Of a stretch of 57,541 nt of DNA, positions 1-57,541 are shown one piece after another. Below the pieces are notes generated by a model that was not told the DNA's origin, did no database searches, and saw only the letters and a program-made list of their open reading frames with translations. The DNA is from Sulfuritalea sp. (GTDB taxonomy: Bacteria > Pseudomonadota > Gammaproteobacteria > Burkholderiales > Rhodocyclaceae): assembly GCA_021738385.1 (NCBI GenBank), contig JAIPCF010000008.1, positions 1 through 57,541 on the forward strand. The letters are read 5' to 3'. The translations under genes were made by a program, and so were the position numbers. Within the stretch, counting starts at the first letter, position 1. Every line of letters starts with the position of its first letter.

Positions 1-36
1 ACCCGGCGAAAGCAGTCGCGCTGCCTTTCGCCGGGT
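1..36. repeat. Hairpin upstream of murD
   Basis: Bases 1-12 and 25-36 are perfect reverse complements (arm ACCCGGCGAAAG) around a 12-base loop. The hairpin lies just before the murD ribosome-binding site. It has no T-tract, so it is more likely an mRNA processing or stability element, or part of a repeat cut by the window edge, than a terminator. Confidence 0.5.
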
Positions 37-59
37 CGCCGTGTCGCCGTGGTGAGACT

Positions 60-1625
60 ATGAACCTGAACGGCAAACATGTTCTCATTCTCGGCCTGGG
101 CGAATCGGGACTGGCGTGCGCGCAATGGTGTGTACGGCAAGGCGCCCGTGTACGGGTCGCCGACACGCGAAGCGAGCCGCCGAAACTCGACGAGTTGCGT
201 ACCCGTGTCGCCAGCGCCGAGTTTGTCGGCGGCGAGTTCTCAAAGGCGCTGCTTGAGGGAATTGACCTGCTGGTGCTTTCGCCGGGACTTTCGGGCGGTT
301 TGATGGTGGCCTTGCAGGCGCGCGGTATTCGCATTCCGGTCGTCGGCGAAATCGAGTTGTTTGCGCAAGGCTTGCGCAAAATCGCAGCGACGGGCGAGGC
401 TCCGGCCCCGGTGGTAGCGATTACCGGCACCAACGGCAAGACCACTACCACGGCACTTGCCGGACATTTGTTGCGCGCCACCGGCAAGAGCGTCGGCGTC
501 GCTGGCAATATCTCGCCGGCCGCGCTGACCGCATTGATGGATGCGCAGGACGCTGATACTCTGCCGCAACTCTGGGTCATCGAGCTGTCCAGCTTTCAAC
601 TGGAAACGACCGCCACGCTGAATCCTGCAGCGGCGACCGTACTCAATATCTCCGAGGACCATCTCGATCGCTACATCAATCTCGAAGAATACGCGTCAGC
701 CAAGGCGCGGGTTTTCAAGAGTGCAGAGGGTGCCCCCTGCGTACAGGTTCTGAACCGGGACGATCCGCGCGTGCGGCGGATGGCGCTGGCCGGCCATCGT
801 ATTATCAGTTTTGGTCTGGATGCGCCGGCCACCGAAGATGATTTCGGCCTGCGCGAGAATCGTGGTGAAGCTTGGCTGGTGCAGGGTGAGCGTTTTTTGC
901 TGCCGCTATCCGAGTTACCGCTCGCTGGCTTGCACAATGCCGCCAACGCAATGGCGGCGCTGGCCCTATGCGCGAGTCTGGGCTTCGATGCGGTGGCGTT
1001 GTTGCCAGCCTTGCGCAGTTTTCGCGGCTTGCCGCATCGAGTCGAGAAGATTGCAGAGATCAACGGTGTGATCTGGTACAACGATTCGAAAGGCACCAAT
1101 GTCGGCGCTACAGTGGCGGCGCTGGACGGAATCGGCGGCCAACTGGGTGCTCAGAATAATCACATTACTTCCTCGGGGAGTGAGGGCGCTCCAATTCTGC
1201 CGAACGGCAATAAGAATGATCGCACGAGTCACCTCCCTCCCTCGGGGAGGGAGGCTGGGAGGGAGGGCACTCCAATTCTGCCGAACGGCAATAAGAATGA
1301 TCGCAAGATCATTCTTATTGCCGGTGGCGAAGGCAAAGGCCAGGACTTCTCGCCACTCAAATCAGTTGTGACGCGCCACGCACGGGCGGTCATTCTGCTG
1401 GGCCGAGACGCACCGCTGATCGAGAGCGCGATACACGATACTGGCGTTGCAATCGAGCACGTCGCCAGCATGGAAGACGCGGTGGCGGTTTCAAAGCGTC
1501 TGGCGTGTCCGGGAGATGCGGTTCTGTTATCGCCTGCCTGCGCCAGCTTCGACATGTTTCGCAATTACCCCCATCGCGGGCAAGTGTTCGCCGCTGCGGT
1601 GCATGCGCTGGAGAGCAGCGCATGA
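60..1625 (+). CDS. murD: UDP-N-acetylmuramoylalanine--D-glutamate ligase MurD with an internal repeat insertion
   Basis: Cytoplasmic Mur ligase that adds D-Glu to UDP-MurNAc-L-Ala using ATP. The ATG at 60 follows a GGTGAG ribosome-binding site. Visible motifs are the N-terminal GLGESG nucleotide loop (about residue 12), the ATP loop GTNGKTTTT (about 122), [33 protein letters not shown] and the C-terminal [12 protein letters not shown]. The protein is 521 residues, against 438 in E. coli. About 50 extra residues lie between the helix after NDSKGTN and the strand KIILIAGG (about residues 366-416). They carry [11 protein letters not shown] twice and come from a repeated, palindromic DNA insertion at about 1165-1306. 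The frame stays open and all catalytic motifs are present, so the enzyme is probably active with an extended domain-3 loop. The stop overlaps the ftsW start (ATGA). Confidence 0.97.
204..224 (-). repeat. Diverged dispersed-repeat copy, antisense in murD
   Basis: CGTGTCGCCAGCGCCGAGTT resembles the antisense core with one mismatch. Encodes TRVASAEF, comparable to RRVTSADF in argJ. Could be chance. Confidence 0.4.
1182..1322. repeat. Direct repeat plus perfect hairpin inserted in murD
   Basis: A unit of about 43 bases (1182-1224) recurs at 1263-1305 with one mismatch, 81 bases (27 codons) apart, so the duplication is in frame. Bases 1287-1302 and 1307-1322 form a perfect 16-bp inverted repeat with a 4-base loop. 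The right arm is the native coding sequence for the conserved strand IILIAGG, so the insertion carries an inverted copy of flanking murD sequence. Between the two units (1232-1262) lies a second GGGAGG/CCTCCC-rich quasi-palindrome, resembling intergenic palindromes common in proteobacteria. Confidence 0.9.
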
Positions 1626-2785
1626 GCCGGGCCTTCGCCACACCTTCGCGGCACGCTCCGGCGGAGCTTGACGGGCTTCTGATCTGGCCTGCGCTTGCCT
1701 TGCTCTTGATCGGATTGGTGATGGTGTACTCGTCCTCGATTGCCACTGCCGAAGGCAGTCGGTTCACCGGCAATCAGCCTGCCTACTTTTTGTTTCGTCA
1801 TGCCGTGTTCCTGGCGGTGGGAATGGTGGCGGGCGTAATGGCGTTTCAAATACCGCTGCGTTTGTGGCAGCAGGCGGCGCCCTGGCTGTTTTTAACCGGG
1901 TTCGTCTTGCTGTTGGTGGTATTGATTCCGCATGTCGGCCGATCAGTCAATGGTGCGCAGCGCTGGATTGGTCTCGGGCCGATCAATTTGCAGCCTTCCG
2001 AGCTGATGAAACTGTTTGTGGTGATCTACGCCGCTGATTACACCAGTCGCAAGCTGCATGACATGAGCAGCTTCGTGCGTGGCTTCGGGCCAATGGCTCT
2101 GGTCATGGTTCTGGTTGGATTCTTGCTGCTGCGCGAGCCCGATTTCGGCGCGCTGGTCGTCATTCTTTGCATCGCCACCGGCATCCTGTTTCTTGGCGGC
2201 ATCAACGCACGGGTGTTCAGTGGTCTGGTTGTAGTTCTGGTGATCAGTTTCATAGTCATGATCTGGGTTTCACCTTATCGACGTGAGCGTATTTTCGGCT
2301 TCATGGATCCTTGGCAGGATGCCTTCGGCAAGGGCTACCAACTCTCACATGCCTTGATTGCTTTTGGTCGCGGCGAGTGGTTCGGCGTCGGCCTCGGCGC
2401 CAGTGTCGAAAAGCTGTTTTACCTGCCGGAAGCGCACACTGATTTTCTGCTGGCGGTGATTGCCGAAGAGCTGGGTTTTGTCGGTGTCTGTGTCGTGGTC
2501 GGCCTGTTTGCGCTACTGGTTCAGCGCTGCTTCGCCATCGGTCGCCAGGCGCTGGTGCTGGGACGGGTGCATTCCGGCCTGGTTGCGCAAGGCATCGGCA
2601 TCTGGCTTGGCGTGCAGGGTTTCATCAACATGGGCGTGAACATGGGTCTGCTGCCGACCAAAGGCCTGACCTTGCCGCTGATGAGCTTCGGCGGGTCTGG
2701 CATCGTCGCCAACTGCCTGGCGCTGGGAATCCTGCTGCGAGTGGATTGGGAGAACCGCCAAATGATGCGGGGGCAACAGGTATGA
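1622..2785 (+). CDS. ftsW: Peptidoglycan glycosyltransferase FtsW
   Basis: SEDS-family integral membrane glycosyltransferase that polymerises lipid II at the septum with its partner transpeptidase FtsI. The ATG at 1622 overlaps the murD stop as ATGA and gives 387 residues, close to the family norm; an open frame extends upstream inside murD but is not needed. About ten hydrophobic segments are visible. Family motifs include [19 protein letters not shown], the periplasmic-loop residues around [17 protein letters not shown], and [17 protein letters not shown] followed by [19 protein letters not shown]. The 115-base gap to murG is almost filled by an inverted repeat, unusual in a cluster where most genes overlap. 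Confidence 0.96.
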
Positions 2786-2796
2786 ACTGCAATTCA

Positions 2797-2895
2797 TTCA
2801 CCACAGAGACACAGAGACACAGAGGAAAGGCAACACCGAGAAAAGCAAGTCAATTGCTATTGCATCTCTCTGTGTCTCTGTGTCTCTGTGGTGAA
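2797..2895. repeat. CACAGAG-type inverted repeat, copy 1 (ftsW-murG gap)
   Basis: Perfect 28-bp arms (2797-2824 and 2868-2895) built from TTCACCACAGAGACACAGAG and its complement flank a 43-base A-rich centre. The same arm family occurs at 3979-4062 and 31884-31986. It would form a long hairpin in the dcw transcript, directly before the murG start. Confidence 0.92.
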
Positions 2896-2900
2896 AGGCT

Positions 2901-3962
2901 GTGCGTTTGAAAACCCTCCTGATCATGGCCGGCGGCACGGGTGGGCACATCATGCCAGGACTGGCCGTGGCCGAGCATCTGCGCGAACACGGCTGGAAGA
3001 TTGCCTGGATGGGCAACCCGGATGGAATGGAGGCGAAGTTGACCGCAGGGCGTGGTTACGAGATGGCCTGGGTTCGCTTTTCGGCCTTGCGTGGCAAGGG
3101 CGTGTTGCGCAAATTGCTATTGCCGGTCAATCTGCTGCGCGGATTCGCTCAGGCCTGGACCGAGCTCAAGCGTATTCGTCCCGATGTGGTGTTGGGGCTG
3201 GGTGGTTACATCAGTTTTCCTGGCGGCATGATGGCCTCTTTGCGAGGCATTCCGTTGGTTCTGCACGAACAGAATTCCGTTGCGGGTCTTGCCAACAGGG
3301 TGCTGGCCAGCCTTGCCGACCGCGTGTTGACCGGATTCCCCAAGGCGCTGAAGCGGGGTGAGTGGGTAGGAAATCCGGTACGCCCGGAAATCACCGCGTT
3401 GCCGGAGCCGACTTTGCGATATGCCCGGCATAGTGGTCCATTGCGTGTGCTGGTTGTCGGCGGCAGTTTGGGCGCGCAAGCCCTGAACGAAGCCGTGCCG
3501 TCAGCACTGGCCTTGCTCGTCGAAGATGAGCGACCGACGGTGGTGCATCAGGCGGGAGAGAAGCATTTGCCTGCGTTAATCCAGCGTTACGAGGATGCAG
3601 GCGTCAAGGCAGATTGCGTCGCCTTCATCAATGAAATGGCCGGCGCTTACGATTGGGCCGATCTGGTGATCTGTCGCTCTGGAGCACTGACCGTGGCGGA
3701 ACTCGCGGCAGCCGGTGTCGCCAGCCTGTTGGTGCCTTATCCCCATGCGGTGGATGACCATCAGACCTCAAATGCACGATTCCTGAGCAATGCCGGTGCA
3801 GCGATTCTGCTGCAGCAGAGTCAGCTGACTCCCGAGCGCCTGGCCGAGATTCGCAATCTGTCGCGACAGCAATTGACGCAAATGGCCGAGAAGGCCCGCA
3901 ATCTGGCACGGCCTGAAGCAACGATGGCGGTGGCGCAGGCCTGCGAGGAACTGGCGAAATGA
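2901..3962 (+). CDS. murG: UDP-GlcNAc:undecaprenyl-PP-MurNAc-pentapeptide GlcNAc transferase MurG
   Basis: Peripheral inner-membrane GT28 glycosyltransferase that converts lipid I to lipid II. The N-terminal glycine-rich loop [19 protein letters not shown], the motif [12 protein letters not shown], the acceptor-site [12 protein letters not shown], the second-domain [14 protein letters not shown], and the donor site [15 protein letters not shown] with [14 protein letters not shown] are all present. The start is uncertain: GTG at 2901 (353 residues) begins only two bases after a GAAAGG ribosome site, while TTG at 2907 (351 residues) is spaced eight bases from it. Both lie directly after the inverted repeat, which contributes the beginning of that ribosome site. 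Confidence 0.96.
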
Positions 3963-3978
3963 ATCAGGTCAAGGCACT

Positions 3979-4062
3979 TCACTACGGAGGACACGGAGGT
4001 CACAGAGAAAAGCAAAAGCCCTGCTTGACACTTCTCCGTGACCTCCGTGCCCTCTGTGGTGA
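3979..4062. repeat. CACAGAG-type inverted repeat, copy 2 (murG-murC gap)
   Basis: Arms 3979-4009 and 4031-4062 are near-complementary (about 27 of 31 positions) and share the CACGGAGGTCAC core. It is a diverged member of the family at 2797-2895 and 31884-31986. It occupies most of the 135-base gap before murC. Confidence 0.85.
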
Positions 4063-4097
4063 TCATTTTTTCGCTTGTCCGGTATAGAGGCTTCAAC

Positions 4098-5498
4098 ATG
4101 AAACATAAAGTCAAGCGCATTCACTTCGTCGGCATTGGCGGCTCGGGGATGTCCGGTATTGCCGAAGTCTTGAGTAATCAGGGCTACAAGGTCAGCGGCT
4201 CGGATCTCAACGAAAGCGCGACGACACGTCGATTGGCGGCACAAGGCATCCGTATCTCGATTGGCCATCAGGCACAGAACGCCGCTACGGCTGACGCGGT
4301 GGTGGTGTCGACTGCCGTGTGCGACGATAACCCGGAAGTGCAGATGGCGCGCGAACGTCATGTGCCGGTGGTGCCCCGCGCGCAGATGCTGGCCGAGCTG
4401 ATGCGCATCAAGCAGGGTATTGCGATCGCCGGCACGCACGGCAAGACGACCACGACAAGTCTGGTTGCCAGTTGTCTGGCCGCTGGCGGACTCGATCCGA
4501 CGTTTGTTATCGGCGGTCGATTGAACTCCGCCGGAGCCAACGCGCAGTTGGGGAGTGGTGAATTTCTGGTGGCCGAGGCAGACGAGTCGGACGCCTCATT
4601 CCTGTTTCTGTCACCCGTGGTTTCTGTGGTCACCAATATCGATGCCGATCACATGGAAACTTACGGCCACGATTTTGGCCGGCTGAAACAGGCCTTTATC
4701 GATTTTCTCCATCGATTGCCCTTTTACGGTGTGGCCGTGGTGTGCGGCGACGATCCCAATGTGCGCGAGATTATTCCGCGTGTGGCCAAGCAGATCGTTA
4801 CCTACGGCATTGATCTTGACGCCAATTTCAGAGCCGAGGAGATTGTGGCCGACGGTGGCACCATGCGTTTTACCTGCGTACGCACCAATGGCAACGTGAC
4901 TCGTCTGCCCATCGTGCTTAATCTTCCCGGGCACCACAATGTGCTTAATGCATTGGCTGCCATCGCAGTGGCCACAGAAGTCGGCGTTGGTGACACGGCA
5001 ATCGTCAAGGCCTTGGCTGAATTTCATGGCGTCGGCAGGCGCTTTCAGCGCTATGGCGAGATCGCCTGTCCCGGCGGAGGCCATTTCACGCTGGTTGATG
5101 ATTATGGCCATCATCCGGTGGAAATGGCTGCAACGCTGGCAGCGGCGCGCGGTGCGTTTCCCGGGCGCCGGCTGGTGCTGGCGTTTCAGCCACATCGCTT
5201 TACCCGCACTCGGGACTGTTTCGAGGATTTCGTCAAGGTACTGTCGGGCTTCGACGCCGTACTGCTCGGCGAAGTCTATGCCGCAGGTGAAGCGCCGATT
5301 GTCGCCGCGGACAGCCGCACCCTGATGCGAGCGGTGCGCGTTGCCGGCAAGGTGGAGCCGATTTTTGTCGAAGACATTGCGGCCATGCCCGCCGCGATTC
5401 TGGACGCGACTCGTGATGGGGACGTGGTGATCACCATGGGCGCCGGTTCCATCGGTGGTGTGCCGGCTCGATTGAGCAATGAGGCTGCGCATGACTGA
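4098..5498 (+). CDS. murC: UDP-N-acetylmuramate--L-alanine ligase MurC
   Basis: Cytoplasmic ATP-dependent ligase that adds L-Ala to UDP-MurNAc. The ATG at 4098 is preceded by TAGAGG at 4085-4090, and the protein starts [20 protein letters not shown], as expected for the family; the frame is open upstream to 4038 but only through the repeat. Motifs: [15 protein letters not shown]-loop [58 protein letters not shown] and FQPHRFTRT. The length of 466 residues is normal. The end overlaps murB by eight bases. Confidence 0.97.
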
Positions 5499-6414
5499 GC
5501 CGCTGCGCGGAACTCTGCGTAAGAACGAGTCGATGGCGGAGCATGCTTCATGGCGTGCCGGAGGGGCAGTTGCCTGCGCCTACTTTCCGGCAGGTCTGGC
5601 TGATCTCGCAAATTTTCTCAAGGGTTTGCGGTACGACGAACCGCTGCTGATGGTGGGGCTGGGCAGCAACCTGTTGGTGCGCGATGGTGGATTTGACGGA
5701 ACGGCGATATTCACTCTCGGGGTTCTCGACACGATGCGTCGAGAACCCGACGGCAGTTTCTACGTTGAAGCCGGCGTCGCTTCACCCAAATTCGCGCGGT
5801 TCGTCGGCAAGCAGGGTTGTGCCGAGGCCGAGTTTCTGGCGGGCATTCCCGGCACGGTGGGCGGCGCATTGGCGATGAATTCGGGTTGCCACGGCGGCGA
5901 AACCTGGCGTTATGTGGAGCGTGCGCTGATGCTGAATCGCGACGGCGAGCAGATTATCCGCACACCCAATGATTTCTCCATCGGCTACCGCCATGTCGGC
6001 CTCAAGGAATCCACTGACGAGATTTTTGCCGCCGCCTGGTTCCGCTTTCCCGAGGGCGATTCGAGCGAGGCGCAGCAGCGCATGCGCGAGCTGCTGGATA
6101 GACGCACGGCAACCCAGCCGCTGAATTTTCCCAACGCCGGATCGGTGTTCAGAAATCCGTCCGGCGACCATGCGGCACGGCTGATCGAAGCCGCCGGACT
6201 CAAGGGTGCACAGATCGATGGAGCACAGGTTTCTGAAAAGCATGCGAATTTCATCGTTAATCCAGAGGGCAAGGCAAGTGCTAGTGCGATAGAAATGCTA
6301 ATCGGCCGGATTCAGGCGGAAGTCGAAGAAAAGTTTGGTGTTTCGTTGATTCGCGAAGTACGCATCGTCGGCACAACTGCCGGTCATTCCGGACGCGATA
6401 GAGAAGGGAGTTGA
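5491..6414 (+). CDS. murB: UDP-N-acetylenolpyruvoylglucosamine reductase MurB
   Basis: FAD-dependent NADPH reductase making UDP-MurNAc in the cytoplasm. The ATG at 5491 is preferred (GAGG six bases upstream, 8-base overlap with murC); ATG 5479 in the same frame would add four residues. FAD-domain motifs are [15 protein letters not shown] and [19 protein letters not shown]; the C-terminal domain has GYRHVGLK, the active-site serine motif NAGSVFRNP, and [14 protein letters not shown]. At 307 residues it resembles the shorter (type II) MurB rather than the 340-residue E. coli type. Its stop overlaps the ddl start by one base (TGATG). Confidence 0.96.
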
Positions 6415-7322
6415 TGGATTTCGGCAAAGTGGCGGTGATGATGGGCGGCGAGTCGGCCGAGCGCGAGGTTTCGCTTAAAAGCGGGACTGCAGTGCTGGCT
6501 GCACTGCGTACGTCCGGCGTCGATGCACATACTTTTGATCCGCGAGACAAGCCGCTGGAGGCATTGCACGCGGAGGGATTCAAACGCGTATTTATAGCGC
6601 TGCATGGCCGGGGCGGCGAGGACGGCACCTTGCAGGGTGCGTTGGGCTTCCTCAGCCTGCCCTATACCGGCAGTGGTGTGCTGGCATCCGCGTTGGCGAT
6701 GGACAAGTGGCGCACGAAACTGGTCTGGCAGGCGGCGGGTATTCCGGTGCCGGATTATGTCGTGCTCGATGCGACAAGTGACTTTGACGCCGTCGAGGCG
6801 CACCTGGGCTTGCCCTTATTCGTCAAGCCGGCTAATGAGGGGTCAAGTTTTGGTATCAGCAAAGTCAAGCAGGCCGGTGAATTGCGCGCTGCCTATGAGT
6901 TTGCGGCGCGTTTTGATTCCTGCGTAATCGCCGAGAAGTATCTGGATGGCGGTGAATTCACCGTAGGCATCGTTGCCGGTCAGGCTCTGCCGGTTATCCG
7001 CATCGTGCCAGCGACAGAGTTCTACGACTACGACGCCAAGTACGTGCGCGATGACACGCAATACCTGATTCCCAGCGGTCTCAGCGGTGAGCAGGAGAAT
7101 GAGATGCGGGAGCTTTCCCTGCGGGCTTTCGCGGTGCTTGGTGGGCGTGGTTGGGGTCGCATCGATTTGATGCTGGACGCCGCAGGCAATATCTATTGCC
7201 TGGAGGCAAATACGTCACCCGGAATGACCGACCATTCCCTGGTGCCGATGGCGGCACGGGCGGCAGGCATGGCATTTGAGCAATTGGTGCTCAAACTGCT
7301 GGAAGAGGCAGGTCATGGCTAA
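6414..7322 (+). CDS. ddl: D-alanine--D-alanine ligase
   Basis: ATP-grasp enzyme that joins two D-Ala residues for the pentapeptide stem. The ATG at 6414 follows GAAGGGA at 6403-6409; a TTG one codon upstream is less likely. Motifs include [79 protein letters not shown] and the C-terminal [14 protein letters not shown], which contains Mg2+ and substrate-binding residues. Its 302 residues match DdlB, the dcw-cluster form. It overlaps ftsQ by eight bases. Confidence 0.96.
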
Positions 7323-8097
7323 GGCGCGGGGAAACACCCGGACCGAGCCGGGCAGCGAGGATGGTTTCTGGGATCGTCCGGTGCTGATCAATCTGCTGGC
7401 CGATCTGCTGCTGTTGGCTGCGGCGGTCTTGTTGGCATGGTCTGGCGCCATGGCACTGCAGCGTCTTCCTGTATTCCCGCTTAAGCAGGTACTGGTGACA
7501 ACCCAGGTCGACCGTGTATCGCGCGGGCAGATAGAGCACGCGGCTCGCACCGCCTTGTCGGGAAATTTTTTCACAGTGAATCTGGAATCGGCCCAGGCGG
7601 CTTTCGAGCGCCTGCCCTGGGTTCGCTCGGCTTCATTGCGGAGGATATGGCCTGACGGCCTGGAACTGCAGCTGGAAGAGCATCGCGCCGTTGCTCATTG
7701 GCCCCCTCAGGACGGTGAAATGCGTCTGGTCAATACCAGTGGCGAGGTATTCATGGCCAGCGTCAATGAGGCACTGCCGCAATTTGTCGGCCCCGAAGGA
7801 TCGGCACCCGAAGTACTCAGTCGTTATCAGGAATTTAGTGAAGACCTGGCGCGCATCGGGCGGACGGCGGTTGCAGTGCACCTTTCGGCGCGGGAAGCCT
7901 GGCAGTTCAAGCTCGATGATGGCGTGGTGCTGGAGTTGGGCCGCAACCAAGCCAGACATCCGCTGCGCGAACGCCTGATCCGATTCACGACCCACTACGC
8001 TGCTGTGCGCGACTCTGTGGGAAGTCGCCTGCAAACCATCGGCGTGGTGGATATGCGGTATCCCAATGGATTTGCCCTCAGGGCGAGCAAGAGTTGA
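7315..8097 (+). CDS. ftsQ: Cell division protein FtsQ
   Basis: Single-pass membrane protein that links cytoplasmic FtsZ/FtsA to the periplasmic FtsB/FtsL and FtsW/FtsI complex. The ATG at 7315 overlaps ddl by eight bases and follows GGCAGG. A short cytoplasmic tail precedes a membrane segment (about residues 25-47), then a POTRA-like domain beginning [16 protein letters not shown] and containing [17 protein letters not shown]. The second periplasmic domain ends near GFALRASKS. The protein is 260 residues. Its stop overlaps the ftsA start (TGATG). Confidence 0.94.
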
Positions 8098-9329
8098 TGA
8101 GCAAAGAAAACAAACGTGATTTGATTGTCGGACTCGATATCGGTACCTCCAAGATCGTCGCCATCGTCGGCGAACTGGATGCCGAGGGTCGCCTGGGCAT
8201 ACTTGGACTGGGCACTCAGGATTCCGCGGGGCTGAAACGCGGCATGGTGATCAATATCGAAGCCACCGTGAATTCGATCTCGCGGGCCATCGCCGAAGTG
8301 GAAATGATGGCCGGTTGCAAGGTGCGCGAGGTATACACCGGGATTGCCGGCAGCCACATCAAGAGCAAGGACTCCACGGGCATGGTCGTGGTACGAGACA
8401 AAGAGGTCACCCAGTTCGATGTTGAACGGGCGATCGAGGCGGCCAATGCGACATCGATTTCAGCCGACGATCAGATTCTGCACACGCTGGTGCAGGAATT
8501 CATCGTTGACGGCCAGGATGGCGTCAAGGAGCCGATCGGCATGGATGCCAAGCGACTTGACGTCAAGGTGCATCTGGTCACCGGTGCCGTTACGGCGGTA
8601 CAGAACATCGTCAAGTGCGTACACCGCTGTGGTCTCGAAGTTGTCGACCTGGTCTTACAGCCGCTGGCTTCCGGTTATGCGGTACTGACCGAAGACGAAA
8701 AGGATGTCGGTGTCTGTCTGGTCGATATCGGCGGCGGCACAACCGATCTGGCCGTTTTTGTGCAGGGTGCGATCCGCCATACCGCAGTGATCCCGATTGC
8801 CGGCGACCAGCTGACCAACGATATCGCCATCGCCTTGCGCACCTCGACTCAGGATGCCGAGGAAATCAAGATGCGCTACGGCGTCGCCTTGCAGCAGTTG
8901 GCAGATCCGGAAGACATGATCGAAGTGCCGGGTGTCGGCGATCGTCCGGCAACTCAACTGTCACGGCAAACCCTGGCGGGATTCATTCAGCCGCGGGTCG
9001 AAGAGATTTTTCAGAAAGTTCAGGAGGAACTGCAGCGTAGCGGCAAGGAACGTTTGCTGCGTGCCGGCATTGTCCTGACGGGTGGCGCGGCGCAAATGCC
9101 GGGTATGTCGGAACTGGGAGAGGAAATTTTTCATAACACCGTGAAGTTGGCGATGCCGCATTACGAAGGCAATTTGCGCGACTACGTGCGCAATCCGCGC
9201 TACTCCACGGCGATGGGTTTGTTGTTGGAGGGCGTGGCGCAGCGTCATCGTGGCATGAAGACGCAAAGCCCAAGAAGTTTTGGGCAGGTTCTGGCGCGGA
9301 TGCGGGCGTGGTTTACCAGGAATTTTTGA
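8097..9329 (+). CDS. ftsA: Cell division protein FtsA
   Basis: Actin-like ATPase that tethers FtsZ filaments to the membrane. The ATG at 8097 overlaps the ftsQ stop. Actin-fold motifs are GLDIGTSKIVAIVGE (phosphate 1), VDIGGGTTDLAVF (phosphate 2) and GIVLTGGAAQMPGM (adenosine). The unique 1C domain follows about residue 85 with RAIEAANATSISADDQILH. The C-terminus ends in a basic amphipathic segment, FGQVLARMRAWFTRNF, which fits the membrane-targeting helix. The length of 410 residues is typical. Confidence 0.97.
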   Translation: MSKENKRDLIVGLDIGTSKIVAIVGELDAEGRLGILGLGTQDSAGLKRGMVINIEATVNSISRAIAEVEMMAGCKVREVYTGIAGSHIKSKDSTGMVVVRDKEVTQFDVERAIEAANATSISADDQILHTLVQEFIVDGQDGVKEPIGMDAKRLDVKVHLVTGAVTAVQNIVKCVHRCGLEVVDLVLQPLASGYAVLTEDEKDVGVCLVDIGGGTTDLAVFVQGAIRHTAVIPIAGDQLTNDIAIALRTSTQDAEEIKMRYGVALQQLADPEDMIEVPGVGDRPATQLSRQTLAGFIQPRVEEIFQKVQEELQRSGKERLLRAGIVLTGGAAQMPGMSELGEEIFHNTVKLAMPHYEGNLRDYVRNPRYSTAMGLLLEGVAQRHRGMKTQSPRSFGQVLARMRAWFTRNF

Positions 9330-9355
9330 TTTTTCGGTTTTAGGAGGAGGCGATT

Positions 9356-10543
9356 ATGTTTGAACTTGAGGAAGTAGCGGCAGCAGGGACGGGTACCACA
9401 GTCATCAAGGTTGTTGGTGTCGGTGGCGCGGGTGGCAACGCGGTTGAGCACATGATTCGCGAAGGTGTCGGTGGCGTCGAATTTATCTGTTGCAACACCG
9501 ATGCTCAGGCGCTGAGAAAAAGCAGCGCACCCATCAAATTGCAGCTTGGCCCCGGTTTGGGCGCAGGAGGCAAGCCGGACAAGGCCAGAGATCTGGCGAC
9601 ACAGGATCGAGAGCGAATTGCCGAAGTGCTTACTGGCGCTCACATGGTCTTCATCACCGCCGGCATGGGTGGCGGCACCGGCACCGGTGCTGGCCCGGTA
9701 GTCGCAGAAGTAGCGCGAGAACTTGGCATTCTGACTGTCGCGGTTGTAACCAAGCCGTTCGAGTACGAGGGCAAGCGCAAACGCCTGGCTGAGGATGGCG
9801 TCGCTGAACTCGCTCTTCATGTCGATTCACTGATCATCATCCTCAACGAGAAACTTGAAGAAGTTCTCGGCGACGAGGTCAGCATGCTTGAGGCATTTCA
9901 GGCGGCGGACAATGTGTTGCGCAATGCGGTGGGCGGGATCGCAGAGATCATCAACGTACCGGGTCTGGTCAACGTCGACTTCGAAGATGTGCGCACCGTG
10001 ATGGGCGAAATGGGTAAGGCAATGATGGGGTCTGCGGTGGCCGCTGGTGTCGATCGTGCACGTGTCGCGGCCGAAGAGGCTGTGGCAAGCCCGTTGCTCG
10101 AAGGCATCGAGCTTTCGGGAGCGCGCGGCGTGCTGGTAAATATTACCGCCAGCACCACGCTGGGCCTCAAGGAATACAAGGATGTAATGAAGACCATTCG
10201 CCAATACACAGCGCCCGAGGCCACGGTGATCTGTGGCGCGGTATTCGATGAGACGATGGAAGACCAGTTGCGCGTCACCGTGGTCGCCACCGGCCTTGGT
10301 ATCGTTGCGGCGCGCGAGGCAGTCAAGCCGCGCATGAGTGTCGTCGAGGCTGTAGGACTGCGCACCGGTACCGACAACCTGCAGGTCTTCGACGTCGGCG
10401 CTGGTCAGGGTCCCATTGATCTTTCCAGCGTGACCAGCAGCGGACGCGGTGGTACGCCACGCAATTCCCAAGCGGATGCGATGGCAGCATCTGGTGTGGA
10501 CAAGTACGATATCCCGGCATTTTTGCGTCGCCAGTCCGACTGA
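9356..10543 (+). CDS. ftsZ: Cell division protein FtsZ
   Basis: Tubulin-like GTPase that forms the Z ring. A strong AGGAGG site precedes the ATG at 9356. Motifs: [14 protein letters not shown], the tubulin signature [16 protein letters not shown], the T7-loop region [11 protein letters not shown], and the C-terminal conserved peptide [10 protein letters not shown] that binds FtsA and ZipA-type partners. The variable linker is short (about residues 325-375). Length is 395. It is the last gene before a strong hairpin at 10557-10598. Confidence 0.98.
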
Positions 10544-10556
10544 TAACACCCGCGAA

Positions 10557-10598
10557 AAGACCGGCCCGGCGGGCGCCTCCTCCCGCCGGGCCGGTCTT
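10557..10598 (+). terminator. Hairpin downstream of ftsZ
   Basis: A 17-bp GC-rich stem (10557-10573 with 10582-10598) closes on an 8-base loop, 14 bases after the ftsZ stop. The following T content is weak (GCCTTGTGCTTT), so it may attenuate rather than fully stop dcw transcription into lpxC. Confidence 0.75.
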
Positions 10599-10659
10599 GC
10601 CTTGTGCTTTGCGTGATAAAATTGCCGTCTTGCAACATACCAATGTTTGACACTAACCA

Positions 10660-11574
10660 ATGCTTCGTCAGCGCACCCTGAAATCAGTCGTCAAGGCAAC
10701 CGGAGTCGGCCTCCACTCCGGTGTCAAAGTGTCGCTCGTGCTGCGTCCGGCGCAGGCAAATACTGGTGTGGTTTTCCGTCGCATTGACCTAAAGCAGCCG
10801 GTTGACCTCAAGGCGGATCCTTTTGGCGTCGGTGACACACGTATGGCCTCATGCCTGGAAAAGGATGGAGTCAAGGTTGCGACGGTCGAGCATCTGATGT
10901 CCGCGCTGGCCGGGCTCGGCATTGACAATATCTATGTCGATGTCGATGCCGCCGAACTGCCGATCATGGATGGTTCCGCCGCGCCCTTCATATTCTTACT
11001 GCAATCGGCTGGTATCGAGGAGCAGAACGTCGCCAAAAATTTCCTCCGGGTGAAAAAAGCCGTGGAAGTGCGGGAGGGCGACAAGTGGGCCAAAATTTCA
11101 CCCTACGATGGTTTCAGTCTGGATTTCTCGATTGTTTTCAACCATCCAGCGGTTGATCGTTCCGCTTCGCGGGCGCATATCGACTTTGCCGATCAATCCT
11201 ATTTCAGGGATGTGGCGCGCGCCCGAACATTCGGATTCATGCAGGATGTCGAAACCTTGCGCGATCAAGGCCTGGCTCTGGGTGGCAGTCTGGAAAATGC
11301 CATCGTGATGGACGAATACCGGGTACTGAATACAGAAGGCCTGCGCTACGCAGACGAATTCGTCAAACACAAAATTCTCGACGCCATCGGCGACCTTTAC
11401 CTGGCCGGTCATCCCCTGCTGGGTGCGTTTTCGGCCCACAAATCGGGCCATGCGCTTAATAATCTTCTCCTGCGCGAGTTGCTTGGCGATCAGAGCGCGT
11501 GGGAACTGGTTAGTTACCAGCGTGCTGAAGAGGCTCCAGGAAGTATTGCGCGGCTTTACCCTCGGTTGGCCTAG
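10660..11574 (+). CDS. lpxC: UDP-3-O-acyl-N-acetylglucosamine deacetylase LpxC
   Basis: Zinc deacetylase and committed step of lipid A synthesis. The protein starts [20 protein letters not shown], as in the family. Zinc and catalytic motifs are [14 protein letters not shown] (first zinc His), [10 protein letters not shown], and the C-terminal [18 protein letters not shown], containing the catalytic His. Its 304 residues match E. coli. Location after ftsZ is the usual proteobacterial order. The gap to ftsZ (116 bases) holds the hairpin; I found no convincing consensus promoter there. Confidence 0.97.
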
Positions 11575-11576
11575 CC

Positions 11577-11759
11577 ATGCTTCTGCTACGGGTCGTCGGC
11601 ATTCTGACGGCAATTGTCATTGGCAGTGGGATCGTTGCCTGGCTGTTTACCCGTGATCGCCGCTACCTGGTTTTGTCGGCTCGCGTTGCCAAGGGCGCGT
11701 TGTTTTTCGTCCTCGCTGTCTTGGTATTGATGGCGGCAGAGCGCCTGATCATTCTTTGA
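11577..11759 (+). CDS. Small two-segment membrane protein
   Basis: A 60-residue protein starting two bases after the lpxC stop. Hydrophobic stretches at about residues 2-23 and 39-58 flank a basic loop TRDRRYLVLSARVAKG, so two membrane helices are likely. Function is unknown. The tight spacing and membrane character support a real gene co-transcribed with lpxC. Its last 11 bases overlap the 3' end of the convergent DciA-like gene. Confidence 0.65.
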   Translation: MLLLRVVGILTAIVIGSGIVAWLFTRDRRYLVLSARVAKGALFFVLAVLVLMAAERLIIL

Positions 11760-12186
11760 CACTGTGGAGCAGGCGTTCGAGTGCCTGCTTGAGAGGCGAT
11801 CCATCAGGCAGTTTTTGGGTTAGCGTAGTAAGCCCTTGCTTCTGATTATCTCCAGGCAGAGCGGGCCTTTCATGCGGCACGCTTGGGGGGGGCGGGTTGC
11901 GGGCTTGCACTCGTACCTCGATTTGAGTAACCTTCACGTCCTTATTGGATAACTCGTTGGCGAGACGCGGTCCTAATTGACGGATCTTCGCCGCGACTGC
12001 GCCGTTCGCGGTGTGGATAAATATTTTCCCCAAGCGGAAGTTCGCTACGCGTGCATGAGGCCTAAGAGACTCGGGCAAGGCGGCTTCCAAGAGGCGCTGG
12101 AAGAGGAGCAAGCGTTGGGCGTGGGCAGCAAGCCGCGCCATGCTGTCACCGGAGGCTAAGTGTTCCTGGAGGCTGCGCGCTGTCAT
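11749..12186 (-). CDS. DciA-like protein (DUF721)
   Basis: A 145-residue protein with the DUF721 layout: an N-terminal helical segment (LAAHAQRLLLFQRLLEAALPES), then a small domain with VANFRLGKIFIHTANGAVAAKIRQL, whose consensus resembles DciA, the replicative-helicase loader that replaces DnaC in many bacteria. The ATG at 12186 is chosen over an upstream TTG at 12195. The C-terminal third (after about residue 90) is Pro- and Gln-rich and probably disordered. Its location beside lpxC and secA, convergent to lpxC, fits DUF721 genes in related genomes. Whether it actually loads DnaB is inferred from the family only. Confidence 0.7.
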   Translation of the reverse strand: MTARSLQEHLASGDSMARLAAHAQRLLLFQRLLEAALPESLRPHARVANFRLGKIFIHTANGAVAAKIRQLGPRLANELSNKDVKVTQIEVRVQARNPPPPSVPHERPALPGDNQKQGLTTLTQKLPDGSPLKQALERLLHSVKE

Positions 12187-12276
12187 GGATAACAAGTTTC
12201 AGTAAAGGCCATTGCCGGCATTATCGGCGTGAAATTGTGTGGCTGTAACTAAAACGAACTTGAAGGAAGGGAAGGG

Positions 12277-13224
12277 ATGCATATTATTCTCGTCTCTGAC
12301 CGGCTGACAACTGCAAGAAGCATTACGCTAACCTGGCGCCATGCAGTACTTGCGGCGGGAGCCATGTTTGGCTCGGTCCTGGTACTGTCTTCGCTATTTT
12401 CATATTTCACTGTTCGTCATGCAGCGGAAGTTCGTCTTCCCTTCCTGCAAGACATGGTGCGCTCCGTGAACGCCGAGGATGCCCAGCGATCAAAAGTATT
12501 TGTCCGCGAGAACATCAATGCAATGGCAGTCAAACTTGGCGAAATGCAGGCGCAGTTGATGCGTCTTGACACCATAGGTGAGCGACTCGCCAGCATGGCC
12601 GGTTTCAAACCACAACAGCTAAAGGCTTTTAGCGACCATACCGATGGTCGTGGCGGGCCATTGATGATGCCCATCGCCATGTCTTCCGATGAGCTACAGC
12701 GTGCAGTTGATGATTTGGCCCATCAGGTCGAAGCAAAGTCGGACCAGATATCCATGATCGAATCCCAGCTCCTTGAGGATCGCATCCGAAAGAGTTTGCT
12801 GCCAACCAGTCTGCCGGTGGAGGCGCAATGGAAGGCTTCCAGCTTTGGCTGGCGAGTCGATCCGTTCACAGGCGAGCGGGCGATGCATGAAGGCGTTGAT
12901 TTTGTGGCAACTCAGGGGACGGCCATTCACGCGGCCGCCGCCGGAATCGTGATTGGTGCGGAGAAGCATCCACAATATGGCAACTTGGTCGAAATAGACC
13001 ATGGCAAGGATTTGACCACCCGCTACGCGCACACATCAAAAATTCTGGTCAAGGCGGGGCAAATGGTCAAACGTGGTCAGAAGATCGCAGAAGTGGGGTC
13101 GACAGGACGTTCGACCGGAGCCCATCTTCATTTTGAAGTACGGGTAGCCGGTCATGCAAAGAACCCCAATCACTTTTTACGCATGGCACAAGCCAACAAG
13201 CTGCCAACATTGCGAACTCACTAA
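12277..13224 (+). CDS. Membrane-anchored M23 family peptidoglycan endopeptidase
   Basis: A 315-residue protein with an N-terminal membrane segment (about residues 21-45), a helical, probably coiled-coil region (about 60-175, including DDLAHQVEAKSDQISMIESQ), and a C-terminal LytM/M23 domain. Zinc ligands are seen as H204 and D208 in HEGVDF and H285 in the GAHLHFEV motif (H283/H285), so the active site appears intact. A strong GAAGGAAGGGAAGGG site precedes the ATG. Located directly upstream of secA, where a LytM-domain gene is common. It probably cleaves cross-links or regulates them during envelope growth. Confidence 0.9.
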   Translation: MHIILVSDRLTTARSITLTWRHAVLAAGAMFGSVLVLSSLFSYFTVRHAAEVRLPFLQDMVRSVNAEDAQRSKVFVRENINAMAVKLGEMQAQLMRLDTIGERLASMAGFKPQQLKAFSDHTDGRGGPLMMPIAMSSDELQRAVDDLAHQVEAKSDQISMIESQLLEDRIRKSLLPTSLPVEAQWKASSFGWRVDPFTGERAMHEGVDFVATQGTAIHAAAAGIVIGAEKHPQYGNLVEIDHGKDLTTRYAHTSKILVKAGQMVKRGQKIAEVGSTGRSTGAHLHFEVRVAGHAKNPNHFLRMAQANKLPTLRTH

Positions 13225-13303
13225 GCACGCGGGAGGCCGACCCTCCCTCGCATGCTAAAATCCGCGCTTTGCTTTTCCCGGCCGACACGCGGTCGCGCAC
13301 CCC

Positions 13304-16027
13304 ATGATCTCCGGCTTTTTGAAAAAGATTTTTGGCAGCCGCAATGACCGGCTGATCAAACAGTACTCCCAGACTGTAGTCCGCATTAATGCGCTCGAAG
13401 CCGAGGTGTCAAAGCTTTCGGACGAGGACTTGCGCGCCAAGACGGATGAGTTTCGCAAACGGCACACTGAGGGTGAAGACCTCGACGCCTTGTTGCCGGA
13501 AGCGTTTGCCGTCGTTCGCGAAGCCAGTCAGCGGGTGCTCGGCCTGCGCCATTTCGACATGCAGTTGATTGGCGGAATGGTCCTGCATTTTGGCAAGATT
13601 GCCGAAATGCGTACTGGCGAGGGCAAAACCCTGACCGCGACCTTGGCCGTGTATCTGAATGCGATATCCGGCAAAGGCGTGCATCTGATCACGGTTAACG
13701 ATTATCTGGCCAGGCGTGATGCCGAGTGGATGGGGCGCATCTACCGTTTTCTCGGACTCAGTGTCGGTGTCAATCTTTCGCAAATGCCGCACGATGAAAA
13801 GAAGGCTGCCTACGCCGCCGACATCACCTACGGTACCAACAACGAATTCGGTTTTGATTACCTGCGTGACAACATGGTGTATTCCCCCGATGAACGTGTG
13901 CAGCGGGGACTGAATTACGCCATCGTCGACGAAGTCGACTCGATCCTGATCGATGAAGCGCGCACGCCTTTGATCATCTCCGGTCAGGCCGAAGACCATA
14001 CCGAGCTCTACCTAAAAATGAACGCCGTGCCGCCCATGCTGACCATCGGCGAAGCGGCGAAGGGTGAAGGTGATGTCGATACTGGTGACTACACCGTTGA
14101 TCTCAAGTCGCATCAGGTGTTGCTGACTGAAGAAGGCCACATCAAGGCCGAAGAGATACTCGCTCGCATGGGTATGTTGGCCGAAGGCAGCAGCTTGTAC
14201 GAGCCGGCCAACATCCTGCTGATCCATCATCTCTATGCCGCGTTGCGGGCGCACAACCTGTACCTGCGTGACCAGCAGTATGTGGTGCAAGGTGGCGAAG
14301 TCATCATCGTCGACGAGTTCACCGGGCGCCTGATGGCGGGCCGGCGCTGGTCGGATGGCCTGCATCAGGCGGTCGAGGCCAAGGAAGGAGTATCGATCCA
14401 GGCCGAAAATCAGACCCTGGCCTCGATTACTTTCCAGAACTATTTCCGCATGTACAAAAAGCTTGCCGGCATGACCGGCACGGCAGATACGGAAGCCTAT
14501 GAGTTCCAGCAGATCTATGGCCTGGAAACCGTGGTGATCCCGACCAACAAGCCGATGATTCGCAAGGACGAGAACGACCAAATCTATCGTACCGCGCCGG
14601 AAAAACATGCGGCCATCATCACCGACATCCGCGCCTGTCATGGGCGTGGCCAACCGGTACTGGTCGGAACCACGTCGATCGAAAATTCGGAACTGCTCTC
14701 CGGTTTGCTGGACCAGGAAAAATTACCGCATCGGGTGCTGAATGCCAAGCAGCATGAGCACGAGGCCGAGATAGTGGCCGAAGCTGGTCGCCCGGGGACG
14801 ATCACGATCGCCACCAACATGGCTGGCCGGGGAACCGATATTGTGCTGGGCGGCAACATCGAAAAGCCGACGGCCGCGATTCGTGACGACGAATCCTTGA
14901 GTGTCGAGGAAAAAGAAAAGCGTATTGCCGAGCTCAAGGCCGATTGGCAGAAGGTACACGATCAGGTGCTGGCGGCGGGGGGCTTGCACATCATCGGTTC
15001 CGAGCGTCACGAATCGCGTCGTATCGACAATCAATTGCGCGGCCGTTCCGGTCGCCAGGGTGATCCCGGATCTTCCCGCTTCTACCTGGCCCTGGACGAT
15101 TCCCTGCTGAAGATTTTTGCCGGAGATCGCCTCAATACCATCATGGTGCGGCTCAAGATGCCCGAAGGCGAGGCCATTGAGCATCCGCTGGTCAGTCGCT
15201 CGCTCGAGTCGGCACAGCGCAAAGTCGAGCAGCGCAATTTTGATATCCGCAAGCAATTGCTTGAATACGACGACGTATCGAACGATCAGCGCAAGGTGAT
15301 CTACCAGCAGCGCAATGAGTTGCTCGATAGCGAAGACATTGCCGAGACCATCACGGCCATGCGCCAGGGGCAGATACACGATAGTTTCCGTCTGCATATC
15401 CCGGCCGACAGCGTCGAAGAGCAATGGGATGTGGCCGGCCTCGAAGCTGCGCTGGCCGCCGAATTGCATCTCAAGTTACCTATCGCCGAGTGGCTAAAGG
15501 CTGAGCCGGAACTTGGCGACGACGATATTCTGAAGCGGCTGCTGGATGCGGGCGATGCGGCCTATGCAGAAAAAACCGCCGAAGTCGATCCCGTCGCCTG
15601 GGCGGGATTCGAAAGCAATGTCATGCTGCAAAGCCTTGACACACATTGGCGCGAACATCTGTCGGCGCTCGATCATCTGCGGCAGGGCATCCATTTGCGC
15701 GGCTATGCTCAGAAAAACCCGAAGCAGGAATACAAGCGCGAGGCATTCGAACTCTTCGAGGGCTTGTTGCAAACTGTCCGCAGCGAAGTTTCAAAATTGC
15801 TGATGACGGTCGAAATTCGCACTGAAGAGCAGATCGAAGAAGTGGAAGCGCCGCCACAACTCGAAAACGTTCAGTATCACCACGCGGATTTCGAGGAAGC
15901 ACTCGGCACTGCCTTGCCAAAGCCGGCCCAACCGGTGGAACGGCACACGCCCAAGGTCGGACGCAATGACCCTTGCCCCTGCGGCAGTGGCAAGAAGTAC
16001 AAACACTGCCACGGGAAACTGAACTGA
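13304..16027 (+). CDS. secA: Preprotein translocase ATPase SecA
   Basis: Motor ATPase that drives proteins through SecYEG. Visible parts in order: N-terminal segment [20 protein letters not shown]; Walker [14 protein letters not shown] (about 102-114); Walker B with [18 protein letters not shown]; preprotein cross-linking region; second nucleotide domain with [12 protein letters not shown] and [20 protein letters not shown]; and helical scaffold/wing domains. The C-terminal zinc finger [14 protein letters not shown] is complete, so SecB binding is likely. The length of 907 is normal. The 79-base gap upstream holds a short GGGAGG/CCTCCC palindrome but no clear promoter. Confidence 0.98.
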
Positions 16028-16041
16028 GTTGCCCGCCCGGC

Positions 16042-17079
16042 GTGGACAACGGCGCCTCCGAAAAAGTCTCTGGCCAGAAACCGGCGCTGATCAACCCGAC
16101 GATCCGCGAGGATGCCGGCGGCGTTGTCATTCTCGACCAAACCCGACTGCCGCATGCCACAAGTTTCGTGCGACTGGAAACCCTGGAAGATGCAGCCCAT
16201 GCCATTCGAGTGATGCAGGTGCGAGGTGCGCCATTGATCGGTGCAACGGCCGCCTATGGCGTTGCGCTCGGATTGGCGGCGGATACCAGCGATGACCGTT
16301 TGCAGTACGTAATCGAAACCCTCGCGGCGACTCGCCCAACCGCGGTCAATCTGCATTGGGCACTGGCACGAATGCGTCGTGTGCTGGAAAACTCGGCGCT
16401 GGCGACACGGCGAGATAGTGCCTGGAATGAGGCCCGAGCGATAGCCGATGAAGATAAAGGCGCGAATGCAGCGCTTGGGCAGCACGGGCTGGGTATGCTG
16501 CGAGCGGTGCGCCGTGACGATCAGCCCGTAAATGTCATGACACACTGCAATGCCGGCCGTCTGGCTACCGTCGAGCACGGCACGGCGCTGGCGCCGGTGT
16601 ATGCCGCGCATGCCGCGGGACTGGCGGTGCATGTCTGGGTATCCGAGACACGTCCGCGCAATCAGGGACTGCTCACCGCCTGGGAGTTGAAGGAAGCCGG
16701 CGTGCCGCACACCCTGATCGTGGACAATGCAGCCGGGCTTTTGCTGATGCAGGGCAAGGTCGATCTGGTTATTGTCGGCGCCGACCGGATTGCCGCCAAT
16801 GGCGATGCGGCGAACAAGGTGGGTACCTATCTCAAGGCACTCGCTGCTCGCGCCCACGCAGTGCCTTTCTATGTTGCAGCGCCGTTGTCGACCATCGACT
16901 TCGCCTGCCTGACAGGCGCGGACATCCCAATTGAAGAGCGGGCTGCCGAAGAACTGGGTGCCGGCGAAGTGACGGTTGCCAATCCGGCTTTTGACGTGAC
17001 GCCGGCGGCGCTGATCAGCGGCATCATTTCGGAGCGCGGCATCGCCGCCGCTGATTCGCTGGCCCAATGGACACCATGA
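16042..17079 (+). CDS. mtnA: S-methyl-5-thioribose-1-phosphate isomerase MtnA
   Basis: Isomerises 5-methylthioribose-1-phosphate to the ribulose form. eIF2B-like fold with MQVRGAPLIGATAAYG, the catalytic-Cys region MTHCNAGRLATVEHGTALAP, SETRPRNQG, and the catalytic Asp region IVGADRIAANGDAANKVGTY. I chose GTG at 16042, 15 bases after secA; the frame is open back into secA and no ribosome site is clear, so the first residues are uncertain. The stop overlaps the next gene (ATGA), which is a FucA-like aldolase rather than a typical MtnB, pointing to the DHAP shunt. Confidence 0.93.
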   Translation: MDNGASEKVSGQKPALINPTIREDAGGVVILDQTRLPHATSFVRLETLEDAAHAIRVMQVRGAPLIGATAAYGVALGLAADTSDDRLQYVIETLAATRPTAVNLHWALARMRRVLENSALATRRDSAWNEARAIADEDKGANAALGQHGLGMLRAVRRDDQPVNVMTHCNAGRLATVEHGTALAPVYAAHAAGLAVHVWVSETRPRNQGLLTAWELKEAGVPHTLIVDNAAGLLLMQGKVDLVIVGADRIAANGDAANKVGTYLKALAARAHAVPFYVAAPLSTIDFACLTGADIPIEERAAEELGAGEVTVANPAFDVTPAALISGIISERGIAAADSLAQWTP

Positions 17080-17783
17080 GCGGGTTGACTGCGGAACTGG
17101 CCAGCAAGGTACTCGCTACGGCGCGAGCCATGAATGCCTCGGGTATCAATCGCGGCAGTGCCGGCAATGTCAGTGCACGCTGCAAGGGCGGCTTCATCAT
17201 TACGCCGACCGGCATGGACTACGACACCTGCGATGCCGAAGACATGGTTGTCGTCGGACTGGATGGAACACCACAAAAAGTCGGCGATGGCGCGCTCTGC
17301 GTACATGGGATTCCGCTTCGCGGGCAGGTAACGGCGGGCAGACAACGCAAACCCTCGTCCGAATGGCGTTTTCATCGTGATATCTACGCTGCGCGGCCGG
17401 AGGCCGGCGCCGTGGTGCATACGCATTCGCCATTTGCCACCGCGTTGGCCTGCCAGGGAATGTCGGTTCCAGCGTTTCACTACATGGTCGCGCGATTTGG
17501 CGGTATCGACGTGCGCTGCTCGGCCTACGCGACGTTCGGCAGTCAGGAATTGTCGGATGCGATCATCGTCGCGCTGGATCAACGCTGTGCCTGCCTGATG
17601 GCGCATCACGGCATGGTGGTGTTCGGCAGCGACTGTGATCATGCGCTGGCGCTGGCGGTTGAACTGGAAACCCTGTGCGAGCAGTTCTGGCGAGTATTGC
17701 AATTGGGCTCGCCGAAACTGCTGGCAGATGCTGAAATGACGCGCGTGCTGGCCAAATTTGCCAGCTACGGCCAGCAGGAATAA
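17076..17783 (+). CDS. Class II (FucA-like) aldolase, probable 5-(methylthio/deoxy)ribulose-1-phosphate aldolase
   Basis: A 235-residue metal-dependent class II aldolase/adducin-domain protein, translationally coupled to mtnA. It aligns over its length with E. coli L-fuculose-phosphate aldolase: GSAGNVSARC, IITPTGMDYD, KPSSEWRFH (catalytic Glu), VVHTHS and LMAHHG (zinc His), and YATFGSQELSD. Paired with mtnA, the likely substrate is 5-methylthioribulose- or 5-deoxyribulose-1-phosphate, cleaved to DHAP and an aldehyde (as known for Ald2 in Rhodospirillum and some E. coli); this is inference. About 20 extra residues (from KVGDGALCVHG to GRQR, about 68-91) sit between the DG turn and KPSSEW and begin with a copy of the dispersed repeat. 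MtnB dehydratase is the alternative, but the YATFG region favours FucA. Confidence 0.82.
   Translation: MSGLTAELASKVLATARAMNASGINRGSAGNVSARCKGGFIITPTGMDYDTCDAEDMVVVGLDGTPQKVGDGALCVHGIPLRGQVTAGRQRKPSSEWRFHRDIYAARPEAGAVVHTHSPFATALACQGMSVPAFHYMVARFGGIDVRCSAYATFGSQELSDAIIVALDQRCACLMAHHGMVVFGSDCDHALALAVELETLCEQFWRVLQLGSPKLLADAEMTRVLAKFASYGQQE
17275..17292 (+). repeat. Dispersed KVGAG repeat copy in the aldolase gene
   Basis: AAAAAGTCGGCGATGGCG, one mismatch from the core. It is read in sense as KVGDG and begins the extra segment relative to E. coli FucA. Confidence 0.7.
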
Positions 17784-17795
17784 GCGCAGCCGCCT

Positions 17796-18794
17796 CTATT
17801 CGCTGTGGTAGCGGGTAACACGCTCCACTTCCTGCTTCGAGCCGAGGATTACCGGTATGCGCTGATGCAGGCGCTCCGGCTGAATGTCGAGAATCCGCTG
17901 ACGGCCATCGGTAGCAGCGCCGCCCGCCTGCTCGACGATGAACGCCATCGGATTGGCTTCATACATGATGCGCAGCTTGCCGCCCTGGTCGCGTGTCTTG
18001 TTGTCGAGGGGGTAGAGGAAAATACCACCGCGGCTCAAAATGCGATGCACGTCGGCCACCATTGACGCCACCCAACGCATGTTGAAGTCCTGCCCACGCG
18101 GGCCGTCCTTGCCTGCCAGAAGTTCGTCGATATAGCGCTTGACCGGGGCATCCCAGTAGCGTGCATTGGATGCGTTGATGGCGAACTCGCGGGTTTCCTC
18201 GGGTATTTTCACATCGGCCTGGGTCAGCACAAAGCGGCCAAACTCGCGGTCCAGGGTGAACACATTGACGCCATCGCCAAGCGCCAATACCAGCAAGGTT
18301 GTGGGTCCATATACGGCATAGCCGGCGCAGACCTGCTGCGCGCCGGGTTGCAGGAATGCCTGCTCGGTGGGGTCCATACCCTCGGGACATCTCAACACCG
18401 AAAAAATCGTACCGACCGAAACGTTCACGTCGATGTTCGACGAACCGTCGAGCGGGTCGAACAGCAACAGATATTCACCTTTCGGGTAACGGTTGGGAAT
18501 CACATGCGGCAGTTCCATTTCTTCCGAGGCCATGCCGGCCAAATGGCCGCCCCATTCATTGGCATCAAGCAGGATCTCGTTGGAAATCACATCGAGCTTT
18601 TTCTGCACCTCGCCCTGCACGTTGTCGCTGCCGGCGCTGCCCAGCACATCGGCCAGACTGCCCTTGCCGATGGCAATCGAAATCGCTTTGCAGGCGCGCG
18701 AGACAACCTCAATCAGAAGTCGCAGGTCGGGAGAAATGACATTCTTGTCGCGTTGCTCTTCAATCAGAAAGCGGGAGAGGGTGACAGGGCGCAT
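17796..18794 (-). CDS. fbp: Fructose-1,6-bisphosphatase class I
   Basis: Hydrolyses fructose-1,6-bisphosphate in gluconeogenesis. Starts [16 protein letters not shown]. Class I signatures are visible: [21 protein letters not shown], the metal-binding [22 protein letters not shown] written here as [16 protein letters not shown], and the late domain with [15 protein letters not shown] and a truncated-looking but normal C-terminus. The 332-residue length is standard. It is convergent with the aldolase, with only 12 bases between stops. Confidence 0.96.
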
Positions 18795-18936
18795 GATCGG
18801 CTGCAGATGGCGGGTGGAAGAGAGACAAATTATACCGGCGCGCTGCGCTGCTCAGCCGTGCCTTGCCTGGATGCAAGAAAAGGCAAGGTGCAGCGTGTCA
18901 GCGTACTTGGGAAGACTGTTCGGATGTGGGCCCGTG

Positions 18937-20025
18937 TCAGGCTTCAAGCATGCCGCGTATAACATGGTTGAAATGCTCGATCCATTCCGCTGAAAACTGC
19001 CTGTCGCTCGCGTTGATTTCGGCGATGGCGCGCAATAGAGAACGTCCTTCGCCACGATGACCGTGCTTCAGCGTCACCGACTCAAAAGCGTCGATGATGG
19101 AGAGTATCTTGGCGCCGGGGACAATCTGAGCTTCCTTCAGTCCCAGCGGATAACCTCTGCCGTCGACCATTTCGTGGTGCTGAGCGATCATTACCGCAGC
19201 CCCCTGCCAGCCGGCCATGCGCTCGGCGAGTCCGGCGGCGAAAGACGGGTGCTCGCGCATCACCAGTCGTTCGTCATCGGTCAACGTGCCAACCTTTAGC
19301 CAGATCGACTCGGGAAGAAACATCATGCCGATGTCGTGCAGATAGACAGCGGCTTCCAGTTGGATGGTATCCACAGGATTGCCGGCGCGCGCATTGGTCT
19401 CGAACGCCAGTCGCAGCAGTCGCTCGCTGCGTCCCATAAAAAGCGGTGAATAGGTTTCCAGTTGATGCGCCAGGCGCTGGAAAAATCTCAGATCATCGGT
19501 TTTGTTACTGCTTGTCGCCGCGCCGAGTATCAGCTTGGCTTCCGCGCTGGCCGGGCGAAATCCCGTGACGGCCTCAATCAGCGCAACAATGCCGGCATCG
19601 ATCGCGCTGTTATCGCTGATGCTCAAACGCTCGAGGCCATCGATCAGCGTCTGGAGCTTCATTGAATCCAGCGAGCGTTTTTCCAGCAGTGCTTCGACAG
19701 CCAGTTCCAGCCGATCAATGGCCAACAGGATAATTTCCGCCAGAAGCGCCGAGAACTTCAGCTTGCCTTCGCGCACTCTCGCCAGAAGACTCTCGATGGG
19801 ATGCGTGATTCTGACGCCGAGCTCGACGCGACAGATTCCAGCATCGCCTTTGATGGTGTGCAGGGCACGAAACAGCGTTGCGATTGATTCCGGGTCATAA
19901 GGGTCACGCCGCAAATTGCTTACCTGACGTTCCAGTATTGCCACGTGCTCATTCAGGGCATCGCGAAATTCGATCAGTTGATTGCGGTCGGCAATCAAAT
20001 TGTAGTCCGCGGTGGTTTTACCCAT
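18937..20025 (-). CDS. HPt-HD-GYP domain protein, predicted c-di-GMP phosphodiesterase
   Basis: A 362-residue protein with no visible membrane segment. The N-terminal part (about residues 10-120) resembles a histidine phosphotransfer domain: LFRALHTIKGDAGICRV has the HPt His in the HxxKG motif. The C-terminal half is an HD-GYP domain: AVYLHDIGMMFLP (HD pair), MREHPSFAAG, IAQHHEMVDGRGYPLGL (HH and GYP) and GAKILSIIDAFESV. All main metal-binding motifs seem present, so c-di-GMP hydrolysis is plausible. The ATG at 20025 has an excellent GGAGAAGG site; a GTG at 20076 would add 17 residues. The HPt part suggests control by an unlinked histidine kinase; no receiver domain is seen. Confidence 0.82.
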   Translation of the reverse strand: MGKTTADYNLIADRNQLIEFRDALNEHVAILERQVSNLRRDPYDPESIATLFRALHTIKGDAGICRVELGVRITHPIESLLARVREGKLKFSALLAEIILLAIDRLELAVEALLEKRSLDSMKLQTLIDGLERLSISDNSAIDAGIVALIEAVTGFRPASAEAKLILGAATSSNKTDDLRFFQRLAHQLETYSPLFMGRSERLLRLAFETNARAGNPVDTIQLEAAVYLHDIGMMFLPESIWLKVGTLTDDERLVMREHPSFAAGLAERMAGWQGAAVMIAQHHEMVDGRGYPLGLKEAQIVPGAKILSIIDAFESVTLKHGHRGEGRSLLRAIAEINASDRQFSAEWIEHFNHVIRGMLEA

Positions 20026-20266
20026 ATGCCTTCTCCGGAAACGAAGGAAGCAAGCCAACCTCCCAGCGAGGTTCACCTGACTACAACATTATCGGCACTC
20101 TTAGCAAAAGCTTCAATTTATTGGTGATGGCTGCGGCTCAAATTTCTGCATCAGATCAACCTGACCGAAATAGCTGCCAAGGTGTACAGCCTGACGGATA
20201 CAAATAGTTACAAAATATTCAATCCACAAGCTTTGCCGGGTCGCTCTTTACTCCTTTCGTGGTCCA

Positions 20267-20272
20267 TATAAT
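20267..20272 (+). promoter_or_regulatory. Candidate -10 box for the lipoprotein gene
   Basis: A perfect TATAAT lies 63 bases before the lipoprotein ATG. No good -35 hexamer is found at 16-18 bases, so the assignment is tentative. Confidence 0.35.
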
Positions 20273-20334
20273 CGCGTCGCCTCGCCTATCGGCGAGCTGG
20301 ATTTCACCTAAACCCTCACGAAAGCCTCGAAAAC

Positions 20335-20631
20335 ATGAAAACCGCCATTGTTGCCGCTGCACTGTCTGCACTACTGCTGGTTGCTTGCGGCAAGAAGGAA
20401 GCCGCTCCGGCACCCGCCCCGGCTCCCGCCCCTGCTGTCGCTCCGGCTCCTGCTGCCGCACCTGCGCCTGCTGCGACGGACGCTGCTAAGCCGGCCGATG
20501 CCGCTGCCCCGGCTGCTGCACCTGCCGCCGCTCCGGCCGATGCCGCTGCCCCGGCTGCTGCACCTGCCGCCGCTCCGGCCGATGCCGCCAAGCCGGCTGA
20601 CGCTGCCAAGCCCGCTGCAGAAAAGAAGTAA
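20335..20631 (+). CDS. Ala/Pro-rich small lipoprotein
   Basis: A 98-residue protein with a lipoprotein signal, MKTAIVAAALSALLLVAC, with Cys18 as the lipidation site in the LLVAC lipobox. The mature part is almost entirely Ala, Pro, Lys and Asp, with PAPAPAP runs and two perfect 14-residue repeats of the type ADAAAPAAAPAAAP. It ends in PAAEKK. It is followed by a strong terminator. Function is unknown; an extended, flexible periplasmic tether is one possibility. Codon use is very GC-rich because of the composition. Confidence 0.8.
   Translation: MKTAIVAAALSALLLVACGKKEAAPAPAPAPAPAVAPAPAAAPAPAATDAAKPADAAAPAAAPAAAPADAAAPAAAPAAAPADAAKPADAAKPAAEKK
20493..20576 (+). repeat. Two perfect 42-bp tandem repeats in the lipoprotein gene
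   Basis: Units start at 20493 and 20535 and a third, partial one at 20577. Each unit is 14 codons, so copy-number change would keep the frame. Confidence 0.9.
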
Positions 20632-20650
20632 TCCAGCGACGCCTGAAGTA

Positions 20651-20686
20651 AAAAAGGGCCAGCCTACGGGCTGGCCCTTTTTCTTT
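20651..20686 (+). terminator. Rho-independent terminator after the lipoprotein gene
   Basis: A 12-bp stem (20653-20664 with 20669-20680) closes on TACG and is followed by a T-rich tract. It lies about 20 bases after the stop and could act in both directions, as the convergent pyrF ends at 20758. Confidence 0.93.
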
Positions 20687-20757
20687 GGCCTCGAGTCACG
20701 GCGTGAGTCTGAGTCAATTTGAGACAACGAGACCCATTGGATCCGGTTTTGGGTCCA

Positions 20758-21588
20758 CTAGCGCCAGCGGTTGATCGCGTCCCGGGTTTCCTGGGCAACG
20801 CGACTTGCGGCGGCAGCGTAGTCTTCGCCCTTGCCGGCGTAGAGAATGGCGCGTGATGAGTTGATCATCAGTCCGGTGCCGGTGGCTGTCTTGCCTGCAT
20901 TGACGGTGGCTTCGATGTCTCCTCCCTGGGCGCCGATGCCGGGCACCAGCAACGGCATGTCGCCAACGATCTCACGCACGCGGGCGATCTCGCCGGGGAA
21001 GGTGGCGCCGACGACTAGCGCGCACTGGCCCGTGGTGTTCCATTCTTTCGCCACTTTTTCGGCGACGAGTTCAAAGATCGCCGTGTTGCCAGCACCGACT
21101 TTTTGGAATTGCAGATCGCTGCCGCCCGGGTTCGAGGTTCGGCACAGCAGAATCACCCCCTTGTCCGCAAAGGCCAACCAGGGCTCGATGGAATCGCGCC
21201 CCATGTAGGGGTTCACTGTCACCGCGTCGGCGCGATAACGCTCGAAGGCCTCGATTGCATACTGCTCGGCGGTGCTGCCGATGTCGCCGCGTTTGGCGTC
21301 GAGGATCACCGGAATGCCAGGGTGCTTGTCGTGAATGTGCGCGATCAGCGCTTCGAGCTGATCTTCGGCACGACGTGCGGCAAAGTAGGCAATCTGCGGC
21401 TTGAAGGCACAGGCCAGATTCGCCGTGGCGTCGGCGATCTCACTGCAAAATTGCAAAATCGCATCGGGCTTGCCTTGCAGATGCGCAGGAAATTTCGCCG
21501 GGTCGGGATCGAGTCCGACGCAGAGCAGGGAATTGTTTTTCTGCCAGGCGCCGTCAAGCAGTTCGGTGAATCTCACTTTTTGCTCCAT
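20758..21588 (-). CDS. pyrF: Orotidine 5'-phosphate decarboxylase
   Basis: Last step of UMP synthesis. The active-site motif [15 protein letters not shown], the N-terminal [14 protein letters not shown] and the C-terminal [16 protein letters not shown] identify the longer (type 2) PyrF family of about 270 residues. The segment [19 protein letters not shown] contains a variant copy of the dispersed repeat (21080-21107), close to the phosphate-binding half; type 2 homologues usually have a shorter joint here (from memory). The ATG at 21588 lies 16 bases before the glnS stop, so the two are translationally coupled. Confidence 0.95.
21080..21107 (-). repeat. Dispersed KVGAG repeat copy in pyrF
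   Basis: Reads TCCAAAAAGTCGGTGCTGGC on the minus strand, with one mismatch in the core. It is in sense with pyrF and encodes KVGAGNT. Confidence 0.7.
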
Positions 21589-23321
21589 GGGTCTTTTAGC
21601 GTGACGCTGCGGTTGAACACCGGGGCGCCGGGTCTGGAATCGACGCGATCGGCGACAAAATAGCCGTGGCGCTCGAACTGGAACCGGTCTTCGGCAGCGG
21701 CGCTTTGCAGTGAGGCTTCAAGCTGTGCCGTGATCACGCGCTTCGAGTCCGGGTTGAGATCGGTAATGAAATCGCGCCCTTCCGCGCCCGGCGCCTCGAC
21801 GGCGAACAGGCGGTCGTATAACCGAACTTCGCAGGCATAGGCGTGCCGCGCCGAGACCCAATGAATATTTCCCTTGACCTTGTAGTTGTCCGAGCCCGGC
21901 GTGCCGGATTTCGAGTCGGGCATGTATTCGCAGTGCACGGCGCTGATATTGCCCGCTTCGTCCTTGTCGCAGTCCAGGCACTTGATGACAAAGCCGTAAC
22001 GCAGGCGCACGCTATTGCCGGGAAAAAGACGAAAGTAACCCTTGCTCGGTACTTCCATGAAGTCTTCGCGCTCGATCCAGAGTTCCCTCGAGAATGGCAC
22101 CACGCGTTTGCCCCAGTCGGGTTTTTGCGGATGGTTGGGCGCGAGGCATTCCTCTTCCTGCGCCTCGGGGTAGTTGTCGATGATCAGCTTGACCGGGTCG
22201 AGCACCGCGGTGCGGCGCGGCGCGGTTTCGTTGAGATATTCGCGCTGGCATTCTTCCAGCACACTGATGTCGATTAATGAATCGGACTTGGTCACGCCGT
22301 TCATTTCGTTGAAGCGACGGAAGGCCTCCGGCGTGAAGCCGCGCCGGCGCGCGCCGACCAAGGTTGGCAGGCGCGGGTCATCCCAGCCATCGACGTGTTT
22401 GTCTTCGACCAACTGGATCAGCTTGCGCTTGGAGAGCACGACATAGGACAGGTTGAGGCGGGCGAATTCGATCTGCTGCGGCGGCGGCGTGTTGATGCAG
22501 CCGAGCTCGGCCAGGCGCGCCAGCAGCCAGTCGTAAAAAGGCCGCTGGTCCTCGAACTCGAGCGTGCACAAGGAGTGGGTGATGTTCTCCAGCGCGTCTT
22601 CGATCGGATGAGCATAGGTGTACATCGGATAGATGCACCAGGCATCGCCGGTGTTGTGGTGCGTGGCATGGCGGATGCGGTAGATCGCCGGGTCGCGCAG
22701 ATTGATGTTGCCCGAGGCCATGTCGATTTTTGCGCGCAGCACGTGCGTGCCGTCGGCGAACTCGCCCGCCTTCATGGCGCGAAACAGGGCCAGGTTCTCG
22801 GCCGGGGTGCGCGAGCGGTAGGGCGAGGCCTTGCCGGCCTCGGTCAGCGTGCCGCGGCTGGCGCGCATTTCCTCGGCGCTTTGCGAATCGACATAGGCGT
22901 GGCCGGCCTCGATCAACTTCTCGGCGAAGTCGTACATCCACTGGAAGTAGTTGGAGGCGAAGTAGCGGTTCTCCTTCCAGTCGAAGCCCAGCCAATGCAC
23001 CGCGTCGACGATGGAATCGACATACTCCTGCTCTTCCTTTTCCGGATTGGTGTCGTCGAAACGCAGGTGGCAGACACCGGCGTAGTCCTGCGCCAGACCG
23101 AAATTCAGGCAGATCGACTTGGCATGGCCGAAATGCAGGTAGCCGTTGGGTTCCGGCGGGAAGCGGGTGCGAATCTTCGCCGTGTCACCAGCGCCGACTT
23201 TTTGCTGCTCTCCGGGGCCGGGCTGCCCGCTCCAATGGCGTGACGCGTATTTACCCGTCTTGAGATCGGCATCGATGATATGACGAATAAAGTTGGAGGT
23301 TTTGGGTTCTGAATCGGCCAT
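21573..23321 (-). CDS. glnS: Glutaminyl-tRNA synthetase
   Basis: Class I synthetase charging tRNA-Gln. Motifs: HIGH-like [12 protein letters not shown] after [18 protein letters not shown] (KMSKS-like, as VMSKRKL in E. coli), [26 protein letters not shown] and the C-terminal anticodon-binding barrels ending in [11 protein letters not shown]. The length is 582 against 554 in E. coli. Direct comparison with E. coli shows that its four residues TTVH between the N-terminal helix ([15 protein letters not shown] here) and TRFPPEP are replaced by about 26 residues containing KVGAGDTA (about 41-48), which is the dispersed repeat in sense. It is upstream of and overlaps pyrF. Confidence 0.97.
23179..23204 (-). 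repeat. Dispersed KVGAG repeat copy in glnS
   Basis: 24 bases of this copy (23179-23202) are identical to the copy in argJ (40224-40247). In sense with glnS it encodes KVGAGDTA inside an N-terminal insertion. Confidence 0.9.
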
Positions 23322-23381
23322 GGTTGGCGGGGAGTTGAGCGAAAGGACGGATTCTACCGTCGCGACGTAAAATGCGGACCC

Positions 23382-23761
23382 ATGAACATCAGCGGATTTC
23401 TGGCCATCGGCTTTGGTGCCGCCCTCGGTGCCTGGCTACGCTATGGGCTGGGTCTGTGGCTCAATCCCTTGTTGCCCGCCATGCCGCTGGGCACGCTGGC
23501 GGCGAATCTGCTCGGCGGCTATCTGGTCGGTGCGGCAGTGATGGTGTTTCACCTCAATGCCGAGATGCCGCCCGAACTCAAGCTGTTTTTGATCACCGGC
23601 TTTCTCGGCGCGCTAACCACGTTTTCCACCTTCTCGGTGGAGGTGGTACATCTGATTCAGAATGCGCGCTACGGCTGGGCGGCGGGCACGGCCACCTTGC
23701 ACCTGTTCGGTTCGCTCTTGATGACCGGGCTGGGCATTTTCACGATACACAAGCTGGCCCA

Positions 23762-23765
<4 letters not shown>
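23382..23765 (+). CDS. crcB: Fluoride efflux channel CrcB/Fluc
   Basis: A 127-residue four-helix membrane protein that exports fluoride as a dual-topology dimer. Signature parts: GFGAALGAWLRYGLG, GTLAANLLGGYLVG (with the conserved Asn), and GFLGALTTFSTFSVEV, which holds the pore Thr/Ser/Phe residues. I saw no fluoride-riboswitch-like structure in the 60-base gap to glnS. The stop overlaps the hrpA start as GTGA, which is unusual pairing. Confidence 0.95.
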
Positions 23766-27532
<3,767 letters not shown>

Positions 27533-27554
27533 CGGAAAAGGACAAGGGTTGATG

Positions 27555-28268
27555 ATGCAAGACGTGTTTACCGCTTTGGCCAGGTCGCTGCGCGATCTGG
27601 CGCGCAGCCAGGTGTTGTGGCAGGCGATCTGGCCACCACTGGTGGCGCTGGTTTTCTGGGCCGCAGTTGGGGTAGCTATCTGGGCGCATGGCGTGGCCCT
27701 GATGGCCAACATCGTGCCGCAACTGCCCTGGTCCGGTTGGGAGTGGGTTGCGCACTGGGCTGGCGTGTTTTTGCTGCTGGCGGGCTTTGCGGCGCTGACC
27801 TATTTCACAGCGGTACTTCTGGTCGCCGTGTTCGCCCTGCCGCGATTGATCAATCTGGTAGCGGCGCATCACTATCCGGATCTGGGCCGTCATGGCGAGA
27901 ACGTGTTTTGGGGCAGCCTGCTCAATACTCTGGTCGTGGGTACGATTTTCGTTGTCGGCAGTCTGGTGACGCTGCCGCTACTGCTGATTCCCGGAGCCTT
28001 GCTGGTGTTGCCGCTGTTTTGGGGCGCGTGGTTGAATCAGCGCACTTTTCGATTCGATGCCCTGGCCGAGCATGCCACGGCTTCGGAAATGCGCAGCCTG
28101 GTGCAGGGCAACCGTGGTCCTTTCTACCTTGCCGGTCTGGCGACTGCAGGCGTGGCACATCTGCCTCTGATCAATTTGCTGGCGCCGGCGTTTGCGGCGC
28201 TGGTCTTTGTACATCTGGGTCTTGCCGCGCTGAGGCGTCAACGCCAGACAGAGGGCATAGAGCTGTGA
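27555..28268 (+). CDS. EI24 domain membrane protein
   Basis: A 237-residue integral membrane protein with about five to six hydrophobic segments and the EI24/CysZ-type layout, including LLIPGALLVLPLFWGAWLNQ, the following RTFRFDALAEHATASEM, and a final helix-rich LPLINLLAPAFAALVFVH. The ATG at 27555 is spaced six bases from AAGGG; two in-frame starts lie just upstream. CysZ, a family relative, imports sulfate, but this protein cannot be assigned a substrate. It follows hrpA by 22 bases and precedes the MoCF gene by 22, so it is likely in one operon. Confidence 0.8.
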   Translation: MQDVFTALARSLRDLARSQVLWQAIWPPLVALVFWAAVGVAIWAHGVALMANIVPQLPWSGWEWVAHWAGVFLLLAGFAALTYFTAVLLVAVFALPRLINLVAAHHYPDLGRHGENVFWGSLLNTLVVGTIFVVGSLVTLPLLLIPGALLVLPLFWGAWLNQRTFRFDALAEHATASEMRSLVQGNRGPFYLAGLATAGVAHLPLINLLAPAFAALVFVHLGLAALRRQRQTEGIEL

Positions 28269-28290
28269 GCCGCGCATCGAGGTTTGCGCG

Positions 28291-29049
28291 GTGAAAGGCT
28301 TCGGCGCGCTCATCATCGGCGACGAGATCACGCTGGGTCGCCGCGAAGACAAGCATTTTCAGAAGCTGGTCGAAATTTTTGCGGCGCGCGGACTGGTGCT
28401 GGATTGGGCGACCTACATCGGCGACGATCGCGAGCGGCTGACAGAAACTTTGCGACGCAGTTTTGCCAGCGAAGATGTGGTTTTCAGCTTTGGCGGCATC
28501 GGCAACACCCCCGACGATCACACGCGACAAGCCGCGGCGGCGGCGGCGGGTGTCGAGCTGAAACTGCATCCGGACGCCGAGCGCGAGATCAAGGCGCGTT
28601 TTGCCGAACTCAAGTTCGAGCTGACCGACCTGCAACTGGCGCTGGGCAACTTCCCGGCGGGCAGCAGCATCATTCCCAACCCCTACAATCGCATTCCAGG
28701 TTTTACGCTCGGCCAGCATCATTTCGTGCCGGGTTTTCCGCAAATGGCCTGGCCGATGGTGGAGTGGGTTCTCGACAGTTTCTATTCATGGCGCTTCAAC
28801 GCGCGACCCAGTTCCGAAGCCGCGATTCTGGTGTGGAAGGGGAGTGAAGGCGCGCTGATCAGTCTCATGCGGCGCATCGAAACGGATTTTCCGCAGATCA
28901 AGGCATTCAGCCTGCCTTTCCTTGGCACCAAGGAAATCCAGCGTCACATCGAACTCGGCGTGCGTGGTGCTCCAGAGCAGGTGCCGGCGGCGATGGAGGC
29001 GATCAAACGCGGAGTAGCGGATCTCGGATACGCATTCGACGATAAGTAG
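28291..29049 (+). CDS. MoCF/CinA-like molybdopterin-binding domain protein
   Basis: A 252-residue protein with a MoCF_biosynth fold of the CinA N-terminal type: FGALIIGDEITLGRREDKH, the central glycine motif FSFGGIGNTPDDHT, and GNFPAGSSIIPNPYNRIPG. No C-terminal CinA deamidase domain is present, so nicotinamide-nucleotide deamidation is not implied. The GTG at 28291 gives the expected N-terminus. It lies after the EI24 gene. Its biochemical role is not clear from sequence; pterin or nucleotide binding is the family-level guess. Confidence 0.85.
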   Translation: MKGFGALIIGDEITLGRREDKHFQKLVEIFAARGLVLDWATYIGDDRERLTETLRRSFASEDVVFSFGGIGNTPDDHTRQAAAAAAGVELKLHPDAEREIKARFAELKFELTDLQLALGNFPAGSSIIPNPYNRIPGFTLGQHHFVPGFPQMAWPMVEWVLDSFYSWRFNARPSSEAAILVWKGSEGALISLMRRIETDFPQIKAFSLPFLGTKEIQRHIELGVRGAPEQVPAAMEAIKRGVADLGYAFDDK

Positions 29050-29104
29050 TCGACAACCTGTGCAAGTCTGGTTGCGTTGAATCATGCCCGCAAGCTGACG
29101 TGAA

Positions 29105-29270
29105 TCTTCTCAAATAGTTGATTTAGTTTCGACGTCACGCCCAGAAGCGGGCATGAGTCTTCTCAAATAGTTGATTTAGTTTCGACGTCACGCCCAGAAG
29201 CGGGCATGAGTCTTCTCAAATAGTTGATTTAGTTTCGACGTCACGCCCAGAAGCGGGCATGAGTCTTCTC
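29105..29270. repeat. Three tandem 53-bp repeats between the MoCF and GGDEF genes
   Basis: Units start at 29105, 29158 and 29211 and appear identical; a 7-base start of a fourth is at 29264-29270. Each contains GCCC-AGAAGC-GGGC, a short inverted repeat, and a TGATTTAG stretch. A degenerate piece with ATGCCCGC precedes them (29083-29090). They fill most of the 331-base gap and contain no gene. With no spacers between units this is not a CRISPR. Confidence 0.95.
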
Positions 29271-29380
29271 TGAAGCTTCGCTTTCCGACCACCGGCAGGT
29301 TCTGCTATTCGGACGGTTTCATTGCATGGGCTGAATTGATTTATGCTGTTCCCGTTCAAGCCAGGGAAGCAGGTACAGCC

Positions 29381-30334
29381 ATGATTAATAGCGAAGATCT
29401 AATGCAACTGCAACAAGCCAAGCTGTTCGCCAACATCAGCCTGGAAAGTGTGGAGCACTTGTTCGAGCGCTGCCACCGGCTGAATCTGGCGCGCGGCGAG
29501 CATCTGCTTGAAGCCGGTGCTGCGAATAGTCATTTGTATCTGATTCTTGACGGCGAATTGCGCGTTTATCTTTCCGATCGCAGCCTGCCCGAGCACGCCG
29601 TCTTCGGCGCTGGCGACTGCGTTGGGGAGATGTCGCTACTGGATGGGCAGAAGGCGTCGGCCCTGGTGCTGGAAGCCAGGGAGACACGCCTGTTGGCGAT
29701 ACCCCATGAGGCGCTCTGGGCTCTGGTTGATTGTTCGCATGGCGTTGCGCGCAACTTGTTGGCCATCATGGCCGGCCGCATGCGCAACGACAATCTGGCG
29801 ATGATCAGTTCGCAGGGCCAGAGTCTCGAATTCGAACAGGCGGCGAGCGTCGATGCGCTGACCGGAATCCATAACCGGCGCTGGTTGCTCGAAGCCTATC
29901 CGCGCGCCATGGAGCGCTGCGAACGCAATGCTGAGCCGCTATGTCTGGTGATCGCCGATATTGACTGGCTCAAGCGTTTCAATGACCGCTATGGCCATCT
30001 CGCTGGTGATGCCGTGTTGCGCCGCGTGGCGCGACAGTTGTCCGAAGGTCTGCGTGCCCAGGATTTGATTGCCCGTTTTGGTGGCGAGGAATTCCTGATT
30101 CTGCTGCCGCACGCCGGCATTGATGAGGCTTTGCTGATCGCCGAGCGCCTGCGCGGCCTGGTGGGCGCCGGGAGTGCGCGCGAGACCAGCGAGGGTCGGC
30201 ATGGCGTGACGCTCAGCTGCGGAGTGGCACAGATGCAAAAGAATGAAACGCTGGGTGAATTGACGTCTCGCGCCGACGCCGCCTTGCGCCTGGCCAAGGA
30301 CAACGGCCGCGATCGGGTGGAAACGGCAGAGTAG
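29381..30334 (+). CDS. Cyclic-nucleotide-binding-domain diguanylate cyclase
   Basis: A 317-residue cytosolic protein. The N-terminal half (about 8-125) is a cNMP-binding-like domain with LFERCHRLNLARGEHLLEAG, LYLILDGELRVYL and GAGDCVGEMSLLDG. The GGDEF domain follows at about 160-315: DIDWLKRFNDRYGHLAGD, the active-site GGEEF, and an I-site RAQD five residues before it, so product inhibition is likely. The ATG at 29381 fits the domain boundary; a TTG at 29336 would add 15 residues. It probably makes c-di-GMP in response to a ligand or to a protein bound by the N-terminal domain. Convergent with tldD. Confidence 0.9.
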   Translation: MINSEDLMQLQQAKLFANISLESVEHLFERCHRLNLARGEHLLEAGAANSHLYLILDGELRVYLSDRSLPEHAVFGAGDCVGEMSLLDGQKASALVLEARETRLLAIPHEALWALVDCSHGVARNLLAIMAGRMRNDNLAMISSQGQSLEFEQAASVDALTGIHNRRWLLEAYPRAMERCERNAEPLCLVIADIDWLKRFNDRYGHLAGDAVLRRVARQLSEGLRAQDLIARFGGEEFLILLPHAGIDEALLIAERLRGLVGAGSARETSEGRHGVTLSCGVAQMQKNETLGELTSRADAALRLAKDNGRDRVETAE

Positions 30335-30364
30335 TCGCTGCCGGCTTTGCGGCCTGTCCCGGGT

Positions 30365-31834
30365 TCAGCCGGTTCCGCCGACCGTCAGCCCGTCAATGCG
30401 CACCGTCGGCTGGCCGACGCCGACCGGTACGCTCTGGCCTTCCTTGCCACAGGTGCCCACGCCCGAGTCGAGCGCCATGTCGTTGCCGATCATCGAGACG
30501 CGGGTCATCGCCTCGGGTCCGTTGCCGATCAAGGTGGCGCCCTTGACCGGCGTGGTGATTCTGCCGTTCTCGATCAGATAGGCTTCGGCCGTCGAGAACA
30601 CGAACTTGCCGCTGGTAATGTCCACCTGGCCGCCGCCGAAGTTGGCGGCGTACAGCCCTTTCTTGACCGACTTGATGATTTCCAGCGGATCGTAATTGCC
30701 ATTGAGCATGGTGGTGTTGGTCATGCGCGGCAGCGGCAGATGGGCAAAGGATTCGCGGCGGCCGTTGCCGGTAATGGGGGCGCCCATCAGACGGGCATTC
30801 AGCGTGTCCTGCAAATAGCCGACCAGAATGCCGTCTTCTATCAACACGGTGCGCTGCGTCGGATTGCCTTCGTCATCGATGGTCAGTGAGCCGCGGCGAT
30901 CGGCAATCGTGCCGTCATCCACAACAGTGACACCCTTGGCCGCAACCCGCTGGCCGATGCGTCCGGCAAAGGTGGAGCTGCCCTTGCGGTTGAAGTCACC
31001 CTCAAGGCCATGGCCGACCGCTTCGTGCAACAGAATGCCCGGCCAGCCGGGGCCAAGAACCACCGTCATTTCACCGGCCGGTGCCGGCTTGGCCGCAAGA
31101 TTGACACTGGCCTGATGCACGGCCCGCCGCGCGTAGTCCTGCAGCACGGTGTCGCTGAAATAGGCGTAATCGAAGCGCCCTCCGCCGCCTGCGGAACCCA
31201 TTTCGCGTCGTTTGCCGGATCCGGTGCCCTCCTCCATGATTACCGTAATCGATATACGCACCAGCGGCCGTACATCTGCAGCCATGCGGCCATCGGAGCG
31301 AGCCACCAGCACCACTTCCCAAGTGCCGGCAATGCTGGCCATGACTTCCCTGACACGCGGATCTCCGGCACGAGCCATGGCTTCGAGGCGTTCCAGCAGC
31401 TTGACCTTGGCAGCGTCGTCCAGCGAAGCGATCGGATCGTTTCCTGCGTAGAGCGCGCTCGGCGCTTTGTCTCGGCGCAGCATTGGCGCCAGGCGCTGAG
31501 CGCCCGCTGCCGCAATCGCGCGGGTTGTTCCCGCGGCTGCCTTGAGCGCCGCCAGACTGATGTCGTCCGAGTAGGCAAATGCGGTTTTCTCGCCCGAGAT
31601 TGCGCGCACGCCGACACCTTGTTCGATATTGAAGCTACCCGATTTGACGATGCCTTCTTCCAGGCTCCACGCCTCTGAGCGGGCATACTGAAAATACAGA
31701 TCAGCGTAATCGACATGATTGCCGAAGAGCTGTCCGAAAACACGCTCCAGCAAGTGGGGTGCCAATCCGTGAGGCTTGAGCAATGTCCGCTCGGCGACGT
31801 CGAAGTGGGGGATGGGGCTGGCGGGAGCGTTCAT
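30365..31834 (-). CDS. tldD: Metalloprotease TldD
   Basis: Zinc protease subunit that with TldE (PmbA) degrades or matures peptides, such as microcin precursors and the CcdA antitoxin. The ATG at 31834 gives 489 residues; the upstream part of the frame lies in repeat sequence. The HExxH-like zinc motif [12 protein letters not shown] is at about 269-280, and [33 protein letters not shown] and the C-terminal [12 protein letters not shown] are typical. No pmbA is in the window. It is the last gene of the yhdP-nitrilase-tldD unit. Confidence 0.95.
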
Positions 31835-31883
31835 AAATGTCCTTGAATAACACTGGCCCGGACGGGCCGGAACCAGGAAAAGC

Positions 31884-31986
31884 TTAACCACAGAGACACA
31901 GAGGCACAGAGAAATGCCCACAGAGAACACTCAGTTTTTATTTGTTGCATTCGCTTTTCTCTGTGCCTCTGTGTCTCTGTGGTGAA
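31884..31986. repeat. CACAGAG-type inverted repeat, copy 3 (nitrilase-tldD gap)
   Basis: Arms 31884-31914 and 31955-31986 are nearly perfect complements built on ACAGAGACACAGAGGCACAG. Same family as the copies at 2797-2895 and 3979-4062, with a different centre of about 40 bases. Confidence 0.9.
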
Positions 31987-32033
31987 TGGTTGGTATTCTG
32001 TTTGCAAAATGCAAGGCTCCACGTGGCGGCGAA

Positions 32034-32906
32034 CTACAGTATGCGATGTTTCAGTGCCGGCAGACTGGTTCTGGTATCGACCAGCTTTTGCCGATTCAGT
32101 TCAGCGATGACCACGCCTTCGCCTTTGTCCATGCGGGCCACGACCTCTCCCCAAGGATCAATCACCATGCTGTTGCCGTGGGTGATACGCCCGGTTGGGT
32201 GTTTGCCGCCCTGTGCCGCAGCCAGAACATAACACTGGTTCTCCACGGCGCGGGCGCGCAACAGCATTTCCCAGTGCGCGCGGCCGGTGGTTTCGGTGAA
32301 GGCAGCGGGAAGTACCAGGAGATCAATCGGATTCGATGGCTGCGCCATTTTCCTGAATAGTTCGGGAAAGCGCAGGTCGTAGCAGATGGCGATGCCGATG
32401 CGACCGAACGGAGAATCGAAGGCGACAACTTTATCGCCGCGTTCGATGGTAGCCGCCTCGTCGTAGCTTTCTTCGCCTTTGGTGAAACCGAAAAGATGAA
32501 TCTTGTCGTAACGCGCAACTCGCTTGCCTTGCGGGTCAAATACCAGGCAGCTATTGCGCAGTTTGCCCGGATCATCGGCCATCAGAGGAATCGAGCCGCC
32601 GACCAGCCAAAGCCCATGTCGGGCAGCCGTTTCGGCAAGAAAGTCCTGCATGGGTCCGGCGCCATCGACTTCTCGTGCTGCCAGCCGGTCTGTATCCGTC
32701 GCCCCGATCAGAGGAAAGTATTCAGGCAGGACGACAAGCTGAGCACCGACGCCCGCTGCTTCGGCGATCAGCCGGCCCGCTGTCGCAAGATTCGGCGCCA
32801 CGTCCGGACCCGAAATCATTTGTATGGCGGCTATCTTGCATGCGACAAGCTGCTCGCTTGTGCGGGGAGTCGCCGGTTTTGAGATTCCAGCAGGTTCTGC
32901 TGTCAT
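32034..32906 (-). CDS. Nitrilase-superfamily amidase (Nit1/YbeM-like)
   Basis: A 290-residue carbon-nitrogen hydrolase. The catalytic triad is E62 (PEYF), K135 (KIHLFG) and C175 (CYDLRFPELFR). The segments GGSIPLM and HGNSMVIDPWGEVVA match the Nit1 branch that removes amide groups from deaminated glutathione (metabolite repair), but other substrates remain possible. Its ATG overlaps the yhdP stop by four bases. Gene order yhdP-nitrilase-tldD is common in betaproteobacteria. Confidence 0.88.
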   Translation of the reverse strand: MTAEPAGISKPATPRTSEQLVACKIAAIQMISGPDVAPNLATAGRLIAEAAGVGAQLVVLPEYFPLIGATDTDRLAAREVDGAGPMQDFLAETAARHGLWLVGGSIPLMADDPGKLRNSCLVFDPQGKRVARYDKIHLFGFTKGEESYDEAATIERGDKVVAFDSPFGRIGIAICYDLRFPELFRKMAQPSNPIDLLVLPAAFTETTGRAHWEMLLRARAVENQCYVLAAAQGGKHPTGRITHGNSMVIDPWGEVVARMDKGEGVVIAELNRQKLVDTRTSLPALKHRIL

Positions 32907-35900
32907 TTGGATTCCTCCGCAGCAACATTCGGCGATTGACCGAGCTTTTCAACTTTCGGGTCCGCCCAGCTCCCGGTCACACCGTACTCGAAGGCGAAGG
33001 CCTGATCGAGCGGGTCCTTGAACAGTTTTTGTGCGGCCCAGACCACGGCACCAGCAACCGGATTCGCGATCATGGTGCCGACGGCAATCGATTCGCCCAC
33101 TGCGGGTTGCACGCGTACTTTGAGATTCTGTGTTTCGGTTCCGAGATTGACCGTGCCGCTCATCAGCACTTTCGCCGACGGACCCTTGATTTGCAGCTCC
33201 CTGGTTTCCATTTCGCCATGGGCAACCGTAAATTGACCACCGATATTGTCGAAGGCGAAACCCTGGCTGAAAATATCGCGGAAGTCGAGCGTGATGCGGC
33301 GCGGCAGGGACTGCAGGCTGAGAATGCCGAGCAGGCGCCCTACGCCGGGTTCGAGTTTGACGAACTGCCCGCCCGAGGCTTCAAGGCTGAGCTTGCCGTC
33401 AAGCGTCGGGTAATCGATCTTGAACGGAGACCCGCCCCATGAAAGATTGCCGGTGAGCTTGGCGCTGCCGCGCTTCACCGTATCCGGATAGCCAATCCGC
33501 GCAATCAATTTCTCGATACTTTTTGCATCAAGCTTGAATTCGATGTCGGTACCGGATTGGGTCTTGTTGCGACGCCAGTGTCCGGAGGCTTCCAGTACGC
33601 CGTCTTCATTTTTCGCATTGATCTGGGTGTTCCACACGCCGTCAAGATTTTGAGCTGCGATACGTATGGTGCCCAGCGGACGATCTTTGAAAGAGAGTTT
33701 CTCGACGGTGATGTCGAGCGCCGGGATCTGGTCGATGACTTCGCTGGCCTGCGCCTGCAATTCCGTCGGTGTCGCAACTGATTCAGGTATTGAAAACTGG
33801 GCGATGCTCCCGGAAAGCTTTCCACTGCCGACGCTGTTCCAGTCGAAATTGCCGTTCAATTCCCGGCTTTCCAGATCGAAACGCGTGTTGCTGCTTTTTT
33901 CAGGGCGGCTTCCCTTGATGCGTACGTCGTGGAAGTTCTTGTCCAGCACTGCCAGTTCAGTTGCGCTCAGGTCGAATCGAACGGCCGGCAAGCGAAAAAA
34001 CTGTGTTTCACCTTGCTTTGGGTCTTTGGTGGGGTTCGCCAGCAATTTGCGCCAAAAGTCGGCATCAATTTTCGGCAGCTTGACGGCGATGGCCAACTCG
34101 CGTTCCGGCATTGGCAGCTTGACATCGCCAAGCGCCAGTGTGCCGCGAGTGATACGTGGCGGAACGCTTTCATGCCGTCGCTGCAATTGCAGACGCAGGG
34201 AGCTTCCCAGACTTAGCTCAAGCATGTCTGTCGGCGCAATACGCCTGACAGGACTGGTTGTCGCATCGCCGCGCCCGTCGAATCTCTGTGCCCTGGTGTC
34301 AAGCTTGGCTGCCACCGGTTGCGGCTTGCGCTCGAAACTGAACACCATCGGTTCAGTGGCGGTTTTGTTGAAGGGATACTGCAAGCTCGATGAAATTCCG
34401 AGCAAGTTCGATTTCAATTTGACCTCAGCCGAATTTTTTCTTGCTCGCACCGAGCTGCTCCATTTCGAGCCACCTGACAAATGATCGAATACCGGATGGG
34501 GAAACAGCCGGCGCAAAGTTGCGATGCTGACTTCTCCTGCGGCATCGACCTGAACGCTGCCGTCCCCTTCCGTTTTGACGTCAACGCTTAGCGGCATTTC
34601 CAGCAAGTTGCCACGAATACCACTCGCTTGCAGGTGATCGGAGGAAAACTTCAAGCTGCCACGTACATTCGTCAAGGGTGGCAGATCCCCGTCAACAACC
34701 AGGCGATTGCCATCGAAGCGGTAATTTCCATCCACTTTTGAGTCGGGCAATTGGTACAAGGGAAGTTGGAGCTTGAGGTCGAGCGCGCCCGAGCCTTCCG
34801 CGCGCATGTCTTCGGTGAAGTGGTCAATGCGCTCGCCGACCGGGCTCGCTTCAATGAATCGCAAAAACTCCGCCGTTGGTCCCGCCGCAGTTCCCGTTAC
34901 GGTGAGTATATTTTTGTCGCTTTCGAGATCGGCAATCTCGGCGCGCACACCTTTGATGGCAACGCCCAGGATTTTCCCGCTGTTACCTGAAATCAGCATG
35001 CGCTCCCCGGCAAATAGCAGTTCGCCCTCTATTTCAGTGATTTCCGGCCAGCTTTCCGCGTAGCGCAGCGTCGCATCCTTGAATTTTCCACGTACTTCGA
35101 AAACGCCATCCGCGCCGCCTCGGTAAGGAAATTTTTCCAGGTCGCCGTGAAGTTTTAGCGTCACTTCGCTGGCACTGCCGGACTTGAGCCCGGCTTGCAG
35201 CCAGTCGCGGACGTTCTTGCCTACTGTCAGTGGCATGTAGCGCCATACGGCTCGGCCGGAGCCGCGGCTGAAGCGGGCGTCGAGATCCATCCGGCCCGGG
35301 CCTTCGCCGAGTGCGCGCCAGCTGCCGTTGGCCTCACCCGCGGCATCCTTGTTGTGGAAACTGACCTTTTGCATGGTCACTTGCAGCCCTGCGGCATCCG
35401 AGATCCAGCCAATGTCTGCGGCGAGGGCTTCCAGCTCAAGTTTCGGGTTCGCAAAGACGTTTGGCAGCTCGAGAGTGGCGGCGTGGCCGTCGAGTCGCAC
35501 GCTACCGGCTTTTTCGCTGCCTTCTATTCGGCCGTTGATACCGGATATCCCCGGCACCGGACCGAGGGCGCTGAGCCCCAGCCCCTCGAAACGACTTTTG
35601 ACATTCCAGCTTGCGAGCGCGGCGGGATTGTCAGCGCTGCCCATCCAGTCCAGCTTCAGATCGAATACCCGACCCTGTGGGGCGTGGCGAGCCAGTCGAG
35701 CGCGGGTGCCATCATCCAGTGGCAAATGGCTGGCGAGTTGGGCCAACGCTGCCAGATCCAGACCGTTGGCGCTGGCGCTTCCCTGTGCGGGACGGTTGGC
35801 GGCAGCGCCCAGCCAACTCAGTTCGACATCTGTCGGTTGCAGCGTCATGCCGTCCCGGGTTGCAAGTGTCAGGCGTTTCAGTTCAGCTTTGAAGCCGCCA

Positions 35901-36889
35901 TCCAGCCGGCGTCCAGCCAGCCGTCCTTCAAGACGGAGCAAGTCGAGCTCGGGCAAATCCGGCCTGAGTTGCAGGCGTACGTCGGCCAGTCGCACATCGG
36001 CCGTGACTGAACTCAATTGCTTGTCGGCAAAGCCCAGCCATAGTCGCAGTGCTCCGCTGCCTTGGGGCAGGGCTACGGGATAGTCGACCCAACTGCGCCA
36101 GCCTGCCAGGTCGGCATAGTCCAGCTCGGCATAGACCTCGCCCTTCCAGCTCTTGAACTGGTCCAGATCACGTCCTTTGAATTCGCCACGGATATCCAGT
36201 CGCGTGGCTAGCTGACGCGGGGGTTCTGCCGTGAAGCCGAAGCGATGACGGCTGCCGCTGTTGTCGATCTGAAGATTCAGGTGCTTCAGTTCCAGCGGTG
36301 CCGCGCTGCGCAACTCGTCGTGCCAGGCAATGCTGGCGTCTCGAATAATGACGCGTTCCTGCAGCAGCAGCCAGTCGGCAAAGCCTTCTTCGTCACCGGG
36401 TTGCGGTGTGATTTCAAGCCCGGCAGCGAAGAAGCGGCCGCTTTTGTCGCGGCGTAACTGCAGTGCCGGAGCGTCAAGTTCAAGGCGCGCCAGACGCAAT
36501 TCCAGATGCCACAACGAACTCCATGAAAGCTCGGCTTCAACGTTCTCAAAGCCCAAAGCAGGTCGATTTTCGGTATCGCGAATTTCGAAACCCTCAAGCT
36601 TCAGCGCTGGGTGCAAGCCGGCCCAATGGGCTTCAATCTTGCGAATGCCGACCGGACGATTGATAGCTGCGCCAAGCATTTGCTCGACGTCGCCGCGATA
36701 ATTTTCAATTTGCGGCAGGATGGCGTAGCGCAATGCCAGCAGCAACAGGGCGAACGCAAAGTAAGCCACTGCCAGCCCCCATAGCGCCACGGGCAGCACT
36801 ATCCCCAGTCTGGGACTGGCGAGCGGTGCGAGACGCAGACGGGAAAGCAGGCGTGAAATGATGGGCGGGGCGGTTTTTGATGCGGACAT
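32903..36889 (-). CDS. yhdP: YhdP family AsmA-like envelope protein
   Basis: A 1328-residue protein with one N-terminal membrane segment (about 28-52, LGIVLPVALWGLAVAYFAF) and a very long periplasmic part rich in beta strands. LKLEGFEIRDTENRPALGFENVEAEL is the typical AsmA-like start, and VGRLLGILSLQSLPRRITLDF with a following FDNIGGQFTVAHG is typical of the C-terminal DUF3971/AsmA2 region. In E. coli YhdP acts with TamB and YdbH in moving phospholipid to the outer membrane. The GTG/ATG start at 36889 faces glnE, 63 bases away. Confidence 0.9.
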   Translation of the reverse strand: MSASKTAPPIISRLLSRLRLAPLASPRLGIVLPVALWGLAVAYFAFALLLLALRYAILPQIENYRGDVEQMLGAAINRPVGIRKIEAHWAGLHPALKLEGFEIRDTENRPALGFENVEAELSWSSLWHLELRLARLELDAPALQLRRDKSGRFFAAGLEITPQPGDEEGFADWLLLQERVIIRDASIAWHDELRSAAPLELKHLNLQIDNSGSRHRFGFTAEPPRQLATRLDIRGEFKGRDLDQFKSWKGEVYAELDYADLAGWRSWVDYPVALPQGSGALRLWLGFADKQLSSVTADVRLADVRLQLRPDLPELDLLRLEGRLAGRRLDGGFKAELKRLTLATRDGMTLQPTDVELSWLGAAANRPAQGSASANGLDLAALAQLASHLPLDDGTRARLARHAPQGRVFDLKLDWMGSADNPAALASWNVKSRFEGLGLSALGPVPGISGINGRIEGSEKAGSVRLDGHAATLELPNVFANPKLELEALAADIGWISDAAGLQVTMQKVSFHNKDAAGEANGSWRALGEGPGRMDLDARFSRGSGRAVWRYMPLTVGKNVRDWLQAGLKSGSASEVTLKLHGDLEKFPYRGGADGVFEVRGKFKDATLRYAESWPEITEIEGELLFAGERMLISGNSGKILGVAIKGVRAEIADLESDKNILTVTGTAAGPTAEFLRFIEASPVGERIDHFTEDMRAEGSGALDLKLQLPLYQLPDSKVDGNYRFDGNRLVVDGDLPPLTNVRGSLKFSSDHLQASGIRGNLLEMPLSVDVKTEGDGSVQVDAAGEVSIATLRRLFPHPVFDHLSGGSKWSSSVRARKNSAEVKLKSNLLGISSSLQYPFNKTATEPMVFSFERKPQPVAAKLDTRAQRFDGRGDATTSPVRRIAPTDMLELSLGSSLRLQLQRRHESVPPRITRGTLALGDVKLPMPERELAIAVKLPKIDADFWRKLLANPTKDPKQGETQFFRLPAVRFDLSATELAVLDKNFHDVRIKGSRPEKSSNTRFDLESRELNGNFDWNSVGSGKLSGSIAQFSIPESVATPTELQAQASEVIDQIPALDITVEKLSFKDRPLGTIRIAAQNLDGVWNTQINAKNEDGVLEASGHWRRNKTQSGTDIEFKLDAKSIEKLIARIGYPDTVKRGSAKLTGNLSWGGSPFKIDYPTLDGKLSLEASGGQFVKLEPGVGRLLGILSLQSLPRRITLDFRDIFSQGFAFDNIGGQFTVAHGEMETRELQIKGPSAKVLMSGTVNLGTETQNLKVRVQPAVGESIAVGTMIANPVAGAVVWAAQKLFKDPLDQAFAFEYGVTGSWADPKVEKLGQSPNVAAEESK

Positions 36890-36952
36890 GAGGAGGCGGT
36901 TTGCCCAAGCTAGAATGGACGATCACAGCGCCGAATACACAAATTCTAACCG

Positions 36953-39658
36953 ATGCCCTCTCTCACTGATATCAAGGAAACATCCCGTTACCTGAGCCGC
37001 CTGCTGGAGGCAAAACCCGCATTGGCCACGGAAGTCGAAACAATGCTGCATCAGCCCGTAAGTGAGCAGGAATTGTCGGGCTGGCTGGAGGCGCAGCAGT
37101 TGTCGGAAGACAATCTCAAACCGGTGCTGCGCAAACTCAAACAGCGCGCGTACGCACGCATTGCGGCCCGTGATCTGATGGGCCTTGCGCCCTTGGCTGA
37201 AGTCACCGAATGCATGACGCTGATTGCCGAACTGGCGGTAAGGAAGACGGTCGAGATACTCGGGCCGGGCCTGATCAATCGCTACGGTACGCCGCGCGGC
37301 GCTGACGGAAGTGTGCAGGAATTGATTGTGCTCGGCATGGGCAAGCTCGGCGGACGCGAGTTGAACGTGTCTTCCGATATCGATTTGATTTTTGTTTTTC
37401 CGGAAGATGGTGAAACCGATGCGGCAAGCGCGAACTCGCGCTCGATTTCCAACGCCGAATTTTTTACCCGGCTCGGCCGCGGTTTGATCAATGCCATTGC
37501 CGATGCGACCGAAGACGGCCAGGTATTCCGCGTTGATATGCGATTGCGGCCCAATGGAGATTCCGGGCCGCTGGTGTGCTCCTTCGAGATGCTGGAGAAC
37601 TATTTCGTGGTTCAGGGGCGCGAATGGGAACGTTACGCCTGGATCAAGGCACGGCCAATGACCGGCGGCCGCCATGACGAGCTGGATCAGATTCGGCTGC
37701 CCTTTGTGTTTCGCAAGTATTTTGATTTCGGCGCGATCAATGCGATGCGCGAACTGCATGCGCAGATTCGCCGCGAAGTCGCCAAGAAGGACATGGCTGA
37801 TAACGTCAAGCTCGGTCCCGGTGGCATTCGCGAGATCGAGTTCATTGCCCAGGTGTTCCAGTTGATTCGTGGTGGGCGCGACGCGCCCTTGCAGATCAAG
37901 CCGACCCGGAAAGTGCTGGCACTTCTGGCCGAGCGCGGCATCCTGACGCCCGAGGTTGCCGGTGAGCTCGATTCGGGATACGACTTCCTGCGTCGGCTTG
38001 AGCATCGCCTGCAATATCTCGACGATGCCCAGACCCATAGCCTGCCCATCTCGACAGAAGACAGAAGGCGTGTGGCCAGCGCCATGAATTTCTCCAGCTT
38101 CGAGGCCCTGCTTGAGGAGCTGGATGATCATCGTGCCACCGTGTCGCGCCACTTCGAACAGGTTTTTGCAGATCCGAACCAGGGCGAGCATGCGCTGGCA
38201 GGATTGTGGGACGACGCTGGCGGAGATGCCCAGGAAGAGCAGTTCGAGAACCTGGGCTACCGCAATCCGCCGGCAGCGGCGCAGCGTCTGGCAACCTTGC
38301 GCGCAGCGCCTCTCTACCAGCAGATGTCACAGGATATTCGCAGCCGGTTCGATGTGCTCGTACCGCGTCTGATCGAAGCCGCCGCTGCCCTGCCCAATCC
38401 GGACGAAACCCTGTCAAGAGGTGTTGATCTGCTCGAGTCGATATCGCGCCGCGCAGCCTATTTGGCCTTGTTGCAGCAGTACCCGCAAGCACTGCAAAAA
38501 GTGGCGGAACTGGTCAGCAGTTCGAGCTGGGCCGCGAGTTATCTGCAGCGCCACCCGATTCTGCTCGATGAGTTGCTCGACCCTCGGCTACTTGAGGTGG
38601 CATTCGATTGGGCTGCGTTTCGCCTTCAGTTGCGCGAGCGCCTGGCGGAGCTTGAGCCTGATACCGAACAACAGATGGATGTATTGCGTGAAGCGCATCA
38701 CGCCCAGTCTTTCCGCCTGTTGACCAAAGATATTGCCGGAATGCTGACTGTCGAGGCACTGTCTGACCGTCTTTCGGCGCTTGCGGACATCCTGCTTGAG
38801 GCCGCCATCGAATGCGCGTGGAAGAAGATCGCAAAGCGCCACATCGAGACGCCGAAATTCGCGGTGATCAGCTACGGCAAGCTGGGCGGCAAGGAGCTCG
38901 GCTATGCCTCAGATCTTGATCTGGTGTTTTTGTTTGACGACGACGCGTCCGATGCCGCTGAAAACTATTCCCGGCTCGGCACGCGCCTCAACACCTGGCT
39001 CTCGGCTCAGACTTCGGCAGGGCAGTTGTTCGAGACCGACCTGCGCTTGCGACCCAATGGTGATTCCGGATTGGTAGTCAGCTCGATCGAAGCATTCCGC
39101 AAATACCAGCTTGAGTCTGCCTGGGTCTGGGAGCATCAGGCGCTGACCCGTGCGCGCTTTTCGGCGGGCGACCCGGCAGTGGGCGAGGCTTTTGAGCGTA
39201 TTCGTTGCGAAGTGCTGCGCCAACAGCGGGATCTCGACAGCTTGCGCGACGAGGTACTCGCAATGCGCAAGAAAATGCTGGAGGCCCATGGCACCAAGGG
39301 CGATCAACGAGATACCGTGTTCGATCTCAAACATGACCCCGGCGGTCTGGTCGATGTCGAGTTCATTGTTCAGTTTCTGGTGCTCGGTCATGCCCATCAG
39401 CATGCCGAGCTCACTGGCAACCTCGGCAATATTGCCTTGCTGAGGATTGCCGGCAGTCTGGGGCTGATTCCCGCCGACCTCGCGGAGAAGGTGCGCGACA
39501 CTTACCGCGACTATCGACGCATGCAGCACGTTTTGCGCCTGAACGGGGCGCGCCCGCGCGTCGCCAAGGAGACTGTGCAGCAACGCGTGGACGCCGTGCG
39601 TGAACTGTGGCGGTTTGTATTCGGAGATCAGAGAGCGGCAGGCAATAATTCGGAGTGA
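36953..39658 (+). CDS. glnE: Bifunctional glutamine synthetase adenylyltransferase/deadenylylase GlnE
   Basis: Adds or removes AMP on glutamine synthetase under PII control. The protein of 901 residues has two nucleotidyltransferase domains, recognised by GKLGGRELNVSSDIDLIF (about 129, deadenylylation) and GKLGGKELGYASDLDLVF (about 641, adenylylation), each followed by a helical domain: RLEHRLQYLDDAQTHSLP in the first, MQHVLRLNGARPRV in the second. The N-terminal domain is somewhat short relative to the 946-residue E. coli enzyme. It is divergent from yhdP. The ATG at 36953 has no strong ribosome site. Confidence 0.97.
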   Translation: MPSLTDIKETSRYLSRLLEAKPALATEVETMLHQPVSEQELSGWLEAQQLSEDNLKPVLRKLKQRAYARIAARDLMGLAPLAEVTECMTLIAELAVRKTVEILGPGLINRYGTPRGADGSVQELIVLGMGKLGGRELNVSSDIDLIFVFPEDGETDAASANSRSISNAEFFTRLGRGLINAIADATEDGQVFRVDMRLRPNGDSGPLVCSFEMLENYFVVQGREWERYAWIKARPMTGGRHDELDQIRLPFVFRKYFDFGAINAMRELHAQIRREVAKKDMADNVKLGPGGIREIEFIAQVFQLIRGGRDAPLQIKPTRKVLALLAERGILTPEVAGELDSGYDFLRRLEHRLQYLDDAQTHSLPISTEDRRRVASAMNFSSFEALLEELDDHRATVSRHFEQVFADPNQGEHALAGLWDDAGGDAQEEQFENLGYRNPPAAAQRLATLRAAPLYQQMSQDIRSRFDVLVPRLIEAAAALPNPDETLSRGVDLLESISRRAAYLALLQQYPQALQKVAELVSSSSWAASYLQRHPILLDELLDPRLLEVAFDWAAFRLQLRERLAELEPDTEQQMDVLREAHHAQSFRLLTKDIAGMLTVEALSDRLSALADILLEAAIECAWKKIAKRHIETPKFAVISYGKLGGKELGYASDLDLVFLFDDDASDAAENYSRLGTRLNTWLSAQTSAGQLFETDLRLRPNGDSGLVVSSIEAFRKYQLESAWVWEHQALTRARFSAGDPAVGEAFERIRCEVLRQQRDLDSLRDEVLAMRKKMLEAHGTKGDQRDTVFDLKHDPGGLVDVEFIVQFLVLGHAHQHAELTGNLGNIALLRIAGSLGLIPADLAEKVRDTYRDYRRMQHVLRLNGARPRVAKETVQQRVDAVRELWRFVFGDQRAAGNNSE

Positions 39659-39727
39659 ATAGCTGGCGAGAACGAACGAGCACAGCACTGGTAACATTCC
39701 GCTCTCCGCTTACTTAGCCCTGATGCC

Positions 39728-40978
39728 ATGCCTGTCAATTACGCCACCCCGGCCGCTGAATCCCTTTTCCCTGTCGCTGGTGTTCGTCTCGGCACCGCAG
39801 AGGCAGGGATTCGCAAGAAAAATCGTCGCGATCTGACTTTGATCGAGCTTGCTCCGGGCAGTCAGGCCGCCGGCGTGTTCACGCAGAACAGATGCTGCGC
39901 CGCGCCCGTCACGTTGTGTCGAGAGCATCTGGCCAGCGGCGGCGGTAATCGTGCGCTGGTCATCAACACCGGCATCGCCAATGCGGCCACGGGCGAACAG
40001 GGCATGCACGCCGCACGCGAGACCTGCGCGGCGGTGGCGCAGTTGCTGAACTGCGAAGCCGATCAAGTGCTGCCGTTCTCGACCGGGGTGATTCTCGAGC
40101 ATCTGCCGGTAGATCGCCTGATTGCTGGCCTGCCCGCCGCCCAGGCCGATCTTGCAGCGGATCACTGGCACGCCGCCGCGCATGCCATCATGACCACGGA
40201 TACAGTGGCCAAGGCTGCCAGTCGCCGTGTCACCAGCGCCGACTTTTCAATTACCGTTACCGGCATCAGCAAAGGCGCCGGCATGATCCGCCCCAACATG
40301 GCGACCATGCTTGGATTCGTCGCCACCGACGCCGGAATTGAGCCGCAGCTACTGCAGCAACTGGCGAAAGACGCCGCCGATGTTTCGTTCAACTGCATCA
40401 CCGTGGACGGCGATACCTCAACCAATGACTCTTTTGTCGTCATCGCTACCGGTGCCTCGGGCTGCATGATTGAAAGCGAGGCGTCGCCTCACTGGCAAAC
40501 AGTTCGCGACGCGGTAATCGGCGTCGCCCAGAAGTTGGCGCAGGCCATCGTGCGCGACGGCGAGGGCGCCACCAAGTTCATCACCCTGAAAGTCGGCGGT
40601 GGCGGTACGGCGCAGGAATCCCGTCTGGTGGCGTATGCCATCGGTCATTCACCCTTGGTCAAGACGGCTTTCTTCGCCTCCGATCCCAATCTCGGGCGTA
40701 TTCTTGCGGCGATAGGTTACGCCGGCATCGCCGACCTCGATGCTGCTGCTGTGCGCGTCTGGTTGGGCTGTGGACTCGGCGACAGCTTCGAGGAAGTACT
40801 GGTTTCGGAAAATGGCGGTCGTGCTGCCAGCTATCGCGAAGAAGACGGTGCCCGAATCATGGCGGAAGCCGAAATCACCGTGCGGGTCGATCTCGCCCGT
40901 GGCGAAGCAGAGGCTACGGTCTGGACCTGTGACCTTTCCTACGACTACGTAAAAATCAACGCCGACTACCGGTCGTAG
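39728..40978 (+). CDS. argJ: Bifunctional ornithine acetyltransferase/N-acetylglutamate synthase ArgJ
   Basis: Transfers the acetyl group of N-acetylornithine to glutamate in the cyclic arginine pathway. The precursor cleaves itself before T193 in the motif NMATMLGF, and [10 protein letters not shown] and [16 protein letters not shown] are typical. 416 residues is normal. Two repeat-related segments lie inside: an antisense copy at 40223-40248, which codes SRRVTSADF, and a diverged sense copy at 40589-40612, which codes KVGGGGTA. They replace residues in loops of the family with little or no change in length. Confidence 0.97.
40223..40248 (-). repeat. Dispersed KVGAG repeat copy, antisense in argJ
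   Basis: 24 bases are identical to the glnS copy, but the element is read from the opposite strand relative to the gene and therefore encodes RRVTSADF rather than KVGAG. Confidence 0.85.
40589..40612 (+). repeat. Diverged KVGAG repeat copy, sense in argJ
   Basis: AAAGTCGGCGGTGGCGGTAC followed by GGCG; resembles the copy at 41978-42000. Encodes KVGGGGTA. It may be chance similarity given the Gly-rich coding. Confidence 0.4.
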
Positions 40979-41012
40979 TTAAACAGTACATCCGGCCCCG
41001 CCCGGTAAACTC

Positions 41013-41044
41013 TAAAAAGCCCACATAAATGCGGGCTTTTTAGC
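41013..41044 (+). terminator. Rho-independent terminator after argJ
   Basis: An 8-bp stem (AAAAGCCC at 41016-41023 with GGGCTTTT at 41034-41041) and a 10-base loop, about 37 bases after the argJ stop. Confidence 0.8.
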
Positions 41045-41097
41045 CGGTGGCGTTCCAATATCATCCATCGACTCTCGCGGGATAGCGTCCTGCAAAC

Positions 41098-41466
41098 TCA
41101 GCATCCGGCAATCAATCGGTGTGCAATATCCTCAGGAGCAGCTGCCAGGCGACTTCCCGCCAGCCACGTGGTTAGATGGGACCCGGTGTCACTCGGATTA
41201 ACCCGTATTACGCCAAAAGTCGCCGGGGATGATTCATTGTCCGTCAAGATCAGGAAAGTACTTTCCCCAGGCAAATCACCCGTGCGATTGCGGACGCGCA
41301 GGTGGGGCATTTTTTTGTTGATGTTGTAACTAATGCATCGAGCGATCTTGTGGGGACTGGTGTAGCTATCACTCTCGACCCGCTTGCCTGGATCCGCTGT
41401 TTCCGAAGGTGAGAGGGCATAACTCCCAAGTGCTATCGCCAAGAAGACCAACCCCGGAGTAGCCAT
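41098..41466 (-). CDS. Small exported protein of unknown function
   Basis: A 122-residue protein with a likely signal peptide (MATPGLVFLAIALGSYALS, about residues 1-19). The mature part has ARCISYNINKK and ends in HRLIAGC, so the two Cys residues could form a disulfide. This pattern of an early CI-motif and a terminal Cys resembles small secreted or lipoprotein families in betaproteobacteria, but I cannot name one. Of three successive ATG codons, the third (41466) is best spaced from AGGGG. It stands alone in a low-coding region. Confidence 0.55.
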   Translation of the reverse strand: MATPGLVFLAIALGSYALSPSETADPGKRVESDSYTSPHKIARCISYNINKKMPHLRVRNRTGDLPGESTFLILTDNESSPATFGVIRVNPSDTGSHLTTWLAGSRLAAAPEDIAHRLIAGC

Positions 41467-41472
41467 CATCAT

Positions 41473-42153
41473 TCCCCTGTTTTATTCGATGCGAGCGCTT
41501 GGCGAGCCCGACCTGAGGACTCAACAAACACCGTTCTGATCTAACCAAAACGTACTTGCAGCGTATTCCTTTGGCGCTGGTTAGTCAGCGAAAACAGGAG
41601 GTGAAACAGCGGTCAATTTGGCGCCAGCTTTTCGAGTGCGTATCGGATGCTCAAGTAGCCAGCTGCGGACAAAGCGAGTCCGCTTGCGCTGCAATGCTGC
41701 CGGTGCGCAAGGCTGCGTCAGATTCGCGATACTGACTTGCGCCACGCTTGGTTGCTCGCAAGCGATAGCAGAGGCCACCGAAAATTGGTGGTGCGTGATT
41801 ACCTGCAACCAGCGGGGGTAGCTCGGGCCAACATGGGGGGGCTGAAAAATCCTTTTGACGAGGGGAGGTGGATAGTGAAGCTGATAGCAATGCGACCTCG
41901 CTCGTCCCTCCCGGCCCTCGGAAATTGCATGTTTGCCGGGAGCGGCAATGGGTTAAGTGCTGCAAGCAAGGGGGCAATAGTCGGCGCTGGTGGTACGGCG
42001 AAGTTTCAAGAGAGTGCAAGGTTCACTCGCCTGGAGCAATCCGCTGGAAGGTGGGTGCAGCGATGGCTACAGGAAACTGGAGTCCTCCAGCCACGAGGCA
42101 TTCATTGGGTCAACGCCGATTACCGGCCGTCGATTCGAAGGACGCGGCCGGAA
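41473..42153. other. Poorly coding 0.7-kb stretch between an exported protein and a PAS-GGDEF gene
   Basis: All frames here give short, compositionally odd products with no recognised motif. It may be a decayed gene or long intergenic sequence. The only named element is a copy of the dispersed repeat at 41978-42000. I found no transposase remnant or tRNA. Confidence 0.5.
41978..42000 (+). repeat. Dispersed KVGAG repeat copy in the non-coding stretch
   Basis: TAGTCGGCGCTGGTGGTACG then GCG, matching the core outside any supported gene. Confidence 0.6.
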
Positions 42154-43155
42154 TTACTTTGCGGCTTGGTCTCCCTGGGCTGCGACTACACGATTGCGTC
42201 CGGCGTGCTTCGCTTCGTAAAGAGCGCTGTCGGCCGAAGCGATCAGGCTCGCCTCAGTCAGTTCGGGTGCGGGGTGCGTGGTCGATACGCCGATGCTCAA
42301 ACTCACTCGACCCAGTTCGCTGGCGCCATGGGGAATCTCGAGAGCGGCAACGTGATCAAGAACGCGCTGTGCGATGCCCTGTGCGCCAACCGTGTCGGTT
42401 GAGGACAGGATGACGGCGAACTCCTCGCCACCGTAACGGGCAACCAGATCGCCCGGTCGATGCACCACCTGCTCCAGTACCTGGGCAATTTTCTGCAGGC
42501 AGGTATCTCCTGCCTGATGTCCGTAAGTATCGTTGTAGCGCTTGAAGTGATCGACATCGATCATGAGTAGCGACAAGGCTTTGCGGCCACGGCGATCGCG
42601 CATCCATTCATTGGCCAATCTTTCGTCAAAGCTGCGACGGTTGGCAACGCCTGTCAGGCCATCGCGGCTGGCGAGTTTTTCGAGTGCGGTCTGGGCATTG
42701 CGGTGTTCGGTGACGTCGCGCAGGGTTTCGATGACAGCCAGCAGGCGACCGGATTCGTCATAAATCGGGCCGGCGTCGATGGCGAGATAGAGCCTCGTGT
42801 CGCGACAGGGCATGACACACCAGTTTTCGGCATGCACGCCGAAGGACACCTCCGCGATGTTGTCGTGTTGGGTGTAGAGCGACTTGGCTTCGTCCATGCG
42901 TCCTTGCGCTAGCAGATCGGCCAGACAGGGGCGGGGTGATTCGTAGAATGCACGCCAGTGGTCGCGGGTGCCGATGACCTCCTCGGCTTTGATTCCGGTC
43001 AGCCTTTCGCAGGCCTTGTTCCAGATCAGGACATTGCACTCGGCATCAAGCACAAAAGTCGGAACTACCAGATGCTGCATCAGGTGCACCGCAAAGTTCT
43101 GGCCGAGATCGATATGCACCTTTTTCGGCCGCCCGCTTGCCTCCTCCATCTTCAT
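42154..43155 (-). CDS. PAS-GGDEF diguanylate cyclase
   Basis: A 333-residue cytosolic protein. A PAS domain (about 20-150: MQHLVVPTFVLDAECNVLIW, WNKACERLTGIKAEEVIG, and a C-terminal PAC-like AGPIYDESGRLLAVIETLRD) is followed by a GGDEF domain with DVDHFKRYNDTYGHQAGD, the active site GGEEF, and the I-site RPGD five residues before it. The ATG at 43155 is well spaced from GGAG; a TTG at 43167 adds four residues. The product is likely c-di-GMP, with output tuned by the PAS domain and product inhibition. No membrane segment is seen. Confidence 0.92.
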   Translation of the reverse strand: MKMEEASGRPKKVHIDLGQNFAVHLMQHLVVPTFVLDAECNVLIWNKACERLTGIKAEEVIGTRDHWRAFYESPRPCLADLLAQGRMDEAKSLYTQHDNIAEVSFGVHAENWCVMPCRDTRLYLAIDAGPIYDESGRLLAVIETLRDVTEHRNAQTALEKLASRDGLTGVANRRSFDERLANEWMRDRRGRKALSLLMIDVDHFKRYNDTYGHQAGDTCLQKIAQVLEQVVHRPGDLVARYGGEEFAVILSSTDTVGAQGIAQRVLDHVAALEIPHGASELGRVSLSIGVSTTHPAPELTEASLIASADSALYEAKHAGRNRVVAAQGDQAAK

Positions 43156-43421
43156 TTCGTTCTCCAAGACGAATGTGGCTGGTCTTTATTTTCCGCCAGT
43201 TACTATTCGATAACTATACCGCGTTAAAAGCATAGCGCACATGGCCAAAGCCTCTTCGCGGTGTCGATACCGCAGTGAAAATGGCAACAATATTTCGCTC
43301 GATTCAGGCCTGCCTGCGTTGGCTTGTGCTCCCTACCGAGCATCCGCTATGCGCTGATCCCGTCCGTCCAATTCCAGTGTCAGCACGGTTTGACCTCCGG
43401 GCGGTGCATGCGGGGTCTCGT

Positions 43422-44867
43422 TCAGAACATTTCAAAATACTCGCGGTGCTCCCAGTCGGATACCTCGAGATTGAAGCGGGCAATTTCGGCCGCCTTGATG
43501 TGGCAGAAATAATTCACGAAGCCTTCACCGAGTCCCGCGCACAGGGCCGGGTCGGCACGCAACGCACCGAGCGCTTCGTCCAGACTGCGCGGGAGGATGT
43601 CGGCCGAGGTGTCGTAAGGCATGTCGGCCGAAGCAGGCGGTTCCAGCTTGCGGGCCATGCCATCCATGCCGGCGATGATCTGGCTGGCGAAGTAGAGGTA
43701 GGGATTCGCCGCCGGCTCGCCGATGCGGTTTTCCAGATGCGTGGCAGGGTCACCGCCACCGCCGATCAGGCGGATCATGGCGCCGCGATTGTCGCGACCC
43801 CAGAGCACGCGATCAGGCGCCAGCGAGTTGGGGCGGTAGCGCTTGTAGCCGTTGATGGTCGGAGTCGATAAGGCCGTGGCGCCTTGGGCGTGCGCAAGCA
43901 GGCCGGCCAGGTAGTGGCGGCCGACGGGCGACAGATCCTGCGTCGCGTCGCCGGCGACGAAGGCGTTGCCGCCATCGTCCAGCCGTCGGAGCGACTGGTG
44001 CAGATGCCAGCCGCTGGACATGATATTGGGCAGTTTGGGCCGGCACATGAAGGTGGCATGGTAGCCGTGGCGGCGGCAGATCTGCTTGACCGCGCTACGC
44101 AGCAAGACCATGTCGTCGGCCGGTGTCAGCCCGGTGCCGGCGGCAAAGGTGAATTCAATCTGGCTCGGGCCGAACTCGACTTCGAGCGAACGCAAGGGCA
44201 GGCCGAGTGCCATGACGTCGCGACGGATCAGCTCGCACACCGGATCCATCATGTCGTAGCGTTGCTCGGTCAGGTATTGGTAGCCCTGCGACAGCAGCTC
44301 GACGCTGGGCGGCTCGCCGGGATTGCCCGGCGTACCGGCATGTTCCGGTCGCAGTTTGGGGTCGAGTATTTTGAATACGTGAAATTCGACTTCCAGCCCG
44401 GCGAGGAATTCGTGGCCCGTGGCCGCCAGTCTGCCCAGTACTTCGCGGTAAATGCGGCGCGTATCGAAGGGTACCGGTTTGCCATTGCGAAAATAGGTGT
44501 CGCACAGCAGCCAGCCGCTGTTCGGCGCCCAGGGCAGGCGCTTGAAGGTGGCGGGATCGGCAACCATCACCGCGTCGGCCGCGCCCTGCATCTCGGGCAT
44601 GTTGAATCCGCCTCCGGTGGAGAAAACCGGAAACACCGTACGGTGCGAAGTGTCCTTGGCGAACAGGGTGGTAGTAATGGCCACGCCCTCGCTCAGCGCG
44701 TTGAGTGCTTCGCTGACAACCAGCGTTTTGCCGCGCAGAATGCCGTGCTGGTCGGCAAAGGCGAAGCGCACCAGTTCGATGCCTTCGGCTTTCCAGCGTT
44801 GCGGCAATTCCAGGGCCAGTCGGCGCTGGTCGTCAGTCCATAAGCCAAAACGCTCGACGAAGCTCAT
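43422..44867 (-). CDS. Glutamine-synthetase-like ligase, possibly a gamma-glutamyl-amine (or -anilide) synthetase
   Basis: A 481-residue GlnA-family protein. The beta-grasp part has LVRFAFADQHGILRGKTL, and the catalytic domain has AGLEVEFHVF, LEVEFGPSQIEFTF, SSGWHLHQSLR, NGYKRYRPNSLAPDRVLWG and THLENRIGEPAANPYLYFA. The adenylylation-site tyrosine segment of housekeeping GlnA (NLYDLP) is not seen, so it is one of the GS-like ligases that join glutamate to amines, polyamines or aniline. Its ATG overlaps the stop of an upstream Rieske oxygenase gene (ATGA), as expected for genes acting on one compound. This parallels aniline catabolism, where a GS-like enzyme makes gamma-glutamylanilide for a dioxygenase, but the substrate here is unknown. 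Confidence 0.85.
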   Translation of the reverse strand: MSFVERFGLWTDDQRRLALELPQRWKAEGIELVRFAFADQHGILRGKTLVVSEALNALSEGVAITTTLFAKDTSHRTVFPVFSTGGGFNMPEMQGAADAVMVADPATFKRLPWAPNSGWLLCDTYFRNGKPVPFDTRRIYREVLGRLAATGHEFLAGLEVEFHVFKILDPKLRPEHAGTPGNPGEPPSVELLSQGYQYLTEQRYDMMDPVCELIRRDVMALGLPLRSLEVEFGPSQIEFTFAAGTGLTPADDMVLLRSAVKQICRRHGYHATFMCRPKLPNIMSSGWHLHQSLRRLDDGGNAFVAGDATQDLSPVGRHYLAGLLAHAQGATALSTPTINGYKRYRPNSLAPDRVLWGRDNRGAMIRLIGGGGDPATHLENRIGEPAANPYLYFASQIIAGMDGMARKLEPPASADMPYDTSADILPRSLDEALGALRADPALCAGLGEGFVNYFCHIKAAEIARFNLEVSDWEHREYFEMF

Positions 44868-46174
44868 GGCTTGGCCCACGGTGATGCTGCGCGGCGCGCC
44901 GCATCGCCCTTCTGCCAGTAGGCGTCGTGATCCTTGCCGCTATCCACGCCGTCGTAAGAGGCGGGGCCAACCAGTTGTGCGGCACTGAGCGCCGTGGGGC
45001 GCATCGGCGCCGTTTCGCCAGCGCCGACTTTTTCGATGGCGTCGGCAAGCAGGCGACGGTAGACGATGATGGCCTTGTCGGTGCTGCCCAAGTGTTCGCG
45101 CGTGCGGTTCTGAATCGAGCCCTGTGATTCGCAGGCCCACTGGTCATGCACGTTGATGTCGTGGCCCATGCCGGTAAAAGTCTGCGTCGCCTGCTCCTCG
45201 ACACTGAAGCCCCAGTGGTTGGATCGATTGCGATTGGGCCGGAAATCGGGCGGCGGGTAGGTCTGGATGCGCTGTTCCCACATCGCCGGTTTGTCTACGG
45301 GCGGGCCGAAGCTGGTGAAGATCGAGTACCAGTAGTTGTTGTGATCGTCGACCGGAACGTGGAACTGGGTGATGGTCATGTGCGAACTCATGGGAATCAC
45401 AAAGGCCTGGGGGAAGGCGATGTTGGTGACGCGGACATGGGTCTGGCTCTCGTCGAGCACGCGCAGGGTCGTGATGCGCAGGCCGTAGTCGGTCGTAGCG
45501 ACCGAAATCTCGGGTCGGTCGTATTCACGCAGCACCTTGGTAATTGGCACGTCGGAGTCCGACGAGGCTCCGCGAAATTGTTTGCCGTAGCTTTCCTCCG
45601 TATTCTCGTCTTCGAAAAACCGGTGCAGGTAGGAGGCGTGGGCCGGGTCCATGCCGACTTCGAGCGCCTGCAGCCAGTTGCATTCCCACAGGCCCTTGAA
45701 GGCAAAAGTGTAGGCGTCGGGCGCCGTGAAACAATCAAAGGCGGGGAAGGCGGGCGGCTCGCCGCTGCCGATGTATGCAAAGAGTACACCGGCCTTTTCG
45801 ACAAGCGGATAGGAGCGCTGCTTTACGTGTTTGCACAGATGACTGGTTGCTGGTTCGGCCGGGGTATCCAGGCAATTGCCGTGAACATCGAAGAGCCAGC
45901 CATGAAACGCGCAGCGCAAGCCGCCATCTTCCAGTCGGCCGTAGGCGAGATCGGCATTGCGGTGTGGGCAATCCCTGTCCAGCAAGCCATAGCGACCTTC
46001 GGCATCGCGAAACAGGACAAAGTCATCACCCATCAGGCGCACGGCACGGATCGGTTTTTTCGGATCGAATTCGGCGACCAGCGCTACCGGTTGCCAGTAT
46101 TGCCTCAGCAGTTTTCCCGCCGGCGTGCCGGGTCCGACCCGGGTAAGTTTGTCGTTGTGCTCGGCGCTGATCAT
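44864..46174 (-). CDS. Rieske [2Fe-2S] oxygenase, phthalate-dioxygenase-type alpha subunit
   Basis: A 436-residue terminal oxygenase. The Rieske cluster site is CPHRNADLAYGRLEDGG followed by LRCAFHGW (Cys-x-His ... Cys-x2-His). The mononuclear iron site is within LEVGMDPAHASYLHRFF. The layout is that of the phthalate 4,5-dioxygenase family (type IA, reductase separate), and no reductase or ferredoxin gene is adjacent. The start is one of ATG 46174 (six bases after AGGTG) or 46180. The C-terminal part carries the dispersed repeat as EKVGAGETAP. The substrate is unknown; the following GS-like ligase suggests an amine or anilide. Confidence 0.9.
   Translation of the reverse strand: MISAEHNDKLTRVGPGTPAGKLLRQYWQPVALVAEFDPKKPIRAVRLMGDDFVLFRDAEGRYGLLDRDCPHRNADLAYGRLEDGGLRCAFHGWLFDVHGNCLDTPAEPATSHLCKHVKQRSYPLVEKAGVLFAYIGSGEPPAFPAFDCFTAPDAYTFAFKGLWECNWLQALEVGMDPAHASYLHRFFEDENTEESYGKQFRGASSDSDVPITKVLREYDRPEISVATTDYGLRITTLRVLDESQTHVRVTNIAFPQAFVIPMSSHMTITQFHVPVDDHNNYWYSIFTSFGPPVDKPAMWEQRIQTYPPPDFRPNRNRSNHWGFSVEEQATQTFTGMGHDINVHDQWACESQGSIQNRTREHLGSTDKAIIVYRRLLADAIEKVGAGETAPMRPTALSAAQLVGPASYDGVDSGKDHDAYWQKGDAARRAASPWAKP
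45009..45034 (-). repeat. Dispersed KVGAG repeat copy in the Rieske oxygenase gene
   Basis: GAAAAAGTCGGCGCTGGCGA then AACGGC on the minus strand, in sense, encoding KVGAGETA near the C-terminus. Confidence 0.85.
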
Positions 46175-46206
46175 TCGCATCACCTGCTGCTGTATTGATT
46201 GAAGGT

Positions 46207-46222
46207 TCAATTGTATACACCA
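46207..46222. promoter_or_regulatory. Candidate operator/promoter box upstream of the Rieske gene
   Basis: The palindrome TGTATACA (46212-46219) inside ATTGTATACACC lies about 35 bases before the Rieske start and resembles GntR-family sites. No regulator gene is adjacent, so this is tentative. Confidence 0.3.
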
Positions 46223-46228
46223 CTGCAA

Positions 46229-46533
46229 TCATTGCGGCGGCCGATGGAATCCAGGACGTCCCGGGCGCTTGTATAAGCGCGTGACCAGCTTTTCAATATT
46301 CATCAGGCGTAAGTGAGCGCTTCGCTTTGAAATCCTGATACGTAGTTTCAATACCGTTCAATGCGGCTGTTTTGCGCTGAGTGATGGGTACAGCATGGCA
46401 GCACCAGAGCAACCGGCGAATTCGCCGGCGCTCGTTGCAGCCTTCTCGGCTAAGATATTGGATTGATCCTGTTGCGGGTGAGGCAGCGTTGAAGCCGCCC
46501 CTGCACAGGCATTCCCTATAAGAAAGGCAGACA
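46229..46533. other. Divergent intergenic region with a 16-bp palindrome
   Basis: Between the Rieske gene (minus) and the DUF4202 gene (plus). It holds a perfect palindrome CCGGCGAATTCGCCGG at 46414-46429 and no convincing gene. Promoters in both directions must lie here, but I see no consensus pair. Confidence 0.5.
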
Positions 46534-47145
46534 ATGACCGAGCATACGGAGCGACTCAATCAAGCCATCGCGCTTATTGATGCCGCCAACGCAGAGGATC
46601 CCAATCTTGATGCCGGACAGCCCAAGGAGCTGCTCTACGGGCAGCGCATGTCGGCAATGCTGGATCGATTTGCACCCGGCTCTTCCGAAGCGGTTCAACT
46701 CGCGGTTCGCGCGCAACACATCAAGCGCTGGACGGTGCCGCGCAGCAGCTACCCGATGAACAAGGAAGGTTATTACGCCTGGCGTACCGGGCTTTACAGC
46801 TTCCATGCCGAAACGGCTGGCGCATTGATGCGTCAGGCGGGGTATGACGAAGAGATGATCGGACGCGTCATGACTGCCGTGGGCAAGCGCGGCCTCAAGG
46901 TCAATCCGGAAACCCAGTTGCTGGAAGACGTTGCGGATCTGGTGTTCATCGAGCACTACATGCTGGGATTCGCCAGCAGCAAACCGGATTACGACGAAGA
47001 GAAATGGCTGGGTATCGTGCGCAAAACCTGGAAAAAGATGTCTCCAGCTGCGCAGCAGTTTGCGCTATCAGGCGCTGTCAAGCTGCCGGAGGCGCTATTG
47101 CCGCTGATCAACAAGGCCGTGCAGCCGTCGGGTGATCAGACTTGA
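46534..47145 (+). CDS. DUF4202 family protein
   Basis: A 203-residue protein recognised as DUF4202 by AVRAQHIKRWTVPRSSYPMN, YYAWRTGLYSFHAE and KRGLKVNPETQLLEDVADL. The conserved His/Arg/Glu pattern suggests an HD-like helical enzyme, but the function is unknown. AAGAAAGG precedes the ATG. Its stop overlaps the TTG start of the next gene. Confidence 0.88.
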   Translation: MTEHTERLNQAIALIDAANAEDPNLDAGQPKELLYGQRMSAMLDRFAPGSSEAVQLAVRAQHIKRWTVPRSSYPMNKEGYYAWRTGLYSFHAETAGALMRQAGYDEEMIGRVMTAVGKRGLKVNPETQLLEDVADLVFIEHYMLGFASSKPDYDEEKWLGIVRKTWKKMSPAAQQFALSGAVKLPEALLPLINKAVQPSGDQT

Positions 47146-48032
47146 AACTGGGTTTCATCGGATTTGGCACCATGGGTCGTCCCATGGCGGAACATCTGCT
47201 GCGCGCAGGACACACTTTGTCTGTTTGGTCGCGACGACGGGAGTCCGCGGCTGCATTGGTCGATCAGGGAGCTCAGTGGTGCACTTCACCGGCTGAAGTC
47301 GCCGGGAGTTCAGACGTGGTCTGCACCAATGTAACGGGCAGCGTTGACGTCGAAGGTATTGCATTTGGTTCACAGGGGCTGGCGGAGGGCTTTGCCGCGG
47401 GAGGGTTGCATGTGGATTTTTCCACTATCTCCGCGTCTGCTGCGCGGCGTATTGCGGAACGCTACGCTGCGCGGGGCGTCGATTTTGTCGACGCTCCGGT
47501 GTCCGGCGGCGGCGGCGGTGCGCAGAACGCCACGCTGGCCATCATGTGGGGTGGAAAGTCGGCGCTGGCGACACGGCTACAACCGATCTTCGAGGTGCTG
47601 GGCAAGACCATTGTGCGCGTCGGTGATACGGGCGCCGGGCAGGTAGCCAAGGCTTGCAACCAGATGGTGATGGTGGCGGCGATTGAGGCGGCGGCCGAAG
47701 CAGCCAGATTGGCGGATGCGTCTGGTGTCGACTTCGCACTGGTTCGTGCCACCATGCTGGGTGGTTCTGCTGGCTCAAAGGTATTGGACGTATTCGGCGG
47801 ACGCATGGCAGCGCGGGATTTCAAAGCCGGCGTTGAAGCGCGTCTGCATCACAAGGACTATGCCCTGCTGATGGATGAGGCGACCCGAATCGGCGCAGCT
47901 TTGCCTGTTTCCGCAGCCGTATGGCAGCAACTGAATGCGCTGATGGGCTTGGGCTGGGGAACGGGCGATACATCTTCGCTGCTGCGTGTGCTCGAAACAT
48001 GCGGTACATCGAGCCAGGCGGATGAACGGTAG
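47142..48032 (+). CDS. 3-hydroxyisobutyrate-dehydrogenase-like NAD(P)-dependent oxidoreductase
   Basis: A 296-residue beta-hydroxyacid dehydrogenase. N-terminal Rossmann fold GFIGFGTMGRPMAEHLL, substrate-binding DAPVSGGGGGAQNATLAIM, and the catalytic Lys in GQVAKACNQM (family consensus G-x-x-x-K). The GlxR or 3-hydroxyisobutyrate branch is likely, but the substrate is not determinable. TTG at 47142 overlaps the DUF4202 stop. A copy of the dispersed repeat at 47553-47577 is in another frame, giving KSALATR. The 3' end overlaps the next gene by 11 bases. Confidence 0.9.
   Translation: MKLGFIGFGTMGRPMAEHLLRAGHTLSVWSRRRESAAALVDQGAQWCTSPAEVAGSSDVVCTNVTGSVDVEGIAFGSQGLAEGFAAGGLHVDFSTISASAARRIAERYAARGVDFVDAPVSGGGGGAQNATLAIMWGGKSALATRLQPIFEVLGKTIVRVGDTGAGQVAKACNQMVMVAAIEAAAEAARLADASGVDFALVRATMLGGSAGSKVLDVFGGRMAARDFKAGVEARLHHKDYALLMDEATRIGAALPVSAAVWQQLNALMGLGWGTGDTSSLLRVLETCGTSSQADER
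47553..47577 (+). repeat. Dispersed KVGAG repeat copy, other frame, in the dehydrogenase gene
   Basis: GGAAAGTCGGCGCTGGCGAC then ACGGC. Same strand as the gene, but the reading phase differs, so it gives KSALATR instead of KVGAG. Confidence 0.75.
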
Positions 48033-50592
48033 ATCGATTTCCTTGCCGTCGAAGAAGGCGGCTCTCGAACTCAGCGCAATTTTCGAGAACGCGACTGTCG
48101 GTATTCTGGTTTCGCACAATCGGCGGCTGGTTCAGGCCAATCGGCTGTGCGCCGAGATGTTCGGCTATTCGCTGGACGAGTTCATCGACCAGCCGGCACT
48201 GATTCTTTATGCTGACCAGGACGCTTATTCAGCCCTCGGGCGCGAGGCAGGACCGGTGCTCGTCGCTGGCCGCTCATTCCGCGCGGAGACGCAACTCAAG
48301 CGCAAGAGCGGGGAGTTGTTCTGGTGCCGGGTTTCGGCCAAAGCGGTTGATCCCGAGCACCCGAGCGACGGCACCCTTTGGATCATCGAGGACATCACCG
48401 ATGACCGCAGGATGATCGACGCGCTCGAGCGCAGCACCCGCGAACTGTCGGCGATTTTTAATTCCGCGTCGATCGGAATTGCCGTCGTGCGCGACCGGAT
48501 TTTTGTACGGTGCAATCGTCGCTACGAAGAAATACTTGGGCTGCCTATCGGTTCGCTGCTAGGACAGTCCACCCGGCGACTGTTCGGTAGCGATGAGGAA
48601 TTCAAGCGCATAGGAGATCAGGTTTATGCCGACTTCGCCGCCGGCAAGATACATCACCGCGAACAGACGTATCTGCGCAGCGACGGCAAACCGGTACGGC
48701 TGAGAGTGAGCGGAAGCGTTTTCGATCTGGAGAAACCGCATGAGGGCTCCGTTTGGTTGACGGAAGACATCACCGCCATACATGAGGCGGAGGCGCGTGC
48801 GCGCAAGGCCTTCGACGAGCAGCAGATGATTTTCGACAATGCGGCGGTGGGTATTCTTTACTCACGTGATCGAATGATCGAAAGTTGCAACAGCCGGCTC
48901 GCCGAGATTTTCGGCTACCAGCCGGAAGAGCTTGCTGGCCGCTCCACTCGAATGTTTTACCTCAGCGAGGCTGATTACCAGCGGCACAGCGCCGAAGCGC
49001 TTCCGGTGCTGAGGGAAGGCCATACCTATGTCGGCGAGGCCCGGGTACGCCATCGGGACGGCCATCCCTTCTGGGTGCGTGCCACCGGACGTCAGGTCAT
49101 GAGCCAGACCGAAAGCCTCGATCTGACCTGGATCTTCGAAGACGTCACCGAACGTCATGCGGCGGAGGAGGCCTTGCTGCTCGCTCATGAAGAGCTGGAG
49201 CAGCGCGTAATCGAGCGCACTGCCGAGTTGGAAAATACCAATACTCAGTTGCAGGAGGAAGTGTTCGAGCGCATGCAGGCCGAGCAGCGTATCTGGCACG
49301 TTGCCCACCATGATGGCCTGACCGGTCTGCCCAACCGTACTTTGCTGCATGACAGACTGGAGCAGGCTCTGGCGCAAGGGCAGCGTGGCCGGCATCGCGT
49401 TGCGGTTATGTTTCTTGACCTCGACCGTTTCAAAACCATTAACGATACGCTGGGCCATTTTGTTGGCGACGAACTCCTGAAGCATGTCGCAGAGCGCTTG
49501 CGCAGCGTGGTAAGAGCCGTGGATACCGTATCGCGCCTGGGTGGCGACGAGTTTGTGGTGATCCTGCACGAGATTGCCTCACCCGACGATGCACTGCAAG
49601 TCGCGGAGAAGATACTCAACTCATTGGCGGAGGTCGTGGACATCGAAAGTCATCAGCTGCATGTGACGCCGTCCATTGGCATCAGCATTTTTCCTGACGA
49701 TGGAGATGAGGTTTTTGTCCTCATGAAAAACGCTGACACGGCGATGTATCACGCGAAGGAAAGCGGGCGCAACAATTTCCAGTTCTTTGCGCGGAAAATG
49801 AACGAGCAGGCCGAGCACTTTTTTACCCTGGAGAACCGGCTGCGACATGCCATCGAGAACAAACAACTGGTGTTGCACTATCAGCCGCTGATTGACTGGC
49901 GTCGTCGCGAGGTATGCGGCATGGAAGCGCTGGTGCGCTGGAGCGATCCGGAGCATGGAACGATAACGCCGGGTGAGTTCATTCCGATCGCCGAGGAAAC
50001 CGGATTGATTGTACCGATCGGCGAGTGGGTCCTGGGTGAAGCGCTGCAGCAGAACAGGATCTGGCAACAGGAAGGCAGGCCGCTGCTGCCGGTTTCGGTG
50101 AATCTGTCACCGCGCCAGTTTCACCAGAGTGATCTGGTCGATACCTTGCGTCGCATTCTGGCTGACACCGGGCAACCAGCCCGGTTGCTGGAACTGGAAA
50201 TTACCGAATCAACGCTGATGCATGACATTGACGAGACGCGGGCCAAGCTTCAGGAAATTGCGGCCATGGGCATACGGCTGGCCATTGATGATTTCGGTAC
50301 GGGCTATTCGAGCCTGAGCTATCTCAAGCGCTTCCCGATGCAAAAACTGAAAATCGACCAGAGCTTTGTGCGCGATCTCACTGTCAATGCAGAAGACGCG
50401 GCCATCGTTACCGCCATTGTCGGGCTCGCCAAAAGTCTGGGCCTCGAACTGCTGGCCGAGGGTGTGGAAACCCGTGATCAGTTTGAGCTGCTGCTTGGCA
50501 TCGGTTGTGAAAAGTTTCAGGGGTTTCTGTTCTCGCGGCCCTTGCCGTCCGATGAAGCTGACCGAATCTTCAGGCCTGCGCTGCTGAAATGA
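48022..50592 (+). CDS. PAS-PAS-PAS-GGDEF-EAL c-di-GMP regulator
   Basis: An 856-residue protein without clear membrane segments. Three PAS domains (about 10-130, 130-260 and 260-390, each with an internal IFENA/IFNSA/IFDNA start) are followed by a short coiled coil (about 385-425), a GGDEF domain with LGGDEF and I-site RAVD, and an EAL domain. EAL residues are complete: EALVRW, NLSPRQF, LEITES, DDFGTGYSSLSYLKRFP, KIDQSF and AEGVET. Both synthesis and hydrolysis are therefore possible. ATG 48022 overlaps the dehydrogenase gene by 11 bases. It probably responds to an oxygen, redox or small-ligand cue. Confidence 0.93.
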   Translation: MNGRSISLPSKKAALELSAIFENATVGILVSHNRRLVQANRLCAEMFGYSLDEFIDQPALILYADQDAYSALGREAGPVLVAGRSFRAETQLKRKSGELFWCRVSAKAVDPEHPSDGTLWIIEDITDDRRMIDALERSTRELSAIFNSASIGIAVVRDRIFVRCNRRYEEILGLPIGSLLGQSTRRLFGSDEEFKRIGDQVYADFAAGKIHHREQTYLRSDGKPVRLRVSGSVFDLEKPHEGSVWLTEDITAIHEAEARARKAFDEQQMIFDNAAVGILYSRDRMIESCNSRLAEIFGYQPEELAGRSTRMFYLSEADYQRHSAEALPVLREGHTYVGEARVRHRDGHPFWVRATGRQVMSQTESLDLTWIFEDVTERHAAEEALLLAHEELEQRVIERTAELENTNTQLQEEVFERMQAEQRIWHVAHHDGLTGLPNRTLLHDRLEQALAQGQRGRHRVAVMFLDLDRFKTINDTLGHFVGDELLKHVAERLRSVVRAVDTVSRLGGDEFVVILHEIASPDDALQVAEKILNSLAEVVDIESHQLHVTPSIGISIFPDDGDEVFVLMKNADTAMYHAKESGRNNFQFFARKMNEQAEHFFTLENRLRHAIENKQLVLHYQPLIDWRRREVCGMEALVRWSDPEHGTITPGEFIPIAEETGLIVPIGEWVLGEALQQNRIWQQEGRPLLPVSVNLSPRQFHQSDLVDTLRRILADTGQPARLLELEITESTLMHDIDETRAKLQEIAAMGIRLAIDDFGTGYSSLSYLKRFPMQKLKIDQSFVRDLTVNAEDAAIVTAIVGLAKSLGLELLAEGVETRDQFELLLGIGCEKFQGFLFSRPLPSDEADRIFRPALLK

Positions 50593-50655
50593 GCTCAGGC
50601 ATAATGGCCGACCCGTTCAATTCCTAATCTGCAATTCTTATTCTGGAGATTTTCA

Positions 50656-51000
50656 ATGAGTCAAATCACCACGGCCAGCGGCCTGGTCATCGAAGAACTT
50701 GTGATCGGCGAGGGCGCCGAGGCCAGCGTCGGGCAAACCGTGTCGGTGCATTACACAGGCTGGCTCACGGACGGGTCGAAATTTGACTCAAGCAAGGATC
50801 GCAACGAGGCCTTCGAGTTTTCGCTGGGGCGTCAGCATGTAATCGCCGGTTGGGATGAAGGTGTGCAAGGCATGAAAATTGGCGGTTCGCGCAAACTGAC
50901 CATTCCGCCTGAGCTTGGCTATGGCGCCCGAGGTGCGGGCGGCGTGATTCCTCCCAATGCGACACTGGTGTTCGAGGTCGAACTGCTCGGCTTGAGCTGA
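50656..51000 (+). CDS. FKBP-type peptidyl-prolyl cis-trans isomerase
   Basis: A 114-residue single-domain cytosolic FKBP. Active-site residues sit in [38 protein letters not shown] and [21 protein letters not shown]. Size and N-terminus indicate a free-standing isomerase with no chaperone insert or signal peptide. GGAGATTTTCA precedes the ATG. Downstream aminotransferase begins 38 bases later. Confidence 0.95.
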
Positions 51001-51037
51001 TAGCGTAAAGCCGCCTCTCGCGTTTTAAAGCAAATCC

Positions 51038-52210
51038 ATGACGCTTTATCTGCCATCACGCCTGCCGAATGTCGGCACCACGATTTTCACTGTCATGTCA
51101 CGCCTTGCCGCCGAGCATGGTGCGATCAATCTTTCTCAGGGATATCCCGATTTCGCGCCATCGCCATTGCTGCTTGATCGGGTGACGCATCACATGGCGG
51201 CGGGCGCCAACCAGTATCCGCCAATGGCTGGCGTCCCGGCTTTGAGAGAGGCGATTGCCGAAAAAGTAGCGCGGCTCTATTTGGCCAACTACGATTCTGA
51301 AACCGAGGTGACGGTGACGGCCGGGGCGACTCAGGCCGTATATACGGCAATTGCCGCCTGCGTCAGGCCCGGTGACGAGGTGATTGTTTTCGCTCCGGTG
51401 TATGACTCCTACGTTCCTGGGGTTGAACTCAATGGCGGACACGCCGTGTATGCGCATCTGCGTTTTCCCGACTTCAAGCCCGACTGGGATGAAGTCCGTG
51501 CCTTGATCACACCACGTACCCGCATGATCATCATCAACTCACCGCATAACCCGAGCGGTTCGGTGTGGTCTGCCGATGATATGGCGATGCTGGAAACCCT
51601 GGTGCGGGACACCAAGATCGTGGTGGTCAGCGATGAAGTTTACGAGCACGTAGTATTCGACCGAAAAGATGCCGGGGACAGAAAGGCCCGGCACGAAAGC
51701 GTGACGCGTTACCCGGGATTGCGCGAGCGCAGTTTTGTGGTTTCCAGTTTTGGCAAGACCTATCACGTCACCGGCTGGAAAGTCGCTTACTGCCTTGCGC
51801 CGAGGGCCCTGATGAGCGAGTTCCGCAAGGCCCACCAGTTCATCGTGTTTACCGTGCACCATCCGTCACAGTTGGCACTGGCTGATTTCATGAGCGAGCA
51901 TCCCGAGTTTGCCGACAATCTGGCGGCCTTCTATCAAGCCAAGCGCGATTTCTTCCGCCAGAAAATGGAGGGCTCGCGCTTTGTGCTGTTGCCCTGCGAC
52001 GGAACCTATTTTCAGCTCGCGACCTATTCCGCGATCAGCAATGAGCCCGACACGCAATTCGTTCGGCGCCTGACCAAGGAACACGGCGTTGCTGCCATTC
52101 CGGTTTCGGTGTTCAATCCCGATGGTGACGACCAGCGCGTGATTCGTTTCTGTTTTGCCAAGAACGAAGACACGCTCGCCGCTGCCGCGGAGCGCCTAAG
52201 CGCCCTATAG
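51038..52210 (+). CDS. PLP-dependent methionine-type aminotransferase (YbdL-like)
   Basis: A 390-residue fold-type I aminotransferase with close similarity to E. coli YbdL, which acts on methionine and aromatic amino acids: NLSQGYPDF, NQYPPMAGVPALREAIA, INSPHNPSGSVWS, SDEVYEHVVF, the PLP lysine in SSFGKTYHVTGWK, and RVIRFCFAKNEDTL. Such enzymes can act last in methionine salvage, which matches the mtnA gene in this window, but this is inference. Eight residues around RKDAGDRK in front of ARHESV are absent from YbdL. It is followed by a repeat copy and the phasin terminator. Confidence 0.92.
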   Translation: MTLYLPSRLPNVGTTIFTVMSRLAAEHGAINLSQGYPDFAPSPLLLDRVTHHMAAGANQYPPMAGVPALREAIAEKVARLYLANYDSETEVTVTAGATQAVYTAIAACVRPGDEVIVFAPVYDSYVPGVELNGGHAVYAHLRFPDFKPDWDEVRALITPRTRMIIINSPHNPSGSVWSADDMAMLETLVRDTKIVVVSDEVYEHVVFDRKDAGDRKARHESVTRYPGLRERSFVVSSFGKTYHVTGWKVAYCLAPRALMSEFRKAHQFIVFTVHHPSQLALADFMSEHPEFADNLAAFYQAKRDFFRQKMEGSRFVLLPCDGTYFQLATYSAISNEPDTQFVRRLTKEHGVAAIPVSVFNPDGDDQRVIRFCFAKNEDTLAAAAERLSAL

Positions 52211-52254
52211 TCGCCGCTGTCTGCAGGCGCAGAGCGTGCCCAGGTACGCAGAAC

Positions 52255-52281
52255 ACCGTATCGCCAGCGCCGACTTTTCCA
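52255..52281 (-). repeat. Dispersed KVGAG repeat copy in the aminotransferase-phasin gap
   Basis: GGAAAAGTCGGCGCTGGCGA then TACGG on the minus strand. An intergenic copy, so the element is not confined to genes. It lies next to the phasin terminator. Confidence 0.8.
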
Positions 52282-52316
52282 TAAAAAAACCCGACGCCTT
52301 TTGGGCATCGGGTTTG
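52281..52316 (-). terminator. Terminator of the phasin gene
   Basis: Stem 52287-52298 with 52304-52315 (one mismatch), 5-base loop, followed on the minus strand by a seven-T run. It lies 56 bases after the phasin stop and may also serve the convergent aminotransferase. Confidence 0.85.
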
Positions 52317-52371
52317 AAACCAACCCTTTGTCGGGGCTGGAGGAGGAGACGATACTGAAGTCTAAAGTCGC

Positions 52372-52935
52372 TTAAGCGGCTTTCTTGGACTTCGGTGCGG
52401 CAGCGCCGGTACCGACAGCCTTGACGGTGGCGGTAGTCGCTGCAGCAACATTGGCTTCAGCGATTTCGGCAACTTGCTTGGCAGCCTTGGTCATGCTGTC
52501 GTAAGCCGAGTTGGCGGCGGCGATAGCTGATTTAACGGCAGCAACGGCAACATCTGAACCCGCAGGGGCGTTCTTGGCTGCTTTGTCGAGAGCGGAAGAA
52601 ACGTTTTTGTTCATTTCCGAAAACTGGCTCTCAACAACTTTCGCCAGTTCTTCCTGGGTCTGGGTAGCGATCTCATACACGCTGCGCGAGTAAGCGACAG
52701 CTTTCTCAACGGCAGGCTGAGCAAGTGTGGATTGCATGGCAACCAGTTGCTGTACGTCTTTGACGCCCAGCAGAGCCTTGGCGCTGGCAACGCTGTCTTC
52801 CAGCATGGCGCGGGCGGTGTTGAGGTTGAGGGCGGCAAGGCGCTCGGCGCTGGCAAAAGCCGTATTGGCAATGGTCAGCATGGTTTCTACGTTGGCTTTG
52901 TTGGCGCTGGCGAATTGTTCGGTGGTGGCGTTCAT
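52372..52935 (-). CDS. phaP: Phasin (PHA granule-associated protein)
   Basis: A 187-residue, Ala- and Lys-rich, helical protein with the phasin family pattern: N-terminal MNATTEQFASANKANVETM, then LNLNTARAMLEDSVASAKALLG, and a coiled-coil-like middle to ASALDKAAKNAPAG. The C-terminal tail is Ala/Thr-rich and ends in KSKKAA. It coats polyhydroxyalkanoate granules. TTAGGAG precedes the ATG. A strong promoter (53035-53062) and a 5'-leader hairpin fit high expression. Confidence 0.93.
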   Translation of the reverse strand: MNATTEQFASANKANVETMLTIANTAFASAERLAALNLNTARAMLEDSVASAKALLGVKDVQQLVAMQSTLAQPAVEKAVAYSRSVYEIATQTQEELAKVVESQFSEMNKNVSSALDKAAKNAPAGSDVAVAAVKSAIAAANSAYDSMTKAAKQVAEIAEANVAAATTATVKAVGTGAAAPKSKKAA

Positions 52936-52990
52936 GGTGATCTCCTAAAGTGATTTCCAAGCAGTCGGTATGTTTCGTATTTTGTCGCGT

Positions 52991-53010
52991 CACCCCGAGT
53001 CGTCGGGGTG
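52991..53010. promoter_or_regulatory. Hairpin in the phasin 5' leader
   Basis: CACCCCGA-GTCG-TCGGGGTG is a perfect 8-bp stem with a 4-base loop, between the phasin promoter and its start codon. It may stabilise the mRNA or be a regulator site. Confidence 0.6.
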
Positions 53011-53034
53011 ATGGTGCGGTGCATCATGGTTTGT

Positions 53035-53062
53035 ATTATAGGGGTGACTCTACTCATGTCAA
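53035..53062 (-). promoter_or_regulatory. Consensus sigma-70 promoter of the phasin gene
   Basis: On the minus strand TTGACA (53057-53062) and TATAAT (53035-53040) are separated by 16 bases. Both hexamers are perfect. The start would be near 53027, giving about a 90-base leader. Confidence 0.85.
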
Positions 53063-53134
53063 GAACTATTTGGTGCAACGCAGCATTATTTTTGTTTTCA
53101 TAACAAACTGTACAAAAACAGTAGGTTCCAAAAA

Positions 53135-53161
53135 CAAAAAAGGCCCTAACGGGCCCTTTTT
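53135..53161 (-). terminator. Terminator after the crotonase gene
   Basis: GGCCC-TAAC-GGGCC stem extended by A/T pairs with a bulge, about 20 bases after the crotonase stop, with a T-run on the minus strand. Confidence 0.75.
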
Positions 53162-53181
53162 GTTGCGGTGCGGCTTGTCGG

Positions 53182-53958
53182 CTAGTTGTTGCCGAAAACC
53201 GGCTTTCGCTTCTCGACAAAAGCTGCCATGCCTTCCTTTTGATCAGCGAGAGCAAAAGCGGAATGGAAAGTGCGGCGCTCGAACAGCAAGCCTTCCTGCA
53301 GGCTGGATTCGTAGGCGCGATTGACGGACTCCTTGATCATCATCACGATCGGTAGCGAGAACCCGGCGATTGTCGTGGCGGCAGCCAGGGTTTCTTCAAG
53401 CAATTTGTCGGCGGCAATGACGCGCGCCACCAAGCCTGCGCGCTCGGCTTCCACCGCGTCGATGAAGCGCGCGGTGAGACACATGTCCATAGCCTTGGCC
53501 TTGCTGACAGCGCGCGGCAGGCGCTGGGTTCCACCGGCACCGGGAAGGATACCCAGCTTGATCTCGGGTTGGCCGAACTTGGCGGTATCGGCCGCGTAAA
53601 TCATGTCGCACATCATGGCCAGTTCGCAGCCACCGCCCAGCGCGAAGCCCGCAACCGAAGCAATGATCGGCTTGCGGCAGCGGGCGATGCGGTCCCAGTT
53701 GCGGCTGATGTAGTTTGCCTTGTAGACATCCATGAAGTTCCAGCCGGCCATGGCACCAATATCGGCTCCGGCGGCAAAGGCCTTTTCGGAGCCCGTTATC
53801 ACGATGCAACCGATTTCCGTATCGGCTTCGAAGATATCGAGTGCGGCACCGACCTCGTCGATCAGGGTGTCGTTGAGAGCGTTGAGCGCTGCGGGCCGGT
53901 TGAGCGTGATCAACCCGACCTTGCCACGGGTTTCGACGAGAATGTTTTCGTATTTCAC
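53182..53958 (-). CDS. Enoyl-CoA hydratase/isomerase (crotonase family)
   Basis: A 258-residue crotonase-fold protein. Oxyanion-hole and catalytic parts: [38 protein letters not shown] (Glu) and [20 protein letters not shown] (Glu). Both catalytic Glu are present, so 2-enoyl-CoA hydration is plausible. It may supply (S)-3-hydroxyacyl-CoA for fatty-acid degradation or for the PHA pool beside the phasin. Unusually, it is coupled to lptA (GTG start overlaps the TGA, and AGGAGA precedes it) in the place where lptB is normally found. Confidence 0.92.
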
Positions 53959-54587
53959 TGAGATGTCTCCTGACGTGGGGTGATCTCCCGAGCACCTTTC
54001 AGCATCGGGGCGGCGATTGCGGCCGGGGTTGTCGCAGTCCCGGTGGTGGCATCCTTGTTTTTTGGCTGGATCACGGCATGCACCCGCTCACCGCTACCTG
54101 GCTTGGCGCGGCTGCCATTGGGGCCGCTGGTAACAAAATAGTTTTCCGTCTTGGCATCATAGGAAATGAACTGGCCGCGAACCTCGTCAAGACCGCTCTT
54201 GACATGGGCACGATTGAAAAACTCGGTTTTCTCGGCCTTGGCGTCATGCTCGATGCGCTCAGCCTTCCCTTCGATGTATTCATCCTGGCCCTCTCGCTTC
54301 TGGCGAAAGCTGGGTAACACGCTGCCGGTACCCGTGGCAACACCACGCTGGTAGCCATTTTCATCCTGGGTGACAACAATGCGTGCGGCACGAATGACCA
54401 AGCTGCCCTTGGTCAGCTGTACATTGCCTTCGAAGATCTGTTGCTTCTTCGCGTCATCGACAGAGACCCGGTCTGCTTCGATATTGACCGGCTTGTTGCG
54501 ATCGGCCAACTCCGCGTTTGCCGCAATCGGGGCGAACAGGATACTGGCAGTGCCTGCGATTGCTGCGATTTGAAGATAAGGTTTCAT
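53955..54587 (-). CDS. lptA: LPS transport periplasmic protein LptA
   Basis: A 210-residue protein with a signal peptide (about residues 1-25, ending AANAE). The OstA-like beta-jellyroll contains [39 protein letters not shown] and [17 protein letters not shown]. It forms the periplasmic bridge from LptC to LptD. The Ala/Pro/Thr-rich tail (after about residue 165) is longer than in E. coli. ATGA overlaps link it to lptC upstream and to the crotonase gene downstream. Confidence 0.92.
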
Positions 54588-55159
54588 GGTGTCTCGATAG
54601 TGTTGCGGTGAATAGTACCGGTAACGCGCCCGCGCAGGATCGTTAGGCCGGATTTGTTGTCAATGTCGAGTCCGATTCCGTTGACGACGCTCATGCCCTG
54701 CGTAATGCGCACCGGATCATCGCCATGCGCTTTCTCGTCGTCCGGAAAAACACGCAGGCGGCGGGTCTCGAGCACAGAGGGCAGCGATTTTTCCGAGCCA
54801 CCCTGGCGAATCACCTGCACGTCATCAATCAGATCGACCACCTTGCCATCGGGTCCCATGTGCGCCGTTCTAGCAAATACCTCGGATTCCGGAGTTTGAT
54901 GAAAAGTGATGTGCGGGGTGGTGATGATGGTCGTGTCGTCGTCAGGGTAATGCACCAACTTGTCGGCGAGCAGGGTATGTTGCAATTTGCCTTCCGTATC
55001 GAAGCGGCGCACCTCGAATTTCTCGACCCAGTAGTCGGGGTCGTGCCGCGCCGGCCCGCGCGGCTTGTCTCCCTGGATGACGCGATTGAGCCAGAAGGTC
55101 AAGGCCGCAAGCAGTATCAGCATGGCCACGGGCAGCATCGACGCGCTGCGATCTCTCAT
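54584..55159 (-). CDS. lptC: LPS export protein LptC
   Basis: A 191-residue bitopic inner-membrane protein with one N-terminal membrane segment (about 7-27, MLPVAMLILLAALTFWL) and a periplasmic beta-jellyroll: DYWVEKFEVRRFDTEGKLQH and ADKLVHYPDDDTTIITTPHI. It receives LPS from LptFG and hands it to LptA. The ATG at 55159 overlaps the kdsC stop; a longer frame upstream lies inside kdsC. Confidence 0.92.
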   Translation of the reverse strand: MRDRSASMLPVAMLILLAALTFWLNRVIQGDKPRGPARHDPDYWVEKFEVRRFDTEGKLQHTLLADKLVHYPDDDTTIITTPHITFHQTPESEVFARTAHMGPDGKVVDLIDDVQVIRQGGSEKSLPSVLETRRLRVFPDDEKAHGDDPVRITQGMSVVNGIGLDIDNKSGLTILRGRVTGTIHRNTIETP

Positions 55160-55680
55160 GCCAGATACTCCGCCATGGCCGCATCCCATTTCCCATGGGC
55201 ACGCAGTATCAGGTCGCAGACCTCGCGCGCCGCGCCGCGCCCACCACCCTTGCCAGCCACGAAATCCACGCGAGACCGAACTTCGTCATGCGCATCGGCT
55301 ACCGTGGCGGAAAAACCGCTGGCGCGCAGGATCGGCAGATCAACCACGTCGTCACCCATGTAACCGCATTGCGCAAGCGTAATACCACGCCGTGCTGCAA
55401 GTTCGCCGAGCAACTGGCGTTTGTTATCGATGCCCATGTGCAACTCCTGCACGCCGAGATTGGCTGCGCGCAGCTCAAGTGCGCGTGAACTGCGCCCGCT
55501 GATGATGGCGACTTCAATTCCGCCCGCTTGCAGCATCTTCAAGCCATGACCGTCAAGGCTGGAGAAGGCCTTGATCTCATCGCCCTGCGAACTGAAGAAA
55601 AGCGTGCCGTCAGTAAGTACGCCGTCCACATCGAAGCCCATCAGGACCACCTGGCTGGCTTTGGTCATGGCCTGACTCAT
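55156..55680 (-). CDS. kdsC: 3-deoxy-D-manno-octulosonate 8-phosphate phosphatase KdsC
   Basis: A 174-residue HAD hydrolase without cap domain. GFDVDGVLTDGTLFF (nucleophile Asp), IISGRSSRALE, and CGYMGDDVVDLPIL form the HAD motifs. It makes free KDO for LPS inner core. Its ATG overlaps the kdsD stop by one base. Confidence 0.96.
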   Translation of the reverse strand: MSQAMTKASQVVLMGFDVDGVLTDGTLFFSSQGDEIKAFSSLDGHGLKMLQAGGIEVAIISGRSSRALELRAANLGVQELHMGIDNKRQLLGELAARRGITLAQCGYMGDDVVDLPILRASGFSATVADAHDEVRSRVDFVAGKGGGRGAAREVCDLILRAHGKWDAAMAEYLA

Positions 55681-56690
55681 CAGACGACTTTCGCCCGGAA
55701 CAGGTCATGCATGTTCAGTGCACCGCATAGCACGCCATTATCGTCGGTCACCAGCAGCTGATTGATCCTGTTGGCTTCCATCATTTCAACGGCTTCGACA
55801 GCAAGCCGGCGCGAACTGATGCTGTGAGGGTCGCGTGCCATGACAGCGCTTACCGCGGTTTCGCGCAGATCGCCGTGGCGCTCCAGGGCGCGGCGCAGGT
55901 CGCCGTCGGTGAATATGCCGGTGATTTTTGAAGCCGAATCGAGAACCACCGCCATGCCCATACCGCCGCGGGTCATCGCCGCAAGTGCGGCCGGAACTGG
56001 CGTGTCCTCGGTCAAGGCCGGCACGTCGATGCGCATGACATCGCCAACATGAGTCAGCAATTTGCGCCCCAGCGCGCCGCCCGGGTGGGATCGGGCAAAA
56101 TCTTCCGCGCCAAACCCGCGGGCATCGAGCAAGGCCACTGCCAAGGCGTCGCCCAGCGCCAGTGCTGCCGTGGTGCTGGCGGTCGGCGCCAGGTTCAGCG
56201 GACAGGCCTCCTGGTCAACGCGGGCGTCGAGATGGATGTCGGCTTCATTGGCCAGCGACGAGGTCTCGTTGCCGGTGATGGCGATCAGTTTGCCGCCCAG
56301 GCGTTTGACCAGGGGCACTATGGTCAACAACTCGTCGTTCTCGCCGGAGTTTGAAATTGCGATCAGTACATCTTCGCGCGTGATCATGCCCAGGTCGCCA
56401 TGCACGGCTTCGGCGGCATGGACGAAATAGGCCGGAGTACCCGTACTGGCAAACGTAGCGGCCAGCTTTCGCGCGATATGCCCGGATTTGCCGATGCCGC
56501 TGACGACGACCCTGCCACGGCTTTCAAGGATCAGCGCGACCGCCGCGCCAAATTCCTGCCCCAAACGGCGCCCAAGGGCAGCAACGGCCGCCGCCTCGAT
56601 TTCCAGTACATGGCGACCCATGGCCACGGCGCGCTCATCGTCATGGACGCGTTCCGTCGATGAAAACTCCGATTGAATGGCTTGGTTCAT
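55680..56690 (-). CDS. kdsD: Arabinose-5-phosphate isomerase KdsD
   Basis: A 336-residue enzyme converting ribulose-5-phosphate to arabinose-5-phosphate, first KDO step. SIS domain with SGIGKSGHIARKLAATFAST, VHGDLGMI and ISNSGENDEL, then GGALGRKLLTHVGDVM and two CBS domains. First of the kdsD-kdsC-lptC-lptA unit, divergent from a Kef-like transporter. A TATAAT at 56720-56725 (minus) lies about 30 bases upstream. Confidence 0.96.
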   Translation of the reverse strand: MNQAIQSEFSSTERVHDDERAVAMGRHVLEIEAAAVAALGRRLGQEFGAAVALILESRGRVVVSGIGKSGHIARKLAATFASTGTPAYFVHAAEAVHGDLGMITREDVLIAISNSGENDELLTIVPLVKRLGGKLIAITGNETSSLANEADIHLDARVDQEACPLNLAPTASTTAALALGDALAVALLDARGFGAEDFARSHPGGALGRKLLTHVGDVMRIDVPALTEDTPVPAALAAMTRGGMGMAVVLDSASKITGIFTDGDLRRALERHGDLRETAVSAVMARDPHSISSRRLAVEAVEMMEANRINQLLVTDDNGVLCGALNMHDLFRAKVV

Positions 56691-56719
56691 CTGGGGGTGG
56701 GCGATTATGATGGAGCCAA

Positions 56720-56725
56720 ATTATA
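56720..56725 (-). promoter_or_regulatory. Candidate -10 box of the kdsD operon
   Basis: TATAAT read on the minus strand 30 bases before the kdsD start. The expected -35 region is poor. Confidence 0.4.
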
Positions 56726-56792
56726 GCAACCGCATCCGTGTATCTTTCTCACTTGTTCGGCCGCAACACCTTTCCCTGACTTTGATCTTTCC

Positions 56793-57541
56793 ATGACTGA
56801 CACCCTGCCTCTGATTTTGTTGTTGCTTGCCGCTGCCGTGGTCGTGGTCGTCGTATTCCGCATGCTGGGTTTGCCTCCGATCATGGGTTATCTGCTGGTG
56901 GGGGCAAGCCTGGGGCCGCACGCCGCGGGGTGGGTGCCGGATACCGAAGAAACACGGCACTTGGCCGAGTTCGGCGTGGTGTTCCTGATGTTCAGCATCG
57001 GCCTCGAGTTTTCCCTGGCACGGCTCTACAGCATGAAGCGCATCGTATTCGGCCTGGGTTTGCTGCAGGTGTCGGCGACCGCACTGCTGGCGACACTGCT
57101 GGCCCGTTTCGCCGGCATACCCTGGCTGGCCGGCATAGCTCTGGGCGGGGCGCTGGCGATGTCATCCACCGCGATGTTGTCGAAGTTGTTGACCGAGCGC
57201 GGCGAACTCGACGCGCCGCACGGCCGCGAGGTGATCGGCGTATTGCTGTTTCAGGATATCGCCGTGGTGCCCTTGCTGGTGCTGATCCCGGCGCTGACCC
57301 AGCCGCTTGAGGTGATGGCCGAGGCGCTGCTGCTGGCTGCAGTCAAGGCCACCGTACTGCTGACCCTGGTGTTGTTCATCGGGCAGCGCGTGCTGTCGGC
57401 ATGGTTTCATCTGGTGGCGCGGCGAAAGTCGGCCGAGCTGTTCATGCTCAATGTGTTGCTGATTACCCTCGGTCTGGCCTGGCTCACCGAACTGGCCGGC
57501 CTCTCGCTGGCACTGGGTGCGTTTACCGCCGGCATGCTGAT
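56793..57541 (+). CDS. CPA2 family cation:proton antiporter (Kef-like), partial
   Basis: The first 249 residues of a multi-pass membrane transporter that runs off the window. MLGLPPIMGYLLVGASLGP, EFGVVFLMFSIGLEFSL, GGALAMSSTAMLSKLL, GVLLFQDIAVVPLLVLIPAL and LTELAGLSLALGAFTAGML are the standard CPA2 segments, with the paired acidic residue in FQDIAVVP. Whether it has the C-terminal RCK domain of KefB/C cannot be seen. Divergent from kdsD, as in related genomes. Confidence 0.9.
   Translation, partial: MTDTLPLILLLLAAAVVVVVVFRMLGLPPIMGYLLVGASLGPHAAGWVPDTEETRHLAEFGVVFLMFSIGLEFSLARLYSMKRIVFGLGLLQVSATALLATLLARFAGIPWLAGIALGGALAMSSTAMLSKLLTERGELDAPHGREVIGVLLFQDIAVVPLLVLIPALTQPLEVMAEALLLAAVKATVLLTLVLFIGQRVLSAWFHLVARRKSAELFMLNVLLITLGLAWLTELAGLSLALGAFTAGML

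Follow-up and report, generated by a model that had tools for sequence, protein, structure and literature searches.

Sulfuritalea genomes carry a word of ~25 bp, AAAGTCGGCGCTGGYGNNACGGCGA, dispersed through genes and intergenic gaps, and on balance we favour its being a sequence-specific recognition tag that the genus keeps genome-wide at the DNA level. In the window, by which we mean the whole stretch of 57,541 nucleotides analysed, there are 13 matches to the 19-mer core of this word (≤3 mismatches), as against a mean of 0.07 and a maximum of 1 in dinucleotide shuffles (n = 100); the genome to which the window belongs has 601 core matches (280 forward, 321 reverse), against five (2 + 3) for the pattern read backwards. 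The recurrence beyond chance claimed in the original prediction is thus borne out. The core was present in all 31 Sulfuritalea genomes searched, with 84 to 451 matches in each of the 30 genomes other than G016, while the 30 searched from other genera had 0–4 matches per genome. The word is therefore over-represented genome-wide in a single lineage, one of the marks by which DUS and USS words are recognized.

Copies in the window

All eleven positions listed in the original prediction are correct within a few bases, and the 13 matches include ten of them; the remaining one, placed at 17275, is a real copy that starts at 17277 and lies outside the 13 because an insert splits it. That list was incomplete, however: copies at 4977, 16389 and 27016 and a degenerate one at 3391 had been overlooked. 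Pfam families assigned to ten host ORFs comprise two Mur ligases, an IF-2B-like protein, aldolase II, OMP decarboxylase, a class I (E and Q) tRNA synthetase, a helicase with DUF3418, ArgJ, a Rieske protein and an NAD-binding dehydrogenase.

Sense frame 0 holds the copies at 4977–5001 (plus strand; second Mur-ligase gene, EVGVGDTA), 21078–21102 (minus; OMP decarboxylase-family gene, KVGAGNTA), 23177–23201 (minus; glnS, KVGAGDTA), 26714–26738 (plus; helicase/DUF3418 gene, KVGAGTTV), 40589–40613 (plus; argJ, KVGGGGTA) and 45007–45031 (minus; Rieske-protein gene, KVGAGETA). Sense frame 2 is used at 16389–16413 (plus; IF-2B-family gene), 27016–27040 (plus; the helicase/DUF3418 gene that also holds 26714–26738) and 47555–47579 (plus; NAD-binding dehydrogenase gene, GKSALATR). 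Antisense copies lie at 200–224 (minus; Mur-ligase gene, three mismatches) and 40222–40246 (minus; argJ). The likeness pointed out earlier between glnS and argJ is genuine, the sense copy at 23177 and the antisense copy at 40222 both being perfect to the 25-mer pattern. The copy at 41977–42001 (plus) is inside three ORFs of a mechanical listing (41737–42402 and 41868–42413, plus; 41651–42019, minus), and that at 52253–52277 (minus) falls between ORFs 51038–52210 and 52372–52935. The degenerate copy (3391–3415, minus; five mismatches to the 25-mer) is within ORF 2901–3962, where orthologues in other species have 2–6 mismatches.

Origin of the copies

Orthologues that lack the motif mostly align without a change in length, which argues that the 25-mer arises by substitution and not by insertion. 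Net length change was zero in 216 of 280 motif-less pairs, none was shorter by more than 14 nt and none presented a clean insertion against an empty site, any pair with an alignment that failed to span the site by 40 nt having been dropped without being counted; clean length changes were seen only for inner inserts (see below). Six other-genus genomes, compared at three glnS and argJ sites, align there without gaps and encode different residues. With counts also far over expectation, neither of the contrary outcomes named in the original prediction was observed.

Once present, copies look conserved: between species, fixed positions differ at 0.077, the 25-nt flanks at 0.177 and the two free positions at 0.373, in a sample restricted to gapless pairs with ≤3 mismatches, a choice that favours conservation. 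Mismatch classes outside G016 are bimodal (132 cells at 0–5, five at 6–7 and 48 at 8–13), and the states at two argJ sites look punctuated, with few intermediates, a pattern for which any stepwise drive must account. Copies come about in place by substitution, and they occupy reading frames that tolerate them and positions close to the ends of genes.

Inner inserts and transposases

A second layer consists of short inserts at fixed points within some copies, giving modular longer forms; recurrent inserts are 24–36 nt long. The split copy in the class II aldolase gene (17277–17336, plus; type C) has a left part at 17277–17292, an insert and a right part, ACGGCG, at 17331–17336, whereas the G004 and G022 orthologues have an uninterrupted 25-mer at this site. 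Orthologues in G014 likewise carry a 36-nt insert at the site of 26714–26738 and a 27-nt insert at that of 40222–40246. Neither motif nor longer forms have a significant fold (z from –1.60 to 1.26), and we therefore do not call the inserts hairpins. The inner inserts, being short and nested in another repeat, recall the small dispersed repeats of Nostoc, but the Sulfuritalea 25-mer itself is not an insertion.

These modular forms, with clean inserts at fixed points, are what a very small mobile element might leave, one that, in the manner of the Nostoc repeats or REPINs, inserts copies of itself where they are tolerated; moreover, 12 of the 14 Sulfuritalea examined for IS200-like transposases have them, and several of these transposases are followed a short way downstream by a copy. 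Such an origin for the 25-mer nevertheless seems doubtful to us, given that no motif-less pair shows a loss of more than 14 nt, that dead copies would not be expected to undergo the concerted changes seen at numerous old sites (see below), and that just one pair of adjoining copies in 858 kb is less than 200 nt apart. In addition, G018 has 324 motif matches yet no transposase match, and the repeats at transposase ends, compared by eye, resemble other sequences. The mobile mini-element offered in the original prediction thus finds no support for the 25-mer itself and may hold for the short inserts within some copies. The PF01797 transposase was considered as a maintaining factor and ruled out, as none matched in G018.

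Reading frame and genomic location

Among 149 copies placed with a rough gene caller, 84 are in genes, in both orientations, and 61 between genes. Sense frame 0 accounts for 41 of the 84 genic copies, as selection on the peptide KVGAG-X-T would have it, but the other 43 are in other frames, five of the six gene-relative frames are occupied, and the intergenic copies and the different residues in the other-genus homologues point the same way; peptide selection is refuted by the frame data, and the earlier view that it is insufficient and that the repeat exists at the DNA level stands. Copies are enriched outside genes and use tolerable reading frames, a further DUS/USS trait.

Between genes, copy density is 1.03 per kb in convergent gaps as against 0.50 in divergent and 0.31 in tandem ones, and 15 of 26 tandem intergenic copies are ≤35 nt from a stop codon (both by rough gene calls). 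A transcription-end or regulatory element would produce this placement, but it would not be expected inside genes in both orientations, where most copies lie, and the 25-mer as DNA has no significant structure (z –1.57 and –0.98); we regard this explanation as very improbable. Within genes, bias to the termini is not evident (copies per gene decile: 9, 7, 8, 10, 13, 4, 7, 4, 14, 8).

Species dialects and near-loss

That the word is recognized is suggested by its concerted change in some species, in data that, like those on the near-loss described below, come mostly from MAGs and one ~60-kb region. Position 7 is A in nine of 17 copies in G010 vs six of 437 elsewhere (p 5e-11), and position 5 is T in seven of 15 copies in G001 vs seven of 439 elsewhere (p 3e-8), a change silent in frame 0. 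Between G004 and its sister G010, G is replaced by A at six of 10 shared sites, including glycine-to-aspartate changes in GlnS and ArgJ. Concerted change is clear in only these two of the 16 species with ≥8 copies, G001 less so than G010; other apparent signals were ascertainment (G000), a mild shift (G002) or background-ridden (G016).

In G016 the word is near-lost, with remnants left. No copy (≤3 mismatches) was found in 151 kb, where ~23 are predicted from the G002 rate (121 in 800 kb); one copy with two mismatches appears when 170 kb are read, and core matches number 17 genome-wide. Its 17 orthologous cells divide into one at 2, seven at 6–8 and nine at 9–12 mismatches, the background peak being 11. 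As the tree positions G016 with weak support at several nodes (33–72), loss over late gain rests mainly on these remnants. G016 may instead have an undetected dialect; expectation-maximization, applied there to look for a new one, drifted to background and its result was discarded.

By analogy with the DUS dialects of Neisseriaceae, concerted change with erosion would be the behaviour of the sites of a co-evolving recogniser. We infer that the tag has a reader, a DNA-binding protein whose specificity shifted in at least one species. Less certainly, the tag may work like a DNA uptake sequence, tagged fragments being preferentially passed between relatives and recombined, and molecular drive might then pull near-matches towards the preferred word as tagged DNA recombines.

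Concerted change and loss would fit any co-evolving DNA-binding protein, however, including one that reads a chromosome-organisation or recombination signal of the KOPS, Chi or macrodomain type, and the 25-mer is non-palindromic, abundant and close to Poisson in its counts per 20 kb. Against this, KOPS and Chi are far shorter, and replichore orientation bias, which polar kinds should show, is absent in G002 (right arm 32+/42–, left arm 29+/33–, p 0.67; 40 stretches, 21% of the genome); an apparent polarity with 20 stretches was gone with 40. Such a signal is in our view unlikely, and the chromosome-organisation motif put forward earlier finds no support in its polar form. Among the options of the original prediction, which as a whole is partly supported, an uptake-type or protein-binding tag best fits the concerted change.

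Uptake machinery

Searches of 12 motif-bearing Sulfuritalea turned up no stand-alone ComEA-type protein (HHH_3, E up to 0.001; very short or divergent genes could escape), nine having a strong match only in a long protein, which in G000 was checked and is Tex, and three having none; a TIGR00426 search likewise gave no stand-alone ComEA. ComEC is present in 17 of 17 genomes and DprA over cut-off in 16 of 17, and motif-less genomes have both as well; the DprA exception is G004, despite its 446 motif matches. ComP (PF16732) matches occur in 19 of 19 genomes, motif-bearing or not. Thus ComP-like, GspH-like, ComEC and (except in G004) DprA matches fail to separate genomes with the tag from those without. 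It is possible, and we raise it tentatively, that the word is a self-tag spread by molecular drive without the standard ComEA-dependent route and serving also as the specific landing site for the short inserts, in two layers with a putative reader and an inserter.

Relation to known systems

To our knowledge, Pasteurellaceae and Neisseriaceae are the only families for which uptake-type words have been firmly established. If the recognition-tag reading is true, Sulfuritalea would add a third, environmental family with a long word, a dialect and a recorded loss, an independent case from which to learn how words of this sort originate and what their readers are; the G010-vs-G004 shift and the G016 near-loss would be natural experiments that could point to a receptor gene.

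According to PMC3630211, Neisseriaceae DUS dialects are conserved within species, and the DUS, like the 25-mer, is dispersed, over-represented and non-palindromic with species dialects. It is 10–12 bp long vs 25 bp in Sulfuritalea, a member of the Rhodocyclaceae in which the ComEA-type protein was not found and the uptake role is putative. Pasteurellaceae USS (PMC2346458) number hundreds to thousands of copies, with a frame preference and an intragenic bias to gene termini; the Sulfuritalea word is similar in copy number and frame preference but is a GC-rich 25-mer without evident intragenic terminus bias. REP/REPIN sequences with RAYT (PMC3116915) are likewise short dispersed repeats, and RAYT-type genes occur in most Sulfuritalea, but the 25-mer is non-palindromic, not in inverted pairs, commoner in genes than between them and unmatched to transposase presence. 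HIP1 of cyanobacteria is also a frequent genome-wide word but is an 8-bp palindrome, GCGATCGC (PMC4390886). Among the matches listed from the Sulfuritalea genome, repeat and uptake-sequence literature, this repeat is described in no title or opening of an abstract.

Occurrence in other sequence collections

Rfam at the gathering threshold gave no match within the window. Plasmids yielded two weak matches to the word and the phages searched none, while the exact word is in 36 IMG/VR stretches; beyond one copy per stretch these hold 24 in 348 kb (~0.07 per kb), vs 136 in 800 kb (0.17) in G002. One IMG/VR contig (L401; 8,415 bases) is the same size as a glnS-bearing host contig (G008:C88), so host DNA may be mixed into this set. 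Samples from five other-genus genomes (596 kb) had no copy at ≤4 mismatches and one with five. The commonest repeated words examined in other genera turned out to be a repeat array internal to a gene, a second array that was CRISPR-like, and a short repeat near GCCGCTCCCAC.

Distribution and structure of the word

The genomes of Sulfuritalea carry a dispersed DNA word of about 25 bp (the 25-mer, by whose positions sites are numbered here), and its recurrence beyond chance, as the original prediction held, was evident at every scale counted. In the window, the 19-mer core of the word occurs 13 times (three or fewer mismatches) against 0.07 expected, and the entire source assembly (3.34 Mb, 82% complete) contains 601 core copies compared with five for the pattern read backwards. 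With two or fewer mismatches, the core was found in all 31 genomes of the genus, at 17 to 451 copies each; 30 genomes of other genera held 0 to 4, with none in 25. A scan of named genomes yielded at least 119 stretches with the word, many titled Sulfuritalea and others Rhodocyclaceae or Rhodocyclales; among the matches listed, few titles lay elsewhere (Propionivibrio, Rugosibacter, Sulfurisoma, Gammaproteobacteria), the placement being that of the record title only.

Conservation extends over a block from roughly position -1 to 25, in which positions 16 and 17 are free (52 copies in 400 kb of G002, a single-contig genome with dnaA at base 113). Forty stretches of G002 (800 kb) contain 136 copies with four or fewer mismatches to the 25-mer pattern, against one in a reversed control. 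The number of copies in each 20-kb stretch seems to follow a Poisson distribution (mean 3.40, variance 3.32), and low-GC stretches are poorer in copies (Spearman 0.50, p 0.001). GC skew in G002 switches sign near 1.9 Mb, and the replication-related orientation bias considered alongside the original prediction is absent from this genome (right arm 32+/42-, left arm 29+/33-, p 0.67): copies of the 25-mer are not polar.

Origin by substitution

GlnS and ArgJ orthologues were sought in 30 genomes (GlnS matched in 30, some partially; ArgJ in 29) and aligned. Comparing these host genes with homologues that lack the word, as had originally been proposed, we found three glnS/argJ sites to be gap-free in six genomes of other genera. 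Word-less Sulfuritalea are also gap-free there, except for glnS copies that bear inserts or otherwise vary in length. Regions syntenic to the window were then taken from 15 further genomes, and 117 copies (three or fewer mismatches) gave 968 orthologue pairs, counting only those aligned across the site; 688 have the word (five or fewer mismatches) and 280 do not. Net length change is zero in 216 of these 280 and lies between -14 and +39 in the remainder, where several of the long gains are insert-bearing copies. In an earlier run on mixed loci, gaps of 15 or more were absent from all 29 word-less pairs (82 excluded, alignment not spanning the site). Word-less orthologues mostly show no net length change; the 25-mer is thus made by substitution. 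In argJ the transition to the word appears abrupt, and mismatch counts are bimodal over 18 sites, each seen in at least four species. Word-less orthologues lean toward the word: a mismatch count of 8 or 9 occurs in 15 of 48 (non-independent) cells, compared with about 9% of random places.

A subset of copies carries inserts, which break the 25-mer at fixed points. In type B, AAAGT is followed by TATGCGNAGCGGTATCCCC..GGGA (24 or 27 nt) and then CGGCGCTGG; in type C, to which the split copy at window 17277-17336 belongs, ..GGCG is followed by a 36-nt gain and then ACGGCG. Other insert forms, of +21 to 39 nt, occur in glnS. Relatives show the word without interruption at the corresponding sites of glnS, argJ and the helicase gene. 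The module GCGNAGCGGWATCCC (at most one mismatch) lies at 30 distinct places in the 4.1 Mb searched versus two in the control; loose automatic classes, orthologues included, assign nine to type B, nine to type C and 12 to others. Among these 12, three have a common further arrangement (L126, L167, L366), two are tandem and seven seem unrelated. Insert families at fixed points, with GCGNAGCGGWATCCC in either orientation, were seen in L180, L181, L182, L183, L196, L148, L092, L234, L041, L046, L049, L194, L171 and window 17277-17336.

Conservation and change within the genus

Word-bearing pairs (three or fewer mismatches, gapless) differ by 0.077 at the 23 fixed positions, compared with 0.177 in the flanks and 0.373 at the two free positions. 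The word is nearly gone from one Sulfuritalea species, G016, which has no copy with three or fewer mismatches in 151 kb, one with two mismatches in 170 kb and 17 core matches genome-wide; remnants that match in part persist at its orthologous sites. A glnS plus argJ tree sets G016 within the genus, with support of 33-72 at several nodes.

By mismatch count, copies in G010 look poorer than those in its sister G004 (4.7 versus 2.2 on average at 12 shared, hand-picked sites, a comparison biased in that G004 copies were often the anchors). The deviation of G010 is not random: among its 17 distinct copies, nine have A at position 7 and 13 have G at position 1, compared with 6 and 122, respectively, of 437 copies elsewhere. 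Between the sisters, position 7 has changed at 6 of the 10 sites in common, and position 1 likewise at 6 of 10; the position-7 change replaces glycine with aspartate in GlnS and ArgJ. In G001, position 5 is T in 7 of 15 copies versus 7 of 439 elsewhere, a shift that weighs less because it is silent in frame 0. Also flagged were G000, whose loci were picked by exact match, G002 (position 1 G in 75 of 185) and G016 (position 4 C in 4 of 11, a set that is half background, the reversed control giving 6 versus 11 at the same cut-off).

We consider it probable that the 25-mer is a recognition tag with a co-evolving reader. A DNA-uptake-like role is somewhat less likely than not, and the joint claim of tag and uptake-like role we favour slightly. 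The 25-mer is predicted to work like an uptake sequence; we do not class it as a member, because one feature of the machinery was looked for and not found.

Placement and candidate machinery

Genes were called on 857,541 bases (40 G002 stretches and the window) with our own simple caller, which gave a probably low coding fraction of 0.776. By these rough calls, 84 of 149 copies are genic, 61 intergenic and four span an edge. Sense copies fall in frame 0 (41), frame 2 (12) and never frame 1; antisense copies in frame 1 (16), frame 2 (14) and frame 0 (one). By our translation, the avoided frames would give peptides like SRRWRHG or CRQRRL. Density per kb is 1.03 in convergent gaps, 0.50 in divergent and 0.31 in tandem ones, and about 0.13 in the called coding part (84 copies); the 84 genic copies showed no gene-end bias.

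ComEC and GspH were each matched in 17 of 17 genomes, the ComP_DUS family in 19 of 19, and DprA above its cut-off in 16 of 17. The exception, G004, is 99% complete, and the missing DprA match may be an assembly gap. HHH_3 has a strong match within a long reading frame in 9 of 12 motif-bearing Sulfuritalea (in G000 the protein is Tex by Pfam) and no match in G002, G009 and G012; short-frame matches among Sulfuritalea occur in G016 only. TIGR00426 gave a similar picture. None of ComEC, ComP_DUS, GspH, DprA and HHH_3 explains the near-loss in G016 or the shift in G010.

An IS200-like transposase was matched in 12 of 14 Sulfuritalea, the two without a match being G016 and G018. In L379, L383, L384, L385, L387, L391 and L397, such a gene is followed by a 25-mer copy no more than some 200 nt downstream, which may reflect the general excess at gene ends; one of these genes has the name REP-associated tyrosine transposase from a match below the cut-off.

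Other repeats

Inverted CACAGAGACACAGAGG-type repeats lie at window 2797-2895, 3979-4062 and 31884-31988, and a similar CAGAGGCGCAGAGG repeat recurs often in the sample of G016. The IMG/VR contig L401 is the same size as the glnS-holding host contig G008:C88 and may be host DNA that was catalogued as viral. At window 29082-29270 lie tandem units spaced by 53 nt. Within the Mur-ligase ORF (60-1625), window 1176-1308 holds a direct repeat of 52 nt whose units are 94% alike and spaced at 81 nt, a multiple of three.
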